Below the pieces are notes generated by a model. The model was not told the origin of the DNA, did not search any database, and saw only the letters and a program-made list of their open reading frames with translations. A DNA stretch of 64,000 bases from Phanerochaete sordida (Eukaryota; Basidiomycota; Agaricomycetes; Polyporales; Phanerochaetaceae): assembly GCA_019973155.2 (NCBI GenBank), contig BPQB01000015.1, forward strand, positions 546,580 through 610,579, written 5' to 3'. Shown here piece by piece: positions 1-64,000 of the stretch; the first letter of the stretch is position 1; every line of letters begins with the position of its first letter. The position numbers and the translations under genes are program-made.

Positions 1-755
1 CCCTGCCGTACTATGTGTTAGCCAGAGCTTGCGCGCAGGGATGTTGATTGGCGAACGTACCTGGATGAACCCGGGAATCCAGTACGGCTGCGAGTCTTGG
101 AAGGCGGACTGTGGTGGGCTGGGGCCGAGCACTTTCGCCGCTGTACAGAACACAACTGCATAGATCACGCGCTGACGTCCGGGACTATCAGAGACCACCC
201 CCAATGCACGACTGCTGTTCCTCACCGCTCTCATAAGGTCATTAACCCAGCCGTGCTCGAATGGCGGAGCCGTCTGGAGCCTCGGGGAGTAAACCTCCGC
301 CCAGCGAGCGTAAAAATGACCCGGGTTAGGGCCTCCGGTTGCGAAGCCTACAACTGCAGCTCTGGCGGTGGATCCATCCTACGGCAGCGTAAGCTCCGGA
401 ATGCTGCATGAAGACGAGGACCGACCAGCATCTGCATGTCTTCCCACGAGAGAAAGAACCCTTCCTGCCAGCCCCGGTAGCCACAGGGAAGCAGGACGCC
501 ACGCACCATGCAGCGCTCGCCGCGGGCCTGGGAATGCCGCTCGTCAGCGCCCCGCGCAAGTACTGAGTCCATGCCACTCACCACGAAGGCCGTCCCTTCG
601 TACTCAATATCCGCGCGCACCACGGCCGGCAGCGACAGGAACGGGCGCAGATGATCCAGCTCGCGAGCGAGAAGGACTGGGCTGTCGAAGAGATCCGGGT
701 CGGCCTTCGGGTGCAGCGGGCGTCGGGGGAAGCATGTCGATGAAGATACGGACAT
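1..755 (-). CDS. Unrecognised protein A', 3' end cut off by the window edge
   Basis: I do not recognise this protein. It is a clear paralogue of the gene at 9178-10412: both start M-x5-TC-x3-(R)-x-P-x-HP(K/Q)ADP and continue through LARELD, RPFLSLPAVVR, CMVRGVLLPCGYRGWQEGFF and EDMQMLV. The ATG at 753-755 aligns exactly with the start of the other copy. A GTGAGT donor follows the codons for AFV, an intron ending in CCCAG follows, and a second small intron ends at the GTAG before DGSTARAAVVGF. Exon 3 reads openly (HFYARW, FEHGWVNDLMRAVRN, VLGPSPPQSAF, PYWIPGFIQ) to a GTACGT donor at 60. The last exon lies beyond the left edge. Matching intron positions and intact frames argue that both copies are real genes. 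Confidence 0.65.
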
Positions 756-1068
756 TGTGCGTGGTTCTGAGAAAGTCAGCGGTGATAGGGACGTCGGTGG
801 TATAGAGTACGTAGGGGACAGGAGCTCGAGAAACATTTAAGAGATCCGTAGAACAATGAACCGTTGCGTGTAAAAGTGTCGCTGCAGTGCTCAAAGGCGG
901 CAAAGCTCGGGTGGCAGCGCGTTAATACGCCATTCGGTGTGCTCAACATTCGTGAAGAGTACGACGTGCTGGGATTGATTCACTGCCTTTCTTCATCCGG
1001 TGGTCGCATGTCGCTCTTCAGCCAGGCGTAGACCCGCCCGAACGGTCCTAGCCGGGAAAAACGAGACG

Positions 1069-2018
1069 TCAGCCGAGGTTTCGCGGTGCAGCACAGTAAA
1101 CACGACACATACCACAGGCGCGGCGAGTGGCAGCACTAATATCCGCAGGTACACTCCTCTGCTTCATCCACCGGAGCCAGCGTACCCTCCGGCACAGGCG
1201 GTCGAGCCAGAAGAACCTGCGGAACGCCGAGCGTCAGCCCGTCACCGTGGAGCGTCGCGGCGGCCCACAACTCACAGCAGCGCCAGCACCACAGACAGCA
1301 CCCAGTCCACCGCGTTCACCGCCACGGCCGCCTCGTTCGCGTATGCCGCCGCGAGCTTCCACGTCCCGAGGCCGAGCGTGGTGAGCGTCACGAGGGCGCC
1401 GTACCAGGTCACGGCCGGCTCATCTCCATCCTGCTCGGGTGTGCCGTCGCCGCCATCGTCGTGGCGCACGTCGTCCTGTGGTGGCGCCGGCGAACCGCGG
1501 ATGACCGCACGCTCCCGCCCGCGGCGTGGGCTTGTGCGGCGGGGCGCGCGGACAGGCCGTGAGTGCTCTCCGTCGTGCCGAGGACCCGCGGGCCAAACGT
1601 GGGGGCTCACGTCGTCCTGGGGCGGTGTAGACAGGGCGCGGGAGGCTGCGGGAGCCTGCACCCGGAGTGGGCCAAGGCCAGTCTGCGCCCGCAGCTTCAA
1701 GAGTCGCGCGCGCTCCTCCTTGAGTTGATTTTGGGAGAGCGCGGGTCGGCCTCTGAAGCGCAGGCTGACGTCGTCGAACATCCTGTTCAGCTCGCGCGTA
1801 GTGGTGCGGAGGACATCGCCAACGGTAGGGTTGGGGCCGTCGAGTGTGATGGTGAGGCCCGGGATCCCGATGTCCTCGGATTCGTCGCTTGCAGTTACCT
1901 CGGAGTCTCCACGATCTTCTTCGCTATCCTCTTCGCCCACAAGCTGTGTAATAACAATTGGAGTCGCTGACCCCGATGCCGTTCTTGATGCCCCGTCGTC
2001 TCTGGATGCGTTGCTCAT
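1069..2018 (-). CDS. Acidic/basic-tailed single-helix membrane protein, paralogue 1
   Basis: Two exons (2018-1276 and 1216-1069) give about 296 aa. The N-terminal third is acidic (GEEDSEEDRGDSE), followed by a low-complexity Pro/Arg-rich linker with APPQDDV. The C-terminal third is TWYGALVTLTTLGLGTWKLA, then an Ala-rich stretch and a hydrophobic helix VDWVLSVVLALL. A GTGAGT donor and CCGCAG acceptor bracket a 59-nt intron, and splicing continues the helix as LLFFWLDRLCRRVRWLRW. This placement is supported because the copy at 11208-12278 has the same intron and the same downstream exon. The upstream in-frame GTG at 2024 is not used here; the ATG at 2018 is preferred. Function unknown. The order of acidic tail, helix and basic juxtamembrane segment suggests a single-pass membrane protein, which is inference. 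Confidence 0.6.
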
Positions 2019-2349
2019 AGTCACAGGTGAAGCGCCTTGTTACCGGGTGGACTGGTCGCCAGGTGTCCTGTCAGTACCAATGATATACAGAAGGAGCTGT
2101 AGCTTACATACAGTGCGTGCGGAGCAACAAGATGGAAGTCGCCAACAGGGCTTGCGCGGTAGACCGAAGGTACTGCGCGCTTAAAGACAATGGCTGTGCA
2201 GGACTCTACTAGGATCGCGTCTTTCGAACATCAACAATTCTAATTGCGATGTTACGTACTAAAAACTGCACCAGTTATCTGTTTTTCATGACTTGAGGAT
2301 GGCGAGCATCACAAGAAAAAGGATAGTGGAGGTCAGGGCGCCCATCCCG

Positions 2350-3989
2350 CTACGCCTTCCATTGCCACCGCCCCCTATACCGTGCATCCGACCACCTAAC
2401 ATACGCGACACAGACCCCCGCCGCAAGGAGCAGCGCGCCGTCATACAACGCAACCTGGTTGTACCGCGCCCGGAGCGCACGCACGTCAGCGGCGGCGGGC
2501 GCGAGGCCGCGCTGGTGGCTCCCGAGGATGACGCCCGCGAGGGGCGCGCCGAAGAGCGCGCCCATGCCGCGGATGAAGTACACGGCGCTGTTCACGCTCG
2601 TGTAGTGCTGCACGCCGTACACCTCCGCGATCGTCGTCGGGAGCAGCGCGTTGTACCCGCCCGCGAGCACGCCGTAGCACACGACGAACGCGGTGAAGCG
2701 CGGGCGCGGCGCGGACGGCCACAGCGCGAGCACGGACACCGCCGAGAGGAGCACCTGCGGGGCGTGCTGTGAGTGCGGGGCGCGCGGCGAGGAGATGGGG
2801 GCTGGGAGGGCGACTCACGCTGACGATGAGCGTGTTCTGCCGCCCGACGCGGTCCGCGAGGATGCCCATCGATATGCGCGCGACGCTGTTCACCGCGTTG
2901 TTGATCGCGAGTAGCAGCGAGGCCGTACGCGCGGAGTACGAGAGGACGGACACGGAGTACGTCGTGAGGAAGTACGTGGGCACCACGTTCCCGCCTGCCT
3001 GCAGGAACGCGCCAAAGGCCTGGCACGAGTCTGTCAGGTCCGCGGAGGAGGGAAAATAGGGTGGCACGCAGCTCACCTGCCAGATGAACGCCCCACGCTT
3101 GGCGACGCTCAGGTCGACCGTAGTGCGTCCGCTGGCGCTGTAGACGTTTCCGCGCTTCTTGACGACGAACGAGACGGGTATGCCGACAGCGAGGTTCCAA
3201 AAGCCGAGGATTCTTAGGGCCCACCCGATACCAAGGCGGGAGATGAGCGCACTCATGACTGGCGACAGGACCAGGCCGCCGACCCCAGCACCGGAAAGGA
3301 CAAAGCCTAGGGCGAAGCCACGGTGGCGGTCGAAGTATGCTGGTGTAAGGGAGAGAATAGGGAAATAATAGAGCGATGAGCCGATCCCGTATAGGAGTGC
3401 CTGGGTAAGGTAAAGGTGCCACAGCTACGAGAACGTTGAGTAGTATACTTGGTGTGGGACGCAGCGACCACTTACTCTCGTGCTGAAGCTAGCAAGAAAT
3501 ATACCAAGGCTCATAATCAAGACGCCTGGGAGCATGATATACTGCACATGCTGAGTGCGGGCAATTAACGGGTTCACGAAGATGCTGCCGCTCCAGGTCA
3601 GGCCCGTGCCTATCGTTCCGACCAGGGAGACCAGTGCGTCTTGTCCTTGTGCATCCTTGATGTTGCTCTCAGGGGAAGTATAGAACTCCTGGGTAAGATG
3701 AGACAAAGGTACAGAGATTGGCTAGAGTATGACGACGTGCCTGAAAGATACCGTAGATGGAATTGATCCCGATGACCTGGAATATCATGGCGAACCCAGC
3801 CGCAAGCAGGATAGCCTGATACTTCTTCGTCGGCCGCCATTCCTCTTCCGCTTCGTGCTGAGATTCGTCGGACCGTGGTTCAGCCTGCTGTATGTCGTTG
3901 TCCGCGGTCTCCTCGCCTACGCGTTCTGCGCGACTTTGCGGTAGCGAACGACGAAGTTCCTGCAGCGCGACTTGTTCTCTCAGGGCCAT
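2350..3989 (-). CDS. MFS monocarboxylate-type transporter
   Basis: This is a major facilitator transporter of the fungal monocarboxylate (MCT/SLC16-like) type, expected in plasma or organelle membranes and likely proton-coupled. The ATG at 3989 starts a cytosolic Gln/Glu-rich leader. Helix 1 follows (ILLAAGFAMIFQVIGINSIY), then FVNPLIARTQHVQYIMLPGV, then ALLYGIGSSLYYFPILSLTP-AYFDRHRGFALGF, the family signature between helices 4 and 5. The C-terminal half has LSYSARTASLLLAINNAVNS, a GILADRVGRQN loop and a last half from 2754 with TTIAEVYGVQHY. Introns are at 2755-2818 (GTGAGT/CAG) and about 3020-3076, whose removal joins IWQ to AFGAFLQAGG. More introns fall between 3256 and 3670. The reading ends WQWKA-TAG at 2350. 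Substrate cannot be told from sequence. Confidence 0.85.
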
Positions 3990-4094
3990 CGCTGTATTCA
4001 ACCGAGGCCGTTGAGGTGCCAGTCGAGGGTCTGCAGGACAGGATGACTCGCGAGCGGTGCAGGACCGGGCGAACGCGGGACGCGACTGGGTCAC

Positions 4095-6520
4095 AAGGCC
4101 TAGCGAGTCTGCCGCCCGGTGTGCATCATTGGCGAGCTTCGGCCGTCATTGCAAGCTGTTCTTGAGCCACATGCAAGAGTGTGTGCCCGGGCTAGGGACA
4201 TTGTACGCCGAGGCCAACGTCAGTGAGGTCTGCGTAGGCAACGTTGGGCTTGCAACGCACCCGGACTCTCCTACACCGCTCGTCCGTTATCCCAAGACCA
4301 GCCCGCCGCCGTATTGAAACATCCATGGTAGAAGACTTTGATGAGTGGCATGTAACAGCCGAAAAAGCGAGTAACTCGGGCGAGACGACGACGCAGATGA
4401 AAGTCGTGAGCAACAGGGGAGGCGCGACGTCACAGATCAATCCCGCCCTAACCCAAATATGGTCTTATCCCGACGCACCGCTGAGGTATTTCCACGGCGC
4501 TTACGTGAACTCGTCGTCTGCTCCCATCATCCCTCGCCGTATGCCCATGCTCGGCCACTTTGGTAGTCTAAGACATGCTGGAGTCTACTACAAGGTACAA
4601 TGCTAGGGGAAATTCTGCATGTAATTGCAGCGAATGCGACCTCGAAGCTGGGTCTGCCAGCTCGTCGACGGGTGGGATGGTTGAGATGAAAAACTAGGCC
4701 TCGACCTTCCCCTTGAGGTACAATCTGGGTTAACGGCGACTCAAAGCGCCTTAACACGACTCTGTATCAACGAATGGTGAGTATATGCGGCTAGTTGTCC
4801 ACTCGTTCATCTACTCATCATTCGTATCTACGGGTTGCCAGATTGTTGCACAGCAGAGGCTGGAGCTCTACGATCCCACGTCTATCTCCTTCACCCTGCA
4901 ATACACTCGCTATACCCAGAATTTGACGCTTGCTAAGGGCGATGTATGCGCATAGGGTAGTCATTCTCGAGCGGGGGCTGGTCAAGCCCAGAAGAGGGTA
5001 CGCCGCTCGCCATTGAGTCCCACTAGCGTGCCGCTGAACAAGCTTCGCTCTTCTAGCTCTTCTGCTTGGCTGAGACACCCGCCTCACGGCGATTGCGCAG
5101 TCTTGGCGAGGTTCCCGCGCGGCTTTGTGATTGTGCGATGCACCGCATGCCAAACTACCCGATGTCTTACCACTCTGCTGGAAGCATCGCGCACCGATTC
5201 CCTGGCACAGGTACTTCAATCATTATTTCTCACGAAATTGAAACCGATTGACACCGATGTAAACGCTTGATTTGCGTCGCAGCGATGGGATTTTCTGTGC
5301 TTGACGATCCCGAAGTACTGGACCGCAACCCCTGCAGGACTACAACCTAACGCCATGCGATAGTTGTGCGTGAATCTCAAGCTTCTCCAGGGTCGCTGCC
5401 CTCCGTATTGCGTTCTGATAAACTCTTTTTACATCGCCTCCAGCGATCCGCCTATCGCCTATATGCGATTTCCCGCTTGACGTACAGCCGCGGCCCGCCC
5501 GCTCATGTCCGTTTCTCCTGAACGCACCGCATCGTCAACTGGTCTGACATCGTTCGACTGCGGTGGGTCATCATCCCCTGCATACACGTCTCCCGTTCAC
5601 ATCGCACACCTCTCCGCAGCTGATAGCAGAGTCTGACGACCACCTTCTCCACGAAAGATCCGCTGCGACGCGGGGAGTAGGTGGCACGACGGGTGTCCGA
5701 TGCTACCGTCAGACCGGAGCTCTGGGGCGGCGCGCACGTCAGCGGCGCCATCGCAGACTGCGCAGCGCGCGAGAAGACGTAGCGTGGACTGCCATGTCAG
5801 GGTTTCGCGTCTCGACCCTTGGCGCCACTCACCACCGTCCCCATGTCGGCACTTGCGCATGACGGCATCATGATTCCCTGTCCTCGAATCCCCTGTGTTT
5901 GATTGGCTGCGACTCTCGAGCTGCGGCGGGTTTTCCGGTTTTTGTTTCATGGCCGGAAGCATCGGAATCTCTGCAGCGAATCCCTGATCGACGTCCTCGG
6001 TGTCATAGCCTCGACCCCACGATCAGGCACCTCCTCTCTCGACCTCCACTTCGACAGTGTGGCTCCTGGTCAAGCTCGAGGGGATTCGAAATGCCTACAG
6101 CCTCTGCCGCCCGCAGGAGACCCGAGTCGGGTGGGATTTGGGAATACACCGCCGCGTTTCCCACTGCGCGTGCTGGGAAGCGAAGCCATTGTTAGCCGGA
6201 GATGCATCCCGCCAGATCACCATCTCGTTTCACGGACAACGCTCCGCAGCCACGAGCGCCAGATCAAGCGGGCGAGAGGCGATGCAGGTCGACAACGCAT
6301 GCACCGCGGGGGAAGCAGCACATCGCCGGCCGAGGGTTGTTTCACCCACGGTCTCCTCGCGAACGACGACGGTTGCCGGATGCAGACGCGCTCCGCTGTG
6401 ATCGAGGCGTGCGGGAGGCCCGATATGGGCAGGGGCACCCACGGCGCCGCCTGGCGTGGGCGTGGCGTGCGTCGCGGGCACAGGTTCGTGAAACCGCAGC
6501 ATCCGCCGTGCGTTCTCACG
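4095..6520. other. Long region with no supported gene
   Basis: Between the transporter start and the DOMON gene promoter there are only short overlapping reading frames on both strands. None has a recognisable motif, a convincing exon chain or a hydrophobic pattern. A frame near 4244-4606 reads openly for 120 codons, but its composition and lack of any partner exon do not support it. Confidence 0.4.
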
Positions 6521-6526
6521 TATAAG
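6521..6526 (+). promoter_or_regulatory. TATA box of the DOMON-b561 gene
   Basis: TATAAG lies 60-65 bp upstream of the ATG at 6586, a normal spacing for a fungal TATA-driven promoter with a short leader. Confidence 0.5.
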
Positions 6527-6585
6527 ACCGTGCAGACGAGTGCGGGTGATGGCTCCCAGGACCCCTCTTCCTTCTCTGGAGCACC

Positions 6586-8303
6586 ATGAGAACCGTCGCC
6601 GCGTTTGCGCTGCTCGCTGCGAGCCTCCTCGGAACGACTTTTGCGCAACAAGGCCGTGGTGGGGGTGGAGGTGGTGGTGGCGTGCGTGGCCTTCTCGTGT
6701 TCTCCATTCAGCGAAGGCTAATTCTGTATGCAGGATGATGATGACAACTCCTCGTCCTCGTCCTCCGCGGCCGCGACCTCTACAGCAGCAACCCCGGCCG
6801 CGTCGGGTTCCGCCGGCGGAAACTCGACGTCGTCGGCACTCGTAGGCATGAATGGAGACGTCACATGTACAAGTCTTGTTTGTATAGGAGGCGTACACAA
6901 CGGGTCCAATACGATGTGTACGTGCTTGTGCCGTCACAAGACTCCCGCTCCAGCTAACTGTGACGCACTCCAGACACGATTCAGAGCAAAGGATCCGCGA
7001 CCTTGGGTTGGATGGCCGTGTATGTCCCCCGTTTCCTTCCGCAGCCTTTGCGTTCTCACCGTGCTCGCATTGCGCAGTGGCTTTGGCCAGCAAATGGCAA
7101 ACTCTCCCATGGTCATCCTCTGGCCGAACTCCGACGGCTCAATCACACTCTCCCAACGAAAAGCGCCCGCAGAGGTCATGCCCACGGTCGACCAGAATCC
7201 CCCACGCATAGCTACCCTAGAAGCGGACCTTGCGGTGCTCTCCGGGAGCAACCCGAAGATCAGCTTCACGGTCCCCACCGACTCAAATAGCGACGGCAGC
7301 ATCATCTGGGCCTTCTCCTCCACAAACCCCGACAGCTCAGCCGTCGACGCCACGCTCGTCCAGCACCTCGACTCCGGCCCCACCAAGCTCGACTTCACGA
7401 AGACGCTCGCCATGGGCTCGTCCGACCCGCTGAACCCCATCTCTACGATCGCGGACGCCGCGTCGCCAGGCGGCGCCCCCGCGGCGACCACGCCCCAGGC
7501 GACATTCGACCCGCCGCTGCTCACATACGAGAAGTACATCATCGCGCACGCCATCCTCATGGTCATCGGCTTCCTCTTCCTGCTGCCCATCGGCGCGCTC
7601 ATCGCGCGCTACCTGCGCACGTTCAGCCCGGTCTGGTTCCGGCTGCACTGGATCATCCAGTGGGTGCTCGGTGCGTCTCCCGCCCTGTATTCCGCGCGCC
7701 TCGTGCTGACGCCGCGCAGCGCTGCCGGTCATCGTCGCGGGCTTCGCGATGGGCGTGTCCGCCGTCGACAAGATGGGGCCCGACATGCAGCTGAACGACA
7801 CGCACAAGAAGTGGGGCGTCGCGATCTTCGTGCTCTACTTCTTCCAGCTCTCGCTCGGCGGCTTCATCCACTTCGTCAAGCTCCGCTTCGCGCTCGTGCT
7901 CGGGCGCGCCGTGCAGAACTACTTCCACGCACTCTTCGGCATCTTCCTCATCGGCATCTCGTTCTACCAGGTGAGCCTGCCCCTGTGCCCTGTGCGCGCG
8001 CGCCGCTGACAGACACGCAGGTGCGCACGGGCTTCCGCACGGAGTGGCCGCTGTACACGGGGCGGCACATCAAGAACGGCGCGAACATCGTCTGGATCAT
8101 CTGGCTCGTGGTGCGTGCCCTGCTCGCGCGCCCCTCGCGACCGTTTTCTCACGAGTCTCCAGCTCGTCTGCACCGCGTACTTCGCCGGCACGCTCCTCCT
8201 CCCGCGGCAGTTCCGCCAGGAGCGCGAGGCGCGCAACGCCAAGTACGGCAGCGACACCGGCTCGACGGAGCCTGTCACGCAGGTGCAGCCCACCGCGTAC
8301 TAG
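6586..8303 (+). CDS. Secreted/membrane DOMON-cytochrome b561 redox protein
   Basis: Seven exons can be placed: 6586-6681, 6734-6917, 6974-7019, 7078-7670, 7720-7970, 8021-8110 and 8163-8303. Exon 1 is a signal peptide (MRTVAAFALLAASLLGTTFA) plus a Gly run. A Ser/Ala/Thr linker follows. A DOMON domain is assembled by splicing: TCTSLVCIGG, then YTIQSKGSATLGWMAV, then GFGQQMANSPMVILWPNSDG. The second half is a cytochrome b561 membrane domain: LTYEKYIIAHAILMVIGFLF with the first heme His, RLHWIIQW, a later DTHKKWGV His, and NYFHALFGIFLI. The family moves electrons across a membrane from or to heme-binding DOMON domains and is common in wood-decay fungi beside secreted oxidoreductases. Short introns carry a GCTGAC branch site. 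No other secreted oxidase is seen beside it. Confidence 0.88.
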
Positions 8304-9177
8304 ACGCGTCGCTCGCTACCGGGCGGCGCTGCGTGTTGGAGAGCCGCTCGCTCCGTCACACTCTGTGGCTCTCATTGCGGACGGTTATATCTGTTTAATG
8401 CTGCTGCGACGGCGTCGTGAGGGCGCCGTATATACCACTCTTTGTTCGTCGTTGCGAAGGACCTCTCAGGGACAGTATCTTATAGACACGCAAAGTGACG
8501 ACTACTCGACGATCTGTATTACACTATGTATTTTGGATGTCGTTAATTGAAAACGTATTTCTATCGCGCTGCGTCCCGCAGCACTTCGCTGTGGTGTCGG
8601 TCACGGACATAGAACAAAAAAAAAAAAAACATGCGACAGGAAAGGGAATGTGGCAAATAGGGACAAACAAGGTGAGATACCTCCAGCAGCGCCAGGGCCT
8701 GGCCTGCGCAGTTCACCATCAAGCTGAAGTCACGCAGACTGAGATGCTACGCTCTGTATACTGATTATATAGGCAAGCTGGATTTTCCTAATGTTACAAC
8801 ACACTTTTTAAAGCCTTATCTTCGCTCGCAGGGGCTTACGAATGGTTGTGCCACGTAAACGAGTGATAAACGAGACTCGCAGCCTGCCATCCTCCATCCG
8901 CGCTCGTGAAGCACTTGGATGTGTATGTCACGGGACGACGCCTTGGCTTAATCTCCGACTACCTTTCACCGCTACTCGTTATGAAAGTCGAGCTCCCCGA
9001 GTGGCGTATATACACGCCGCCACTCGGGCTTCGCAACCTTTGAAGACCGCAGTACACCACGTACACGCGCAAGGATTCTTTGTTCAACGGGCCTCTTAAA
9101 TGTTCTTCTGGAGCTTCTGCCTCCCATCTTCTCTGCAACTCTAGCCTCGCCCTCACTGACTTTCTGGACTACGTTCA
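8304..9177. other. Intergenic, no gene seen
   Basis: The region holds the 3' flank of the DOMON gene, a run of A at about 8615-8627 and AT-richer sequence. No open frame has support on either strand. It includes the promoter of gene A, where no clear TATA box is visible. Confidence 0.4.
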
Positions 9178-10412
9178 ATGCATTTCCCGTCACCGACATG
9201 CTCCTCACGACACCCGCCGCATCCGCAGGCTGACCCCAATCTCTTTGATGACCCCGTCCAACTAGCCCGCGAGCTTGACAGTCTGCGGCCGTTCTTGTCG
9301 CTACCCGCTGTGGTACGCAAGGATGACGAGTTTGAAGGGATGTCCTTTGTGGTGCGTTGCCTGCTTTCAGCCTGCGCACGAGATGCTGACGCACGGCGTT
9401 CTGAGGCCCCCGGCGAGTCCTGCATGGTCCGTGGCGTCCTGCTACCCTGCGGTTACCGCGGCTGGCAAGAAGGTTTCTTCATTCGATGGGAAGACATGCA
9501 GATGCTGGTCGGTGCTCGTCTTTGTGCAGTGTAGCTAAGCTCATGCGGATACAGGATGGCTCGACAGCCAGAGCTGCTGTCGTAGGCTTCATGCGCTCGC
9601 ACTCAGGCCCCCTCCACGGCCATTTCTACGCTCGCTGGATGGAGATATACTTCCCGCGGCACCAGACGGCTCTCGGGCCATTCGAACACACCTGGATCAA
9701 CGATCTTATGAGAGCGGTACGGAACGGTAGTTGGCCCACTGCTTGGCGCTTCTCATACGTCTTTCAGCGTGCAATCTATGCGGTCGTGTTCTGCACCGCC
9801 TCACAGGTGCTCGGCCCCAATCCGCCACAGTCCGCATTCCGAGACCCGCAGCCATACTGGCTCCCAGGATTTATCCAGGTACGCCCCTCTTAATTTAAGT
9901 CTACCACACGAGAATGCTCGAGATAACAAGCACGACAGGGCATTCAAGCGACATTCCTTCCGGATTGGACGCGGCGTCAGCTATATCCCGCGCTCGCGCA
10001 GAACTTCGACCCGGGGCTCGTCACGCTCCGGCACTGGACCGGTGCAAGCTGCGGCCGGCAGGACGTGTACATTGGCGCGAGCTTCCTCGCGACGCGGGAC
10101 GGGCTCGATGCCATCGCGATCCTCGACGCGCGGGCGGCGCGCCCTCTGCCGCCGCGCGCGCTCGAGGGTCGCGTCGTCCGGTTTTCGCGGCTCCACGTCG
10201 CGCCCTCCGGGCGCGACTGGGCATCTGAGATGCTCGCGCTAAACAGCGTGAGGATGGGCGAGCGTGGTGACGCGTACCGGCTCTGGCCTGGAGGCTCGCT
10301 CGGGTATCATTGCGCTTGTCCGGACTTCTGGACGAAGGGGTGTACCAGATGGTTGCGCGCAGGCGGCTGCCGGGCGGAGGACAGTTTTTCTCCCCCAAAG
10401 ACGCGACGATAA
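9178..10412 (+). CDS. Unrecognised protein A
   Basis: Four phase-0 exons fit (9178-9351, 9406-9507, 9555-9878, 9939-10412), about 357 aa. Conserved stretches shared with the copy at 1-755 are LARELDSLRPFLSLPAVVR, CMVRGVLLPCGYRGWQEGFF, EDMQMLV, DGSTARAAVVGF, HFYARW, NDLMRAVRN and the PYW-PGFIQ end of exon 3. Exon 4 continues IQATFLPDWTRRQLYPALA, LRHWTGASCGRQDVYIGASF and ends KTRR. There is no signal peptide or clear membrane helix, and I recognise no catalytic motif. The 3' end is uncertain: a GTATCA site near 10304 could splice into the frame reading YQMVARRRLPGGGQFFSP. The intron-1 acceptor is a weak CTGAG. Two copies with conserved exons suggest a lineage-specific family under selection (inference). 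Confidence 0.62.
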
Positions 10413-10719
10413 AGAAATCTGGCCATGCGACGCACCAGTACAGTTCATATTTCGCTATATATACTGGGCTTGTTGATTCCATAAGCTTACTCCTACTTAT
10501 CAAGCGGGGCTCTAACTCAAGGCTTTACGGCCGATTTACTCTGCGTGACGGTAAATAGTTCCAAATATCCTGACTTATCTTCAGTTCAGTGCCTGCTCGG
10601 ATATCCGAATCCCAATGCGTCAGAGACCTGCAGACGTCAGGACGCCTCTGATTCCAACGCGCTCGACGGACCAGCCGTAGCAAGGCAGGGCCCTGGCAGA
10701 AAGCCCTCGCACAGCTGAC

Positions 10720-10860
10720 ATGGAGCGTACAGTGCTCGCACCGCCTGATGCGGGCGCACCGACTGGGAGCTGGTACGGCGTGGCGGTCACGCTCCCTACG
10801 TTCCGCCTGGAAACGTGGAAGTTGTTAGCTGTGCAGACGGCGCGGCAATGGAAAGCGTAA
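10720..10860 (+). pseudogene. Decayed C-terminal fragment of the single-helix gene
   Basis: A 46-codon frame reads GSWYGVAVTLPTFRLETWKL, matching SWYGALVTLTTLGLGTWKLA of the genes at 1069-2018 and 11208-12278. The acidic N-terminus, the helix VDWVLSVV and the second exon are missing, and the frame stops shortly after the match. It sits 350 bp upstream of the intact copy on the same strand, so it is probably the remains of a tandem duplicate. Confidence 0.6.
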
Positions 10861-11207
10861 AGAGCTAGTCGCCTTGGTCTTGTTATTGTAACGAGCGTCG
10901 TCCTCAGGCAATAATCCCAAGCAGACAGAAGTCACAAATTCCAGCCCGGGACATCCCATTTAGAGCTATCGATGGCGGAACCCTAGTAGAGCTCTGCACA
11001 GCTTGTATCGCCACGCAACATACTCTGCCTCCCCAAGCGAGCCCTGTTTGCGACCTCCAGATTGTCGCACCGTACGAACTGTACGCCACAGCTGCCCATC
11101 AATATCTCTGATACTGATAGGGCCTCTCCGTCCAGGTTTCTCGAAAGCAAAGCCATCTGTGACCTGACAGCGCGCCTAGGAACAAGGAAAGCGCCTCGCC
11201 CATAAAC

Positions 11208-12278
11208 ATGGACGACGCATCTGAAGAAGACTCTGCTGCCGCAAGAACAGCACCACAGCATGCAGCTTCTGTCACTCTGGCGCAGACCGAAGGCGAAGAG
11301 GACAGCGAAGAGGACAGCGAAGAGGACCTTGGCGACTCCGAGCCAGCTGAGAGCGACGAGGCAAACGACGCGATATTACTGGAAGCGCTCGGACACGACG
11401 TCCGCGGAAGGACGACCCGCACGACAGCCGTCAGGCTGCAAAGCGCGTTCGACGACGCCGGCCTGCGCTCCAGAGGTCCGCCCGCATCATCTCAGGACCG
11501 AGCAAGAGCAGAGAGCGCACGGCGGCGGCTGCACGCCGGGTACACACCGCCTAGCTCCGTTCCACGACCAACGCGGGGGCCTCCTGTGGTCCGTGGCCCA
11601 TTCACGCCTCCGGACTCGGAGGACGATGTGCGCCCCAGCGGCGAGCCCTCGTATTCTCGACGAGACGAAGAGCGCCCGCGCCCTCTCCGCGTGTCCCGGC
11701 GCAAAAGCCCGCGGCGCTGGCGAGAACGTGCTGCTATCCACATTGTGCCTGCGCCGCCACAGGATGACGTGCGCCCCTACGATGCCGGCGACGAGGCCCC
11801 CGACGTGCGTGCGCCGGGCGAAGACAGCGAAGAGCCGGTCGTGAGCTGGTACGGCGCCCTCGTGACGCTCACCACGCTCGGCCTCGGCACCTGGAAGCTC
11901 GCGGCCGCGTACGCGAACGAGGCTGCCGTGGCAATGACTGCGGTGGACTGGGTGCTGTCGGTCGTGCTCGCGCTTCTGTAGGTGGACGGTCAGCGTCGTG
12001 CGCGTGCCGGACTCATGCGGGCGTCTCACAGGTTTTTCTGGCTCGATCGCCTGTGCCGGAGCGTACGCTGGCTGCGGTGGTTGAAGCAGAGGAGTGCCGC
12101 TGCCGATGTCGAGGCTGCCTTGTGCCACGCACGGGGTCTGTATCGCAAGAATGTGCTAGTCCTCGAAAACACGACTGACGCTTGGTTCTTGACTAGGGTG
12201 GCTCAGCCTCGCATACGCTTGGTTGAAAGGCGGCGAGATTCAAGCGCAAGACGAAGAAGGACAGGGGACCGACGGTGA
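11208..12278 (+). CDS. Acidic/basic-tailed single-helix membrane protein, paralogue 2
   Basis: Exons 11208-11977 and 12032-12278 give about 338 aa. The N-terminus is strongly acidic (GEEDSEEDSEEDLGDSE), the middle is Pro/Arg-rich with APPQDDV, and the C-terminal third is VVSWYGALVTLTTLGLGTWK followed by helix VDWVLSVVLALL. A 54-nt intron with a weak GTAGGT donor and CACAG acceptor lies inside the helix-coding region. After splicing the helix runs into FFWLDRLCRSVRWLRWLKQR. Unspliced transcripts would stop right after LALL. The downstream exon is conserved with paralogue 1 for about 30 residues and then diverges into a basic tail ending RRRRTGDRR. The alternative is that both genes end at the unspliced stop, but conservation of the second exon argues against that. 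Function unknown. Confidence 0.62.
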
Positions 12279-12359
12279 ATCCGTATCAGCGACAGCATTG
12301 CCTGTGAGAGTCGTGTAGTGCACCAATCATGCGGACTGCGTGTAGTGTTGTGCGGGCCC

Positions 12360-12475
12360 GGCTCGGTCTGGAAGCCGCGGCTTCGGCTCGGCTTCGACGG
12401 CTCAGGGCCTATCAAATGTATAGGCCGAGCCGGTCAAGCCGAGCCAAGCCGTCAAGCCGGGGCTTGGGACGCGGC
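12360..12475. repeat. GGCTC/GAGCC-rich imperfect inverted repeat
   Basis: The left arm is rich in CGGCTTCGGCTCGGCTTCGA and the right arm in GCCGAGCC and AGCCGTCAAGCC, separated by a short AT-rich centre (ATCAAATGTATA). The arms can pair over about 45-50 bp with mismatches. No flanking duplication was identified. Confidence 0.55.
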
Positions 12476-13730
12476 CTGGAGGTAATGTCTGCAATCATGG
12501 GGGTCAAGGTCCGTATGCGTACAATCCTGCCATCCATCATGTATATCTACGTACTCTGTGTGCTTAAGAGCATCATGATAAGCCAGCGCGGCACGTATAA
12601 ACAGTGGGCGTGGGGTCGGGAAAGCGGCGGAGTTCCGCACTGTATGCCGCCCGCGCTGTAAAAGTGCTTCCCAGCTAGGAGCAGCTATAAGCTAGCGCGA
12701 ACGTATAACGAAAAGCATACTGACCTTCATGTGCACTTCCGCAGTTGTGACGGGGTGCAGGAGGGCAAGAGTCAACGATCGAGCTACTGTGTAGGAGCAA
12801 TGTCACCATTGCCGCGCAGGACAGAGAGGACTAGACCTACCAGCAGATATCATCCGTGCAAGTACCGCTGGGTGAGAACGTTGCTAAGGGTGAGAGCCGG
12901 TGCCTAGTCTGCGCGAAGTGTGAGACGCGCGTGCTGCTGCAGAGCGTAGTCAGCACCATGAAGATCAGCAAGATGAAAGCTTACCAGAGTGGCGTGTACC
13001 CTGGCCTCGTCAACTACTGCTGATCTTTTTGGTATGTTCGCCGCCTTCTGCACCGCCACGATCTGCGCTAATATTGAGTTCGCATCCTGGCAGGGGCTCG
13101 CAGTCGAGCCTTCTAGTCGATACCGCTCTCCGTCGTCTTATGCCGCGCCGACTGCTCTGCCGAAATTCGACTTCGCGGGGCGGCGCGATGAGGCCGCTCC
13201 ACCATGACCGTTCCTGCGCTTCTTTTGCGCCGTGATGATGCGCACTGAGGATGCGCCGAAGTTTCTGCTGGCAGTCACCGCTAATGTTGAGGATGCAGGA
13301 CGGCAACTCTGTGGAGCCAAATGACCGCACCGCACTACACGCCTGAGCGAATGCAGCGCGACGTCAGCGGTCAGCGCACGGCCATAACGAGGCCCGCTCA
13401 ATGCAGCGGCTCCGTTGCTGTGCAGTACGCCTGCTCACGGTTGTCGTTGGGGCAGGAGTACAGCAACCACGGTGAAGGGTTCGCCGGGTCCGAGCGGTGC
13501 CAGGGGCCTCGGCCTGGCAGGGCAGCTCGAGCATCGCCCACGGTTCACTCTCCCCGCTGACCCCAATGCGCGGTAAGTTTATCTTCCAACAAGTCTTCAT
13601 ATAGACATCGAACTCACCGTGTTGTTGCAACTATAAGTTAGCCCTGACTACTGACCAAGCCGCGGCCTGACGGCTTCAGTACTAGTGTGAAGTGGACCCG
13701 CGATTCGCGAAAGCCCTCCCCTCAGGTGCA
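12476..13730. other. Gene-poor stretch
   Basis: Only short frames without motifs are seen. Two short similar pieces, CGCTAATATTGAG near 13070 and CGCTAATGTTGAG near 13282, suggest an old internal duplication, but no coding sequence can be defended. Confidence 0.3.
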
Positions 13731-13732
13731 TC

Positions 13733-13818
13733 GCGGCTCGGCTCGGCTCGGTTCGGTTCGGCTCGGTTCGGCTCGGCTCGGCTTACGACGGCTCGGCTCG
13801 ACGGCTTGAGGCCGAGCC
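13733..13818. repeat. GGCTC pentanucleotide tandem repeat
   Basis: About ten units of GGCTC/GGTTC run from 13735 to 13783, followed by a short tail containing GGCTCGGCTC and then GGCCGAGCC in the opposite sense. It resembles the arms of the element at 12360-12475, 1.3 kb upstream. Confidence 0.7.
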
Positions 13819-14518
13819 CGCACTGCGCGCCGTCCTCCCTGTACACACGCTCCCTGATATGTTGCATCGATTGTGCAAAATAGCAGATAGCAGTGTGAAC
13901 GTACCTGTGCAGTCTCAGGAACACCTCTCCAAGTGGACCTGAACACATCTGCATGCTACGCTTTTTCGGCCAAAGGTGCCTGGCCTCAGCATGTGGTCGT
14001 GCTAGCCAGAAATGTAGAGTTTTCGGGCCATACCATATTGGGACTTGTCGACCTCGCCCGCCCATGCCTCCTCCCCTTGATGTCAGTGGTTCTACGTCCT
14101 TGACGACAGCTCCACTTGCGGCACGAGGCAATCCTGAGATGAAATGTGAGTCAAGCAACGAGATATTAGCACAACCGCACCAGACAGCGTCGACGAGTTC
14201 GAGGCAGGACGAAAGTGCGATGAATGCTGGAATCGATTTCTTGGCAGGTGCGTAGAGCATTTGCATCCGAGTCTGGGGTAAAACGGGTTTGATTGCCGTG
14301 TCGAACTGAGTGCAGCCCCTGTGTAAACGATAGACCTGGGAGATCTAGACCCCTTCACGAGGCAGGATTTAATCATCGCGGGACAACTGCCCATCCGTTT
14401 GGGTCAAGCGGAGCGGCCCTCGAAATCGTTGCCCCCGACACGCGCGGGTGCTTCACCTCTGCCAGCACGGCACACCTCTTCGCCTCGTCTTGCCTCTTGA
14501 CCACGACCATCCGCCACG

Positions 14519-15665
14519 ATGTCTGTCCTTACTCGCCATCCCCGCTACTCCGCCCTCCTGGCATGCGTCCTCGTCGGCGCGTTCTTCATGCTCTCAGGGC
14601 CGTCGATGCCCGGTCCACGCCTGGCGTCGTCGACGCGCCAACTCCTCGCGCAGGAGGACAGAAGATATGAGCAACAGTTGAGGGACAGACAGGCGTTGGT
14701 CCAGAAGTGGGGTCCCACCGATGACGAGGTAGATTCGTGAGTGCTTTGCCTTCCCCGCTGCCGTTGCTAGGCACAACTCGCTGACACGTCCTCAGCTTCC
14801 CGGAGCCCTCGAGCGGCGATTTCTACACTCTTTGTGAGTAGCCGTGCAGCGCAAAGCACTCTCAACCAACGCTGACGCTTTGTCAGGGGACTTCTTCATT
14901 CCGTCGTTCCGCTGCCCACACACCACCGAGCGCGTCGGCACCCTTGGCGACGGCGGCAAATGGGTCTGCGGCCTCGACCGCGTCGCGCGCCAGCGCAAGC
15001 CCTGCACCATCTACTCCTTCGGCATCAACGGCGAGTCGTCATTCGAGGCCGCGCTCCTCGAGGCCGCGCCGCACTGCCAGGTCTGGGGCTACGACTTCAG
15101 CGTGAAGAGCTTCGGCCCCGAGATCGCGAACGTCTCGCACCTCGACGCGCGCGCACACTTCTTCCCGTACGCGCTCGGCGGCGACGACGCGCCGCACGCG
15201 CACCCGCCGACGTTCACACTCCAGACCCTCATGCAGCGCAACGGCCACGACTTCATCGACATCCTCAAGGTCGACATCGAGAGCGCCGAGTTCGACTCGC
15301 TCGACGCCTTCGTCGATGCCTTCATCCCCGCGCCCGAGTACGCCGCGCGCCACCCGCATGCGCCCGCCAACGACGCGCCCGTGCTGCCCGTCGGCCAGCT
15401 CCAGCTCGAGATCCACGCGTGGGGCGACAACGGCGCGTTCAAGCACTTCCGCAAGTGGTGGGAGCGCCTCGAGAACGCCGGCCTCCGTCCCTTCTGGACC
15501 GAGCCCAACCTCGTGTACATCAACCTCGTCCGCGGCTCCAAGCCTGATCTTGCCGAGGTGAGCTCCATGGTCGCTACTGCTGCTCCGCGCCCGCTGACCC
15601 TGCCTCCACAGTACTCGTTTATTAACATCCGCGGCGAGCACGCCCTTACCTCTGACAAGTACTGA
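14519..15665 (+). CDS. Membrane-anchored methyltransferase-domain protein, paralogue 1
   Basis: Exons 14519-14736, 14796-14833, 14887-15557 and 15612-15665 join in frame. The protein starts with a short basic tip and one helix (ALLACVLVGAFFML), a type II membrane anchor, then a basic/acidic stalk. The catalytic part has DGGKWVCGLD, IYSFGINGESSFEAALLE, CQVWGYDFSVKSFGPEI and FIDILKVDIESAEFDSL, then QLQLEIHAWG and LRPFWTEPNLVYINL. This layout is that of METTL24/FkbM-like SAM-dependent methyltransferases; SAM would sit near the SFG(I/V)N strand. The usual D-x-E-G-x-E is D-I-E-S-A-E here. Substrate is unknown and the anchor suggests the secretory pathway (inference). The paralogue at 44727-45821 has the same first and last intron but lacks intron 14834-14886. 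Confidence 0.82.
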
Positions 15666-16434
15666 TCGCTTTCGCAAAAGCATCGCGGCACCGGCTGCCG
15701 CTCACATCTCCCATCTTTCATCGGATCTCTGGACAGTAATCGACCCTCGTTGTAGAACACTCGTATCTAATCGCACTATAATCCAGACACTTTCGTTATC
15801 CTTCCTATGTTCGCCACGGGCAACTTTGACCGAGGTGAGAATCTGGAGTAGTGGGTCCATGTGGATCCAGGGTGTACTTCCTGATGCGCCTCGCTGGCGC
15901 GCTCTGTTGCTGAAAAGGCTGTCAGCGATTACAAAATTGTCGACTGCGACGATCTCGTATGCGTTGATTGCTTCCCTTCCCAGCGAGGAACCGTATTGCC
16001 AAACACGCAGGTCGCCAGAGGGCCTGAGGCTTGAAGCTCACGGCCCAAATACCCTCTCAGTGTCGGGCGGGAGCTCGTAATTTATCCCTGCTCACGACCA
16101 TGGCGTCGCGATAGGTCGGTGAGCGTCTGAGCATCCTGATCTTCGCGCATTCTGACTTTCTTGCAGGATTAGGACTATCATCTGCAGCGCAGGGCACCTC
16201 CCACGGACACGATTCTTCGAGCTTAACAGCTGGACAGACGCAGACAGCGAACATAGTGAGCCATATATCTTCCATTGCACTAGGTGCCGTCATGGCAGTA
16301 TTCTCGCGCTCTAGTAGTCAACCCATTCTGTTGTCAGCAGCTGTAATCCACCGAGGCACGCCTGATGCGCAACGCCGCACGACGAAGTCTGTCGGCGAAC
16401 GGTGAGCAACCGCGGTCAATAGCAACAGCCCTGC
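15666..16434. other. Intergenic, possible alternative 3' exon of F1
   Basis: No independent gene is seen. The F1 stop overlaps a GTATGA donor-like site, and an open frame on the minus strand near 16334-16434 ends RIRRASVDYSC. A spliced longer F1 C-terminus is therefore possible but unproven. Confidence 0.3.
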
Positions 16435-17115
16435 TCATACCTTTGGATCCCCAGCTTTCGTACCCTCGAGGAGCGCAGCCCAAGCCACGGTCCTGACGTG
16501 CTCCAGCACGGCGCCACACACTCCCAGGTCGCTGCAACCCCCCACCTTCGAGGTATGCACTCCCGCAGAGAGATAATCCAGTACGAGGTTCGCCTGGTCC
16601 AGCACGTCGCCCGGGAAGACCTTGTTGCTCGTGCGCACGACGTGCGGGCAGTAGCGCACCGCGCGGTGCGTGTCGACCCAGACGTGCGTCCCGCCGGGCT
16701 CGCGCGAGTATTTCTTGCGCACGAGCGTGGTGTGGTCCTTCGAGTACACGCGCCAGGCGCGTGTGTCCGGCGGCGGCGCGCCCACGCCGAAGTCGAGCAG
16801 CGCAACCGAGATGATGTCCGGCCAGAGCTCGTGCGGCGCGGGGTCCGAGGGCTCCGGAACCTGCCCCGCACGCCCGGGGAAGAGGGGCCCAAGGCCGTCG
16901 GCGGGGGTGCGTCCGAGGATGTAGCCCTGCAGATCGTACAGCGCGACGCGCTGCGAGTCGGTGAGGCGCAGCGCGGTGTTGTCGTGCAGCTGCGCCACGA
17001 CCGTAGCCACCGTGGAGGCACTGATATCTTTTCCCCAGCGCAGCTCGAATTGGTCTCGACACAAAAGCTTCGTAGGCGGTCGTTCCGTCTGCCAGCCGAT
17101 TCGAACGTTGGACAT
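16435..17115 (-). CDS. F1, member of an undescribed W-G...D-P protein family
   Basis: A single-exon gene of 226 aa. The N-terminal motif is QFELRWGKD, the central motif LRLTDSQRVALYDLQGY, the later block RYCPHVVRTSN-KVFPGDVLDQANLVLDYL, and the C-terminal block GVCGAVLEHVRTVAWAAL. These line up in order and spacing with the other seven family members in the window, though the C-terminal GALDxFE has drifted to GVCGAVLE. No signal peptide or membrane helix. A GGCCAC box is 84-89 bp upstream of the ATG and a TATA-like ACATATACC about 60 bp upstream. No function can be assigned. It might be extended by splicing at the GTATGA site overlapping its stop. Confidence 0.62.
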   Translation of the reverse strand: MSNVRIGWQTERPPTKLLCRDQFELRWGKDISASTVATVVAQLHDNTALRLTDSQRVALYDLQGYILGRTPADGLGPLFPGRAGQVPEPSDPAPHELWPDIISVALLDFGVGAPPPDTRAWRVYSKDHTTLVRKKYSREPGGTHVWVDTHRAVRYCPHVVRTSNKVFPGDVLDQANLVLDYLSAGVHTSKVGGCSDLGVCGAVLEHVRTVAWAALLEGTKAGDPKV

Positions 17116-17226
17116 GATGAGGAATTGGAGTGTGAGGATGGAGATGGGTGAGATGCACTGGCAAACTCGAGGTATATGTACATTTCTCTATGTCCAGAGG
17201 CCACGACCGGTGGCTACAGAGCGGTA

Positions 17227-18130
17227 GAATGTGACATTGAAAGGGCCGTCGTACCGAGACAAAGAGCATCTGGCGGTTATCAAAGAGTCAAGGCACGGTG
17301 AGCTTTCGATTTCTGCCTGGTGCATGACAGCCCTGACTGGTACCTGGGCAAACGACAAAGGTTGCAGAAAAGAAGCATCTAGTACGCAACGTGCAATCCG
17401 AGCTCCTGGATGGTGGCAGCTAAGATTAAGATGAACTTCGAGTATACGTCATTTTGCTCCGCATCAAGTTGTAGAGTCTTGCCAGCGCCCAGAACCACGA
17501 CGCGACCGGCGTGGCGTGCTCGCGCGTGTCGTTCTCCCCTCTTCTTGAACGTCAACGTTCAACCTCGCCGAAACGGTGAGTATAGCTGACATCGTAGGAA
17601 TCCCGGGTAGACACTAACGAGAAGGCCTATACAACATGCGAAGTAGAATCACTCGTGAAGTGCATGCACTGCATCTTGTTATCCAGGCATTTGATGACAA
17701 CATGCGAGCAGGCGGCGCAGCAAAGATCGGTGTACGACGCGTAGAGTATGATTGATCTCATAGCTTCGGGTCCAGCAGGCTGATCAGTCTCATTTCCAGT
17801 TCTGGCGCAGCCATTCCAATTTCCGAGCCTTTCTGTGCGTCTCGTGGTATTGAACAGGGAAGAGATGGTGTAGCGTCGGTACGAGCGACCTGTCGTTCGC
17901 GATGCTCCTCTGTCGTCAGGCTTTGACCTCAGGTCTGGCGGCCACGATCGCGATCATCGTTCGTCCTTTGTTTTGATTCAATAGTCGGTCATCGACACGC
18001 TTTTTAGGCGAACTGAGAAGAGGTCTGCGCTGTGGCCGTCCAACGATGCCTCCGCGTCATAGCATGCAGGCAGTGCATCGCCGCCAGTGTGCGTGACCGG
18101 CCAGCCCGTCCGTGAGTCACCCGCAGCCTA
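17227..18130. other. Intergenic, no gene seen
   Basis: This stretch contains the divergent upstream regions of F1 and F2. Reading frames are short and unpatterned. A CAAGGGCCACG box at 18131-18141, just beyond its end, is shared with the F5 promoter. Confidence 0.4.
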
Positions 18131-18265
18131 CAAGGGCCACGGTCCTCCACCGACGGCTTAGACATCGCATTCACGACCATCTTCACTGTCTACCGTCTGC
18201 TTGTCGCTTTCGGACGCAGGCCGTCCCCACCACTCGCTACCCCACACTCTTTACGACGTCCTGGC

Positions 18266-19009
18266 ATGTCGACACCGCACCTCGCCCCACGCACCTACGC
18301 CGAATGGCTCGAGCTCTGGGGCGAGCTCGACCTCGACGCCGCCGCCGACATGCTCGAGCGCACCGCGCCGTACCTCATCGGCTTCGAGCACCCGCTGAGC
18401 CCCGCGCGGCGCGCGCTCGCCGAGCTCACGCGCACGCTCCGCGCGTGGGTGCACGGCGTGCCCTACGTGCGCGCGCGCGTCGCGCCCGACGACACGGCGT
18501 GCTGGACCTGGACGGAGCAGTGGTGGGAGTTCCCCATGCCCGACACGCGCGCCGCGGCTGCGCTGGAGCGCTACATCCAGGGGCCCGCGCCCGACCCGTG
18601 GCGCGTCTCGCGCGGGTACATCAAGACGCAGGAGATGCTCCGCTTCGTGCCGCACGCGGAGAGCGCGATCATATACTGCGGGCACGCGCGCCGCGGCGGC
18701 GCCCCGCGCGACGAGGTCGACGCCGTCAACGCGGTGCTGCACATCCTGAGCGTACGCGAGTTCCGTGCGTCGTGCGGCGCGCTCGACGACAGCGAGCTCG
18801 CACTGCTCACGCTCCTCAAGCATCGCCTGCTCTGGAGCTTCCAGGGCGCTGGGGGCTTCAGCACCCCAGAGCGCGATGTGTCCGCGTACTGGTTCCACCG
18901 GATGATGCCACCAGAGATCAGGAGGAAGAGAGAGGAGGAAGAGCGGGCGAAGAGACAGCGTCACCGGTATGGTCTGGCCCATTTGCTCATTATGCCATCA
19001 TGCTCATAA
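18266..19009 (+). CDS. F2, member of the W-G...D-P family
   Basis: A single-exon gene of 247 aa starting at the ATG of GGCATGTC. Family blocks in order are AEWLELWGELDLDAAADML, LSPARRALAELTRTL, ESAIIYCGHARRGGAPRDEV, DAVNAVLHILSVREF and CGALDDSELALLTLLKHRLL. The C-terminus adds a very charged stretch (RRKREEEERAKRQRH). Hydrophobic positions match amphipathic helices; no membrane segment or signal is present. Codon use is extremely GC-rich (many GCG, CGC and GAC), more than the flanks. A GGCCAC box is at 18135-18140, about 126 bp upstream. Function unknown. Confidence 0.65.
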   Translation: MSTPHLAPRTYAEWLELWGELDLDAAADMLERTAPYLIGFEHPLSPARRALAELTRTLRAWVHGVPYVRARVAPDDTACWTWTEQWWEFPMPDTRAAAALERYIQGPAPDPWRVSRGYIKTQEMLRFVPHAESAIIYCGHARRGGAPRDEVDAVNAVLHILSVREFRASCGALDDSELALLTLLKHRLLWSFQGAGGFSTPERDVSAYWFHRMMPPEIRRKREEEERAKRQRHRYGLAHLLIMPSCS

Positions 19010-19756
19010 AAGCAATAGCGATGAGGAGTGGAAGCCTCCGCCGACGTGGTACTACACGCTGTCAGTCGATATGTATCGCTGACGGGTCGATACATGTGCA
19101 TCGCGCGCACCGTCTTGCAAGGCATGCCCTACCCTAGGCCAGGCTTCCTCGCCGTCGCGCGTTTCGAAGTCCCAACGGTGGCGTGGTACACACTGCTTTA
19201 TAGGCAGCCCGTCGCGTAGTCTTCCTGACTTCAGGACCAAGCGCACTGGCTCCTGCGGAGGCGGCCGTCGATTAACCTATTCATTCATGATTTAGTCCTT
19301 GTACGCTATACATACAGTATAATACCTACGCTACTTAGCTGTATATTTGGCTCAAACTCCTCGATATGCCACAAGCACCGTCTATATTCCCTGCGAGATC
19401 AGTCGCGCCTGCGGCCTGTTTTGTTCGAAGGAAACACATTACACGCCCTCCTGCTCGAGCTGGCTGGGTGGGTCGCGAGGCGCGCGGAAGCTCAGGCTCT
19501 ACGTCACCCAGCCGCACTTGAATGAGGCCTGCACGCATGAAGTCCTGTACAAGGCGCACTATCAAGCCATCAGAATGCCTTACGCAGAGCAGGTTACCGC
19601 GTCGCCAGCCGAGAGAGATTTCGTGGCCGCACTCGCGAAGCGAATATATGCGGTCTATATTGAAGAAGAAACGAGATGAGAACACACACAGCAACATAAC
19701 ACATACATCAGGGTATCTAGCACCGGTAAAATCATCCAGGAAATCGAGCACATCCT
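19010..19756. other. Intergenic, one weak small frame
   Basis: A frame ending at 19679 encodes LYVTQPHLNEACTHEVLYKA and AERDFVAALAKRIYAVYIEE. It has no upstream ATG in frame, so it would need an unseen first exon. A TATA-like stretch is near 19308-19325. It is too weak to call as a gene. Confidence 0.25.
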
Positions 19757-21849
19757 CTACACAAAGTTCTGCGCCTCGATCCCGACGACAGCGACGCCGC
19801 GCTGCAAGCCCAAGTCAGCACCACTCTCTGCCAGACCAACATCGCAACGCACCTTCCGCGGACAGTTCGCCGTCACGCGCTGGCACCCCCACACCTTGAC
19901 CTCGACCAGGTCCGGACACCCCTCGACGAGCGCCTTGACCGTCCAGTCCGACGCCTCGCGGCACCACCCGACGTCGACGCGGCGCAGGCGCGGCGCGCGC
20001 GCGCCGAGCGTGTTCAGCACGTCCTCGGGCGCGGCCTTCCAGCCGTTGACGTCGACGCTCTCGAGCGCCGCGCCCGAGTGCGCGAGCAGCGCCGCGAGCG
20101 CCGCGCCGCCGAGCTCGGGGTTGCGGCCCAGCGCCGCGTGGCGCAGCGGCGGGTTCGGCGGGGCCGCGGCGCCGGCCCAGGTGGCGAAGAACTCGGCGAC
20201 ACCTGCGTCCGTGAGCTCGGGCGTGAGCGCGAGCGCGAGCGACTCGAGCTGCCGCGTGTGCGGCTTCAGGCCCTGGAAGAGGAAGCCGTCGCCGAGCAGC
20301 GCGTGCCCCGAGAGGTCGAGGTGGCGCAGGCCCGCGCCGACGGCGGTGAGGAGGTCGGTCAGCGCGTCGTTGGAGACGGCCTCGGGCTCGCCGGGCGAGC
20401 TGAGGTCGAGGTACGTCAGCTGTCCTGCGAGCTTCTTGATGTGCGGAAGGAAGTCATCGGCGAGCTTGCCGACTTCCTTTAGGCGCAGCTCCGTGAGACC
20501 TTCGCAGTTCTCGACGAGGCTTTCGATGCACTTGACGTCAAAGCGCGGCGATTGCGTGATGAGGAAGCCGGTGAGCTTCGGATGGGACTCGAAGAAGGAT
20601 TGCCAGGTGGAGGCGTGCACGAGGAAAGGACCGAGCAGCTCGATGCGCGTCAAAGCCGGGAGCGACTTATTCCAAGCGGCGAGAACGCTGTTGTCCATTC
20701 GGCCGCAGAAGTCAAGGCGCAGCGTGGTGAGGTTAGGATTGAGAGAGGCAAGAGCACACAACGAAGGGGGCGTCAGGTCTAAAGGCGGTCAGCAGAGTCC
20801 GAAAGGCCCAAGCGCAGGACATACTAGTTGCATCGTACAAAGTCAGGTTTGTGTTCTGAACATCGTAGAACAGCGTCGCATTCTCGGGCGTTCTGCGGCG
20901 CAATCAGTGTCACGGTCGTGCTTGTGTGAGAAGTACACTCACAGACTGCGGTCCTTCGCTATGGCCTTCGCGATAGAGTCCAGATTCATGCTGCCGATGT
21001 CGCCAAGTGCCTCGACGTCGTCGATATGCGAACTGACAACCTTGATACACATATTCGCGAGGCTTGGCAGCCGATGCTCCTCAAAGTGCGTAACGTTCCG
21101 CTTCTCGGTGAGAGGCTTACGTTTGCGCGGCGCGGCAGGCTTCTTGAACGGGTCGACGCCGGACGCCTTTAGACACGAATGGCAAAGCCAGCCGCCGTTC
21201 GGGGCCTGACGAGTGTACTGGGTCTGCGTGGGTGTGAGAAAGGCTCAGAAAAGGAAGCGGAAGGTGATCATACCACACTGAACTCGTTCCCGCACTTCGA
21301 ACACTCGATGAGGCTGCCGTTGGGCGGCTTCGTCTCATCTTTCCACATCTTCGAGAGCGCAGTGTATGCGTCTTCTTCGTCACTGCCATCGTCGCTGTAG
21401 TCATCGTCGTCTTTCTTCTTACCCTTCTTTGCCTTGGCTTTGGCCTGCGCCTTCAGCTTCGCCTCCGCCGCCTTCGTCAGTTTACGCTTCTTCTTGAGAG
21501 GCACTTCATCGTCTTCGTCTAGGTTGTCTGAGTTGTATTCTCTCTCGACGGGCTGCAAAGTTTGCGTTTAGTCACATGCTCTAGGAGAGTGGCAAAGTGC
21601 GCACCTCGTCGTTCTCCGCCACATCCGCTTCGGCGCTTTCGTCGTTTTCCGCCTGTCTCGAGGGGCCCGCGACGGGCGCCGGCTGCTCAACTTGACGCGT
21701 TCGTACTCTCCGAGCGATGGTAGTTGGTGTGATACCAGATTCCTGCGTCGTGTCAGCCGCACCTCGTCGACAATAACGGGGGTCGCCCGCACCTTCAGGA
21801 ACTCTGTCAGGGCCGACGTCGGGCCACGGACGTTGTTCGACCTTGCCAT
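19757..21849 (-). CDS. RAD7: Rad7-like DNA repair protein with Cys4 and leucine-rich repeats
   Basis: Rad7 works with Rad16 in global-genome nucleotide excision repair. The start at 21849 gives MARSNNVRGPTSALTEFLK, the family N-terminus, spliced to ESGITPTTIARRVRTRQ. Next come an acidic/basic linker (exon 21558-21268), ECSKCGNEFSV and, over an intron, TQYTRQAPNGGWLCHSCL: the Cys4 zinc site conserved in Rad7. Then follow a basic region, LPSLANMCIKVVSSHIDDV and LDSIAKAIAKDRSL. The long 3' exon (20761 downward) is leucine-rich repeats (NPNLTTLRLDFCGRMDNSV, LTELRLKEVGKLADDFL, LRRVDVGWCREASDWTV, VEVKVWGCQRVTANCP). A 51-nt intron near 19800-19850 joins NCPRK to RGVAVVGIEAQNFV. One unusual point is a very GC-rich, Ala-rich middle of the LRR domain. 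Several more introns are present; exact ends between 20761 and 21268 were inferred by family order. Confidence 0.88.
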
Positions 21850-22379
21850 CGTCAAGAGCACCGGAGGTTGTTGGAGGCAACGGGGTCGGGATATGGGCGG
21901 CGACGAAGGCTTGGACGGGAACGACGACGGAGGGGCCGAGGGGGATGATCGAGGTCGCGACAAAAGTTCGACGCGGGCGACGCGCGTGTAATTAAGGATT
22001 GCCCGTTTTGGGTGACGCGTGCCATTATGTAAGCGGCGGAAGTCCTGTGAGGCTCTCAATTGCAAGTACTTGTCGTTAACAGGCTGCCCAGCGTTCTGGT
22101 ATTATGCATGTACAGTCAGATAGACGGCGAATATCCCGACGCAATATTTGGTGGGTGGCGGCAGGCGAGCCGACAGATAGGCAGAATGAGTGCATACGAG
22201 CGGAGAGACACCGCATGAGCAGCACGGCGCACATGATCCCAAACTCTGGAACGACTCCTGGATCCTAGGCCGTCCAATGGAGCAAGAGAGCTCCCGCGTG
22301 TGTAGTGGCACTTAAAAGTCTGTCGGCAATGAATTAATGACACATGCAGGGGTGACGAAAGCGAGCAGGATCTACGCCC

Positions 22380-22545
22380 CAGCAGTATCGAGGACCACAC
22401 AGTCGCGGTAAAGATACTCGCCTCCATCGCAACGCCAACGCCGAGTACAAATTCGCAGATGGTGCCGACGTCGACGGTGCCGACTCTGCCGAGGCCGAGA
22501 CGGCTGAGCACTTGTGCGATGCGCACGCAGTGGCACCACGTACCA
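22380..22545 (-). pseudogene. Relic of the membrane-protein family found at 37.5-38.6 kb
   Basis: The minus strand reads CVRIAQVLSRLGLGRVGTVD followed by VGTICEFVLGVGVAMEAS, matching CVRI...QVFGRIGLGTVD and FGAISLPIYVVGAAVFAMV of the gene at 37504-38605. DNA similarity is also visible (GGCACCGTCGAC and GCTGCGTGCGCATC are shared). No preceding exon with DRLEATSVALSYAL is present and the downstream frame loses the match, so this is a fragment. Confidence 0.5.
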
Positions 22546-23231
22546 TAAGGATCTAAGTCCGAGCTACCAGCCCAGTTAGGCGAGATGCTCCTAGACTTCG
22601 AAGCATATCCAGTCCTGCTTCTGTAGCTGCATTTCGGGGAGAGCCTCCGTCGAGGTTGGCGGACGCCGACGAGAGAACGCAGGGCCGTTCAATGCACGAC
22701 GCGAACGCCGCCCCCGAAAAGACTTTTCATTCCATGCTATGTATACAAAACAGTTCTGGTATATCACTGTAAGCTGTCAGATCCTCGTCGTAGACAACGA
22801 AGAGAATCGTTACTCACTGAAGTGGTGCTTTGCGTCGCTGGAAGACAGCCCCAAGAACAAGACATCACGTCGTCACACGTGGTGACGCCACGCTTGCCTG
22901 CCCCTCTGCGCCTCCACCTACCACGCAAGCTCTCACCAGCGTGCGTCGACGTCGGCTTGAGACACCTCGACGCCGTCATAACCGTCGACACGAAGCAGTG
23001 CCGAGTGCCGCCGCGGGCGCCCCGCCGCCACGCGATGGCGGGATGTGACACACACGTTACGTACCTCCTAATTTCGTCACGAGATGAATAAACCAGAATT
23101 TTTTCATCCCGTATTTTCGTCCGCGAAAACGCGGCCTCCTCGTTGCCAACCTGCCCGCTGATCTGCACGTCTGCCACCAAACACGCGGCGCCCGTGCTGC
23201 AGACGGCTCTCGTGTTGAAGCGGAGTCCACG

Positions 23232-26200
23232 ATGAGCGAATGGCTGCATCTCGTAGCCGACGACGCGCTTTCGACTCCTAGCAGTCTGTCCAGCCTTCCG
23301 TCCACTCCAGAGCTCGAGCAGAATGCCCAGAACGACGCACTCGCCCGTCAGGATGCTGTGAAGCCCAACAAGTTCGGGACGACGGACCAGACATGCGCTT
23401 CGCCCGGATGCGATTGGACCGTGGACCCGACGCGACCGTCGAGTCTCTGCGTCGTTTGCGAGCAGAAGAAACATAGCGACGAGGAGCGGGCGAGGCTGAA
23501 GCACATATTGGGTGCGCGTTCGAAGGGGTCAGCGGTACGTCCAACGGGTCAAACTCTGATATGTGCCGGGGATATTGACGAGCTTCAGAAACCAACATGT
23601 GCCATCTGCGCCCGAACGGTCGTCCTCCCACCGATTATGCGACCTGTCCAATTCATCATATGCACCATCTGCGAAGCGAAGATGGCGTCTGCAAACGCTG
23701 TAGCTGGCCTGGCGAAGTCGTCTGTGCGTTCATCTCCTTCGAATCCCAACCAGGCCGCGGACCCCTCTAGTCGGCCGCTGGCTGTCAGCCGTGCGAACGG
23801 GCGACCAGCCGGAACCCTCATCGAGATGAAATCGTCTTCTGCGTCCGACAACACGCAGCGCGACCCGCCCTTGACCATCAAGCTGCCGAAGCTGCACAAA
23901 CCGGCGGACAAGCCGAAGAAGCCGTCTACAACGAGGCCGACTGCGGGTGCATCCACCTCGAGCACGAACGGTCAGCAGAGCGCAAAGGCGCAGGCCAGAC
24001 ACAGAGCATCTGCCATGGATCCCTCTGCGAAGGCCCCGCTGAAGCGCAAGGCGAGCTTGAAAGGGCCGGGCGCGGACGACCGCCGGCCTATCGCGAACGC
24101 CATGGCTCCCCCGCCCGCCGTGGGCAGCTTCCTATCGGCTCTCCTCCTGCGATGGGAGGCGACCGAGAAAGCCATCGACTCGCTCAGCAAGACGCCGCAC
24201 TTCAACGATCGCGGCGAGTACATCGTCCCGCCCGCCCCGTCGCCCTTCAAGATCTCGAAGGAGGCGACATCGCCCTCCAGCAGTCGATCTGCGGACTCTC
24301 TCGAACATGTGCTCTCGTCGCCTGAAGAGGCGCCGCTCTCCTTGCGAAGACAGCTAGCGAAGGCACGGGCCAGCGCGGATCTGTCGTCAGCGCCGAATAC
24401 ACTCAATAATCCCACTTCCACCAGCGGTCTGCACACTATCCCTGCGATTGCGATGGAAACCCGAGTGGACGACTCGCAGCGCCCGCGACTCACCCTTCGT
24501 CTACCCTCGCGATCTTCGTTCAACAAGGCCAAGAAATCTTCAGCACCATCGGCATCCCACGACCCGTCCAGCAGTGAACAAGGTGCGGCCGCATCTCCCG
24601 CCACCTCTTCGCAGTCTCGTCCCTGTCGTCGGGAAGGCTGCGCCGCTGTGCTGGACCCGACCCATCCCTGGATCTTCTGCGCCGATTGTCTGAATAGCAG
24701 GGAGACGAAGACGCTGTCGCCGGCCGAGCCCCAGGCATGGAGTTCGCTAGCGACTGTGCCTAGTGCTCCGCGACGCCAGTCCGAGCCCAACGTCACCGGC
24801 TGGGCTGAGATCAAGGAAGATCGGAAAAGGCGTCTCAGCGAGCCGTCGGTCTTGTCTGCCATGGGCAAGCTTGATGGAGCGCGCGAGAAACCGAAAAAAT
24901 TAAGGCAGTCTGCCTTGCCCACGCCACCACCTTCGTCACGCCAGAGCTCACCCGTCACCGCGGCGCACGCGTCGTCGACCTCGTCTTCCCCGCAATTTGC
25001 ATCGTCTTTCGTAGAAAAGCCCCCTACTCCACTATCACCGCCATCGTCGCCCGAGCTCCCGCTCGCCTTCGCGTCGTCGTCGGCTCCTCCGACGCCCCTC
25101 GCCCCGCGCTACGCCCGCAAGGAAGACGTCGAGGAGCAACTCTGGGACAGCGACCTCTCCGACCTGACGCCACTCGAGTCATCTGATGACGACAGCGAAG
25201 CAGAGCAGGACGGCGCCGCGCGCGGGCGCGATGCAGCGGCGCCCACGGGCTCGTGCGTGCCGGGGGTGAAGGGCTACGTCTGCGTGCGGAGCAAGTGCCA
25301 GAACCTGCTGCCACAGCAGTCGCGGTGGAAGATGTGCCACACGTGCCGGCTGCGCTTCCGCGAGCTCTCGCGCGAGCGGCAGCAGCGGCTCTTCACGCAC
25401 GCCGCCGCCGCGGACCTCGGCGTCGACCCGTCGCGCGCGTGCGCGCTCCGCACGTGCAAGGCGCTGCTCCCGCCCGAGGCGCGCTACAAGTGGAAGCTGT
25501 GCGAGGCGTGCCGCACGCGCACGCGCCGCCAGAGCCGCAAGCGCCGCTACGGTGAGGTCGGGCTCGCGTCGGACGAGGACGGCGAGGACGCGGAGCTGCT
25601 CGCGCGCCTCGAGCGGCGCAAGGGCCGCGTCGCGTTCAAGAAGCTGCGGCTGACGTTCAAGGGCGCGACCGTCGCCAGCGTCGAGGCGCAGAAGCGCGCG
25701 CGGGTCGCGATCAGCGTGGTACGTGCGTCTCTCCCAGTCGACTCCCTCCCGCTGACCCCGTGTGCAGCTCGTGCCGGACGACGCGGTGCGCTTCCCGCCG
25801 TACCAGTCGCTCCAGCGGATGCTCGCCGAGCTGCGCGGGCGCCTGCTCGGCTTCGTGACGGTGACGACGCGCTACCTGCGCTTCAAGCTGCAGCAGCAGG
25901 CCGCGCCGCCCGCGGCCGGCGGCGCGCTCGACGACGTGCAGCCCGCGCTCTTCGCGTTCGAGGGCGAGTTCTCCGAGATCGCGGACCCCACCGGCGGCGA
26001 GGTCGGCTCGCGCATCGAGCAGGTGCAGGGCGACGTCGGGCGCGCGCTCGGCATGGCGTTCGCCCTCGCGGGCTACGACGTGCAGCCCGACGGCACGATC
26101 GTCGGACAGTACACGTGCGTGCACGAGGTGCTCGTCCCGATGCCGCTCGCCGCCAAGCCTGGCCCCGCGGCGCTGACCGCGGCGACGTCCGGGAGTCCCT

Positions 26201-26364
26201 CCCAGGTGGCACCGGGGCAAGGCGAGGACCAGCAAGAGAACTTCGTGTTCGACGTCATCGCGAAGCACATGCAGGGCGAGCTGCGCGTGTCGGTTCTCTG
26301 GGACCGGTCGCACAAGTACTTTCCGGGCCTGCGCACGATCGTGCAGTTCAAGCTCTTCGGCTAA
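23232..26364 (+). CDS. Large Ser/Pro-rich protein with five Cys4 modules
   Basis: Exons 23232-25718 and 25768-26364 give about 1027 aa. Cys modules lie at residues 55/60/73/76, 123/126/144/147, 465/470/483/486, 684/689/702/705 and 737/742/757/760. Three have exactly C-x4-C-x12-C-x2-C, one C-x4-C-x14-C-x2-C and one C-x2-C-x17-C-x2-C; each is likely a zinc site. Modules 4 and 5 are followed by basic helices (RLRFRELSRERQ, TRTRRQSRKRR) that could bind nucleic acid (inference). Between modules the chain is low-complexity Ser/Pro/Lys with a large acidic patch before module 4. The second exon encodes a folded domain: FPPYQSLQRMLAELRGRLLG, FAFEGEFSEIAD and a C-terminus VSVLWDRSHKYFPGLRTIVQ. I do not recognise the family; a nuclear role is plausible. 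Reading through the intron gives a different, longer frame that loses the folded domain. Confidence 0.75.
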
Positions 26365-27672
26365 ATGCACCACGGTCTGCTCACGGTATTATCATACTCA
26401 CGTTTTTTTGCATGATTTTTATTCTTACATTACATGTACCCATCATGAACTCTTGCTGCATCTTCGCTCATCGCTACCGTAACCTTTGTTGTATTTCTTC
26501 TTGCTGCTTCATGATCTCTTATGATTCTCCATGATCCCTGCTGTAGTCCTTTTGGGATTGATCTGTGAATGCAATGCTCATGCAGTTGACCGTTCGCCCC
26601 GCTCACCGTGGAGTGCGTGAGGAAACCGGCTCGTCTGCCCCAGGTCCTACGCAGTGAGCTGAATAAAGTTCTGTTTCGCAGTCGGCTTCTGACATTTCAG
26701 ACGTCGATTTTGACCCGCTGTCTTCCCATTTTTCGCGCCCTTGCCTTTCGGGAACGCCATATCAAGCAGCTACCACGCAATATAGAGACGACGCACCAGC
26801 TGCGGCGCGAGCGACGCGTACCACGGCCTCCGTGCCCGCTCCCGCTGCAAACGGGCACTCTCCTGCGTACGCCCCCACCTCCACACCCCCACCAGCCAAC
26901 CTGACGCATACACCCAGACCGACACGCGCCAGCAGGCGCATCGGACCGTGCACAAGCCGACGTGCCTGCCCTGCGCGCGGGCGCGGTCTGGCGCATCGCG
27001 GCGCGCTCGCAGGCGCGGGAGCGACACGTCCGCCGACGTCCCCGCCGGCGCCCTGCGCCACGTCCGCCTCGCGCGCGCGCGCACGCCGAGCGCGCTCGCT
27101 GCGGGCGGCGTCCCGCGCCGCATCTGCAGCACCGTGCGCCACGCGGGCCGCGCGGGCGCCGACGCGCTCGACGACTCGAACGGCATCGCGAGTCAGCTGC
27201 GCGTCGAGGTCGCGAGCGGGTTCGCGCCGTCCGGGTGAGGGGCGCTGTTGGGCGTCGGGGGTGCTGCGGGCTGACGAAGGCTGGGATAGGTGGTTCATGG
27301 GCAGTCCCGGGACGGTGCCTCGCGCCGCAGCTCCCACAGAGCGTCGCGGCTGACAGGCATGTCGCGCAGTGCATCCTGTTACAGTTCCGCGAGGACGGCA
27401 AGCCGCGCACGCAGGGGACGGTCGAGGCGCTCTGGATGTGGCGCCGCACCGTCTTCGCCGCGTCGACCTCGGACGGGTGGGTGCACGCGAGCGAGCTGCT
27501 GACGCCGGCGTCGTGGCAGCTGGGGTCGAGGATGTACTTCCGGGAGCAGAAGGAGAAGGGCGGCAGACGTTCAGTCGCTTCTGGCGCTGCTGTGACGGTA
27601 GCAGGATAGTTGAGGTGATGCGAATATCACTAGCATTTTGTACATGCCTAACGGAACACTAGAACAATGATT
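26365..27672. other. GC-rich region, coding status unclear
   Basis: Between about 26940 and 27609 both strands stay open because of very high GC. A plus-strand frame reads VPAGALRHVRLARARTPSAL and DSNGIASQLRVEVASGFAPS, and another one downstream ALWMWRRTVFAASTSDGWVH and ASELLTPASWQLGSRMYF, as if exons of one gene. No ATG-led chain with good splice sites could be built. It may be a decayed gene. Confidence 0.25.
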
Positions 27673-28281
27673 TTAGGCTAAGATCCTCCTCCGGAACGCC
27701 CCCAGATCCCTCATCCGCCGCCAGTTTACCAGCGCGTACTTGACGATATGTAGCGTCAGGGTCTCGAACCGATCGAGCGCCCCGTACTCCTGTGCGAACG
27801 CAGTGGTCCGCGTGAAGTGGATGAGCACGTTGATCGCGTCGATCTCGTCCGCTGGGCGACTCGCGTCCGAGACATTGGCTGTGTACGCGATCCTGTCCGG
27901 ATATCGCGCGCTGAACATCTTGCTGTACTTGACTGACATCCCAAGTTCTGTGGCCGCCAGGTCCACGTCGGTGGTGATAATCCAGCGCTCGCTGAAGCTG
28001 CCGAGGTCCGTGGGGTAGTCGGTGCGGTCGGCCCATACACGGGTGCGAACTGGTGGGCAAGCTGGAGTTGACTTCAGAGCGGCATGAAGGTTTCTCAGAA
28101 CTTGAAGTTCGTTGGGAGTGAACTTGAACGCGAAGGTGTTGTCGGCGATGTCGAGACGCCGCAGTGTGCGGAGCAACATCTCGAGGGCCTCTACGACGAA
28201 AGCAGGGTTATATGAGCCCCATCTCTTCTGGTACCAGTGAATCGAAGTGTAGTCATCGTAGGGTCCATCGAGGTGGGTCAT
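27673..28281 (-). CDS. F3, member of the W-G...D-P family
   Basis: A single-exon gene. The ATG at 28281 (MTHLDGPYDDYTSIHWYQKR) is preferred over an in-frame GTG at 28356, because the GTG region carries GTGGCCACTC and TTTGTCA, the same pair of boxes as in the F5 and F7 promoters. The protein is 202 aa with HWYQKRWGSYNPAFVVEALE, FKFTPNELQVLRNLHAALK, ASRPADEIDAINVLIHF and AQEYGALDRFETLTLHIVK. The last two blocks are among the best copies of the family consensus. No signal peptide or membrane helix. It is divergent from the NIMA kinase gene, with about 390 bp between the two starts. Function unknown. Confidence 0.68.
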   Translation of the reverse strand: MTHLDGPYDDYTSIHWYQKRWGSYNPAFVVEALEMLLRTLRRLDIADNTFAFKFTPNELQVLRNLHAALKSTPACPPVRTRVWADRTDYPTDLGSFSERWIITTDVDLAATELGMSVKYSKMFSARYPDRIAYTANVSDASRPADEIDAINVLIHFTRTTAFAQEYGALDRFETLTLHIVKYALVNWRRMRDLGAFRRRILA

Positions 28282-28334
28282 GATGAAGTTGCTGAGCGGA
28301 AGGAAGGGTGGCACAGGCGACGTACTGTCCGTTT

Positions 28335-28356
28335 TGACAAAATCTGGAGTGGCCAC
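28335..28356 (-). promoter_or_regulatory. GTGGCCAC/TTTGTCA promoter pair of F3
   Basis: On the minus strand GTGGCCACTC (28356-28347) is followed by TTTGTCA (28341-28335), about 55-75 bp upstream of the ATG. The same two boxes occur in the same order upstream of F5 and F7. Confidence 0.45.
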
Positions 28357-28670
28357 ATCTTACGCCACTCAGCCGTGTCAATCTCCAAACCCTTTATGGT
28401 TTCCACGGTGACCACAAAGGACGGAGCCAACTTCTTGTCGGTGGCTGGAGACAACGGCGAGGGACCCTAACCCCGCGTTACCCTCGTGGCGTTAGCCACG
28501 CTCACGTGAGCGGGTCGCGAAAGGTGAGCGCCTCTCTTGAGCGCCCGGTTCGTGTTCCCGTCGACGACGACACCGGCGAGCCCTTCTTTCATACCGACAG
28601 CGACCCTCAAGACGGCGAAAACCAAAGCACGGCGAATAGAAGCAACCCTGGACACCCTCTCGCCCCCACG

Positions 28671-31361
28671 ATGTCTTCCCCACTCTCGCTTTATGAGCCC
28701 CTCGACATCATCGGGAACGGCTCTTTTGGCATCATTCGGAAAGTCAGGCGCAAGGTGGACGGCCTGGTGAGCGGCATTCGCGTGTGCCATTTTTTGAGCA
28801 TTTTTGACGAGTTTGATCTGCCAGATCTTTGCGAGAAAAGAACTCAACTTCGAGCGCATGTCCGAGCGGGACAGGAAACAAATAGTGGCGGAAGTGTATG
28901 TCCGCCGCTCGTGGAACGGCTCTCCAGGCACTCACCTCAGGCCCCAGGAACATCCTCAAAGACCTGCACCACGAGAACATCGTGCAATACCGCGACCGCT
29001 ATGTTGACCGCGAGGCGGGCATCCTCTACATCCTCATGGAGTACTGCGGCGGCGGCGACCTTTCGAGCATCATCAAACAGGCACAACGGCATCAGCGGCC
29101 GATCCCCGAGGACACCATATGGAACTATTTCATGCAGCTGTGCCTTGCACTGAGCTATTGCCACCATCCGAACGGGCAGGGACAGGGACGTTTGAGCAGT
29201 GGAGGCAGCGGGGAAGAGAAGGACAGACGACCGCAGATTCTGCACAGAGACCTGAAGCCAGACAATGGTGCGTGGCACGCATACATGCGTATAGCGCATC
29301 ATCCTAACGCATGTATGCAGTATTCCTGGATGAGAACAACTGTGTCAAGCTTGGCGACTTCGGTCTGTCCAAAGCACTCGCGACGGCAAGCTTCGCCCAG
29401 ACCTACGTCGGGACCCCGTACTACATGTCTCCCGAGCTCATGCAAGAGAAGGCGTACGACTCCAAGTCGGACATCTGGTCTCTCGGGTGCCTCATCTTCG
29501 AGCTCTGCGCCCTGAAGCCGCCCTTCGCGGAAGCGAAGACACACGCCGAGTTGAGTATCCTCATCCGTAACGGTCGCATACCCCCTCTGCCCAAGGGATA
29601 CAGTCCCGCGCTGTCGAGTGTCATCAAAGCCATGCTGAACCTGAACCCTGCGATGCGGCCCAGCGCCGCTCAGCTCCTGCAGCACGAGCGATTGGACCTC
29701 GCGTTCAAGGTCGCGGAAACCCAGAAGATGTGCGCAGCTTCTGTCTCTACGCCACGCTCATGCTGACATTGTACAGGCTGAACGCGGTCAAAGTGCACAA
29801 GACGGGCGTGGTCACCCGCGAACGCGAGGTCGCGGCGCGCGAGGCAGCGATTCTTGAGAAGGAGAGCACCCTCACTTCGATGCTTACCCTCAAAGACAAC
29901 GAGATCGCCTCGCTCCGCGCACTGCTTTCGACGGCAGAAGAGACACATCAAACTAAAGTGCGCGAGGCCCTGTTGAAGCGCGATGAGGAGCTCCGCGCGA
30001 TGGTCCTGAAGCAAGAGGCTGACGTCGCGACGCGCATGGCCCGCCGCGAGGAAGAGATCATGGAGGCCGTGCGGCGGCGGGAAGAGGACATTGCGAAGAT
30101 GTGGGCGGACTGGGAGCGCGAGACGCGAGAGACCATGGCGCGCGCCGTCGAGGAGCGCATGGCGTGGGTCGACACGCGCGCCGCCGAACTGGAGAAAGAG
30201 CACGAGCGGCTGCTGAACGCGCAGGCGGAGCTGAAGCACCGGTGCGAGCAGGCCGAGAAGGAGCTCGCCCTGAGCCGGCGCGAGGGCAAGACGCCGCTCG
30301 AGAACGTCAAGAACCTGATGCGCCAGCCGCTCTGGGACGAGGACGCCGCACAGCAGACGCCGCTGAAGAGCAAGCCGCCTGTCTTCGCGACGCCGATCCG
30401 CGGCGGCGCCGCGGACTGCTGCCCGCCGAGCGCGATGAAGGGCGTCGTGCTCACCGCGACGGGCCAGCAGCTCGCGACGCCGAGCCCCGCCGAGTTCGCG
30501 AAGCTCTTCATCGCGACGCCCAAGGTCTCGCTCAACTTTGCGCAGATCTTCGACTTCGAGAGCGAGACGGACGACTCCGAGGCCGAGGGCTACGAGACGG
30601 ACACGCATGTCCCGCACGGCCTCGCCGCCACCGCCCGCGGGCAGAAGCGCCCGCAGATGCACGAGAGTGAACCAGAGGAGTTTGATGATGACGACGACGA
30701 CGAAGACGACACGGAGTGTACGCCCAAGGCGACCTCGCAGCCCCCAGTCCGACCCACAAGGCTTCGACGACCCTCGATACGAGCGTCTAGCTCACGACCT
30801 ACGCTCCTCGAATCGACGTCAGCGCCATCCATTTCCTCAGCGCCATCGCGAGCATCGTCCCGTGCCAGCTCATCCTCAGCAACTTCGACCGGGTCTTCAA
30901 CCTCGACCGCAACGGTACAACCACGGTCACGAACACGTCCTGGCGCCGGAGGCTTCGTGCCCTCCCGCGAACCGGCCGAGTACGACATGTCGGACGAGGA
31001 GAACCTGCCCAGCCCGTTCCTGAAGAAGATCGACCGCGACCGGATAGCACGCACGGCGTCCGCGCCCGTGCACACGCTGCAGCGCGCGCGGCCCGACGCG
31101 CCCGCCGCCTCCGCGCCGCCGCGCACGCGCACGGCCGGCCCGCGCAAGAGCGGCGCACACACGCTGCGCGCCGTCGCCGTCGTGAACGCCGCGCACACGC
31201 ACGGCGTCGCGACGAGCCGCAGCGCCGGCGCGCTCGGCGCGCGCGCGCCCGTGCGCACTGCCAGCGCCGCGCCGACGGTGCATGCGAACGTGCGCTCGAG
31301 CATACAGAAGGCGCGGAACGCGAGCGAGGACGCGCGGAAGGCGCTGGCGTTCCGCACATAG
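28671..31361 (+). CDS. nimA: NIMA-type (NEK2-like) mitotic Ser/Thr kinase
   Basis: Exons 28671-28766, 28825-28895, 28948-29267, 29321-29729 and 29777-31361 join in frame. The kinase domain is complete: EPLDIIGNGSFGIIRKV (Gly loop), FARKELNF (catalytic Lys), ILYILMEYCGGGDLSSIIKQ (hinge), ILHRDLKPDN (catalytic loop), LGDFGLSK (DFG) and VGTPYYMSPELM (activation loop end). A 14-residue basic/Gly-rich insert precedes HRDLKPDN, typical of fungal NIMA. After the kinase comes a long coiled coil (about residues 310-470; EREVAAREAAILEKESTLTS onward). A Ser/Pro/Asp-rich tail follows, with acidic EEFDDDDDDEDD and many Ser runs that could act in turnover. NIMA kinases drive mitotic entry. Exon 2 is very short (71 nt). 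The C-terminal 150 residues are Ala/Arg-rich and GC-driven. Confidence 0.9.
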
Positions 31362-31959
31362 CGCTCTGCGCTCCCTGTGACTGCCGACCCTCGCCGCCCT
31401 ACAAACACCAAGAGTAGACATCCATGGACGGATCGCCGGCGATATTTACTGTTATTTCTTTGTCTCCCATGGCTTCAGGTTCCTGGTTTCCTTGTGCTGC
31501 CCGACACGCGCCCCACTCCGCCACGCTCTTGCGACACCCTCTTGCCATCCACCGCACTCTCACATCGCATACGCCCACTCGGTCCCTTCGTACCACGTCC
31601 GTCCACAAACATATTTACATACCCCGTCTATTTGGTTTCTTTGTATTCGTACGTAATGCAATTTGCCGCAGCGACACGCTGCTTCTTTCTGGACACTCTT
31701 TGGCCTGGAGACGACTCGGCGTCCATTTCATTCTCCTCGTGCCGTCCTTGACTGCTTGCTCCGATGAAACAAAGGTGCGTGCCACACAGATGTGATTTCT
31801 GCGATGCCTGCTGACAAGGACCTTTTCATTTTACTGGCAGGATCGCCACTGCCAGCGTGGGCAGCCTGGCGATGTGGCCCAAAGGGCTTCCAATGTCGCT
31901 ATGATTATTTTCCTGGCCACCTCTGGCACGAATACGAATACGTGCGTGGTGTCGATATG
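31362..31959. other. 3' flank of the kinase and F4 upstream region
   Basis: This is a pyrimidine-rich, AT-richer stretch without a supported gene. It likely holds the kinase 3' UTR and the F4 promoter, with a GGCCAC box at 31915-31920. Confidence 0.4.
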
Positions 31960-31967
31960 TATATATA
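31960..31967 (+). promoter_or_regulatory. TATA box of F4
   Basis: TATATATA lies 79-86 bp upstream of the F4 ATG and 40 bp downstream of the GGCCAC box. Confidence 0.55.
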
Positions 31968-32045
31968 CCCTATCTGGCCTCGTATTCCGCTAACCTTCCT
32001 CTGCTCACTTCTGCGAACTCCTTCACGCACTTCCATCTTATCGAC

Positions 32046-33218
32046 ATGGCCTCCCCAGCAGTGTACCGTTGTCTCAGCCAGCAGGAGATCGCCCTCAAAT
32101 GGGGCAAGTACGATCCCCTCATCTCCTTCCGGCGCGTGCACACCGCAGTCATGAAAGATGAACCTTTCCTGGGCGATCTTACCCTGACCGGTGACGAACG
32201 CCGCGTCTTCAACAACTTGTATCGCTACGCTATGGAACGCAAGCTCGCTGGTCGACAGCGTCCGTCTATCCTCGGGGACACCGCCCCGTCCACGCCCGAT
32301 CCTCTGCGACGCATGCCCAATATCCCGGAGAAATGGGACCAGCCCGCCCCGGACCAGCTCTCACGCGTTTTCCCTCACGGTGTCGACCACGGAGGCATCT
32401 ACTCGATCCTTTACACAAGCTCGTGCAAGGACGGCGTGCTCCACTACCGACCGTACGTCCACGAATGGCCCGGCGAGCCGCGGGACATGCTTGAGTGTAT
32501 CAACATCGTCTGCGACTACCTGCGCAGCGACGACTTCGCGACCGCGTCCGGCCCCTTGACCCGCTTCGAGATGGACACGCTCATGCTCCTCCGGCGCGTC
32601 GCGATCCACCGCGCGCACGAGACCCCGGGCTACGCGCGCATGCCCTGGCGCGACTTCGTCCTCAAGTGGGGCGCCTTCGACGTCCCGCTCGCGATGCAGG
32701 AGGTCCTCGCCCTCTACACGCTCTCGGCCGCCATCCGCCAGGCGCTGGCGCTCTCCGCCGCCGACGAGAAGCTGCTCCACGGGCTCAGCGACTGGTTCGA
32801 GAGCCCCGACAGACGCGACGCGCCGATCCTGCTCCCGTGCGAGACCCGGACGCGCATCGCACCCGACGAGCACGCCGGCTGGGTCGAGGAGTGGCTCGCG
32901 CCGGACTGCTGGACGGACCTTTACCTCGTGCAGACGCCCGGGCTCGTGGCGGCGGTGCAGAAGGTCGTGTACGCGTGCACCTCCGCCGTGCGCGCGGACG
33001 GCACCGTCGTCGTCGAGTACACGCCGTCCGTCGCCTCGGCCCCGGGCGAGGAGTGCAGCTACGACCAGGTCCTCAACAACCCGAACGTCCTCTACGACTA
33101 CTTCCGCACGGATCTGGTCGCAGACCAGCGTGGCGCGCTCACAGACGACGAGCTTCGCCTCTTGTCGACGCTGAAACGCGTCTTTACCTTCCAGGCGAAG
33201 ATCCAGGCGATGCTTTAG
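32046..33218 (+). CDS. F4, tandem two-domain member of the W-G...D-P family
   Basis: A single-exon gene of 390 aa containing two copies of the family domain. Copy 1 (residues 1-195) has SQQEIALKWGKYDPLISF, LTLTGDERRVFNNLYRYA, VLHYRPYVHEWPGEP, DMLECINIVCDYLRSDDFAT and GPLTRFEMDTLMLLRRVAIH. Copy 2 (about 200-390) has PWRDFVLKWGAFDVPLAMQE, LALSAADEKLLHGLSDW, NPNVLYDYFRTDLV and RGALTDDELRLLSTLKRV. The two copies differ in most positions, so the fusion is old or fast-diverging. No signal peptide or helix. The intronless structure is notable among intron-rich neighbours. Function unknown. Confidence 0.72.
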   Translation: MASPAVYRCLSQQEIALKWGKYDPLISFRRVHTAVMKDEPFLGDLTLTGDERRVFNNLYRYAMERKLAGRQRPSILGDTAPSTPDPLRRMPNIPEKWDQPAPDQLSRVFPHGVDHGGIYSILYTSSCKDGVLHYRPYVHEWPGEPRDMLECINIVCDYLRSDDFATASGPLTRFEMDTLMLLRRVAIHRAHETPGYARMPWRDFVLKWGAFDVPLAMQEVLALYTLSAAIRQALALSAADEKLLHGLSDWFESPDRRDAPILLPCETRTRIAPDEHAGWVEEWLAPDCWTDLYLVQTPGLVAAVQKVVYACTSAVRADGTVVVEYTPSVASAPGEECSYDQVLNNPNVLYDYFRTDLVADQRGALTDDELRLLSTLKRVFTFQAKIQAML

Positions 33219-33900
33219 TAGCGAACTGGGGGCGGTAGAAGTCATGTCCTGTTTGGCGATACATGTTTACCTGTACACCTAATATACAATATTGATGTTC
33301 TCATCTGCTGTAGAATTTGTCTGACTTATGGCACTGTTATGTCCGGGGACCGAAACCGCGTCGCTATATGTGGCGTATGTTGCCACTGGCGCCACTGAGT
33401 TCGGGCGACTCTGCGGTATACGTATGTATATTCCTCGGCTGTGTTGCCAAAATATTTTTGCAATGGCCTGAAATTCCATCCGCTCGCACGAGAAAGTATC
33501 AGGCTGCTTGGCTGCTTAATCAGCGTCATCGACATGATGGTCGTTGCAGCAGAACGTGGCGATCTCGTCGTGGAAACACGTCTTGCGGCAGGCGGCTGCC
33601 GTAGAACTGCTTGCTCGGGATGAGGTGATCATCTCAAGCATTGAATCTGACAAAGGCTGGCGTGACCCTCTGCGGTATCGAGCCATGAATGAGCTCAATG
33701 GATTCGCAGCAACAATGGCATTCGAAGTCCTTCCCAGGTTCATGTTTGAATGGGTGTGGAATCGGAGAACTCGGGAGAAGTAATTCATTGATCCAAGCAC
33801 AATCTTTGCGATCGTGCGGTTGCCTTTGATTTCACCGCTTATATTCCTAGAGACGGCCACATCCTAAAGTCTCGGTCACGTTCTTGCAAAGACGTTAACA
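33219..33900. other. Intergenic, no gene seen
   Basis: The stretch is AT-richer. A short frame at about 33544-33783 (ESDKGWRDPLRYRAMNELNG) has no partner exon or paralogue in the window and is not called. Confidence 0.35.
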
Positions 33901-33977
33901 CGGTGGCCACTCGTGCCTGGCCTTTGTCATACGTAAGCAAGGGCCACGCCCTCGGAGTGGAAGCCTACAGGTATAAA
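33901..33977 (+). promoter_or_regulatory. F5 promoter: duplicated 30-bp block and TATA box
   Basis: 33901-33930 is CGGTGGCCACTCGTGC, four bases, then CCTTTGTCAT. It matches 27 of 30 bases of the F7 promoter (minus strand, 47245-47216). A second GGCCAC is at 33942-33947. TATAAA at 33972-33977 lies about 50 bp upstream of the ATG. Confidence 0.65.
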
Positions 33978-34025
33978 GTGAGCAGTCGAGGACATGGTAC
34001 GCCATCCAACAGCACGAACACAGAA

Positions 34026-34904
34026 ATGTCCCATCCCCAAGACGCCAAATCTCGCTTCGACTTCGTCCCTCGTCCGGTTGCGCTGGCCGCAGCCCACGTC
34101 CGTCCGAAGCCCATTGCCACCAAATCGACCGCCAAGGAAGCCGACGACGACATTATATCCATTCCATCTTCCCCACCACCCGCTTCGCTCCAGCCTGCGT
34201 GGTCGTATCCCCAGGTCACCCAAGAGATGTACGAGGTCCGCTGGGGGTCGCACAACCCGCGCCACGTGCAGCGCGCGATCGCCCTGCTGCGCGAGCTCGT
34301 CAACTTCGGAGAGTTCTGCGCCTCGCATCTGCGCCTGACCGGCGACGAGCTGCGCGTGCTCGACGTGCTGGAGTCTTGCCTCGCAGGGGACGCGTACTGG
34401 ATCGCACGCGGGGAGCCCCGCCCGCCCATCCGCGCTAGCCCTCGCGAGCCTCTGGTCCCGGTCATCCAAGAGACATGGGAGGAAGACCTCGCGATGGTGC
34501 GGCGCGCGCGGCGCGAGGGCCGCACGCTGAGCTACCGCAAGGTGTGGCGCATGCGGAACCAGCCTAGCGGCGAGCTCGGCTGCGGGCTGGTGCTCACTCC
34601 CGAGCTGCGCGACACGGAGCCCGAGAAGGGCGACGGGCCATACGACCACATTGATGCGGCGAGCGTGTTCTTCGACTACGTCACCTCGGAGGCCTTCGCA
34701 GAAGTGCATGGCGCGCTCGATAAGTTCGAGTTCGGCACGTTGTTCCTCCTGCGACGGCACGTCGTATGGTGGCAGCGCGAGGCGCGGCTCAAGGCCTGGA
34801 TTGTGGCCAAGGAGAATAGCAAGGCATTGGAACAGGCCGAGGGGAAGCATAAGCTTACCGAGAACACAACCGTGGTGGTGCCGCGGAGGAAGGTCAAGGG
34901 GTAG
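34026..34904 (+). CDS. F5, long-form member of the W-G...D-P family
   Basis: A single-exon gene of 292 aa. The ATG at 34026 gives MSHPQDAKSRFDFVPRPVA and is chosen over the longer frame because TATAAA sits just upstream and F7 starts at the equivalent place. A basic/Pro-rich leader of about 60 residues precedes the domain: TQEMYEVRWGSHNPRHVQRA, LRLTGDELRVLDVLESCLAG, a Trp/Arg middle (RTLSYRKVWRMR), DHIDAASVFFDYVTSEAFAE and GALDKFEFGTLFLLRRHVV. The last part is KENSKALEQAEGKHK and a TTVVVPRRKVKG end. F7 (46249-47127) has the same length and the same ends (FDFVPRPVA, VVLPRRK). The leader could be a targeting or flexible region. Function unknown. Confidence 0.72.
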   Translation: MSHPQDAKSRFDFVPRPVALAAAHVRPKPIATKSTAKEADDDIISIPSSPPPASLQPAWSYPQVTQEMYEVRWGSHNPRHVQRAIALLRELVNFGEFCASHLRLTGDELRVLDVLESCLAGDAYWIARGEPRPPIRASPREPLVPVIQETWEEDLAMVRRARREGRTLSYRKVWRMRNQPSGELGCGLVLTPELRDTEPEKGDGPYDHIDAASVFFDYVTSEAFAEVHGALDKFEFGTLFLLRRHVVWWQREARLKAWIVAKENSKALEQAEGKHKLTENTTVVVPRRKVKG

Positions 34905-36015
34905 ACCGCTACTGTTACGTCCCGAGTACATACTCTGTAAGGTCCAGCGTTATCGATAACCATCCGTGTTACGGAAGACTATCCTTGAATTACCCGGGTG
35001 CAGAATTCACAAGGCAGACGATTGGTAGGTGCCGCACTGTCGATTACCTTGACGCTGTATCCGGTGAATGGCGACGACTGTTTATCTAATGAGATCTGGT
35101 GGACACGCAGCGAGACAAAACGGCACGAGGGAACGTACTCACGGTGACTATGAGTCTGAGCACAATCGCTGCAGCCTAGATCTTTGTGGGCTATGTAGCT
35201 TCCTCATCAGTGCCACGAGCAAATACATCCCCTTTGCAATATTGCACGTCGATCCTTTGCACCACATGATCCATGCCGGCTTCATGTGCTTGATACAACG
35301 GTGCTCCTAGCTGCACGAAGGTAGCGAGCTGGCCAGGAGTCGTACCATCAGCCTCGACCAATTCAAGGAGTTCCAGGTCGTACCACCACATGCGTAGCTT
35401 GCGACGACGATGGCTGGAAGGCGGACTAGATTCGACAGGATGTAAGGCGCCAGTAATCCCCGCAAGGTGATCCACACGGCTCGCACGTCTGACCTTGATA
35501 AGCCCGCCGGCGGAGTCGACGCTATCGGTGCGATCCACAATTTGCGAAGACCGCCACGTTCGCCGAGAAGTACGAAGCAATCGATTAATTTGAGGCTTAC
35601 ACCCTGCATCTGACCAAGTAAGCCCTAATCAAATGTCAACAGGAGAAGAGCGGCACTAAGTCCGCGACGTACACGAGTCAATTGTAGTGCGTGATCGCGA
35701 ACCTTCCGCCCATATCATGCAATATGTGCTGGGACGCTTGCTGCCGTCGAAGGCGACGTTAGAAAAAGCACTCGATAGCATACATGTTGCACTGTTAGGC
35801 TTCCGTTGTAGACGGCGTCATGGAGTTCGACGTACGTACCTTGGGAACCGGGACACAGTAAGAAGGCTTCGGACGGGGCCTTGGCCTTGTGCTGACAGAA
35901 CAAGTGGCGAGAGGTGTGACAGCTGATAGGAAATAGTACACATTATAGCTTTGGTTATACGGTAGTAGACTCTACGATGATAAATAGAGTTAAAGTAGGG
36001 CAAGCAGCAGCCGGT
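34905..36015. other. Intergenic between the F5 and F6 3' ends
   Basis: Only short, motif-free frames are present. The sequence is AT-richer than the genes. A frame at 35307-35609 on the minus strand was considered and not supported. Confidence 0.4.
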
Positions 36016-36555
36016 CTACGCCAAGCGGACGCCACACTTAGCGTCGGAGATGATCCGCTTGTACCAGAAGAGGTGGTTGCGCTCGTCATGCGTCAGCCGG
36101 CCAGGCTTGTTGCACTCCGCGAAGGCCTCCGTGTCGACGTACGCGAGGAGCGAGTTGAGGATATCCAGCGTGTTCGAGTAGTGCTCGCCGGGCTGATAGG
36201 GCCGGCCCGTGTACGCGCAGTGCGCCGCGAAGCCGTCCACGACGCGCGACGGCTTCGGCGCGTAGCCTGGCCGCGGAGGCGGGCACGCCTCGGGCTTGAA
36301 CTTCTCGCAGACGGCGTACGCCTGAAAGCCGCGGCAGGCACTGTGCGCGGGCTGTGGGAGGCGGCCGCGGTCGAGCGGGGCGGCGGACCAGCAGGCGTTG
36401 AGCATCGCACTGAGGACGTAGAGGAAGCGGCGCTCGTCTTCGTTCCAGAGCATGTAGTGCTGCAGCTCGTTGGAGAGTGCGGTGAGGTCTTCGGGGTGCG
36501 GTGGGATGCCCCAAATGAGAGAGTATGCGGCAGTCTTCGGCTGGTGGTGCGACAT
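36016..36555 (-). CDS. F6, short-form member of the W-G...D-P family
   Basis: A single-exon gene of 179 aa: MSHHQPKTAAYSLIWGIPPH, LWNEDERRFLYVLSAMLNAC, a conserved Pro-rich middle (YAPKPSRVVDGFAAHCAYTG), RPYQPGEHYSNTLDILNSLL, AYVDTEAFAECNKPG and RLTHDERNHLFWYKRIISDA. It pairs most closely with F8 (47655-48215): TxAYxxxWG, NDEERRF, VVDGxxxxCxYxGRPY and DAERNHLxWYK are shared. The short form lacks the long leader and basic tail of F5 and F7. A TATATAA box is on the minus strand at 36670-36664, about 110 bp upstream. No GGCCAC box was seen. Function unknown. Confidence 0.7.
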   Translation of the reverse strand: MSHHQPKTAAYSLIWGIPPHPEDLTALSNELQHYMLWNEDERRFLYVLSAMLNACWSAAPLDRGRLPQPAHSACRGFQAYAVCEKFKPEACPPPRPGYAPKPSRVVDGFAAHCAYTGRPYQPGEHYSNTLDILNSLLAYVDTEAFAECNKPGRLTHDERNHLFWYKRIISDAKCGVRLA

Positions 36556-37503
36556 CGCAGAGGGCAGAGGAAGTCGACGGTGAGGAGGTGGGGGTGTGCT
36601 ATCGCGTAGGCGTTGGAACCTGAGTCTCGAGTTTGGTGCGGATAAAGTCAGCTCACGAGCAGATTATATACCATTTTCACATAGCGTTGGGCCGCCGAGG
36701 CCGCCAGCCAAGGTAGGCCGCAGAGGCGTACCACAAGGGCAGCGCCGTGGCGTAGGTAGCATCTTGCGCGGAGACAAGCCGAGATCTGTAGCGGCCCCGG
36801 GGTTTATCTGTACAGCCTTAGCTCGAGAACAACATTGGCATACAAAGCGCGGGATGATACGCTTGTTCTCCGGGTATCATGCACGATGTCTCAGTTTTTT
36901 GCAGCGCTCGCGCGGGGGAGCGGGTGGCATCTTCGATGTGGCCTAGGAACACCGCTTGTTCAGCCTGTGATGGCGCCTCCAACCCTTGAAGCTGGAGCCC
37001 AGACCGCCCTACATCCACTCGACATGTACAAGTCGACATCAGCTGCGCTCTGGTCAGAAGCTGGCATCCTCACCCGCTCATTACTCCGGTGTGACGCTTT
37101 CGGATGGCGCTTTCGCGGCTTGCCAGCGCTAGACCGCAGACTTCGATGTGGCGAGCGGTCTGGAACGTTTGGGTTGTGAAACCTGTGTACAACAAAGCAC
37201 AAGGGAGTGCTGTGAAGAGTTAGCCTCCAAGACAAGCCGTTGTAGTAAGCGAATGAACGCACCAGTAAGCAGTGCAGAGGTCGCAAAAAATAGGGGTTGT
37301 GTGCTTACGTAAGCCCTGCCTGCGCCACGAAGGTGTTCCGACGGCTCGAAGAGCCGGACGATGTGTCACCAAATGACATTCCACGAGTAAGACGAGGATA
37401 CAGAAACAGTCGCGCATCTATGAACGCCCATGTCTCACTCTCTGGGGAAACGTACAAGTACACATTACAGCGTCCATGTCGCAAAGTCCGGACTGGACAA
37501 AAC
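36556..37503. other. Intergenic, no gene seen
   Basis: Apart from the F6 promoter (TATATAA at 36664-36670) no feature is supported. Frames around 36835-37179 are unpatterned. Confidence 0.4.
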
Positions 37504-38605
37504 TCATGCGTGGAGGATTCTGTCGGGAACTGCTATGGCAGCCAACCTCCAGATATTCGCGAGGAAGAAAAAGTCCATGTGTGCGGGAAGGCAGCGTGAG
37601 AGCAGCACAGCGTACATGACGCCGAAAACCGCGACGACTCCGGCCGGCGGAGCGCGAGAGCGGCGCGCTTGGGCGAATGAGGAGCACACTGGCGCAGGAT
37701 GAGGAAAGGTGACGATAGATACGACGGAGGAGAACGTACGAAGAAGGTATCCGGCGATGGTGCTTGCGAGAGTTGTGGAGGCGAAGGGAGTGTGCGCGAG
37801 CCAGGTGAGGAACGTCATCATACAGGCGCTGTACCCTCCTCGTCAGACGATAGAAGAACGAAAAGATGAACTGGATACTCACGAGAAGACGTTCTCACGG
37901 ATGATATTGCGAGCGGCCTTGCGTACAAAGGCGTGTATCGCGCCGAGGAGCATCATCGTCACGAACGTAAACATTGCCTCGACCACGGAAGTGTCGAGGA
38001 TCACCCCTGAGACGACCATCGCGAAGACAGCCGCGCCGACAACGTAAATGGGCAGTGAAATTGCGCCAAAGTCGACGGTGCCGAGCCCGATGCGGCCGAA
38101 CACCTGAGCGGAGTGCGTGCGGCGGATGCGCACGCAGCGGCGGCGTGTCGCGCGTTCGCCGGCGTAGCAGGTGAGCACGCCTGGGCGGCGGACGACTGTG
38201 ACGGGGACGGCGAGCGCGTATGAGAGCGCGACACTCGTGGCCTCGAGCCGGTCGAAGTTGGCGCCGCGCACGGCGAGCGTGCGCATGATCGCGAGGAGGA
38301 TGTCGGCGCGCAAGGCCATCGACGGCCGCGCAGGGTCGGATGGGGCGTCGAGCGGCTCACGGTGGACTGGAAATGAATGTTAGTGGTGCGAACACCAGGA
38401 TGGGGGGCGTGAACGTACGAGCTGCAGGCGGACGCCTGGGACCGTACTTGGTTCCGCGCATGAAGGCCGTGCGGCGCATGGCGTTGGGCGCAGAGTCTGC
38501 ACGCACAGGACCCATGGGGCGTCGTGCTGCAACTCGAGAGGGCCAGGGTAGAGATATGGAGCGGGTGAAGAAGTCCGAAGGACGAGAGGTCATGCTGATA
38601 GACAT
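37504..38605 (-). CDS. Multi-exon hydrophobic membrane protein, unrecognised
   Basis: Exon 1 (38605-38419) gives MSISMTSRPSDFFTRSISLP and MRRTAFMRGTKYGPRRPPAA. Intron 38418-38367 has GTACGT/TTTCCAG, and exon 2 (38366-37883) begins LHREPLDAPSDPARPSMALR. It continues through NFDRLEATSVALSYALAVPV, CVRIRRTHSAQVFGRIGLGT and VDFGAISLPIYVVGAAVFAM to FVTMMLLGAIHAFVRKAARN. A GTGAGT donor at 37882 leads to SACMMTFLTWLAHTPFASTT. Four or more hydrophobic segments are visible. The 3' end is uncertain: a GTACGT donor after AGYLL could move the reading to another frame, so 37504 is one of two possible stops. A fragment of a paralogue lies at 22380-22545. I do not recognise the family. Confidence 0.55.
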
Positions 38606-39601
38606 TGGAGTGCGAGATATGCGAGGTGAAGTCCTGCTTCAAGAGATGGTGAGAGTGTAGAGTCAAATCGTTTCTGAACCTCTCGACAACCACAACGGGA
38701 ATTTATACGTTTCGAGGCCCTCGTCCAAAGAAGCCATCCGCTGCAATGTGGGCCCTCCGACGTTTGCGATCTCGGAAAGTCGTCCAGGTCCGCTGCATAC
38801 AGCCGCATCGGTCTCGATTACAACGACGAGCGAGCATGGAGTCCGTGGATGCCAAACTCAGGTAGGCGGGATACTTCCAAAAGGAGTTGTAGTTCGGGCT
38901 AGCCAGGCGGATGTTGAGGTGTGTGGATGGCGGAAGCGCAGAAATGGCAGCGTCGGGCCCGATTCGAACGCCTCCATACGCCTCCATGCTTGACTGGCAG
39001 TCGGGCGACGGCGTGGGCGAGCGGAAGCGCGACTCACGGAAGAGGGGAGCCATGCTCATGAAACATGGCATGCGGTCTCTTCGCTCGCGTATGCTTCCAT
39101 GACGCAGTTAGGCCGCATATACTCAGCGGATGGTGGTCGCTTCAAGCCGTGGTACACGGGAAACTTGTCGTGTGATAACGAGGGCAACTCACAGAAGTAT
39201 TGCAGCAGATTAAACTCACTCAACATTGTTTCTCGGGTCCTCCCAGCCGTTTAAACGTTCAAGAGTATGGCCGAGGATAGTCTGAGCACAGGCGGTGGTC
39301 GCGAGAGGCCAAGTCGGGAGGCGCGCCCAGGCGCTAAGGCGGCAGGGCGTGGGAATACGCGTGACAAGCGCCGGCAGCCCCTCCTGCCGCATCGAGCAGA
39401 CCGTCAAACTCGTCGCCCGAATCGCCGCCAACGCCGTCCAGCTCGACGTCTCCCTCAAAAGAACCCCAGCGGTGCGTACCTATGCCCCTACGCTGCTCGT
39501 CTGCGAAAGAACGGCGGAAAACGGCTATGGCGTTGTGTTGGATGCGCGGCGGGTGGACTGGATGCTGATCCTCTGCGCTTTCTCTGCCTAGGTCGCCCAG
39601 C
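38606..39601. other. Upstream region of the ribosomal gene
   Basis: No gene is supported. The last 200 bp probably hold a 5' UTR intron of the ribosomal protein gene (GTGCGT near 39471, CCTAG at 39588-39592 just before the ATG), common in fungal ribosomal genes (inference). Confidence 0.35.
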
Positions 39602-40588
39602 ATGTCGTCAAAACTCCCCTCCGTTCTCTCCGCCACCGACGAGGAGATCCAGCTCCTCCTCGCGGCCCAGGCCCACATTGGCACGAAGAACTGCGACAAG
39701 CAGATGGAGCCGTACGTCTGGAAGAGGAGGTCTGACGGTGCGTTTCCGAGCAATTATGCGGCCGCGCGCAGAGCTGGACGAGTACCTGGTCGCCTCTAGG
39801 CATTCACATCATCAACATCGGCAAGACTTGGGAGAAGCTCGTTTTCGCTGCCCGTATCATTGCCGCCATCGAGAACCCGAACGACGTCTGTGTCATCTCG
39901 GCGCGCCCCTACGGCCACCGCGCGGTCCTCAAGTACGCCGCCAACACCGGTGCCCAGGCGATCGCTGGCCGCTTCACCCCCGGTAGCTTCACCAACTACA
40001 TCACCCGCTCGTTCAAGGAGCCCCGTCTGATCATCGTCACCGACCCCCGCGTCGACCACCAGGCGATCCGTGAGGCGTCCTACGTCAACATCCCCGTCAT
40101 CGCCTTCTGCGACACCGATGCGCCGCTCAAGTTCGTCGACGTCGCCATCCCCACCAACAACAAGTCCCGTCACTCGATCGGTCTTATGTGGTGGCTCCTC
40201 TGCCGTGAGGTCCTCCGCCTCCGCGGCACCGTGCCCCGCACCCCCGACGGCTGGAACATCATGGTCGACATGTTCTTCTACCGCGACCCCGAGGAGGTCG
40301 AGAAGCAGCAGCAGGAGGAGGCTCAGGCCAAGGCTGCCGCTGCCGCCGAGGAGCCCGTCACCGACTGGGCCGCGACCTCTGCCCCCGCTGGTGGCATCGA
40401 CCCCACACTGGCTACTGAGGGTGGTGCGTAGCGCTGATTTTTGCTCGATTTTGCGCTTGCTGACTCTTGATATAGGCCTTGACTGGTCTGCTGAGCCCAC
40501 TGCGCCCGGCACGACCGACTGGGCAGCGGAGCCCGCTGGTGCTGGCTGGGGCGCCGACGCGACCGCTGGCGCCTCTGGCTGGGAATAA
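39602..40588 (+). CDS. RPS0: 40S ribosomal protein S0 (uS2)
   Basis: Small-subunit ribosomal protein, needed for 40S maturation. Exons are 39602-39737, 39800-40423 and 40476-40588. Exon 1 has [20 protein letters not shown] and [20 protein letters not shown]. Exon 2 has [88 protein letters not shown] and [20 protein letters not shown], all core uS2 blocks. Then come an Ala/Gln/Glu-rich stretch and a [17 protein letters not shown] acidic Trp-rich tail, partly in exon 3, ending ASGWE. Codon use is strongly biased to C-ending codons, as expected for a highly expressed gene. Splice signals are GTGCGT and CTCTAG, TATAG. Confidence 0.95.
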
Positions 40589-41450
40589 GCAGCCTAGGGT
40601 ACCATCCTACACGACTGCACGCACCTGTCGATATTGCTATGTAGCTCATTTATTTCCTTCTTTTCCCTCGAGAGTCGAGACGTCCTGCGTGCGACGCGTA
40701 TGAACGCTCAACGCCGACAGTCTCGCCGCGAGAGGTGCGCTGGGCAGGCTGCGGGTCTTGTCTGACACATGTTGTATACTTACGGGGTTTCTTCATCTGC
40801 TTGGGACCATACTCAGCTGGATAGCCATACACTGTGTGCCACCCTAGTGATCTTCGCAGCCAAATCTCGAGCCTGCCCGTCAGTCTGTCGCCGCTGACCC
40901 TACGCCACATGACTGCACCATGCGCTCTACTGCACGCGGCGTCTTCGCTGCACGTTCCGTCCGTTCAGGCTCGCGACTTCTTGGCCTCGCGTAGACTTGC
41001 TTAGGCATCGAAATCCCCAGATTGATTTTGATTTCGTTTGCGTGCCTCATCGTCGTCGAAGATGCAGACCTTGTGCTCCCGCCGCCATGCTGCTCATCCC
41101 CGGACACCGGTCCCGGGGTCCGAGGTCAACCTTTGTCTCCCGCTCGGTCTGCAACTCTCCGCGCATTTTCGTCGTCGTCACCGACATCGACCACGCTTTC
41201 TTTATCTCACCTCGAGCATACACACGTCTCTAGCCTCCCTTATCGAATTTCGCTGCATTTTCCTCCACAATCTTGGCGGCATTCGCGATATCACGGCGAC
41301 CATGCGCACCGTCCGCGCTTCGAGCGCTCGCAGCACGCACCTCGAACGGCGGGCTGACTCGAGCAACGTGCACACGCCGGCTGATAGCCTTTCGGATGCG
41401 CCCTCGATAGCCTGGCGCAAGAGGACCATCGATGGCGAACCGCGGGGCCC

Positions 41451-41457
41451 TATATAA
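41451..41457 (+). promoter_or_regulatory. TATA box of the glucosamine-6-phosphate deaminase gene
   Basis: TATATAA in a GC-rich setting, 108-114 bp upstream of the ATG at 41565. Confidence 0.5.
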
Positions 41458-41564
41458 CGGCCCCTGCGCCCCGCGAGGCGCAGCGAGCCCCTTGCCTCCG
41501 GCCTCCACCTCCGCCCGCTCTCCAGCCACCCTCCTCGTCTCCCGGAAGCCCTTGCTAGGACAGA

Positions 41565-42678
41565 ATGCGTGCGTACTGGACACGCTGTGAGGAAACGACG
41601 CTGACAGTGCTCGCGCAGGTCTCATCATCCGTGACGATGCCTCCGCCGTCGGCGAGTACATCGGCAACTACGTCGCGAAGCGGTGCGTCGTGTTTGCTGT
41701 CTCTGAACGACGGATGTGCTTACGTGCTTGCAGAATCCTCGACTTCAACCCAACGCAGGAGCGGCCGTTCGTGCTCGGCCTGCCCACCGGCTCGTCCCCC
41801 ATCCCGACTTACAAGCACCTCATCAAGCTCGTTAAGGCCGGGAAGCTCTCGTGCGTGACCCGCTCTCCTGCACTCTGTGCGCAGCTCTGACTGCGTCCAG
41901 GTTCAAGAACGTCGTAACGTTCAACATGGACGAGTACGTCCAGCTGCCGGAGGACCACCCGGAGAGCTACCACACCTTCATGTTCCGCGAGTTCTTCTCA
42001 CACGGTACGTCACGCGTCTCATTATGTGTCTCCCCGCACGAACGCGTCGCCTCGCAGTCGACATCCCGCCATCGCAAGTGAACATCCTAAACGGCAACGC
42101 CAAGGACCTCATCGCGGAGTGCAACGCGTACGAGGCGAAGATCAAGTCCTACGGCGGCGTCGAGCTCTTCCTCGGCGGCATCGGCGAGGACGGCCACATC
42201 GCGTTCAACGAGCCCGGCTCCTCGCTCCAGTCGCGCACGCGCATCAAGACCCTCGCGTACGACACCATCCTCGCGAACGCGCGCTTCTTCGGCAACGACA
42301 TCTCCAAGGTCCCCCGCATGGCCCTCACCGTCGGCGTCCAGACCGTCCTCGACTCGCGCGAGGTCGTCGTCGTCGTCACCGGCCAGCGCAAGGCGCTCGC
42401 GCTCAGCCAGGCCATCGAGGGCGGCGTGAACCACCTTGTGCGTCGCCTCTCCCGCTGACCCCCGCCTACGCTGACCCCGCGCGCAGTGGACGCTCAGCGC
42501 GCTGCAGACGCACCCCTGGGCGCTCATCGTCGCGGACGAGGACGCGACGGCCGAGCTCAAGGTCAAGACCGTCAAGTACTTCAAGTCCATCGAGCGCGTG
42601 CAGGAGGAGGTTGAGGAGATGCACGCGCTCCTCAAGAACTCGCCCGCCGAGCCCGAGCAGGTCGGTAGCATGGACTGA
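41565..42678 (+). CDS. Glucosamine-6-phosphate deaminase
   Basis: Converts glucosamine-6-phosphate to fructose-6-phosphate and ammonia, the last step of amino-sugar (chitin-derived GlcNAc) use in the cytosol. Six exons: 41565-41568, 41619-41683, 41734-41850, 41901-42004, 42058-42437 and 42487-42678. The first exon is only four bases (ATG C), spliced to give [20 protein letters not shown]. Family motifs are [39 protein letters not shown] (catalytic Asp/Glu region), [20 protein letters not shown] (catalytic His and Glu), [15 protein letters not shown] and [20 protein letters not shown]. The C-terminus SKLK-like [10 protein letters not shown] is normal. Introns carry GCTGAC branch sites. No other GlcNAc catabolic genes are adjacent. 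Confidence 0.95.
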
Positions 42679-44663
42679 ACGCGCGCTGCCGTGTTGCTCA
42701 GACGCGTTGTCGTCTCGCTAGACGCAAAACTGAACGGGCACGCCCGCCCCAGGGCGATGGCGAAGGGCGCGGGCGAGGCGGACGTGAGTGCCAAATAATT
42801 GCTCGATGCTTTGTATGATTAGAGTGGATTGGATAGACATGGATTGGAGCTGGAATGCTGTCGCAATGGTAATGCACTTCACGGAGCATTGAGCCGTCCT
42901 CAAAGCTGGGAGACCGGTCATTCAGACAGACTGGAGTCCGCGAGGTCGCGTCAGATGCTCATGCTCGCACGAGAGCGCGAGACATAGGTCCGGTGGTCCT
43001 CATACCGTTCCCTCGCGAACGGTTCGCGTCCCACTCGCGACATTGCAACAGGACTTGGTGACCCAGCCGGAACCCCCTGGCCGTCTGCTGTCTTCGCGAA
43101 GCACCGCCGGGGCTGATCCTGGGATCCTGGCGGAAAGCCTATCGCCCTGCGCTCCGGACATGGCCGCGCTCCGCACGACGAATAGGCTTTTGCCTCTGCG
43201 CTTCGCCCGCTGTGTCTCAGCGCACGAATTTCGAAGGCCTGAAGGCTTGTCCTGCAGCAGCCCACAGCGGTCCTGGGCGTCCTCTTGCGACGCGCGAGCG
43301 CGCATGCGGGTCTCGTCCACGCGCTTCGTCGCGATGGAAATCCCACGCTTGCCATTGCTTTCCGCCCCCAGCGGGTGCGCGCTGACAGCTTTTTCCATGG
43401 ATACCCAGTCGCGAGCGCACTCGCTCGAGCCTAGGGCGCCGACGCTGGTAGCATGCTCGCTCGAGACAAGCGGAAAAGCATCTCTGGACAAGGTTCGGAA
43501 TGTTCAGATTGGACAGCTTGTACGAGATGTGGCGCAGTGCGTGGGAGGCCCTGGTGTCCGGGCAGAGGGGATCCTTGCGAATATCTTGCACGTTCGTGCT
43601 CTGGAGATATTGTCAGTCCACGCAGTTTGCTCGTGCGTGTACGTTGATCTTGACCAATGTTTTGAACGTTTGGCTCGCAAGGCGCCTTCGTCTGGTAGAG
43701 CGGCGCCACTATTCGCACCCTTTGAGCGCGGAGCGGATGTTCGCGTACATTTCAGAGACACCAGAGCACCCCAAATGTTTGATAGAGAACAGTGCTGTAT
43801 CGTCAGTGTATCGTCGCGCCACCTTGGTCTAAGCATGATGGTTTCGCGGTGAGATCACGTACTTAGAGAAACAGAGAGAAACTGATTATTGAACAAAATT
43901 GCGCAGCATACACGGTGTAACGCGGAGAAGTATATATTTCTCATGCGGACGCGGAGCTCTTCTTCTTCTAGGCCAGACCACATCACCGTCATCGCCGGTG
44001 TCAGCTTTTGTTCATGGTTCTGCTCCGTGTCGTGGTTCCGCGATTCAGACGATATGTAGCTCACTTCACGACTGGGGCAGCGGAGCAAGCATCTCTCCCG
44101 CTATTATTAGATACACGTCTTTATGAGAGCAGATTACGACCCGCTGTCAGCTCAGAAGGTCCTTCAGCGTCGTCCGACGTCGTCTGTGTGCCTGGGAACA
44201 GCGGAAGGTGGCGTCTACGCGGAAGCGGGTGAATAGGCGACGTCTTCTTGCATCTTGTTGTCTTCCACTTGTCCGCCCGGGCGGACGCCGCGAATGACAA
44301 GCTTCAAACTCAAGCGCACTGCTTCAGCTGGCGATCCGAACTCGTCGTGAAGGCAGAGACGCTGATGCTGGCTGCGGCGCCGGCGAGAGAGGGCTCGCCA
44401 CGGAGTCTCATGGCTTTTAAATTGGCTGCAAAGCAGGCCAGGCTCTATCGCATCGGCTCGCCACACGGCTGAGAGATCGGGGCCGAAGGCGAGGACAGAG
44501 CCGGCGGACAATTTTCGCGGCGTGGTGAACTCATCTGCCGCTCGCCAAGCCAGCGGCGCCGAGGTCGGGCGTTGGACAGCCTCTCCGCGCTCGCTGATCC
44601 TCCACAAGGCTTGCTCATGCCCAAGTCGCCGGCCAGCACAGACCGCAATGGACGTTTGGACCG
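42679..44663. other. Two-kilobase gap, no supported gene
   Basis: Frames up to about 270 codons occur (43043-43852) but begin at a non-ATG and show no motif. Composition is mixed. Nothing here pairs with another sequence in the window. Confidence 0.35.
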
Positions 44664-44670
44664 TATAAAA
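44664..44670 (+). promoter_or_regulatory. TATA box of methyltransferase paralogue 2
   Basis: TATAAAA lies 57-63 bp upstream of the ATG at 44727. Confidence 0.55.
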
Positions 44671-44726
44671 CTCTGACACCTCGTTCCTGGCCTCCACCTT
44701 TTCCCTCCTCGACCCCTGACGACGCC

Positions 44727-45821
44727 ATGGCCGTCCTCGGCGTCACCGGCGCCGTTGTCTACGCCCAGCGGAACCCGCGCTTCGTCCTGCTGCTCGTCGT
44801 CTTCCTCTCCTTCAGCACGCTCCTTCTGCTCCCATGGCACCCTGAGTCTTCTCTGTCAATCAGCGGCTACCTGCCCAACAAGTTCCGAGGGTCGGTCTCG
44901 CTCGAGGAGTTCGTGCGGCAGGAGGAGCTGCGCTACGCGGACGTCCTCGCGCAGCGCCAGGACATGATCAAGCACTACGGCCCGAACCCACAAGACATTG
45001 ATTCGTGCGTATCCTACTTGCATGGCACGCCGCCGTCGCTGATTGTCGCTGCAGGTTCCCGCCCGGCGACATCTTCTACACGCTCTGGGACTTCTTCATC
45101 CCGGCGTTCAACTGCCCACACCGGCTCGACCGCCTGGGCGCGCTCGGGGACGGCGGCAAGTGGGTGTGCGGCATCGACGCGATCGCGCGGCAGCGGCACC
45201 CGTGCGTCGTGTACAGCTTCGGCGTGAACCACGACAGCTCGTACGAGGCCGCGCTGCTCCAGCGCGCGCCGGAGTGCGAGATCTGGGGCTTCGACTACAG
45301 CGTAACGATGTTCGGCCCCGAGATACACAACAACCCGGTGCTGGCGTCCAAGACGCACTTCTTCCCCTACAAGCTCGGCGCGCACGACAACGCGCACCTC
45401 TCGCCGCCCGAGTTCACCATCCAGGAGCTCATGCGCCGCAACGGCCACGAGTTCATCGACATCCTCAAGGTCGACGTCGAGGGCTCCGAGTTCGACTCGC
45501 TCGCGGCGTTCCTCAAGCCCTTCGTGGGCCCGAACGCGCCGCCGCTGCCCATCGGTCAGCTCGAAATCGAGATACACGCGTGGGGCGACCTCGGCAGTTT
45601 CGCGTACTTTTACCCCTGGTGGACCCTCCTCGAGCGGGCGGGCCTGCGGCCATTCTTCACCGAACCCAATATCGTGCACGTCAGCCATCTCCAGGCGAGA
45701 CCGGACGTTGTCGAGGTGTGTCTCAGCCTTCCTTTGTCACGAGTCGAACGCTGACGACGCCCCGCAGTACTCGCTGCTGAACGTGCGTGGGCAGCACGCT
45801 CTCGTTACCTCCAATTGGTAG
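44727..45821 (+). CDS. Membrane-anchored methyltransferase-domain protein, paralogue 2
   Basis: Exons 44727-45004, 45055-45715 and 45768-45821. A single helix near the N-terminus (FVLLLVVFLSFSTLLLL) anchors a lumenal or extracellular catalytic part. Core blocks are FYTLWDFFIPAFNCPHRLDR, GDGGKWVCGIDAIARQ, VVYSFGVNHDSSYEAALLQR, EIWGFDYSVTMFGPEIH, FIDILKVDVEGSEFDSLAAF (canonical D-V-E-G-S-E), IEIHAWG and LRPFFTEPNIVHVSHL. It is METTL24/FkbM-like and about half identical to the gene at 14519-15665. It lacks the intron that splits the Trp of FYTLWDFF in that copy. Substrate unknown; localisation inferred from the anchor. Confidence 0.83.
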
Positions 45822-45892
45822 AACCTTTTCGCTTTCCTGCCACGCTGGGTGTGCATCTCGGGACTTCATAGGGGAGATAGCAATGGATAATA

Positions 45893-46131
45893 GAGAGTTT
45901 GCGAAAGCGCCGGCGGTTGCCTGCACAAACGCCGGCGCTTTCGCGAGCTCGTTATTTCTCTGGACTCGCGCCGTTTCTGACAGTCTGCTCTGGCGGAATG
46001 TATTGCTGGCAGCCCTCTAGACCTATTCTAATATACAGTATTTCCCGAAGTACTCTGGGCGCGGAGATGCACCATCCGCCGGGGCGTTTTCGCAACGGTT
46101 TAGGCAACCGCCGGCGCTTTCGCAAACTCCC
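45893..46131. mobile_element. Non-autonomous inverted-repeat element (MITE), 239 bp
   Basis: The 29-bp ends are inverted copies: 45893-45921 starts GAGAGTTTGCGAAAGCGCCG and 46103-46131 is its reverse complement with one mismatch. TAATA directly flanks both ends (45888-45892 and 46132-46136), consistent with a 5-bp target duplication. A second pair of sub-terminal GCCGGCG-type repeats lies inside (about 45928-45944 and 46078-46097). No coding frame is present, so a transposase would have to act from elsewhere. The superfamily cannot be named from this alone. Confidence 0.8.
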
Positions 46132-46248
46132 TAATAGCAGTGTCAATGTAATCAAAAGTATGCTCTCCGACCCTCTGCCTTGTGATTCCTGAACGGCATG
46201 GCGCCATCGGGCTGCAGATCACTGATAACGTTGAAGAGCGCAGTCCTG

Positions 46249-47127
46249 CTACATCCCGACCTTTCTACGCGGCAAAACTACGGTCGTGTTGTGCCCTGAC
46301 GTCCAGTCACGGGTGGGATAGACCGCTGCAGCGCCAAGCTTGCCTTTCTCCTCAGGCTTTTCCAGTCCCTTGCGCTGCACCTCGTGCTCCCACCACACGA
46401 CATGCCGGCGCAGCACGCACAGCGTGCCGTGCTCGAACGCGTCGAGCGCACCATACTGCGCTGCGAACGCCGCCGAGCACGCGTAGTCGACGAACGCGTG
46501 CACCGCGTCGACGACGTCGTGCGGCCCGCGGTCCTTCCCAGGCACCTCCGCGCGCAGCTCGGCGACGAGCTCCACCGCGGGCCGTACGCCCACCGTGCCC
46601 CACGTCTTGCGGTAGTGCAGCGTGCGTCCCTCGCGCCGCGCTTGCTGCACGGTCGCGACCGGGCACTCCCGTTCTTCCTGCACGGCCAGCGCCTCGGGCA
46701 CGGGGGCGCGAGGGCGCGCGTGGATGCGCGGGCGTGGTTCGCCGCGTGTGGCCCAGTACCCGTCCCCAGTGAGGCACGCCTCGAGCACGTCGAGCACGCG
46801 CAGCTCGTCGTCCGTCAGGCGCAGCGGCCCGGTGCGGAAGTGCCCGAAGTTGACGAGCTCGCGCAGCTGGGCGATCGCGTGCCGCGTGTGGCGCGGGTCG
46901 TGCGTGCCCCAGCGTGCCTCGTATTCTGCCTGCGTGGTCTGGCGGTATGACCACGCATCTGAAGACGTGGCGGGCGGGGAGAAGGGGGTGAATATCACGT
47001 TGTTGTCGCCCTGCTTGGGTGTGGACTTGGTGGTGCTGGGCTTCGGGTGGGCGGAGGCTGCGGCCTGCCGCGCGACCGGCCTAGGGACGAAGTCGAAGCG
47101 AGGCTTGATGTCTTGTGAACGGGACAT
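46249..47127 (-). CDS. F7, long-form member of the W-G...D-P family
   Basis: A single-exon gene of 292 aa, the same length as F5. The ATG at 47127 gives MSRSQDIKPRFDFVPRPVAR. Blocks are TQAEYEARWGTHDPRHTRHA, LRLTDDELRVLDVLEACLTG, RTLHYRKTWGTVGV, DVVDAVHAFVDYACSAAFAA, QYGALDAFEHGTLCVLRRHV and a TTVVLPRRKVGM end. It is the closest relative of F5 and shares its promoter block and C-terminus. The DNA between the two genes is otherwise unrelated, so the copied unit is only gene plus promoter. The strand is opposite to F5. It is divergent from F8 with about 530 bp between the starts. Function unknown. Confidence 0.73.
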   Translation of the reverse strand: MSRSQDIKPRFDFVPRPVARQAAASAHPKPSTTKSTPKQGDNNVIFTPFSPPATSSDAWSYRQTTQAEYEARWGTHDPRHTRHAIAQLRELVNFGHFRTGPLRLTDDELRVLDVLEACLTGDGYWATRGEPRPRIHARPRAPVPEALAVQEERECPVATVQQARREGRTLHYRKTWGTVGVRPAVELVAELRAEVPGKDRGPHDVVDAVHAFVDYACSAAFAAQYGALDAFEHGTLCVLRRHVVWWEHEVQRKGLEKPEEKGKLGAAAVYPTRDWTSGHNTTVVLPRRKVGM

Positions 47128-47200
47128 CTCTGTCAATGCTGTAGTATGGCGGACCAGGGGCGAGGCCGCTCGCGTTATGTATGTGAGAAGCCACCCGGAC

Positions 47201-47245
47201 GTGGCCCTTCAATGCATGACAAAGGGTAAGCACGAGTGGCCACCG
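47201..47245 (-). promoter_or_regulatory. F7 promoter block shared with F5
   Basis: On the minus strand 47245-47216 reads CGGTGGCCACTCGTGC, four bases, CCTTTGTCAT, 27 of 30 bases identical to 33901-33930. A following AAGGGCCACG is also shared. The block ends about 88 bp before the ATG, against about 95 bp for F5. Confidence 0.65.
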
Positions 47246-47570
47246 TATTGACTGCCCTGCAAGACCGTAACCAGGGCCGTGGGTTGTGGCCCTCTTTCTG
47301 GATCTAGGTGACGTCCTGACAGACAAGGATCGGGTCGCAACGATTGTGCTCAGACCATGTCTGGCGCTGTGAGTGCACCTTCATGCTCCTTCAAACCGGG
47401 TTCTTTTGCCATCATTTCCCTTCGCCACAGGCACAAAGAAATTCCTCCTTTGACGTTTTCAATGAATTCCATCCAAGGATCGGCATCATAGACGGCCACA
47501 ACAGCCTTTGTAGGACTAAATTGCTTTGGCCGATGACCTCACTCCGAGCAAGCAATAGGGCCCGAGGGAA

Positions 47571-47577
47571 TATAAAA
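47571..47577 (+). promoter_or_regulatory. TATA box of F8
   Basis: TATAAAA lies 78-84 bp upstream of the F8 ATG. A GGCCAC box with CCTTTGT after it lies further upstream (47494-47511). Confidence 0.55.
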
Positions 47578-47654
47578 TCATACAAGAGGCGTCGGTTCTC
47601 CTACATCGCAGCGCACCTCACCCCCCTAGTCCAACACTCTCGCCGACATCAACC

Positions 47655-48215
47655 ATGTGGCAGACAATCGCCAGCTCCGAACCCAAGACCCAAGCCTACA
47701 TCGCTGTCTGGGGCGATCCTCCCAAGCCCGAGTGCCTGGACATGCTCCCGCCGGTCCTCAAACGTTTCAAGGTGTACAACGACGAGGAACGCCGCTTCAT
47801 CGGCTCACTCCGGGACGTTCTGCACGCTGTCTGGACCAAGCAAGTATGCGATCGCCGCCGCCTGCCTCCCAACTGGAAGCCCATGCACGGAAGCTCGAAG
47901 AACTTCGAGCCCCATTCCTTCATCGAAGACTACATGTACCTTCCTACTGCTTCCGGCGAGGGCTATCCTGTCGCCGAAATTTCGGGCGTGGTCGACGGTC
48001 GTGTCGGGAAGTGCATCTACGTCGGCCGCCCGTACTACCTGAACCCTGGCCAGAACTACAACGACGCGCTGGAAGTCGTGCTCTCCCTCCTGGCATTTTC
48101 CGAAACAGAAGACTTCAAGATGTGCACCCAGCGCCTCAACGACGCCGAACGGAACCATCTGCTCTGGTACAAAAGCATGGCTTTCGAGGAGAAGTACTGC
48201 GTTCTGATCAGCTAG
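47655..48215 (+). CDS. F8, short-form member of the W-G...D-P family
   Basis: A single-exon gene of 186 aa. The order is KTQAYIAVWGDPPKPECLDM, YNDEERRFIGSLRDVLHAVW, ISGVVDGRVGKCIYVGRPYY, LNPGQNYNDALEVVLSLLAF, SETEDFKMCTQ and RLNDAERNHLLWYKSMAFEE. It is closest to F6. The C-terminal G-x-L-D-x-F-E of the long forms is replaced by a RLxxxERNHLxWYK form in both short members, which defines a subfamily. No leader or tail, no membrane helix. Function unknown. Confidence 0.72.
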   Translation: MWQTIASSEPKTQAYIAVWGDPPKPECLDMLPPVLKRFKVYNDEERRFIGSLRDVLHAVWTKQVCDRRRLPPNWKPMHGSSKNFEPHSFIEDYMYLPTASGEGYPVAEISGVVDGRVGKCIYVGRPYYLNPGQNYNDALEVVLSLLAFSETEDFKMCTQRLNDAERNHLLWYKSMAFEEKYCVLIS

Positions 48216-48445
48216 CTGTATTACCGAACACAAGCATCTGAGTCTCGTAATGCATGTATACGCGCGATGTTATCAAACCGTGAGACTCAGCCATATTGCT
48301 GTCGCCGCTATCTGCTCTCTGGAATTTCTTGTTGAATAGGGGGGATTTACCGACCGCAGTCACGTCCCCTTCGTCGGATGAATGCACACTAGTTGAACGT
48401 CGACTACACCGTCAGATTTTCAGCTAGTAAGTCTCGACAACTGTT

Positions 48446-51064
48446 TCATAATGTCATGTCCGGATACGTGGAGTCCAATGACTTCGCCCTCTCCCTTTGA
48501 GACCGGACGCGCCGCTCTCCAAGTCGCAACGGCGACAGGAGCCGGCCAGCCCTCCCTCTGGGACGTTTCGGCGTCGACTGCATGGGCGGTGCCATATCCC
48601 GCTCGCCGAATCCACGCTCGCGCGGCGACGAGCCGTCGCCATGCGGTACCCCGTAACCTGCGTCCCATGCGGCCCCCGCCGTGCTCATTGTATTCGCGTG
48701 TGCTCGTTTTGTCTGCGGGACGATGAGGCTCATGTCGACAGCGGTGTTGTCGGAGTCGCCCGAAAAGTTTGTATGGCCGAGCGGTATCGGGGAGCTGCAT
48801 CTGTGCTCCGGTGTCGGGCGTCCGTCGAAGATGTCCGCCTGAGTTGATTCTGGGATGTCGTCTAGTAGCACGTCTTCCTCTCGCGAGTCATCCACTGGCT
48901 GCGCGTCGGACGGCTCTCGGGAAAGTCCACGCAGGAACGGAGGGTCGACGTCGACAGCTGTAGCGTCCGACGTCGCCATCCCATGATTACTCGGCCGTAA
49001 GATCGAGCAGATGGCGCGCCAGCGTTGAACCTCGCTGGCGTAGGAAGTCTTGTGGCCGCGCATGCAACGCGCGATGTCGTACAACTTGTCCTGCAGATTA
49101 TTCGCAGCTTGGGAAGCGATCGCAGATTTGGCCAGCTTCTCGAAGTTGTCGATGATCCGTGATCGTGCTGAAGGATGTGGTGTCAGCGACCGACTTTCGC
49201 TGAGGTTGCCGCGAAACTTACCGTCTTGAACAATGCAGGAATGTCCAATCGCGGCGGCAAAGAGGCACGAACAGCTCGACTCGTCCGCGGTGCTTTCGTG
49301 CTCGGGCAGATGGTGAACCACCTTGGCCATGGTTTCAGTGTCCTCTGCACACAGCCTCCAGACTACCCCAGCGATGTTGTCCATGTCCTCGCTGAGCCTC
49401 GTGTCGTCAGGCTCGACCTCGAAGCGCGAGAAAGCATGCACGACACAGCCAAGCGCGTCGTCAAACCACTCGCCCCACACGGCTTTGTTGCCTTCGTGCT
49501 GCCAGTTCAGCTCCTGGGCGAGCGAGCCCACGAGGACCCGCGCAACGGCCATGACGCCCTTGACGCCGAGTCGGCGCGACTGCAGCACGTCGCAGAGCGA
49601 TTCGCTGTAGCGCGACACCGCCCACTTCCCGAGCGTCAGCATGCAGCTCAAGGCCCGGTCAGCATCGAACGCTCGCAGTGTATCCTGTGCGAGGTCGACG
49701 ATATCCGTGAAGTCGTGCGGAGAGATGCTACGCTTGGTGTGGCGCAGGACTGAAATAGTGCCCTCACAGTCGTAGAGCAGCGCGTAGACAATGATGTTCG
49801 CCTCGCTTGACTGGAAGGTGTATCCGGAGTCGGACATAACAATCTTCAGCGCGTCTTTCATCCATCCGTCCAGAGCCCACGTCTGCGAGCGACTCTTCTC
49901 GACCTCGAGCATTTCTTGGACGACGGTGTCTTCAATGGCGTCCGCAAGTATACCGGTGAGCCCCACCCACGCGAGCTTGCTCATGGGGCGTAGATCGCGC
50001 ATAGGCAGCCTCGAGCGAGAGACTCGATCCCGTTGGCGTGTACGTCGGCCCATAACGGTCAGCACAAAATCGACGACATCCGGGCCAGGGCTGCGCAACT
50101 GCTTTATTTGGTCGCGGTAGAACCTGTCGACCAGATGGTCGTCGGCAAGCATGGCGTCTACGTCGAGAAAAATGTGGAGGTCTCGCTTCATGCTCGTGAC
50201 AGCATCCCGTTCTTCCTCGAACCACCCTGACTTGTAATACTCGGCGGATCCGGAAAGTGTGTCGGACTCTGCGTCGTCCGAGTGGGAATATCGGCCCTCA
50301 CGCATGATGTAGGTGAGTCGGCCGATCCACTTCCGCAGGATGCGGAACGCATTCACGAGGAACGTGACCTTGTAGGGACAGCGCGGGGAGACAATGGGGG
50401 CAGCGATGGTGAGCAGAACCAAGAGCAGCCAGGCGACGACGAGGGGAGTCGTAGTCCACCCAACTTTGGAGTTGACGGAGAAGGTGAAGTTACAGAGTCC
50501 CAGGAAGAAAAGGCCGAGGGAGATTTGGAGTAGCAAGGGGAGGACAGCAGCGATCTCAATGACATACCAGTCCCGCATACCGTCGTGGCGGAACTGTCTG
50601 ATGCGCAGCCGTGCCTGGGGGGAGTAGTAGTCGCCAGCAAGGTATTCGTGCAACCACTGCTTGACCAACATGGCTAGCGACGCCGTGATTAAACTGAGGA
50701 TCAAGCTCGCGAACCAGAGGGCATTCACGAGGACCGCAGAATTCATAGGGGGAGGAGCGACGAAGGTGACGGAGTGAGTAGCGTTCGCAAACGCAGTGTT
50801 GATAGTGTAGCTAGATAGCTGAAGCGATATCTGGCGAAGGAGAGTGATAGCTTCCGTCGACGTGTCAGGTTGGAGATTGTGGTAGGACTCGACGACGAAG
50901 GCCGTCAGGACTGCGGAGAACAAACCCGCCTACAGAGTAGTCAGAGATTGTTCTCCTCATGGCACATATAGCCTTGTACGCACGAAGACAAGGAGGGTAT
51001 CAATATCCTCCTTGCAATTCTTCACTTTCCCCTTGTCAGCCTTGCGGACGATCCCATCCATCAT
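48446..51064 (-). CDS. DUF6535-type membrane protein with large cytosolic tail
   Basis: The DUF6535 block is assembled over one intron: exon 51064 onward encodes KEDIDTLLVF, joined to AGLFSAVLTAFVVESYHNL. Then follow VNALWFASLILSLITASLAM, LVKQWLHEYL, and helices AAVLPLLLQISLGLFFLGLC and VVAWLLLVLLTIAAPIVS, the usual four-helix arrangement of this agaricomycete family. About 600 residues of cytosolic tail follow with no named domain, ending in a Ser/Arg-rich stretch. A 54-nt frame-preserving intron (GTAAGT to TTCAG) lies at about 49170-49223. Upstream exons probably exist: a Ser/Pro frame at 51061-51510 ends right where TGGACGATGATG begins, so the start given is provisional. The family's function is unknown; copies are often expanded in wood-decay and mycorrhizal fungi. 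Confidence 0.8.
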
Positions 51065-52487
51065 CGTCCACTTAGCGTTCGGAGGACGACGACGTTCACC
51101 TTCGGACCGGGATGTTGAGGGCTATACAATGCTTTAGGGGACTTGAGAGTGAAACTGGAGCCATCGAAACCCACCATAAAATCGTCCTCAAATAATCGAC
51201 CGTCCTCTGACGATGGGCTCGGTAGCGAGCTCGTGTCGCTTGCATCGCTGCCTATGCTCTTCGTCTTGTCCAGCGGAAGCTCCAGGGGTGCCAGAGTCGC
51301 AGACGTGCCCTGCCCTCGGCGATACATGCCTGGTCGTCGCGGAGTGCCCTGCACATCGCGACTATCTCGATCCTGGGAAGTGGCACCGTTAATGAAGATC
51401 GACACGACGATGACGATCGTGAACGCACCAGGGCACCACGGTAATCTCGCCTCGCGTACATCGCGGGGTGAGGGACTGCTCGCTGGGGATGCAAGCCCCG
51501 TGCACTTCATATCTCGCTATCGCAGAGCTTCCGTGCATCCAAGCTGCCAGCGGGGTGATCCTATCTTCGAGGCCGAGACTCTTGGCAAGGGTCCAGCATC
51601 GCAATCGGGACAGGAAATATACGTGGCTTGTCTGTAGAACAAACGTGACAGTTCTGTATGGCTGGTGAAGACTGGGGGACGAACCTTGGCCGTCACGTCA
51701 GCCGGCTGTGCAGCCGAGCTGTAGGGCGGCTCGACCTCATCGGGTTCCCACAAGCCTCGAATCTGCCCATTCGCAAGGTCAGGCTGTGAATCAAGACATA
51801 GAAGCCATCGCACAGCGCCGAACGGGCACGCCATCCTTGTCTCAACTGGGCGTCGAGGACAGCACAGCAGCGCAATAACGAGGTGCGTGCGATGCAGCAC
51901 GCGCTGCTATTCTTCGGAAAATCAACTCTGAAGAAAAAGCGAAGGATGGTGGCTATGAATTGATATGCTGCGCTCAAGACGGCAAAAGAAAGAAAGCAGA
52001 AACGCAGTAGCAAAAGTTGAGACATCTCCACTCCAGACATGGTGGTTGACGGAAGAGTTTATGCGAGCTTCGTGGCGCGGCGACGTCCGAATCCCTGCGT
52101 CCACGCTCGCCAGGCTTGTGATAGATCTACACTATCCTCATCGCACGCCGCCCCTCCCGCTGCTGTCTCTCGACATGAAAATATTAATCAGGACGACAAC
52201 CTCGGCGTATCTAACTTTTAAACATACAAGCATGTCAGCATTGCTGCATGCGCGTGCGCGTGACGTCGTCGCCCTGAGACGCACTGCACAGATACGGTTT
52301 ACGACGACCCTCAGCATCTGGCTCATCCTCCCGGGCTTCACTGCCTGCAGATCTGCGCGGAAAATATTCAGCGAGGGCAGCGAGTATGCTCACGTCAAGC
52401 GAACGGCTCAGCCTCGCCGAGAAAGCCGCTGAAGACTCGGATCCGTGGCAGCGGAGGAGAAATAGCCGAGGGACATGGCACACGGCA
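51065..52487. other. Likely 5' exon region of the DUF6535 gene, otherwise intergenic
   Basis: A minus-strand frame at 51061-51510 is Ser/Pro/Asp-rich (ASDTSSLPSPSSEDGRLFED) and may be an N-terminal exon. Between 51520 and 52487 no gene is supported. Confidence 0.35.
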
Positions 52488-54589
52488 ATGTTCAGACTTC
52501 TCCTTTTGACCACCACCACCGCTCTCTTTGCATTCTGCGGAGGCTGGTCTCCTTCGCTTACGATCAACAGTGTCGGATATGGGCGCGGGCTCGAGCCATT
52601 CTATCACAACGTCACAACCCACGACAGCCTCTGCCTCGGAGGTACGTCGCACTCTGGACATATCGGTCTCGCGGGAGACAGCGAAGCCAGTCCAAAAAGG
52701 TCGTTCTTCTGGTGCGTATGTAAGCTTGAACGCACAGCTCGCCGGACTTAGACAGCCACGCTTTTGAAGGTACTTCGAGGCTCAGCACAAGCATGAAGAC
52801 GCGCCGGTCATGTGGGGCTATCCCTAAGTTCTGGCTCGTCTTGACTCACAAGCTCACTCCATGCTAGCTTGACGATTGGTGGAGGTCCTGGCAGCAGTGG
52901 AATGGCCAACCCGCTCTTCGGACGTGCGTAATCTCGGCGAACGTCGTCCGCTAGAAACCCACAAGCACTCATGCCGCAGAGTCGCACTGCAAGGTCACAG
53001 AGAACAGAACGACAGTCGCCAACCAGAATGCTTGGTCGGAGAACTACAACCTCGTCGCCCTAGATCATGTCAGTACCGGTGCAGTTTCCGTGACCACGAA
53101 AGTTGAACGTCCTCATCCAGCCTGTCGGCGTCGGCTTCTCCTACGGCACGCATGTGAACAACTCTCGAGCGGCAGCTCATGACGCATACGACTTCCTTGT
53201 CAAATTCTTCCATCTGTTCCCGAAGCTCTCGAAGTACGCGATTTTGGAGAGCTGGAATGCGACATGACCTAACCGCCAAGGACTCTAGCAATAAACTCAT
53301 CCTTGCCGGAGGCTCGTACGGAGGAGTGAGTGCCGTTAGAGCCCGAACCATGACAATCACCAACATTGTGCAGGTATATATTCCCCATATCGCGACTGTC
53401 ATTCACGAACAAAACATTGCCCTCACCCTGGGTCGCGGCAAACCTGGCGCGGCGCGCCTCAACCTCGACGCGCTGATGGTCAGCAACCCAATGTCCGTGC
53501 GTGCCCTGCTCTCTTTCCTCGCTGGTCCTTCAAATCCGAACTTGGCCCCATGCAGGACCTCCTGAGCCACAAACGCTGGGCGCTGCAGCAGCGTTGCTAC
53601 AACACCGACTTCTACAATGCCTTGACGTGCACGGAAGCCTTCGCGCGGCTGCCCGCGTGCCTCGAGGCCGTGCAGATGGCGTACATGCACGACACGCGTG
53701 CCCTCCGCGGGCACGCCATGGACGCCTGCGAGAACGTCTACCCCGACCGCATCCCGGGGCGCAGCCTCGAGAACGTGAACGTGCGCGTGAGTCGCGCTCA
53801 TGTGTCTTCGGTGCTTGCGCAGAGCTGACGCGAGGGGCGCAGTGCGACGGCAGTATCGGCGACTGCATGCCCGAGTCCGTCTGGGCGGCCGAGTTCATGA
53901 ACATGCCCAAGACGAAGGCGACGCTCGGCGTGCCTGCACGCCTCAATTTCACGTTCGTCAACAGGCAGGTGCACGAGGAGTTTGTCGCGGAAGGAGACAT
54001 GTGAGTGTAGTCTCGGTTAACCCTGTACGTCGCGCTAAACTGTGCTATCACCAGGGTGCAGCAAGCGTACCTGCTCTACGAGCCTCTGCTGAAGGCAGGT
54101 TACCGCTTATTACGTGCGTTCCTCTCGCCCTACTGCTGTCTTGCGGGACTGAGGGCAGTGGTTCACAGACTACATCGGAAAGCTCGACGCGAACTGCGCT
54201 TGGCCGGGCGTCCTGTCCATGGTTAGCCCTGCTCTCTCGTCCTTCGAGTACCTCGTCCGGCTGACGACCTTGCATAGCTCCGACTCATCCGCTGCCAGTA
54301 CCAAACAGCGTTCCTCTCCGCGCCTGATCTGCCCTGGGTCGGCGAAGACGCGACGGTGCGCGCTATCGGTCCCGGTGCGGGCAACTTCACGTACGTTCTC
54401 GTGAACGGCGCAGGACACTTTGTAAGTGCCCTCTTGACCGCGCGCGAGCCAGCGCTGACGCGAAAGGCGATCCCTCAGGTCACGGGCGACCAACCAGCAT
54501 TGGTGAAGAAGATCCTGCACCACTGGGTCGAGAACGTGCCGTTCGAGCTCGAAGCGGGCGGCCAGGACGCGAGCGGGGAAACGCCATAG
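52488..54589 (+). CDS. Secreted serine carboxypeptidase-type (S10) hydrolase
   Basis: The ATG at 52488 starts a signal peptide (MFRLLLLTTTTALFAFCGG). At least nine small exons give a peptidase S10 fold: RSFFWYFEAQHKHEDAP, LTIGGGPGSSGMANPLFG, NQNAWSENYNLVALDH, PVGVGFSYGTHVNNS, LILAGGSYGG (nucleophile Ser), VYIPHIATVIHEQN, VQQAYLLYEPLLKAG, YIGKLDANCAWPG (Asp) and LVNGAGHFV (His). The TIGGGPG and GGSYGG variants of the usual NGGPG and GESY(A/G)G fit a fungal subgroup of this family. Cys residues in the middle (RCYNTDF, LTCTEAF, ACLEA) suggest disulphides and extracellular location. The intron joining the SK to NNK segment begins GTACGC and ends CTCTAG; unspliced it would stop. Some short exon joins around 52680-52960 are tentative. 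Confidence 0.78.
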
Positions 54590-55080
54590 CTTACAGCGTA
54601 CTGCATGCGTGTCCATAGTGTCCTGATGAGTCCCTTGGTGGCCCCATAATGATCAAGATGACGCACGATTCGAAGAAGCTGGAGACCCGTGAGCCAATAA
54701 TACCCACAAATGGCGGGCAGACTTCATCGAACGGGTCGAGAGCACGAACTGTGCTCCACCGCATGGCGGACATAGACGGCACACTACTGCACAGGATGAC
54801 TCTCATCGAGAAGCCGCGATACCTGAACTTTGCTTCTCGGCCGTTAAACGGGATCCAGTCTCCCAGAGCCGACGGTGGCGTCGCCGCTGGCAGGGCCGAA
54901 GCTGCTTCGTTACATTATCGCGGCTTCGGTTATGGCAGGGCTCGCCACCTTCGGGCCACGAAACGTACTCACGTCCGCGAGGCGCAAACTGAGGCCGATG
55001 CAGTCGGCGCAGACAACGAGCACTCCGGAGGGGTACTGAACGGTCACAAATACATTGGCTTTGACTTCTCTCGTGGTACT
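54590..55080. other. Intergenic between convergent 3' ends
   Basis: No gene is supported between the carboxypeptidase-type gene and the HD-domain gene. Plus-strand frames here are the antisense of the latter's 3' region. Confidence 0.4.
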
Positions 55081-55948
55081 TTACAGGCCCTTGTCGTACT
55101 TGTTCATGTAGTCGTTGTTGCGCACGTCCGTCGCGAAGTTGCTCTGGACGCCGTGAGTCCAGTTCGGCACCTCGAACGTGCTCGTGTGGCACCACGGCTT
55201 GAGCGCGAGCTCCTTCTCGATGGTGCCCGCGAAGCACGACGCCCATTCGAGCCGCGGGAACGCGCGCACGGCGGCCTCGACGAGCGACTTGCTGATCAGG
55301 TTCGCACGGAGTCCGACGTTGTCTAGGGGTGAATGTCAGCCAAAGTCGACGCGAAGGAGAGTGGGTGACGTACCGATGATCGTCGCGAGCTGGAGCACCT
55401 GCCCGACGGCGGTGATATTCCCGCCCTTGACGAAGATGTCTTGGTGGCGGATGACCGCCTCGCACACCGCGTCCGCGAGGTCTTCCTCGCCGCCGTGCTC
55501 GAGGATGAACTCGCGCGCGACGATCCCGCCCTTGAACTCGAACGACATCTTCGTCGTCGCAAGGTACCGGTCTGCGGTGCCGATGTCGTGGAACAAACAG
55601 GAGAGGTAGTACGCCTCCGGGTCGTACTTCCACTCCGGGAAGTGCTTCTTCACAAGCGCCGTCCCTGCGCGGCACAGGTCAATACACGGCTCGGATGCGA
55701 ATGCAGAAGGGCGTACCGTAGATGTAGACGCGATGGCTATGGTTGAAGGTCGGCGTGTTCAGCTCCTTTTCGACGAATGCCTTGCTACGGCGAACAAGCT
55801 CGGAGTCGGGGAAGGGAACCTCGGCGAGCGTGTAGTCCGCCTGCTGGGGGTTAGGCCCGCCCGCGGTTGGGTGTCCGTGGAGTAGGACTTCGGGGTCGCG
55901 GGGGACAGCGGTGTACCCATACTTCTCAATGTTCTCGAGACGCTCCAT
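55081..55948 (-). CDS. HD-domain cyanamide hydratase-like enzyme
   Basis: Exons 55948-55718, 55664-55374 and 55322-55081. The protein begins MERLENIEKYGYTAVPRDPE. An HD domain follows: TPTFNHSHRVYIYG-TALVKK (first His), YYLSCLFHDIGTADRYLATT (HD pair), FEFKGGIVAREFILEHGGEE and CEAVIRHQDIFVKGGNITAV. Then come ATIIDNVGLRANLISKSLVE and a C-terminus EVPNWTHGVQSNF. Cyanamide hydratases hydrate cyanamide to urea using a metal held by the HD residues; many fungal paralogues have untested substrates. The product is likely cytosolic. Introns are 53 and 51 nt, with GTACGC/GCGCAG and GTACGT/CCCTAG. An upstream in-frame TTG is not used. Length (about 236 aa) is typical. Confidence 0.85.
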
Positions 55949-57539
55949 GGCGAGCAAGGTGGTGATGTGCTGACGGTGAGTGCCAGAGAGGAGTGGGGAA
56001 GTAGGCAGCGGATCGACGCGTACTTATACCAGGCCCGGAGGAGCTTTGCCCGGACCCGCATCCGTGAGGCACGAGATCGCATACTCAGCATCACGTTCCC
56101 ATGCGGGTAAGCAGCGGCTGGGACATCATACATTCTGGCCTGCTGTGAGTATCCAGCGATCGCTTCGCGATGCGACGCGGGGGAGACGCCTTCGTACAGG
56201 GGCAAGACCGAGTCAGCACTGTCGGATTGACTAAACGGCGTCGCGCGCAGTCCGGACGCGTGCGTGACGACTGTCGAGGCGCGCAGAGTATGAGGAGGGA
56301 TAGCGTTCCACAGTTCCAGTCCGCTGTTGCCGGTAGACAACGTGTTAGAGAGACAGTCGGGGGCTGCACGAGGGCCGACCCTCGCATTGTCCAGTCAGCA
56401 GGGGGTACCTAGATCATGTGGAAATACTGCTCATTGCCCAGTGGAGGATGGATGTCGCCGTCGTCACGAGAGAACATGAACAAGACAGCCGCTCTATTAC
56501 AGAGAAGACGAGACATTGCGCCCGGCATAGCCTTGACAGCGGTGGTGAGAGAGACGGCGAAGATAACGTCGACGTAGGTTACTGAGGGGATAAAGTGCAA
56601 TGAAGAGGTTTGTAAGGGTCGCGCAGGGTGGTATCAGTGAAGCTGAACAGACTTTGGCTGGTTGCGCAGATACCGCCGGAGCTTCGAAGCCTGCGAGGCG
56701 GATCCCTCAGAAGCCCCAGCTGCAGAGAGGATAGTGACGTACTTGCGGAGCATTGCCTGTGCCTCTGACCCTGCTGATGTCCGTCAAAGTCGCCCAGGTT
56801 CGCTCCGAATCCGATGCGGACTAGTCGACGCGATTGTGTGTTGAGGTCGCAAGCTGGGTGTTGTTCGGGATGTACGCGTAACGAAAGCTGTGCGGAAGAC
56901 TGGGAAGGAATGTGATATCAAGCGAAGCCTAGCGTGCAACACAGAGACAGCGAGGGCGAAACGAAAGTGGGGCAACGATACTGGAGGTCGTGGATGACGG
57001 AGGAGAACAGCGAGGCGGCTGCGCCGTTGGGGCAATATTTGGTCACGTGATAGACGTGCGCTGCCCGCATGAGGCTGTGACGTCCGGACATCGTGTCGTT
57101 CGAGAATGGGGATATGGCAACGGCGAGAAGGAATACAAATTGTGATATGAGCCTGAGGATTCGAGGGACGAGGAGGCCAGGCTGGGCACGAGAGCATCGC
57201 CATGGTAGTGCCCGGTTTGGGCATGCCGCCAGTGTCCGGCACGGCGTTCGTCTCGAGACTTGAAACAAACCTCCATCTCTCTCCTCCTCCACGACCCGCC
57301 GCGCGGCACCGACAGGCTCATTCTCCTGCTGCCTCTCTGCCGCCACGTCCCTCAGATCCTCGTCTGGCTACTGGGGCTTCTGGGACTTGTACAATCACCA
57401 CCTGTGTACCCGCTCCACCGGCGGGCTTAGACTCCTCACTCACGCTTACGACTCTTCTTCGCTCACGACATCCCGTAACGACATCACCACCTTGTAATAC
57501 CACCAGCAGACTCTGCTGGACGTCGACAGGACTCCAGCC
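55949..57539. other. Possible minus-strand membrane-protein exons, unproven
   Basis: The minus strand carries a Ser/Thr-rich frame (MSTGNSGLELWNAIPPHTLR, 56340 downward), a hydrophobic one (SVTYVDVIFAVSLTTAVKAM, 56600-56409) and another (ISQFVFLLAVAISPFSNDTM, about 57150). Together they look like tail and helices of a multi-exon membrane protein, but no consistent splice chain was built and no family was recognised. It may be a decayed gene. Confidence 0.3.
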
Positions 57540-60399
57540 ATGTCGTCAACGTCTTCAATACCCGTCACAGTGACCACGACAACTTCGGCCTCTGCCTCGG
57601 CCTCGAGTACCGCTGCGGCAGCTTTCAAAGCACCGGGGAACCTCAAGGTGTGTATGCCTTGACTGTACCCTCCCAGTGTGCGCTGCAGGAAGGCAGGAGT
57701 ATCGTGCTCTGTGCTCGGTCGCGCCGATGCTATTGTGGCCAGGAGGCTTGGCACGCCCAGGCGGGGAAGCGATGGCCGCTGCCCGGATACACGCATCGTC
57801 GCGCAGACATGTGCAAGTGTGTCCTGTGTATTGGTTACACCCTGGACATCGCGCTTCGCGCGTAGCAGGTGCTCTGACACGGACTCGGGCTCCCCGCGCG
57901 GAGCTCAACCCGCCAATATACTTCCGCTCTCTCGCGTTCGGGGAACACACATGCTCACAGATCCATCTCGCAGGTTGTAGGAATCATCCTTGCCATTGCC
58001 TCTGGCGTCCTCATTGGCAGCAGCTTTGTCTTCAAAAAGAAAGGCCTTCTGCGGGCGCAGGCGGGCGGTGTAGCAGGCGAGGGCGTAGGATACCTCAAAT
58101 CACCGTTATGGTGGCTAGGAATGAGCAGTGCGTATACTAGCCGCCCTCTCTCTACCCGCGCTGACCGACTTTGCCTCCAGTGATGATTGCAGGCGAATTG
58201 TGTAACTTCGCAGGTACGTCCTCTGCGCAAATCCCCAATGAACCCACCAACAAATCCGCGATCCCCCAGCGTACGCATTCGTCGAAGCCATCGTCGTGAC
58301 GCCAATGGGCGCACTCTCCGTTGTCATCTGCGCCATCCTCTCGTCCTTCTTCCTGCACGAGACGCTCACGCTCTTTGGCTGGCTCGGCTGCTCGCTTTGT
58401 ATCGTGCGTCCGCCTGTGCAGCATCCCACCACATCCGCATTCGCTCACACAAGCATGCACGCAGATTGGTTCCGTCATCATCGCGTTGAATGGCCCATCT
58501 GAGCAGAGCGTCGGCCAGATTGTCGAATTCCAGCACCTGTTCCTCAGCCCCGGCTTCCTCGTCTACGGCAGCATCCTCATCGTTGCAGCACTCGTTATCG
58601 TCTTTTACTTCGCGCCCAAGTGAGTTCATTCGCATCTCGCTTCTGAGAACCCGCACCGACCCAGTTCCTCTTCCCGCATCGTTCGGCAGATACGGCAAGA
58701 AGAGCATGCTGTGGTACATCATGGTCTGCAGCATGATCGGGGGCATAAGTGTGTCTGTCACCACCGGACTGGGCTCCGCCATCGTCACGACTGCGATGGG
58801 CGACAACCAGGTGCGTGCCGCCGCGCAGTTCCATTCTATCATCCGCTGACGCAGGTCGGGGCAGTTCAAGCACTGGTTCATCTATTTTCTTATGGTATTC
58901 ATCGCCATTACCCTGAGTAAGAGCCGCGTCAGATCCGTGATAGCGCAGCGCATGCTAACGCGAAACGCGTAGTTACCGAGGTGTACTATCTGAACGTGGC
59001 GCTGGCGCTGTTCAATACAGGTACGTGCTTACGGCCCATCACGAAGAACGCGTTTGCTAATGAGCCTTTGCCGCAGCAATGGGTAAGATAATCTGCTGTG
59101 CTCTCCTGCCTCAGTGCTGACCTCATTGGCTGCTAGTCACACCGACCTACTACGTGATTTGTGAGTTCTTCCGCCGCTAAGCTCGCGCCATCTATGCTGA
59201 CCCTCTGCAGTCACATTCTTCTCGATTCTCACCACGATCGTGCTCTTCAAGGGTCTGTCCGCGCCGCCCATGCAAATCATCACGCTCGTCATGGGCTTCC
59301 TCGTCATATGCGTCGGCATCACCATTCTCCAGCTTTCGAAGATCGACCCGACACAGCTCAAGGTACCAGGCCTCGACCGTCGCTCGACGATGCTCCTCCA
59401 GGCTTCGCGCAGCAACACTGCTGGCGTCGACGAGAAGGACCTTTCCGCTGTCGAGGACCCCGGCATCGACACGCTCCGTGGCAGCTTCGGCACCATGGGC
59501 AGCATCATCCGCGCGCGCACCGCGAAGCGCATGAGCATGTCCAGCCGCGCCACCGGCACGAGCCTCCGGAATCGCCACGGGCACACTCTCAGCGACGACG
59601 ACCGCCCGCACTACAACGCGATGGGCGGCCACGACGATCGTCTCTCCGGCATGAAGCGCCACCAGCTCTACGACCCGCCTGTTCCCGCGGCCGACAACAT
59701 CTCGCTCGCCAGCGACGTCGCCACAACGCCGCGCAAGCAGACGATCAAGTTTGGCGACGAGGATATTGTGCATAATTATCCTGTAGCTGGGCGAGACGCG
59801 ACAGGGACCCAGGCGACGCACGAACACCGGAGTGCGCTATGGAGCGGGACGGCACAACTCAGCGTACGCAGATTCACTTCGTCTCACGGCACAAGCTGAC
59901 CTCGCCTTTGCAGCACCTACCCGAGAACGACTCAGCGTCGACTTTGTCAACCGACACAGACGAGACCGAGATTGGCGTCGGCCTGCGCTCGGCGCCACCA
60001 ACAGTTTACGACGACCCATATCGCACGCGCGCGATAGATCCCTTCGCGGACTCGCCGTCGACGACGACGGTCTCCAGCTTCCCCAGTTTCTCGTCGAGCA
60101 CAGCAACAGTCGGCCGCCCCGGCTCCCAAGTGAGCATCGACCCCGAGTTCGTCGGCGCGCGGCAAGGACCTGTGACGGCCGGCGACCGCGGCTCGCACGG
60201 CAACCGGCATCGCCTGTTTGACCGCACGAGTAGTGGACGACACTACCCTGGCGGCGACAGCGTCGACGATCGCGAGGAAAGTGAGAGCCTCTGGCATCCG
60301 AATCGACCGAGCGACGAGGAGAGTTTGTCGGACCAGGACTATCCTCCCGAGGGCAGTGTAAGACTTGTGTCGGCGAACCGAGGGTCAGGGCGGGTATGA
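57540..60399 (+). CDS. NIPA-type magnesium transporter
   Basis: Mg2+ transporter of the NIPA/DUF803 family, expected at the plasma or endosomal membrane. Exon 1 (57540-57647) is a Ser/Thr-rich leader. A long 326-nt intron leads to VVGIILAIASGVLIGSSFVF, FKKKGLLRAQ, then LWWLGM and MMIAGELCNFAAYAFVEAIV. Next come VTPMGALSVVICAILSSFFL, GWLGCSLCI, IGSVIIALNGPSEQ and YGKKSMLWYIMVCSMIGGIS. Then LITEVYYLNVALALFNTA, VTPTYYVIFTFFSILTTIVL, FKGLSAPPMQIITLVMGFLV and VICVGITILQLSKIDPTQ: nine to ten helices in all. A long cytosolic tail of about 300 residues is Ser/Asp/Arg-rich. One more intron (about 59860-59912) links the tail to HLPENDSASTLSTDTDETEI. Many introns are below 60 nt and only approximately placed. 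Confidence 0.87.
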
Positions 60400-60543
60400 G
60401 ACACGGTATATCAGTAGTAGCCGTATCGCTCTTTCGACTTCCTCTTTGCTTTTCAATGCTTGCTCTCACTTCATACTCCACCGGGACTTGTGATATCTGT
60501 AGTAGACCTGTATTTTATTTCCATCCGGACAGTCGATTACAAA

Positions 60544-62141
60544 TTACAAGCTGCCGTTCTCCATCCTAGTTCCACGCAGTGACAGAGGTAGTATACAAGA
60601 AAGGAACCCCGAGAGATACCAGGCATCGACCCGCCGCGCCCTTCGGTTTGCGCGTGCGCGAGCTTCCATAAATACAGCGATCCCAGAACGCGTGGCGCTG
60701 TACTGCAGCGCATACATATAGCTCGCGAGCAGTCGCGAGATGTCTGGGTCCATACCAATCCGTTGCAAGGACAGGCGCGGATGCGCTCCCCATACGTTCA
60801 ACCGTCTGTGGCCGCGTTCCGCTTCGTCACGTACACCCCTCCGGTGCGTTCTTCTGTCGAGTGAGGTAAGGCGGACGGCGTAGAGTACGTCGAAGCGAGG
60901 AGTGGTATTTCGTGTGAAGCGTCGCTACCGTCGTCTTGCTGCGCTAGTGGTGCCTCAGATTGTGCCGGGATCTCTGCAAGCCCAGCGATACGCCGCCCTT
61001 CAGCAGTCACTCGGTACATAGTCTTCGAGCTTGCACGGAACTCGCCCACCGTCTGCACAGCGTGTCAGCATCTAGCTCAGAACGTTATGGCACTGTGACG
61101 CACCTGGGCCCCTTCGCCGTCCTCGCTGCTATCCATCTGTGCCGTGTACACCTTTCCACCCTTGCGCTTCGGCGACGCGTCGCTCGCGAGCTCGAGAAGG
61201 CCGAGCCGTACGCAGTGGGCGAGCATCGTTCCAGCCTCGTCTGCGTTGACGAGAGACGTGCAGTCGAGGAGCTGGGTCATGAGGTCCTCCGCCGACATCG
61301 GACCGCTCAATACGAGGCGTGCGCGCACCTTGCCTGGGCTGCCGACTGCAGGACCTTGAGGTACACGGGCGGACGCGTCGTGCAGGATCCATCGGAAGAC
61401 CGCGCGAACGACGTCCGTAGAGGCGATGATCTCGTCGTCTTCCCACCTGCGCACGACGTGCAAGAGGACTGGGGACACCGGGTAGGACGCGACCAATCGG
61501 ACGACGGAGGGCTCTGCCTCTGCGCCGACGCTCTTCGTCATGGCGTGCACGGTCTTGCTCTTCGCGAAAAATGCCGACCCGCCGTTGCGCGCGATGAACT
61601 GCTCGGTGACGTGTAGACCTTTGGGCGTGATCATGAAGATACCCATGTGGGTGAACGAGCATGAGCGGTCGTCCGTCGCGTTCGTGATGAGGCGCGCGGC
61701 GAGGAAGAGCTCGCAGAGCTGGCGCGCGGCGTCCTGCGCGAGGCTGTACGCAACTGTCTTCACCATGGTGACTCCGGGCTCTTCGGACGCCGACGCGCCA
61801 GAAACGGGCTGGGAAACTCTCAGATTGGCGAGGATGTGCATCGCGTCGTCACTGCAGCGTGAAGTCAGCAAAGGGGTGTCACGGCAGATAGAGGGACACG
61901 CACAAGACGAATGCGTCATGGTACTTGGTGAACCAACGGAATGTGGTGTGAAGGGGAAGTGCGAGGATGAACGCAGCGTAGATGTCGAGCAGGTTCTGTA
62001 GAGCAGCTTTCAATGAGCCTGGCGATGGTCCAAGGGTAGAGGTAGCGAACGCACTCGTAGAAACGGCCTTCCCGCTTTTGTCATCTTCAAGACACCCTTG
62101 CGCGACGACGCAGCCCCAGACCTCATCGCTACAGAAGCCAT
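60544..62141 (-). CDS. DEP-domain protein of the FlbA/Sst2 type with eroded RGS end
   Basis: Fungal FlbA/Sst2/Thn1 proteins have DEP domains and a C-terminal RGS domain that turns off Galpha. The start at 62141 gives MASVAMRSGAASSRKGVLKM and KAGRPFL, followed by LKAALQNLLDIYAAFILALP and LHTTFRWFTKYHDAFV. The large exon has MVKTVAYSLAQDAARQLCEL, FLAARLITNATD, FMITPKGLHVTEQFIARNG and VRAVFRWILHDA. A second DEP is ARLVLSGPMSAEDLMTQLLD, then ADEAGTMLAHCVRLGLLELA, and GEFRASSKTMYRVTAEGRR after an intron. The expected RGS helices are replaced by RLSLQRIGMDPDISRLLASY and then unrelated sequence, with a stop by 60544. Possible reasons are loss of RGS, a frame problem or misreading of the last exon. 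The 3' end meets the NIPA gene 145 bp away. Confidence 0.7.
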
Positions 62142-62442
62142 GGTGTTAGGGGGATGGTCATGGACGGGAGGGCGAGGTGCATCGCCGCCAGAGATAGAAA
62201 GGCAGCTTGGCGTGCCAGGCTCTCGCGGTCGCGGAACTGCGCGGTGCGATGGTCAGTGCCTGATCATGACCCTGATCTGGACCTTGCCGCCTCTCGTCGC
62301 CATCGGGCACGCACATCAGTCTGTGCCGTTCGGGGAGCCGAGAGGACTCGAAGCTGTCGCCTGGATTGTGGTACAGGTCCAAAGCGCGACTCGCTCGCTG
62401 CGGTGTTTTCAGGCTGTTTACACGTGACCCTCCGATGACAGG
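62142..62442. other. Upstream region of the DEP gene, no gene seen
   Basis: About 300 bp between the DEP gene ATG and the ATG7-like fragment. Expected upstream ATG7 sequence is not visible here, so the fragment lacks its 5' part. Confidence 0.4.
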
Positions 62443-62973
62443 TTCGCCTTCCCCGCGTTCGTCGCCAAATCCGCCTGGGATGGGAAGGAGGCCGCGACTG
62501 GCAGAGCGCGGACGAGGCGTTGTCCCTCGAGACGGTACATCCCACCTCGCCCTTCTCGACGTGCGCAGCTCTCATGCCATGCAGATCCCCGTCGTCCATG
62601 ACGCGCTTCACGGCGCCCAAGCGCGCCCCTTCTTCCTGGTCCGGACGTCGTCCGCTACGCCCGAGACCGCGCGATAAAAGAGCTGCAAAAGTCCTTCGAA
62701 GCCATTCCGCCACAGTACGCCCTCGCTGCCGTCCGCATCACTCCCACAAACTCTCGCGTCCCGCAGCGCTTTGTCGGCTTCGTCGACCCCTCCGGCGCAC
62801 CCAGCAACCCCGACTGGCCGCCCCGCCACCTGCTCGCGTACCTCTTACATCGCCGCCCGTTGTTGTTCGCCGATGCGGTGGGTCTCCGCGTCCTCTGCTG
62901 GCGCGACGCCTCGCGCGGTCGCGTCGGCGTCTTGACAGGCCAGGCGGCAGCTCGGCTGCTACTACTGCAATGA
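62443..62973 (+). pseudogene. Fragment of an ATG7-like gene with broken frames
   Basis: Blocks of the N-terminal part of Atg7 (the E1-like autophagy activator) appear in order but in three different frames: FAFPAFVAKSAWDGKEA at 62443, DWQSADEALSLE at 62496, RPFFLV near 62624 and then FVGFVDPSGAPSNPDWPPRH, LLAYLLHR and GLRVLCWRD from 62644 to the stop at 62971-62973. The usual form has F(A)FPAFVAK, FFLV, FVDPS-x-NPGWPLRNLLAYL and RVLCWRD. Frame changes have no GT-AG introns to explain them, and the catalytic Cys region and the earlier N-terminus are absent. I conclude it is a relic. A functional ATG7 presumably lies elsewhere in the genome. Confidence 0.6.
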
Positions 62974-63199
62974 TGTTGTTGTACCTGCCGCTGTACGCTT
63001 TTTGTTATGTTGTGCATGCAATGACTTGCTGAATAAGTCATCCTCAGAGTCTGACGAATCAGACTCTCAACCAGATGTGCACAAACATTGAACGCCCAGG
63101 CCTCGCGTCGATCTCGTCGTCGTTGGCTATCGAGCTTCTCGCCGCACACTTAAACACTACCAAGCTAAAAAGTGCTCTGAAGGACATGTGTAACAAGTG

Positions 63200-63900
63200 C
63201 AGCAACAAACCAATAAAAAGTGTGTAAAGCTTGCAATAGCAAAATAATAGAAGCACATGCGTAAACCCAGTAACAGTAAGGTGAAAGCAAGTGCATAAAG
63301 CTGATTTGGCAGAGTGCACAGTCAAGCAGTGTAAAGGTGTAAAACCTGTGTATTGGTTGACAGAAGTTGCAGTAATGGAAACAAGTGGGTTATCAAAAAG
63401 AGAGAGACAGGAAGAAGGGAAGAAAGTGGAAATATGCTAAGTCCGGGTGCCAGTAAAGAGAAGTTGCAATAGCAGAAGTGAGCACTGAAAGCACATACAC
63501 AAAACTTGTGGAGTTTAGTAAGTAGTCGGTGGTGTTGTTTGGTTTTGTTTTCAGTTGAGAGACACAGTGCTAAGTTTGTTAAGTGTTTAGCAAACCCGAA
63601 TGTCCCCCCCCCAGTGCTGCTGTGAAAGATTCAGCTTACTAAAACCCCGACAGTTAACAGTTCAATAGAAGTGAAAGAGGTAAAGGCTGTAAAAGCCCAG
63701 ATGTAGTGGTTAATAGTGCAAAATCCGTGTGCTGGTGGATGGAAACGGAGATTGTAGTAACACAAACAAGCAAATCAACAAAAAGAGAGTGACAGATGAA
63801 AAGGATGGGTGCAAAAACGCGCTAAAGTTCAGGTGGCGGTCAGGAGAAGTTGCAATAGTAGAAGTGAATGGAGCTATATATTTGAAATCCCGGAAGCAGG
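63200..63900. repeat. Purine-rich region with two diverged copies of about 150 bp
   Basis: Segments at about 63328-63480 and 63718-63870 share, in order, GTAAAACCTGTGT/CAAAATCCGTGT, a TTGCAGTAATGGAAAC-like run, AAAAAGAGAG and GAGAAGTTGCAATAG (63458 and 63844, 386 bp apart). The plus strand is rich in A and G. No gene is seen. Confidence 0.5.
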
Positions 63901-63909
63901 GCTCCTTCC

Positions 63910-64000
63910 GCGTCCAAACGGCCCATTCGGGGGCCAGTTCTTGTGCGCTCCGCGTCCAAATGGCCCATTCGGGGGCCAGTTCTTGTGCGCTCCGCGTCCA
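63910..64000. repeat. 42-bp tandem repeat running off the right edge
   Basis: Units at 63910-63951 and 63952-63993 differ at one base (AAACGG against AAATGG), and a third starts at 63994. The unit contains GGCCCATTCGGGGGCC. It is a multiple of 3 and open on both strands. The change is silent in one minus-strand frame (HKNWPPNGPFGR), but one difference is not evidence of coding. Confidence 0.85.

What the first reader, a model, noticed from the sequence alone, without database searches (positions are those of the whole stretch)
16435..48215. Undescribed intronless family: eight genes, nine domains in 32 kb
F1 (16435), F2 (18266), F3 (27673), F4 (32046, two domains), F5 (34026), F6 (36016), F7 (46249) and F8 (47655) share, in order: Y-x3-W-G-x2-(D/N)-P; L-T-x-D-E-x-R-x-L; a middle with P and D-x-(I/L)-(D/N)-x-(V/L)-N/F-x-(L/F)-x-(D)-Y; and G-x-L-x-(D)-(F)-E-x2-T-L-x-L-(L/R)-R. 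All eight are single-exon while almost every other gene here has several introns. I do not recognise a described domain. The density suggests recent local expansion, possibly by duplication of gene plus promoter.
Basis: partly seen in the sequence, partly recalled or inferred. Interest (0 to 1): 0.88.

Follow-up and report, generated by a model that had tools for sequence, protein, structure and literature searches.

The report
Unnamed fungal gene family, shared promoters
Eight small intron-free genes in this fungal stretch belong to one old, fast-changing protein family that the domain libraries searched here do not recognise, and they carry the same pair of short DNA signals in front of them as an unrelated gene cluster elsewhere in the genome, which suggests they are switched on together.

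Summary
Eight single-exon ORFs carry nine copies of one ~200-residue domain; with each copy left out in turn, a profile of the other eight still finds it (E 1.6e-5 to 1.2e-38). No match in Pfam, NCBIfam or PDB sequences, no confident fold match. One more member was detected on another contig (F10) and a broken copy inside the cluster. "Recent expansion" is mostly wrong: apart from F5/F7 and F6/F8, identities are 10-29%. Gene-plus-promoter duplication holds for F5/F7 only. New here: upstream regions share GGCCAC and ACAAAG (12 and 9 sites in seven promoters; 1 and 2 of 100,000 random draws reach this). F10 has both; unrelated single-exon F-box-like genes on contig C13 have GGCCAC in four of four and ACAAAG in two of four; six hand-picked other genes have neither. 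Best reading: a soluble, lineage-restricted family under a shared, probably HMG-box-linked, programme. Function and expression are not shown; relatives in other fungi could not be searched.

The parts
16435..17115 (-). F1, single-exon member, 226 aa
   Evidence: leave-one-out E 1.6e-5
18266..19009 (+). F2, single-exon member, 247 aa
   Evidence: leave-one-out E 2.5e-10
27673..28281 (-). F3, single-exon member, 202 aa; modelled (pTM 0.78)
32046..33218 (+). F4, two-domain member, 390 aa (halves 24% identical, so not a recent internal duplication)
34026..34904 (+). F5, 292 aa, with an N-terminal extension of low model confidence (residues 1-60)
35353..35630 (+). broken F3-like copy (stops and a frame change); described only
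36016..36555 (-). F6, single-exon member, 179 aa
46249..47127 (-). F7, paralogue of F5, 292 aa
47655..48215 (+). F8, paralogue of F6, 186 aa; divergent from F7
17199..17264 (-). F1 promoter sites: GGCCAC -89, ACAAAG -149 (a second ACAAAG at -245)
17940..18140 (+). F2 promoter sites: GGCCAC at -326, -234, -131; ACAAAG at -300
28349..28356 (-). F3 promoter palindrome GTGGCCAC (region shared with the divergent protein kinase gene starting near 28671)
31874..31967 (+). F4 promoter: two GGCCAC and a TATA box
33855..33977 (+). F5 promoter: four GGCCAC (two of them one palindrome), ACAAAG at -104, TATA box at -54
47201..47291 (-). F7 promoter: four GGCCAC (two of them one palindrome), ACAAAG at -97
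47494..47576 (+). F8 promoter: GGCCAC -161, ACAAAG -149, TATA box -84

Best explanation
This is a lineage-restricted family of small soluble cytosolic or nuclear proteins built on one helix-plus-three-strand domain, old and fast-evolving, kept as a loose local cluster with at least one unlinked member. The genes are read as a set: two short elements, GGCCAC (often the palindrome GTGGCCAC) and ACAAAG (an HMG-box type core), placed mostly 60-300 bases before the start codon, recruit shared regulators that switch the family on together with unrelated multi-copy genes such as a single-exon F-box-like cluster. The likely setting is a developmental or mating-related stage, and the proteins most likely act as interaction modules rather than enzymes. 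Shown: the family, the shared elements, the extra member. Inferred: lineage restriction, co-expression, the regulator class, the stage and the molecular role.
For: Family: leave-one-out profiles. Unlinked F10: 34.3 bits with the nine-domain profile, E 2e-6 at an assumed 1.5 million frames; it has GGCCAC -159, ACAAAG -240, TATA -83 although it was not used to find the motifs. Motifs: GGCCAC ranks first of the 986 hexamers seen in the 200-base upstream regions, 15 against 0.88 expected. With F7 dropped as a duplicate, 12 GGCCAC and 9 ACAAAG in seven 300-base promoters, both present in 6 of 7; 1, 2 and 0 of 100,000 random draws reach this. The five GGCCAC clusters in the 64 kb window lie before members. 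GGCCAC-ACAAAG pairs within 60 bases occur at six places in 114 kb, five of them before members (9 of 10 pairs). Control: 0 of 6 non-family gene starts carry either element within 300 bases. Four F-box-like genes on C13 have GGCCAC (4 of 4) and ACAAAG (2 of 4) within 300 bases. No transmembrane-like stretch (highest 19-residue mean hydropathy 1.42). F3 model pLDDT 76.6, pTM 0.78. ACAAAG cores serve HMG-box regulators in fungi: PMC3248468 (passages), PMC3730723 (passages).
Against: No expression data. Pairs of GGCCAC 22-52 bases apart are not in excess genome-wide (124 and 117 against 136 and 110 for the reversed pattern), so no broad regulon built on pairs shows. F6 lacks GGCCAC within 300 bases (only at -388). 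No listed ACAAAG site extends to the exact smut element ACAAAGGGA or the Podospora site (A/G)ACAAAGAA (contexts). The C13 region was fetched because of its GGCCAC pairs, so its GGCCAC count is biased; B1 and B2 carry no ACAAAG within 300 bases. Four other GGCCAC-ACAAAG places showed no matching gene class. The control set is six genes that I picked by clear N-termini; a seventh gene examined in the same call, of a neighbouring multi-copy family, does have three ACAAAG. TATA boxes do not discriminate (3 of 6 controls). Nothing shows a molecular activity.
Confidence: 0.5

Rival explanations
1. A neutral, locally duplicating orphan family under weak constraint: the shared elements are ordinary promoter parts of this fungus, and the proteins have little or no function.
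For: F5/F7 domain dN/dS is 0.82 (bootstrap 0.56-1.22); a broken copy lies in the cluster; young genes in Agaricomycetes show more developmental expression variation, possibly from weaker constraint (PMC8893723, abstract and passages).
Against: Whole-gene F5/F7 dN/dS 0.63 (0.43-0.86) and F6/F8 0.33 (0.06-0.53, dS 1.65 near saturation) are below 1; nine single-exon genes stay open although most domains share only 10-29% identity; 0 of 6 control genes carry either element.
Confidence: 0.27
2. Members are diverged parts of a known family (enzyme or adaptor) that sequence profiles miss.
Confidence: 0.15
3. The intron-free genes came from reverse-transcribed or element-borne copies spread by a mobile element.
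For: All nine genes (F1-F8, F10) are single-exon frames.
Against: F5/F7 share about 420 bases of promoter, so that copy was made at DNA level; copies are not dispersed: nine of the ten matched places lie in one 32 kb stretch; the repeat scan (40 bases or longer) listed no repeats bracketing a member (shorter terminal repeats were not looked for).
Confidence: 0.05

Closest known systems
F-box-like single-exon cluster on contig C13 of the same genome (Pfam PF12937)
   Same: single-exon, head-to-tail, diverged copies (32-56% identical), GGCCAC 61-276 bases upstream in four of four, ACAAAG in two of four
   Different: unrelated protein with an F-box-like N-terminus (two of four above the curated cut-off, the first tested as a part only); no family domain found there
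Smut pheromone response element bound by Prf1, and HMG-box sites of Podospora (PMC3248468, PMC3730723; passages only)
   Same: ACAAAG core in front of a set of genes
   Different: no exact ACAAAGGGA or (A/G)ACAAAGAA in the listed contexts; GGCCAC is not mentioned in the passages seen
ATP:cobalamin adenosyltransferase fold (PDB 6d5x, 1nog)

Membership tests
Any Pfam-A or NCBIfam family | score above the curated cut-off | tested here: not met
   8 of 8 window proteins below every cut-off; F10 no Pfam match (NCBIfam not run on F10)
PDB-represented families | profile match by sequence | tested here: not met
   0 sequences with E <= 10 for the nine-row profile
ATP:cobalamin adenosyltransferase (PduO type) | same fold over most of the domain | tested here: inconclusive
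ATP:cobalamin adenosyltransferase (PduO type) | conserved ATP and cobalamin binding residues | not tested
   no residue mapping done
HMG-box-regulated gene set | ACAAAG core in the promoter | tested here: met
   8 of 8 within 300 bases; preceded by A or G in five of eight: F1, F2, F4, F5, F7
HMG-box-regulated gene set | exact smut element ACAAAGGGA or Podospora site (A/G)ACAAAGAA | tested here: not met
   contexts of all sites listed
HMG-box-regulated gene set | binding and induction by an HMG-box factor | not testable with these tools
   needs binding assay and RNA-seq
F-box-like | PF12937 or PF00646 match | tested here: not met
   no such match for F1-F8 or F10

The most novel reading that the evidence does not exclude
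GGCCAC plus ACAAAG is a cis-regulatory code that ties together unrelated, fast-evolving, multi-copy gene families (this domain family, the C13 F-box-like cluster, and the multi-exon family without a Pfam match just left of the window) into one developmental or mating regulon, so that new local gene copies join the programme by inheriting or acquiring the same two elements.
Probability: 0.33. Interest if true: 0.72.

Novelty: new variant of a known kind. Interest (0 to 1): 0.5.

Why it matters
Fungal genomes hold many lineage-restricted genes with no recognised domain, usually set aside as orphans (general knowledge, not from a call). Here one such family is shown to be real and old rather than noise, and its promoters carry a shared two-part signal that also marks an unrelated gene cluster. 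That gives a concrete, testable way into when and why such genes are used, and a way to look for co-regulated orphans by promoter instead of by protein.

Tried and rejected

Literature: GGCCAC with basidiomycete and promoter gave one paper, on a fruiting-body protein (listing only). The listings (11 of 11 shown; 16 of 16; 6 of 6; 10 of 1,503; 8 of 13) showed no title describing this family; that is not proof that it is not in print. One search timed out and was rerun in a faster form.

Full report
Setting. The window is the last 64 kb of contig C15 in an unnamed 40.8 Mb, 222-contig genome, GC about 60%. A DUF6535 protein and 40S ribosomal SA in broken frames point to a fungus, and DUF6535 to mushroom-forming basidiomycetes (the latter recalled, not tested). 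The tool holds no relatives of this genome.

The observation. They are coding by codon-position composition. Leave-one-out profiles over 1768 open frames of at least 40 codons in 114 kb recover each of the nine domains, E 1.6e-5 (F1) to 1.2e-38 (F7); over all runs the best non-member frame has E 0.057 and the best reversed sequence 0.04. W, G, one L and one R are the invariant positions. Glu, any residue, aromatic recurs in 8 of the 10 aligned domains, in the first strand of the F3 model (alignment read by eye).

Extent. Single-protein searches of the whole genome with F1-F6, F8 and F10 (F7 was not a query) and two consensus searches find the nine domains, a broken F3-like copy at 35353-35630 with in-frame stops, and one unlinked single-exon gene, F10, at C28:402989-403786. 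The nine-domain profile scores F10 at 34.3 bits, E 2e-6 for an assumed 1.5 million frames. The searches are not fully sensitive: F8 scored only 0.016 and 0.96 with the two consensus queries, so more distant members may exist.

Age. Apart from F5/F7 (57%) and F6/F8 (39%) the pairs are 10-29% identical. Only those two pairs are supported in the tree (100/99 and 100/100); five of seven inner branches are open. F5/F7: dN 0.29, dS 0.46; domain part alone dN/dS 0.82 (0.56-1.22); F6/F8: dN 0.55, dS 1.65. This is an old or fast-diverging family, not a recent burst. The two Methyltransf_22 genes at 14838-15662 and 45002-45751 are a pair of similar depth (dN 0.35, dS 0.59), and each lies next to a divergent member pair (F1/F2, F7/F8). 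A block duplication would explain the order, but F1/F7 and F2/F8 are only 19% identical, so it is not shown.

Promoters. In the 200 bases upstream of the eight genes GGCCAC/GTGGCC occurs 15 times against 0.88 expected from 114 kb, in 7 of 8 (not F6), the top of 986 hexamers by a wide margin; in 300 bases ACAAAG/CTTTGT occurs 10 times against 1.2, in 8 of 8. F5 and F7 promoters are homologous (score 193, shuffle maximum 44). Dropping F7, seven promoters hold 12 and 9 sites and 6 of 7 hold both; 1, 2 and 0 of 100,000 draws of seven random 300-base stretches reach these. GGCCAC clusters (two or more sites within 120 bases, a palindrome counting as two): five in the 64 kb window, all before members; three more in the 50 kb to its left, two of them single palindromes. 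GGCCAC-ACAAAG pairs within 60 bases: 10 in 114 kb at six places, 9 of them at five places before members. Apart from F5/F7 no pair of upstream regions passed the alignment test (F6/F8 below its shuffles; the other pairs not more than 4 points above the best of 40 shuffles).

Outside tests of the promoter code. F10 was not used to define the motifs and has GGCCAC at -159, ACAAAG at -240 and a TATA box at -83. Six non-family gene starts that I picked by clear N-termini have neither motif within 300 bases (0 of 6), among them a lone F-box-like gene on C14; a seventh gene in that call belongs to the neighbouring family described below. Genome-wide, GGCCAC pairs 22-52 bases apart are no commoner than the reversed pattern (124 and 117 against 136 and 110), so pairs are not a general promoter feature; four of these matches are the F5 and F7 promoters. 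In the listed part of the matches (the list is cut off) six rows fall at C13:525-539 kb. There lie four single-exon F-box-like genes (PF12937; two above the curated cut-off, two below, the first tested as a part), with 4, 3, 2 and 4 GGCCAC sites in 300 bases and 0, 0, 3 and 4 ACAAAG sites. The region was chosen by GGCCAC, so only the ACAAAG count and the first gene (B1), whose sites the pattern did not list, are independent. Their promoters do not clearly align with the family's (B1-F7 and B3-F10 just exceed 50 shuffles). Four other places with both motifs gave no such class. TATA boxes occur in 4 of 8 members against 3.6% of random stretches, but also in 3 of 6 controls, so they do not discriminate.

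Left neighbour. Just left of the window lies another local multi-copy family; four frames of it or its neighbours in L008 have no Pfam match. The copy starting at L008:8080 is multi-exon (read by eye); it has three ACAAAG within 300 bases and GGCCAC at about -372 and -384. If the code is real, it is not confined to intron-free genes.

How it probably works. ACAAAG is the core bound by HMG-box regulators of mating and sexual development: the smut element is ACAAAGGGA (PMC3248468, passages) and Podospora sites are (A/G)ACAAAGAA (PMC3730723, passages). Neither full site was found before the members. Young genes are over-represented among developmentally expressed genes in mushroom fruiting bodies in most species studied (PMC8893723, abstract and passages). 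I therefore infer a developmental or mating-linked programme with an HMG-box factor and an unidentified GGCCAC-binding partner, and interaction modules as products. The stage, the factors and the molecular role are inference.

Verdict. Relatives in other fungi and expression remain untested.

Noticed in passing
14838-15662 and 45002-45751: Two Methyltransf_22 genes of similar divergence to F5/F7, each next to a divergent member pair; possible old block duplication.
   Followed up: partly
C13:531680-540590 (L038/L039): Head-to-tail single-exon F-box-like genes with GGCCAC (and in two of four ACAAAG) upstream, plus a shorter relative between the third and fourth.
   Followed up: partly
L008:6028-6910, L008:8080-9267, L009:1432-2314: Another local multi-copy family left of the window (no Pfam match for the L008 frames tried), two copies nearly alike by eye and on opposite strands, with the same promoter elements nearby.
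   Followed up: partly
L040:2930-3072 (C4): Five GGCCAC sites in about 140 bases around an ACAAAG; the match printed contains the exact nine-base smut-type element. Nearest gene not settled.
   Followed up: partly
211-1424 against 9163-9731 and 11829-12145: Long inverted repeats (75-89% complementary) at the left end of the window; genes not identified.
   Followed up: no
63907-64000: The contig ends in two copies of a 42-base tandem repeat.
   Followed up: no
C28:401298 and C28:405677: F10 is flanked on both sides by similar genes (proteins beginning MATNFASIPILDF and MATDFSSIPVLDF), which look like dioxygenases by recall.
   Followed up: no
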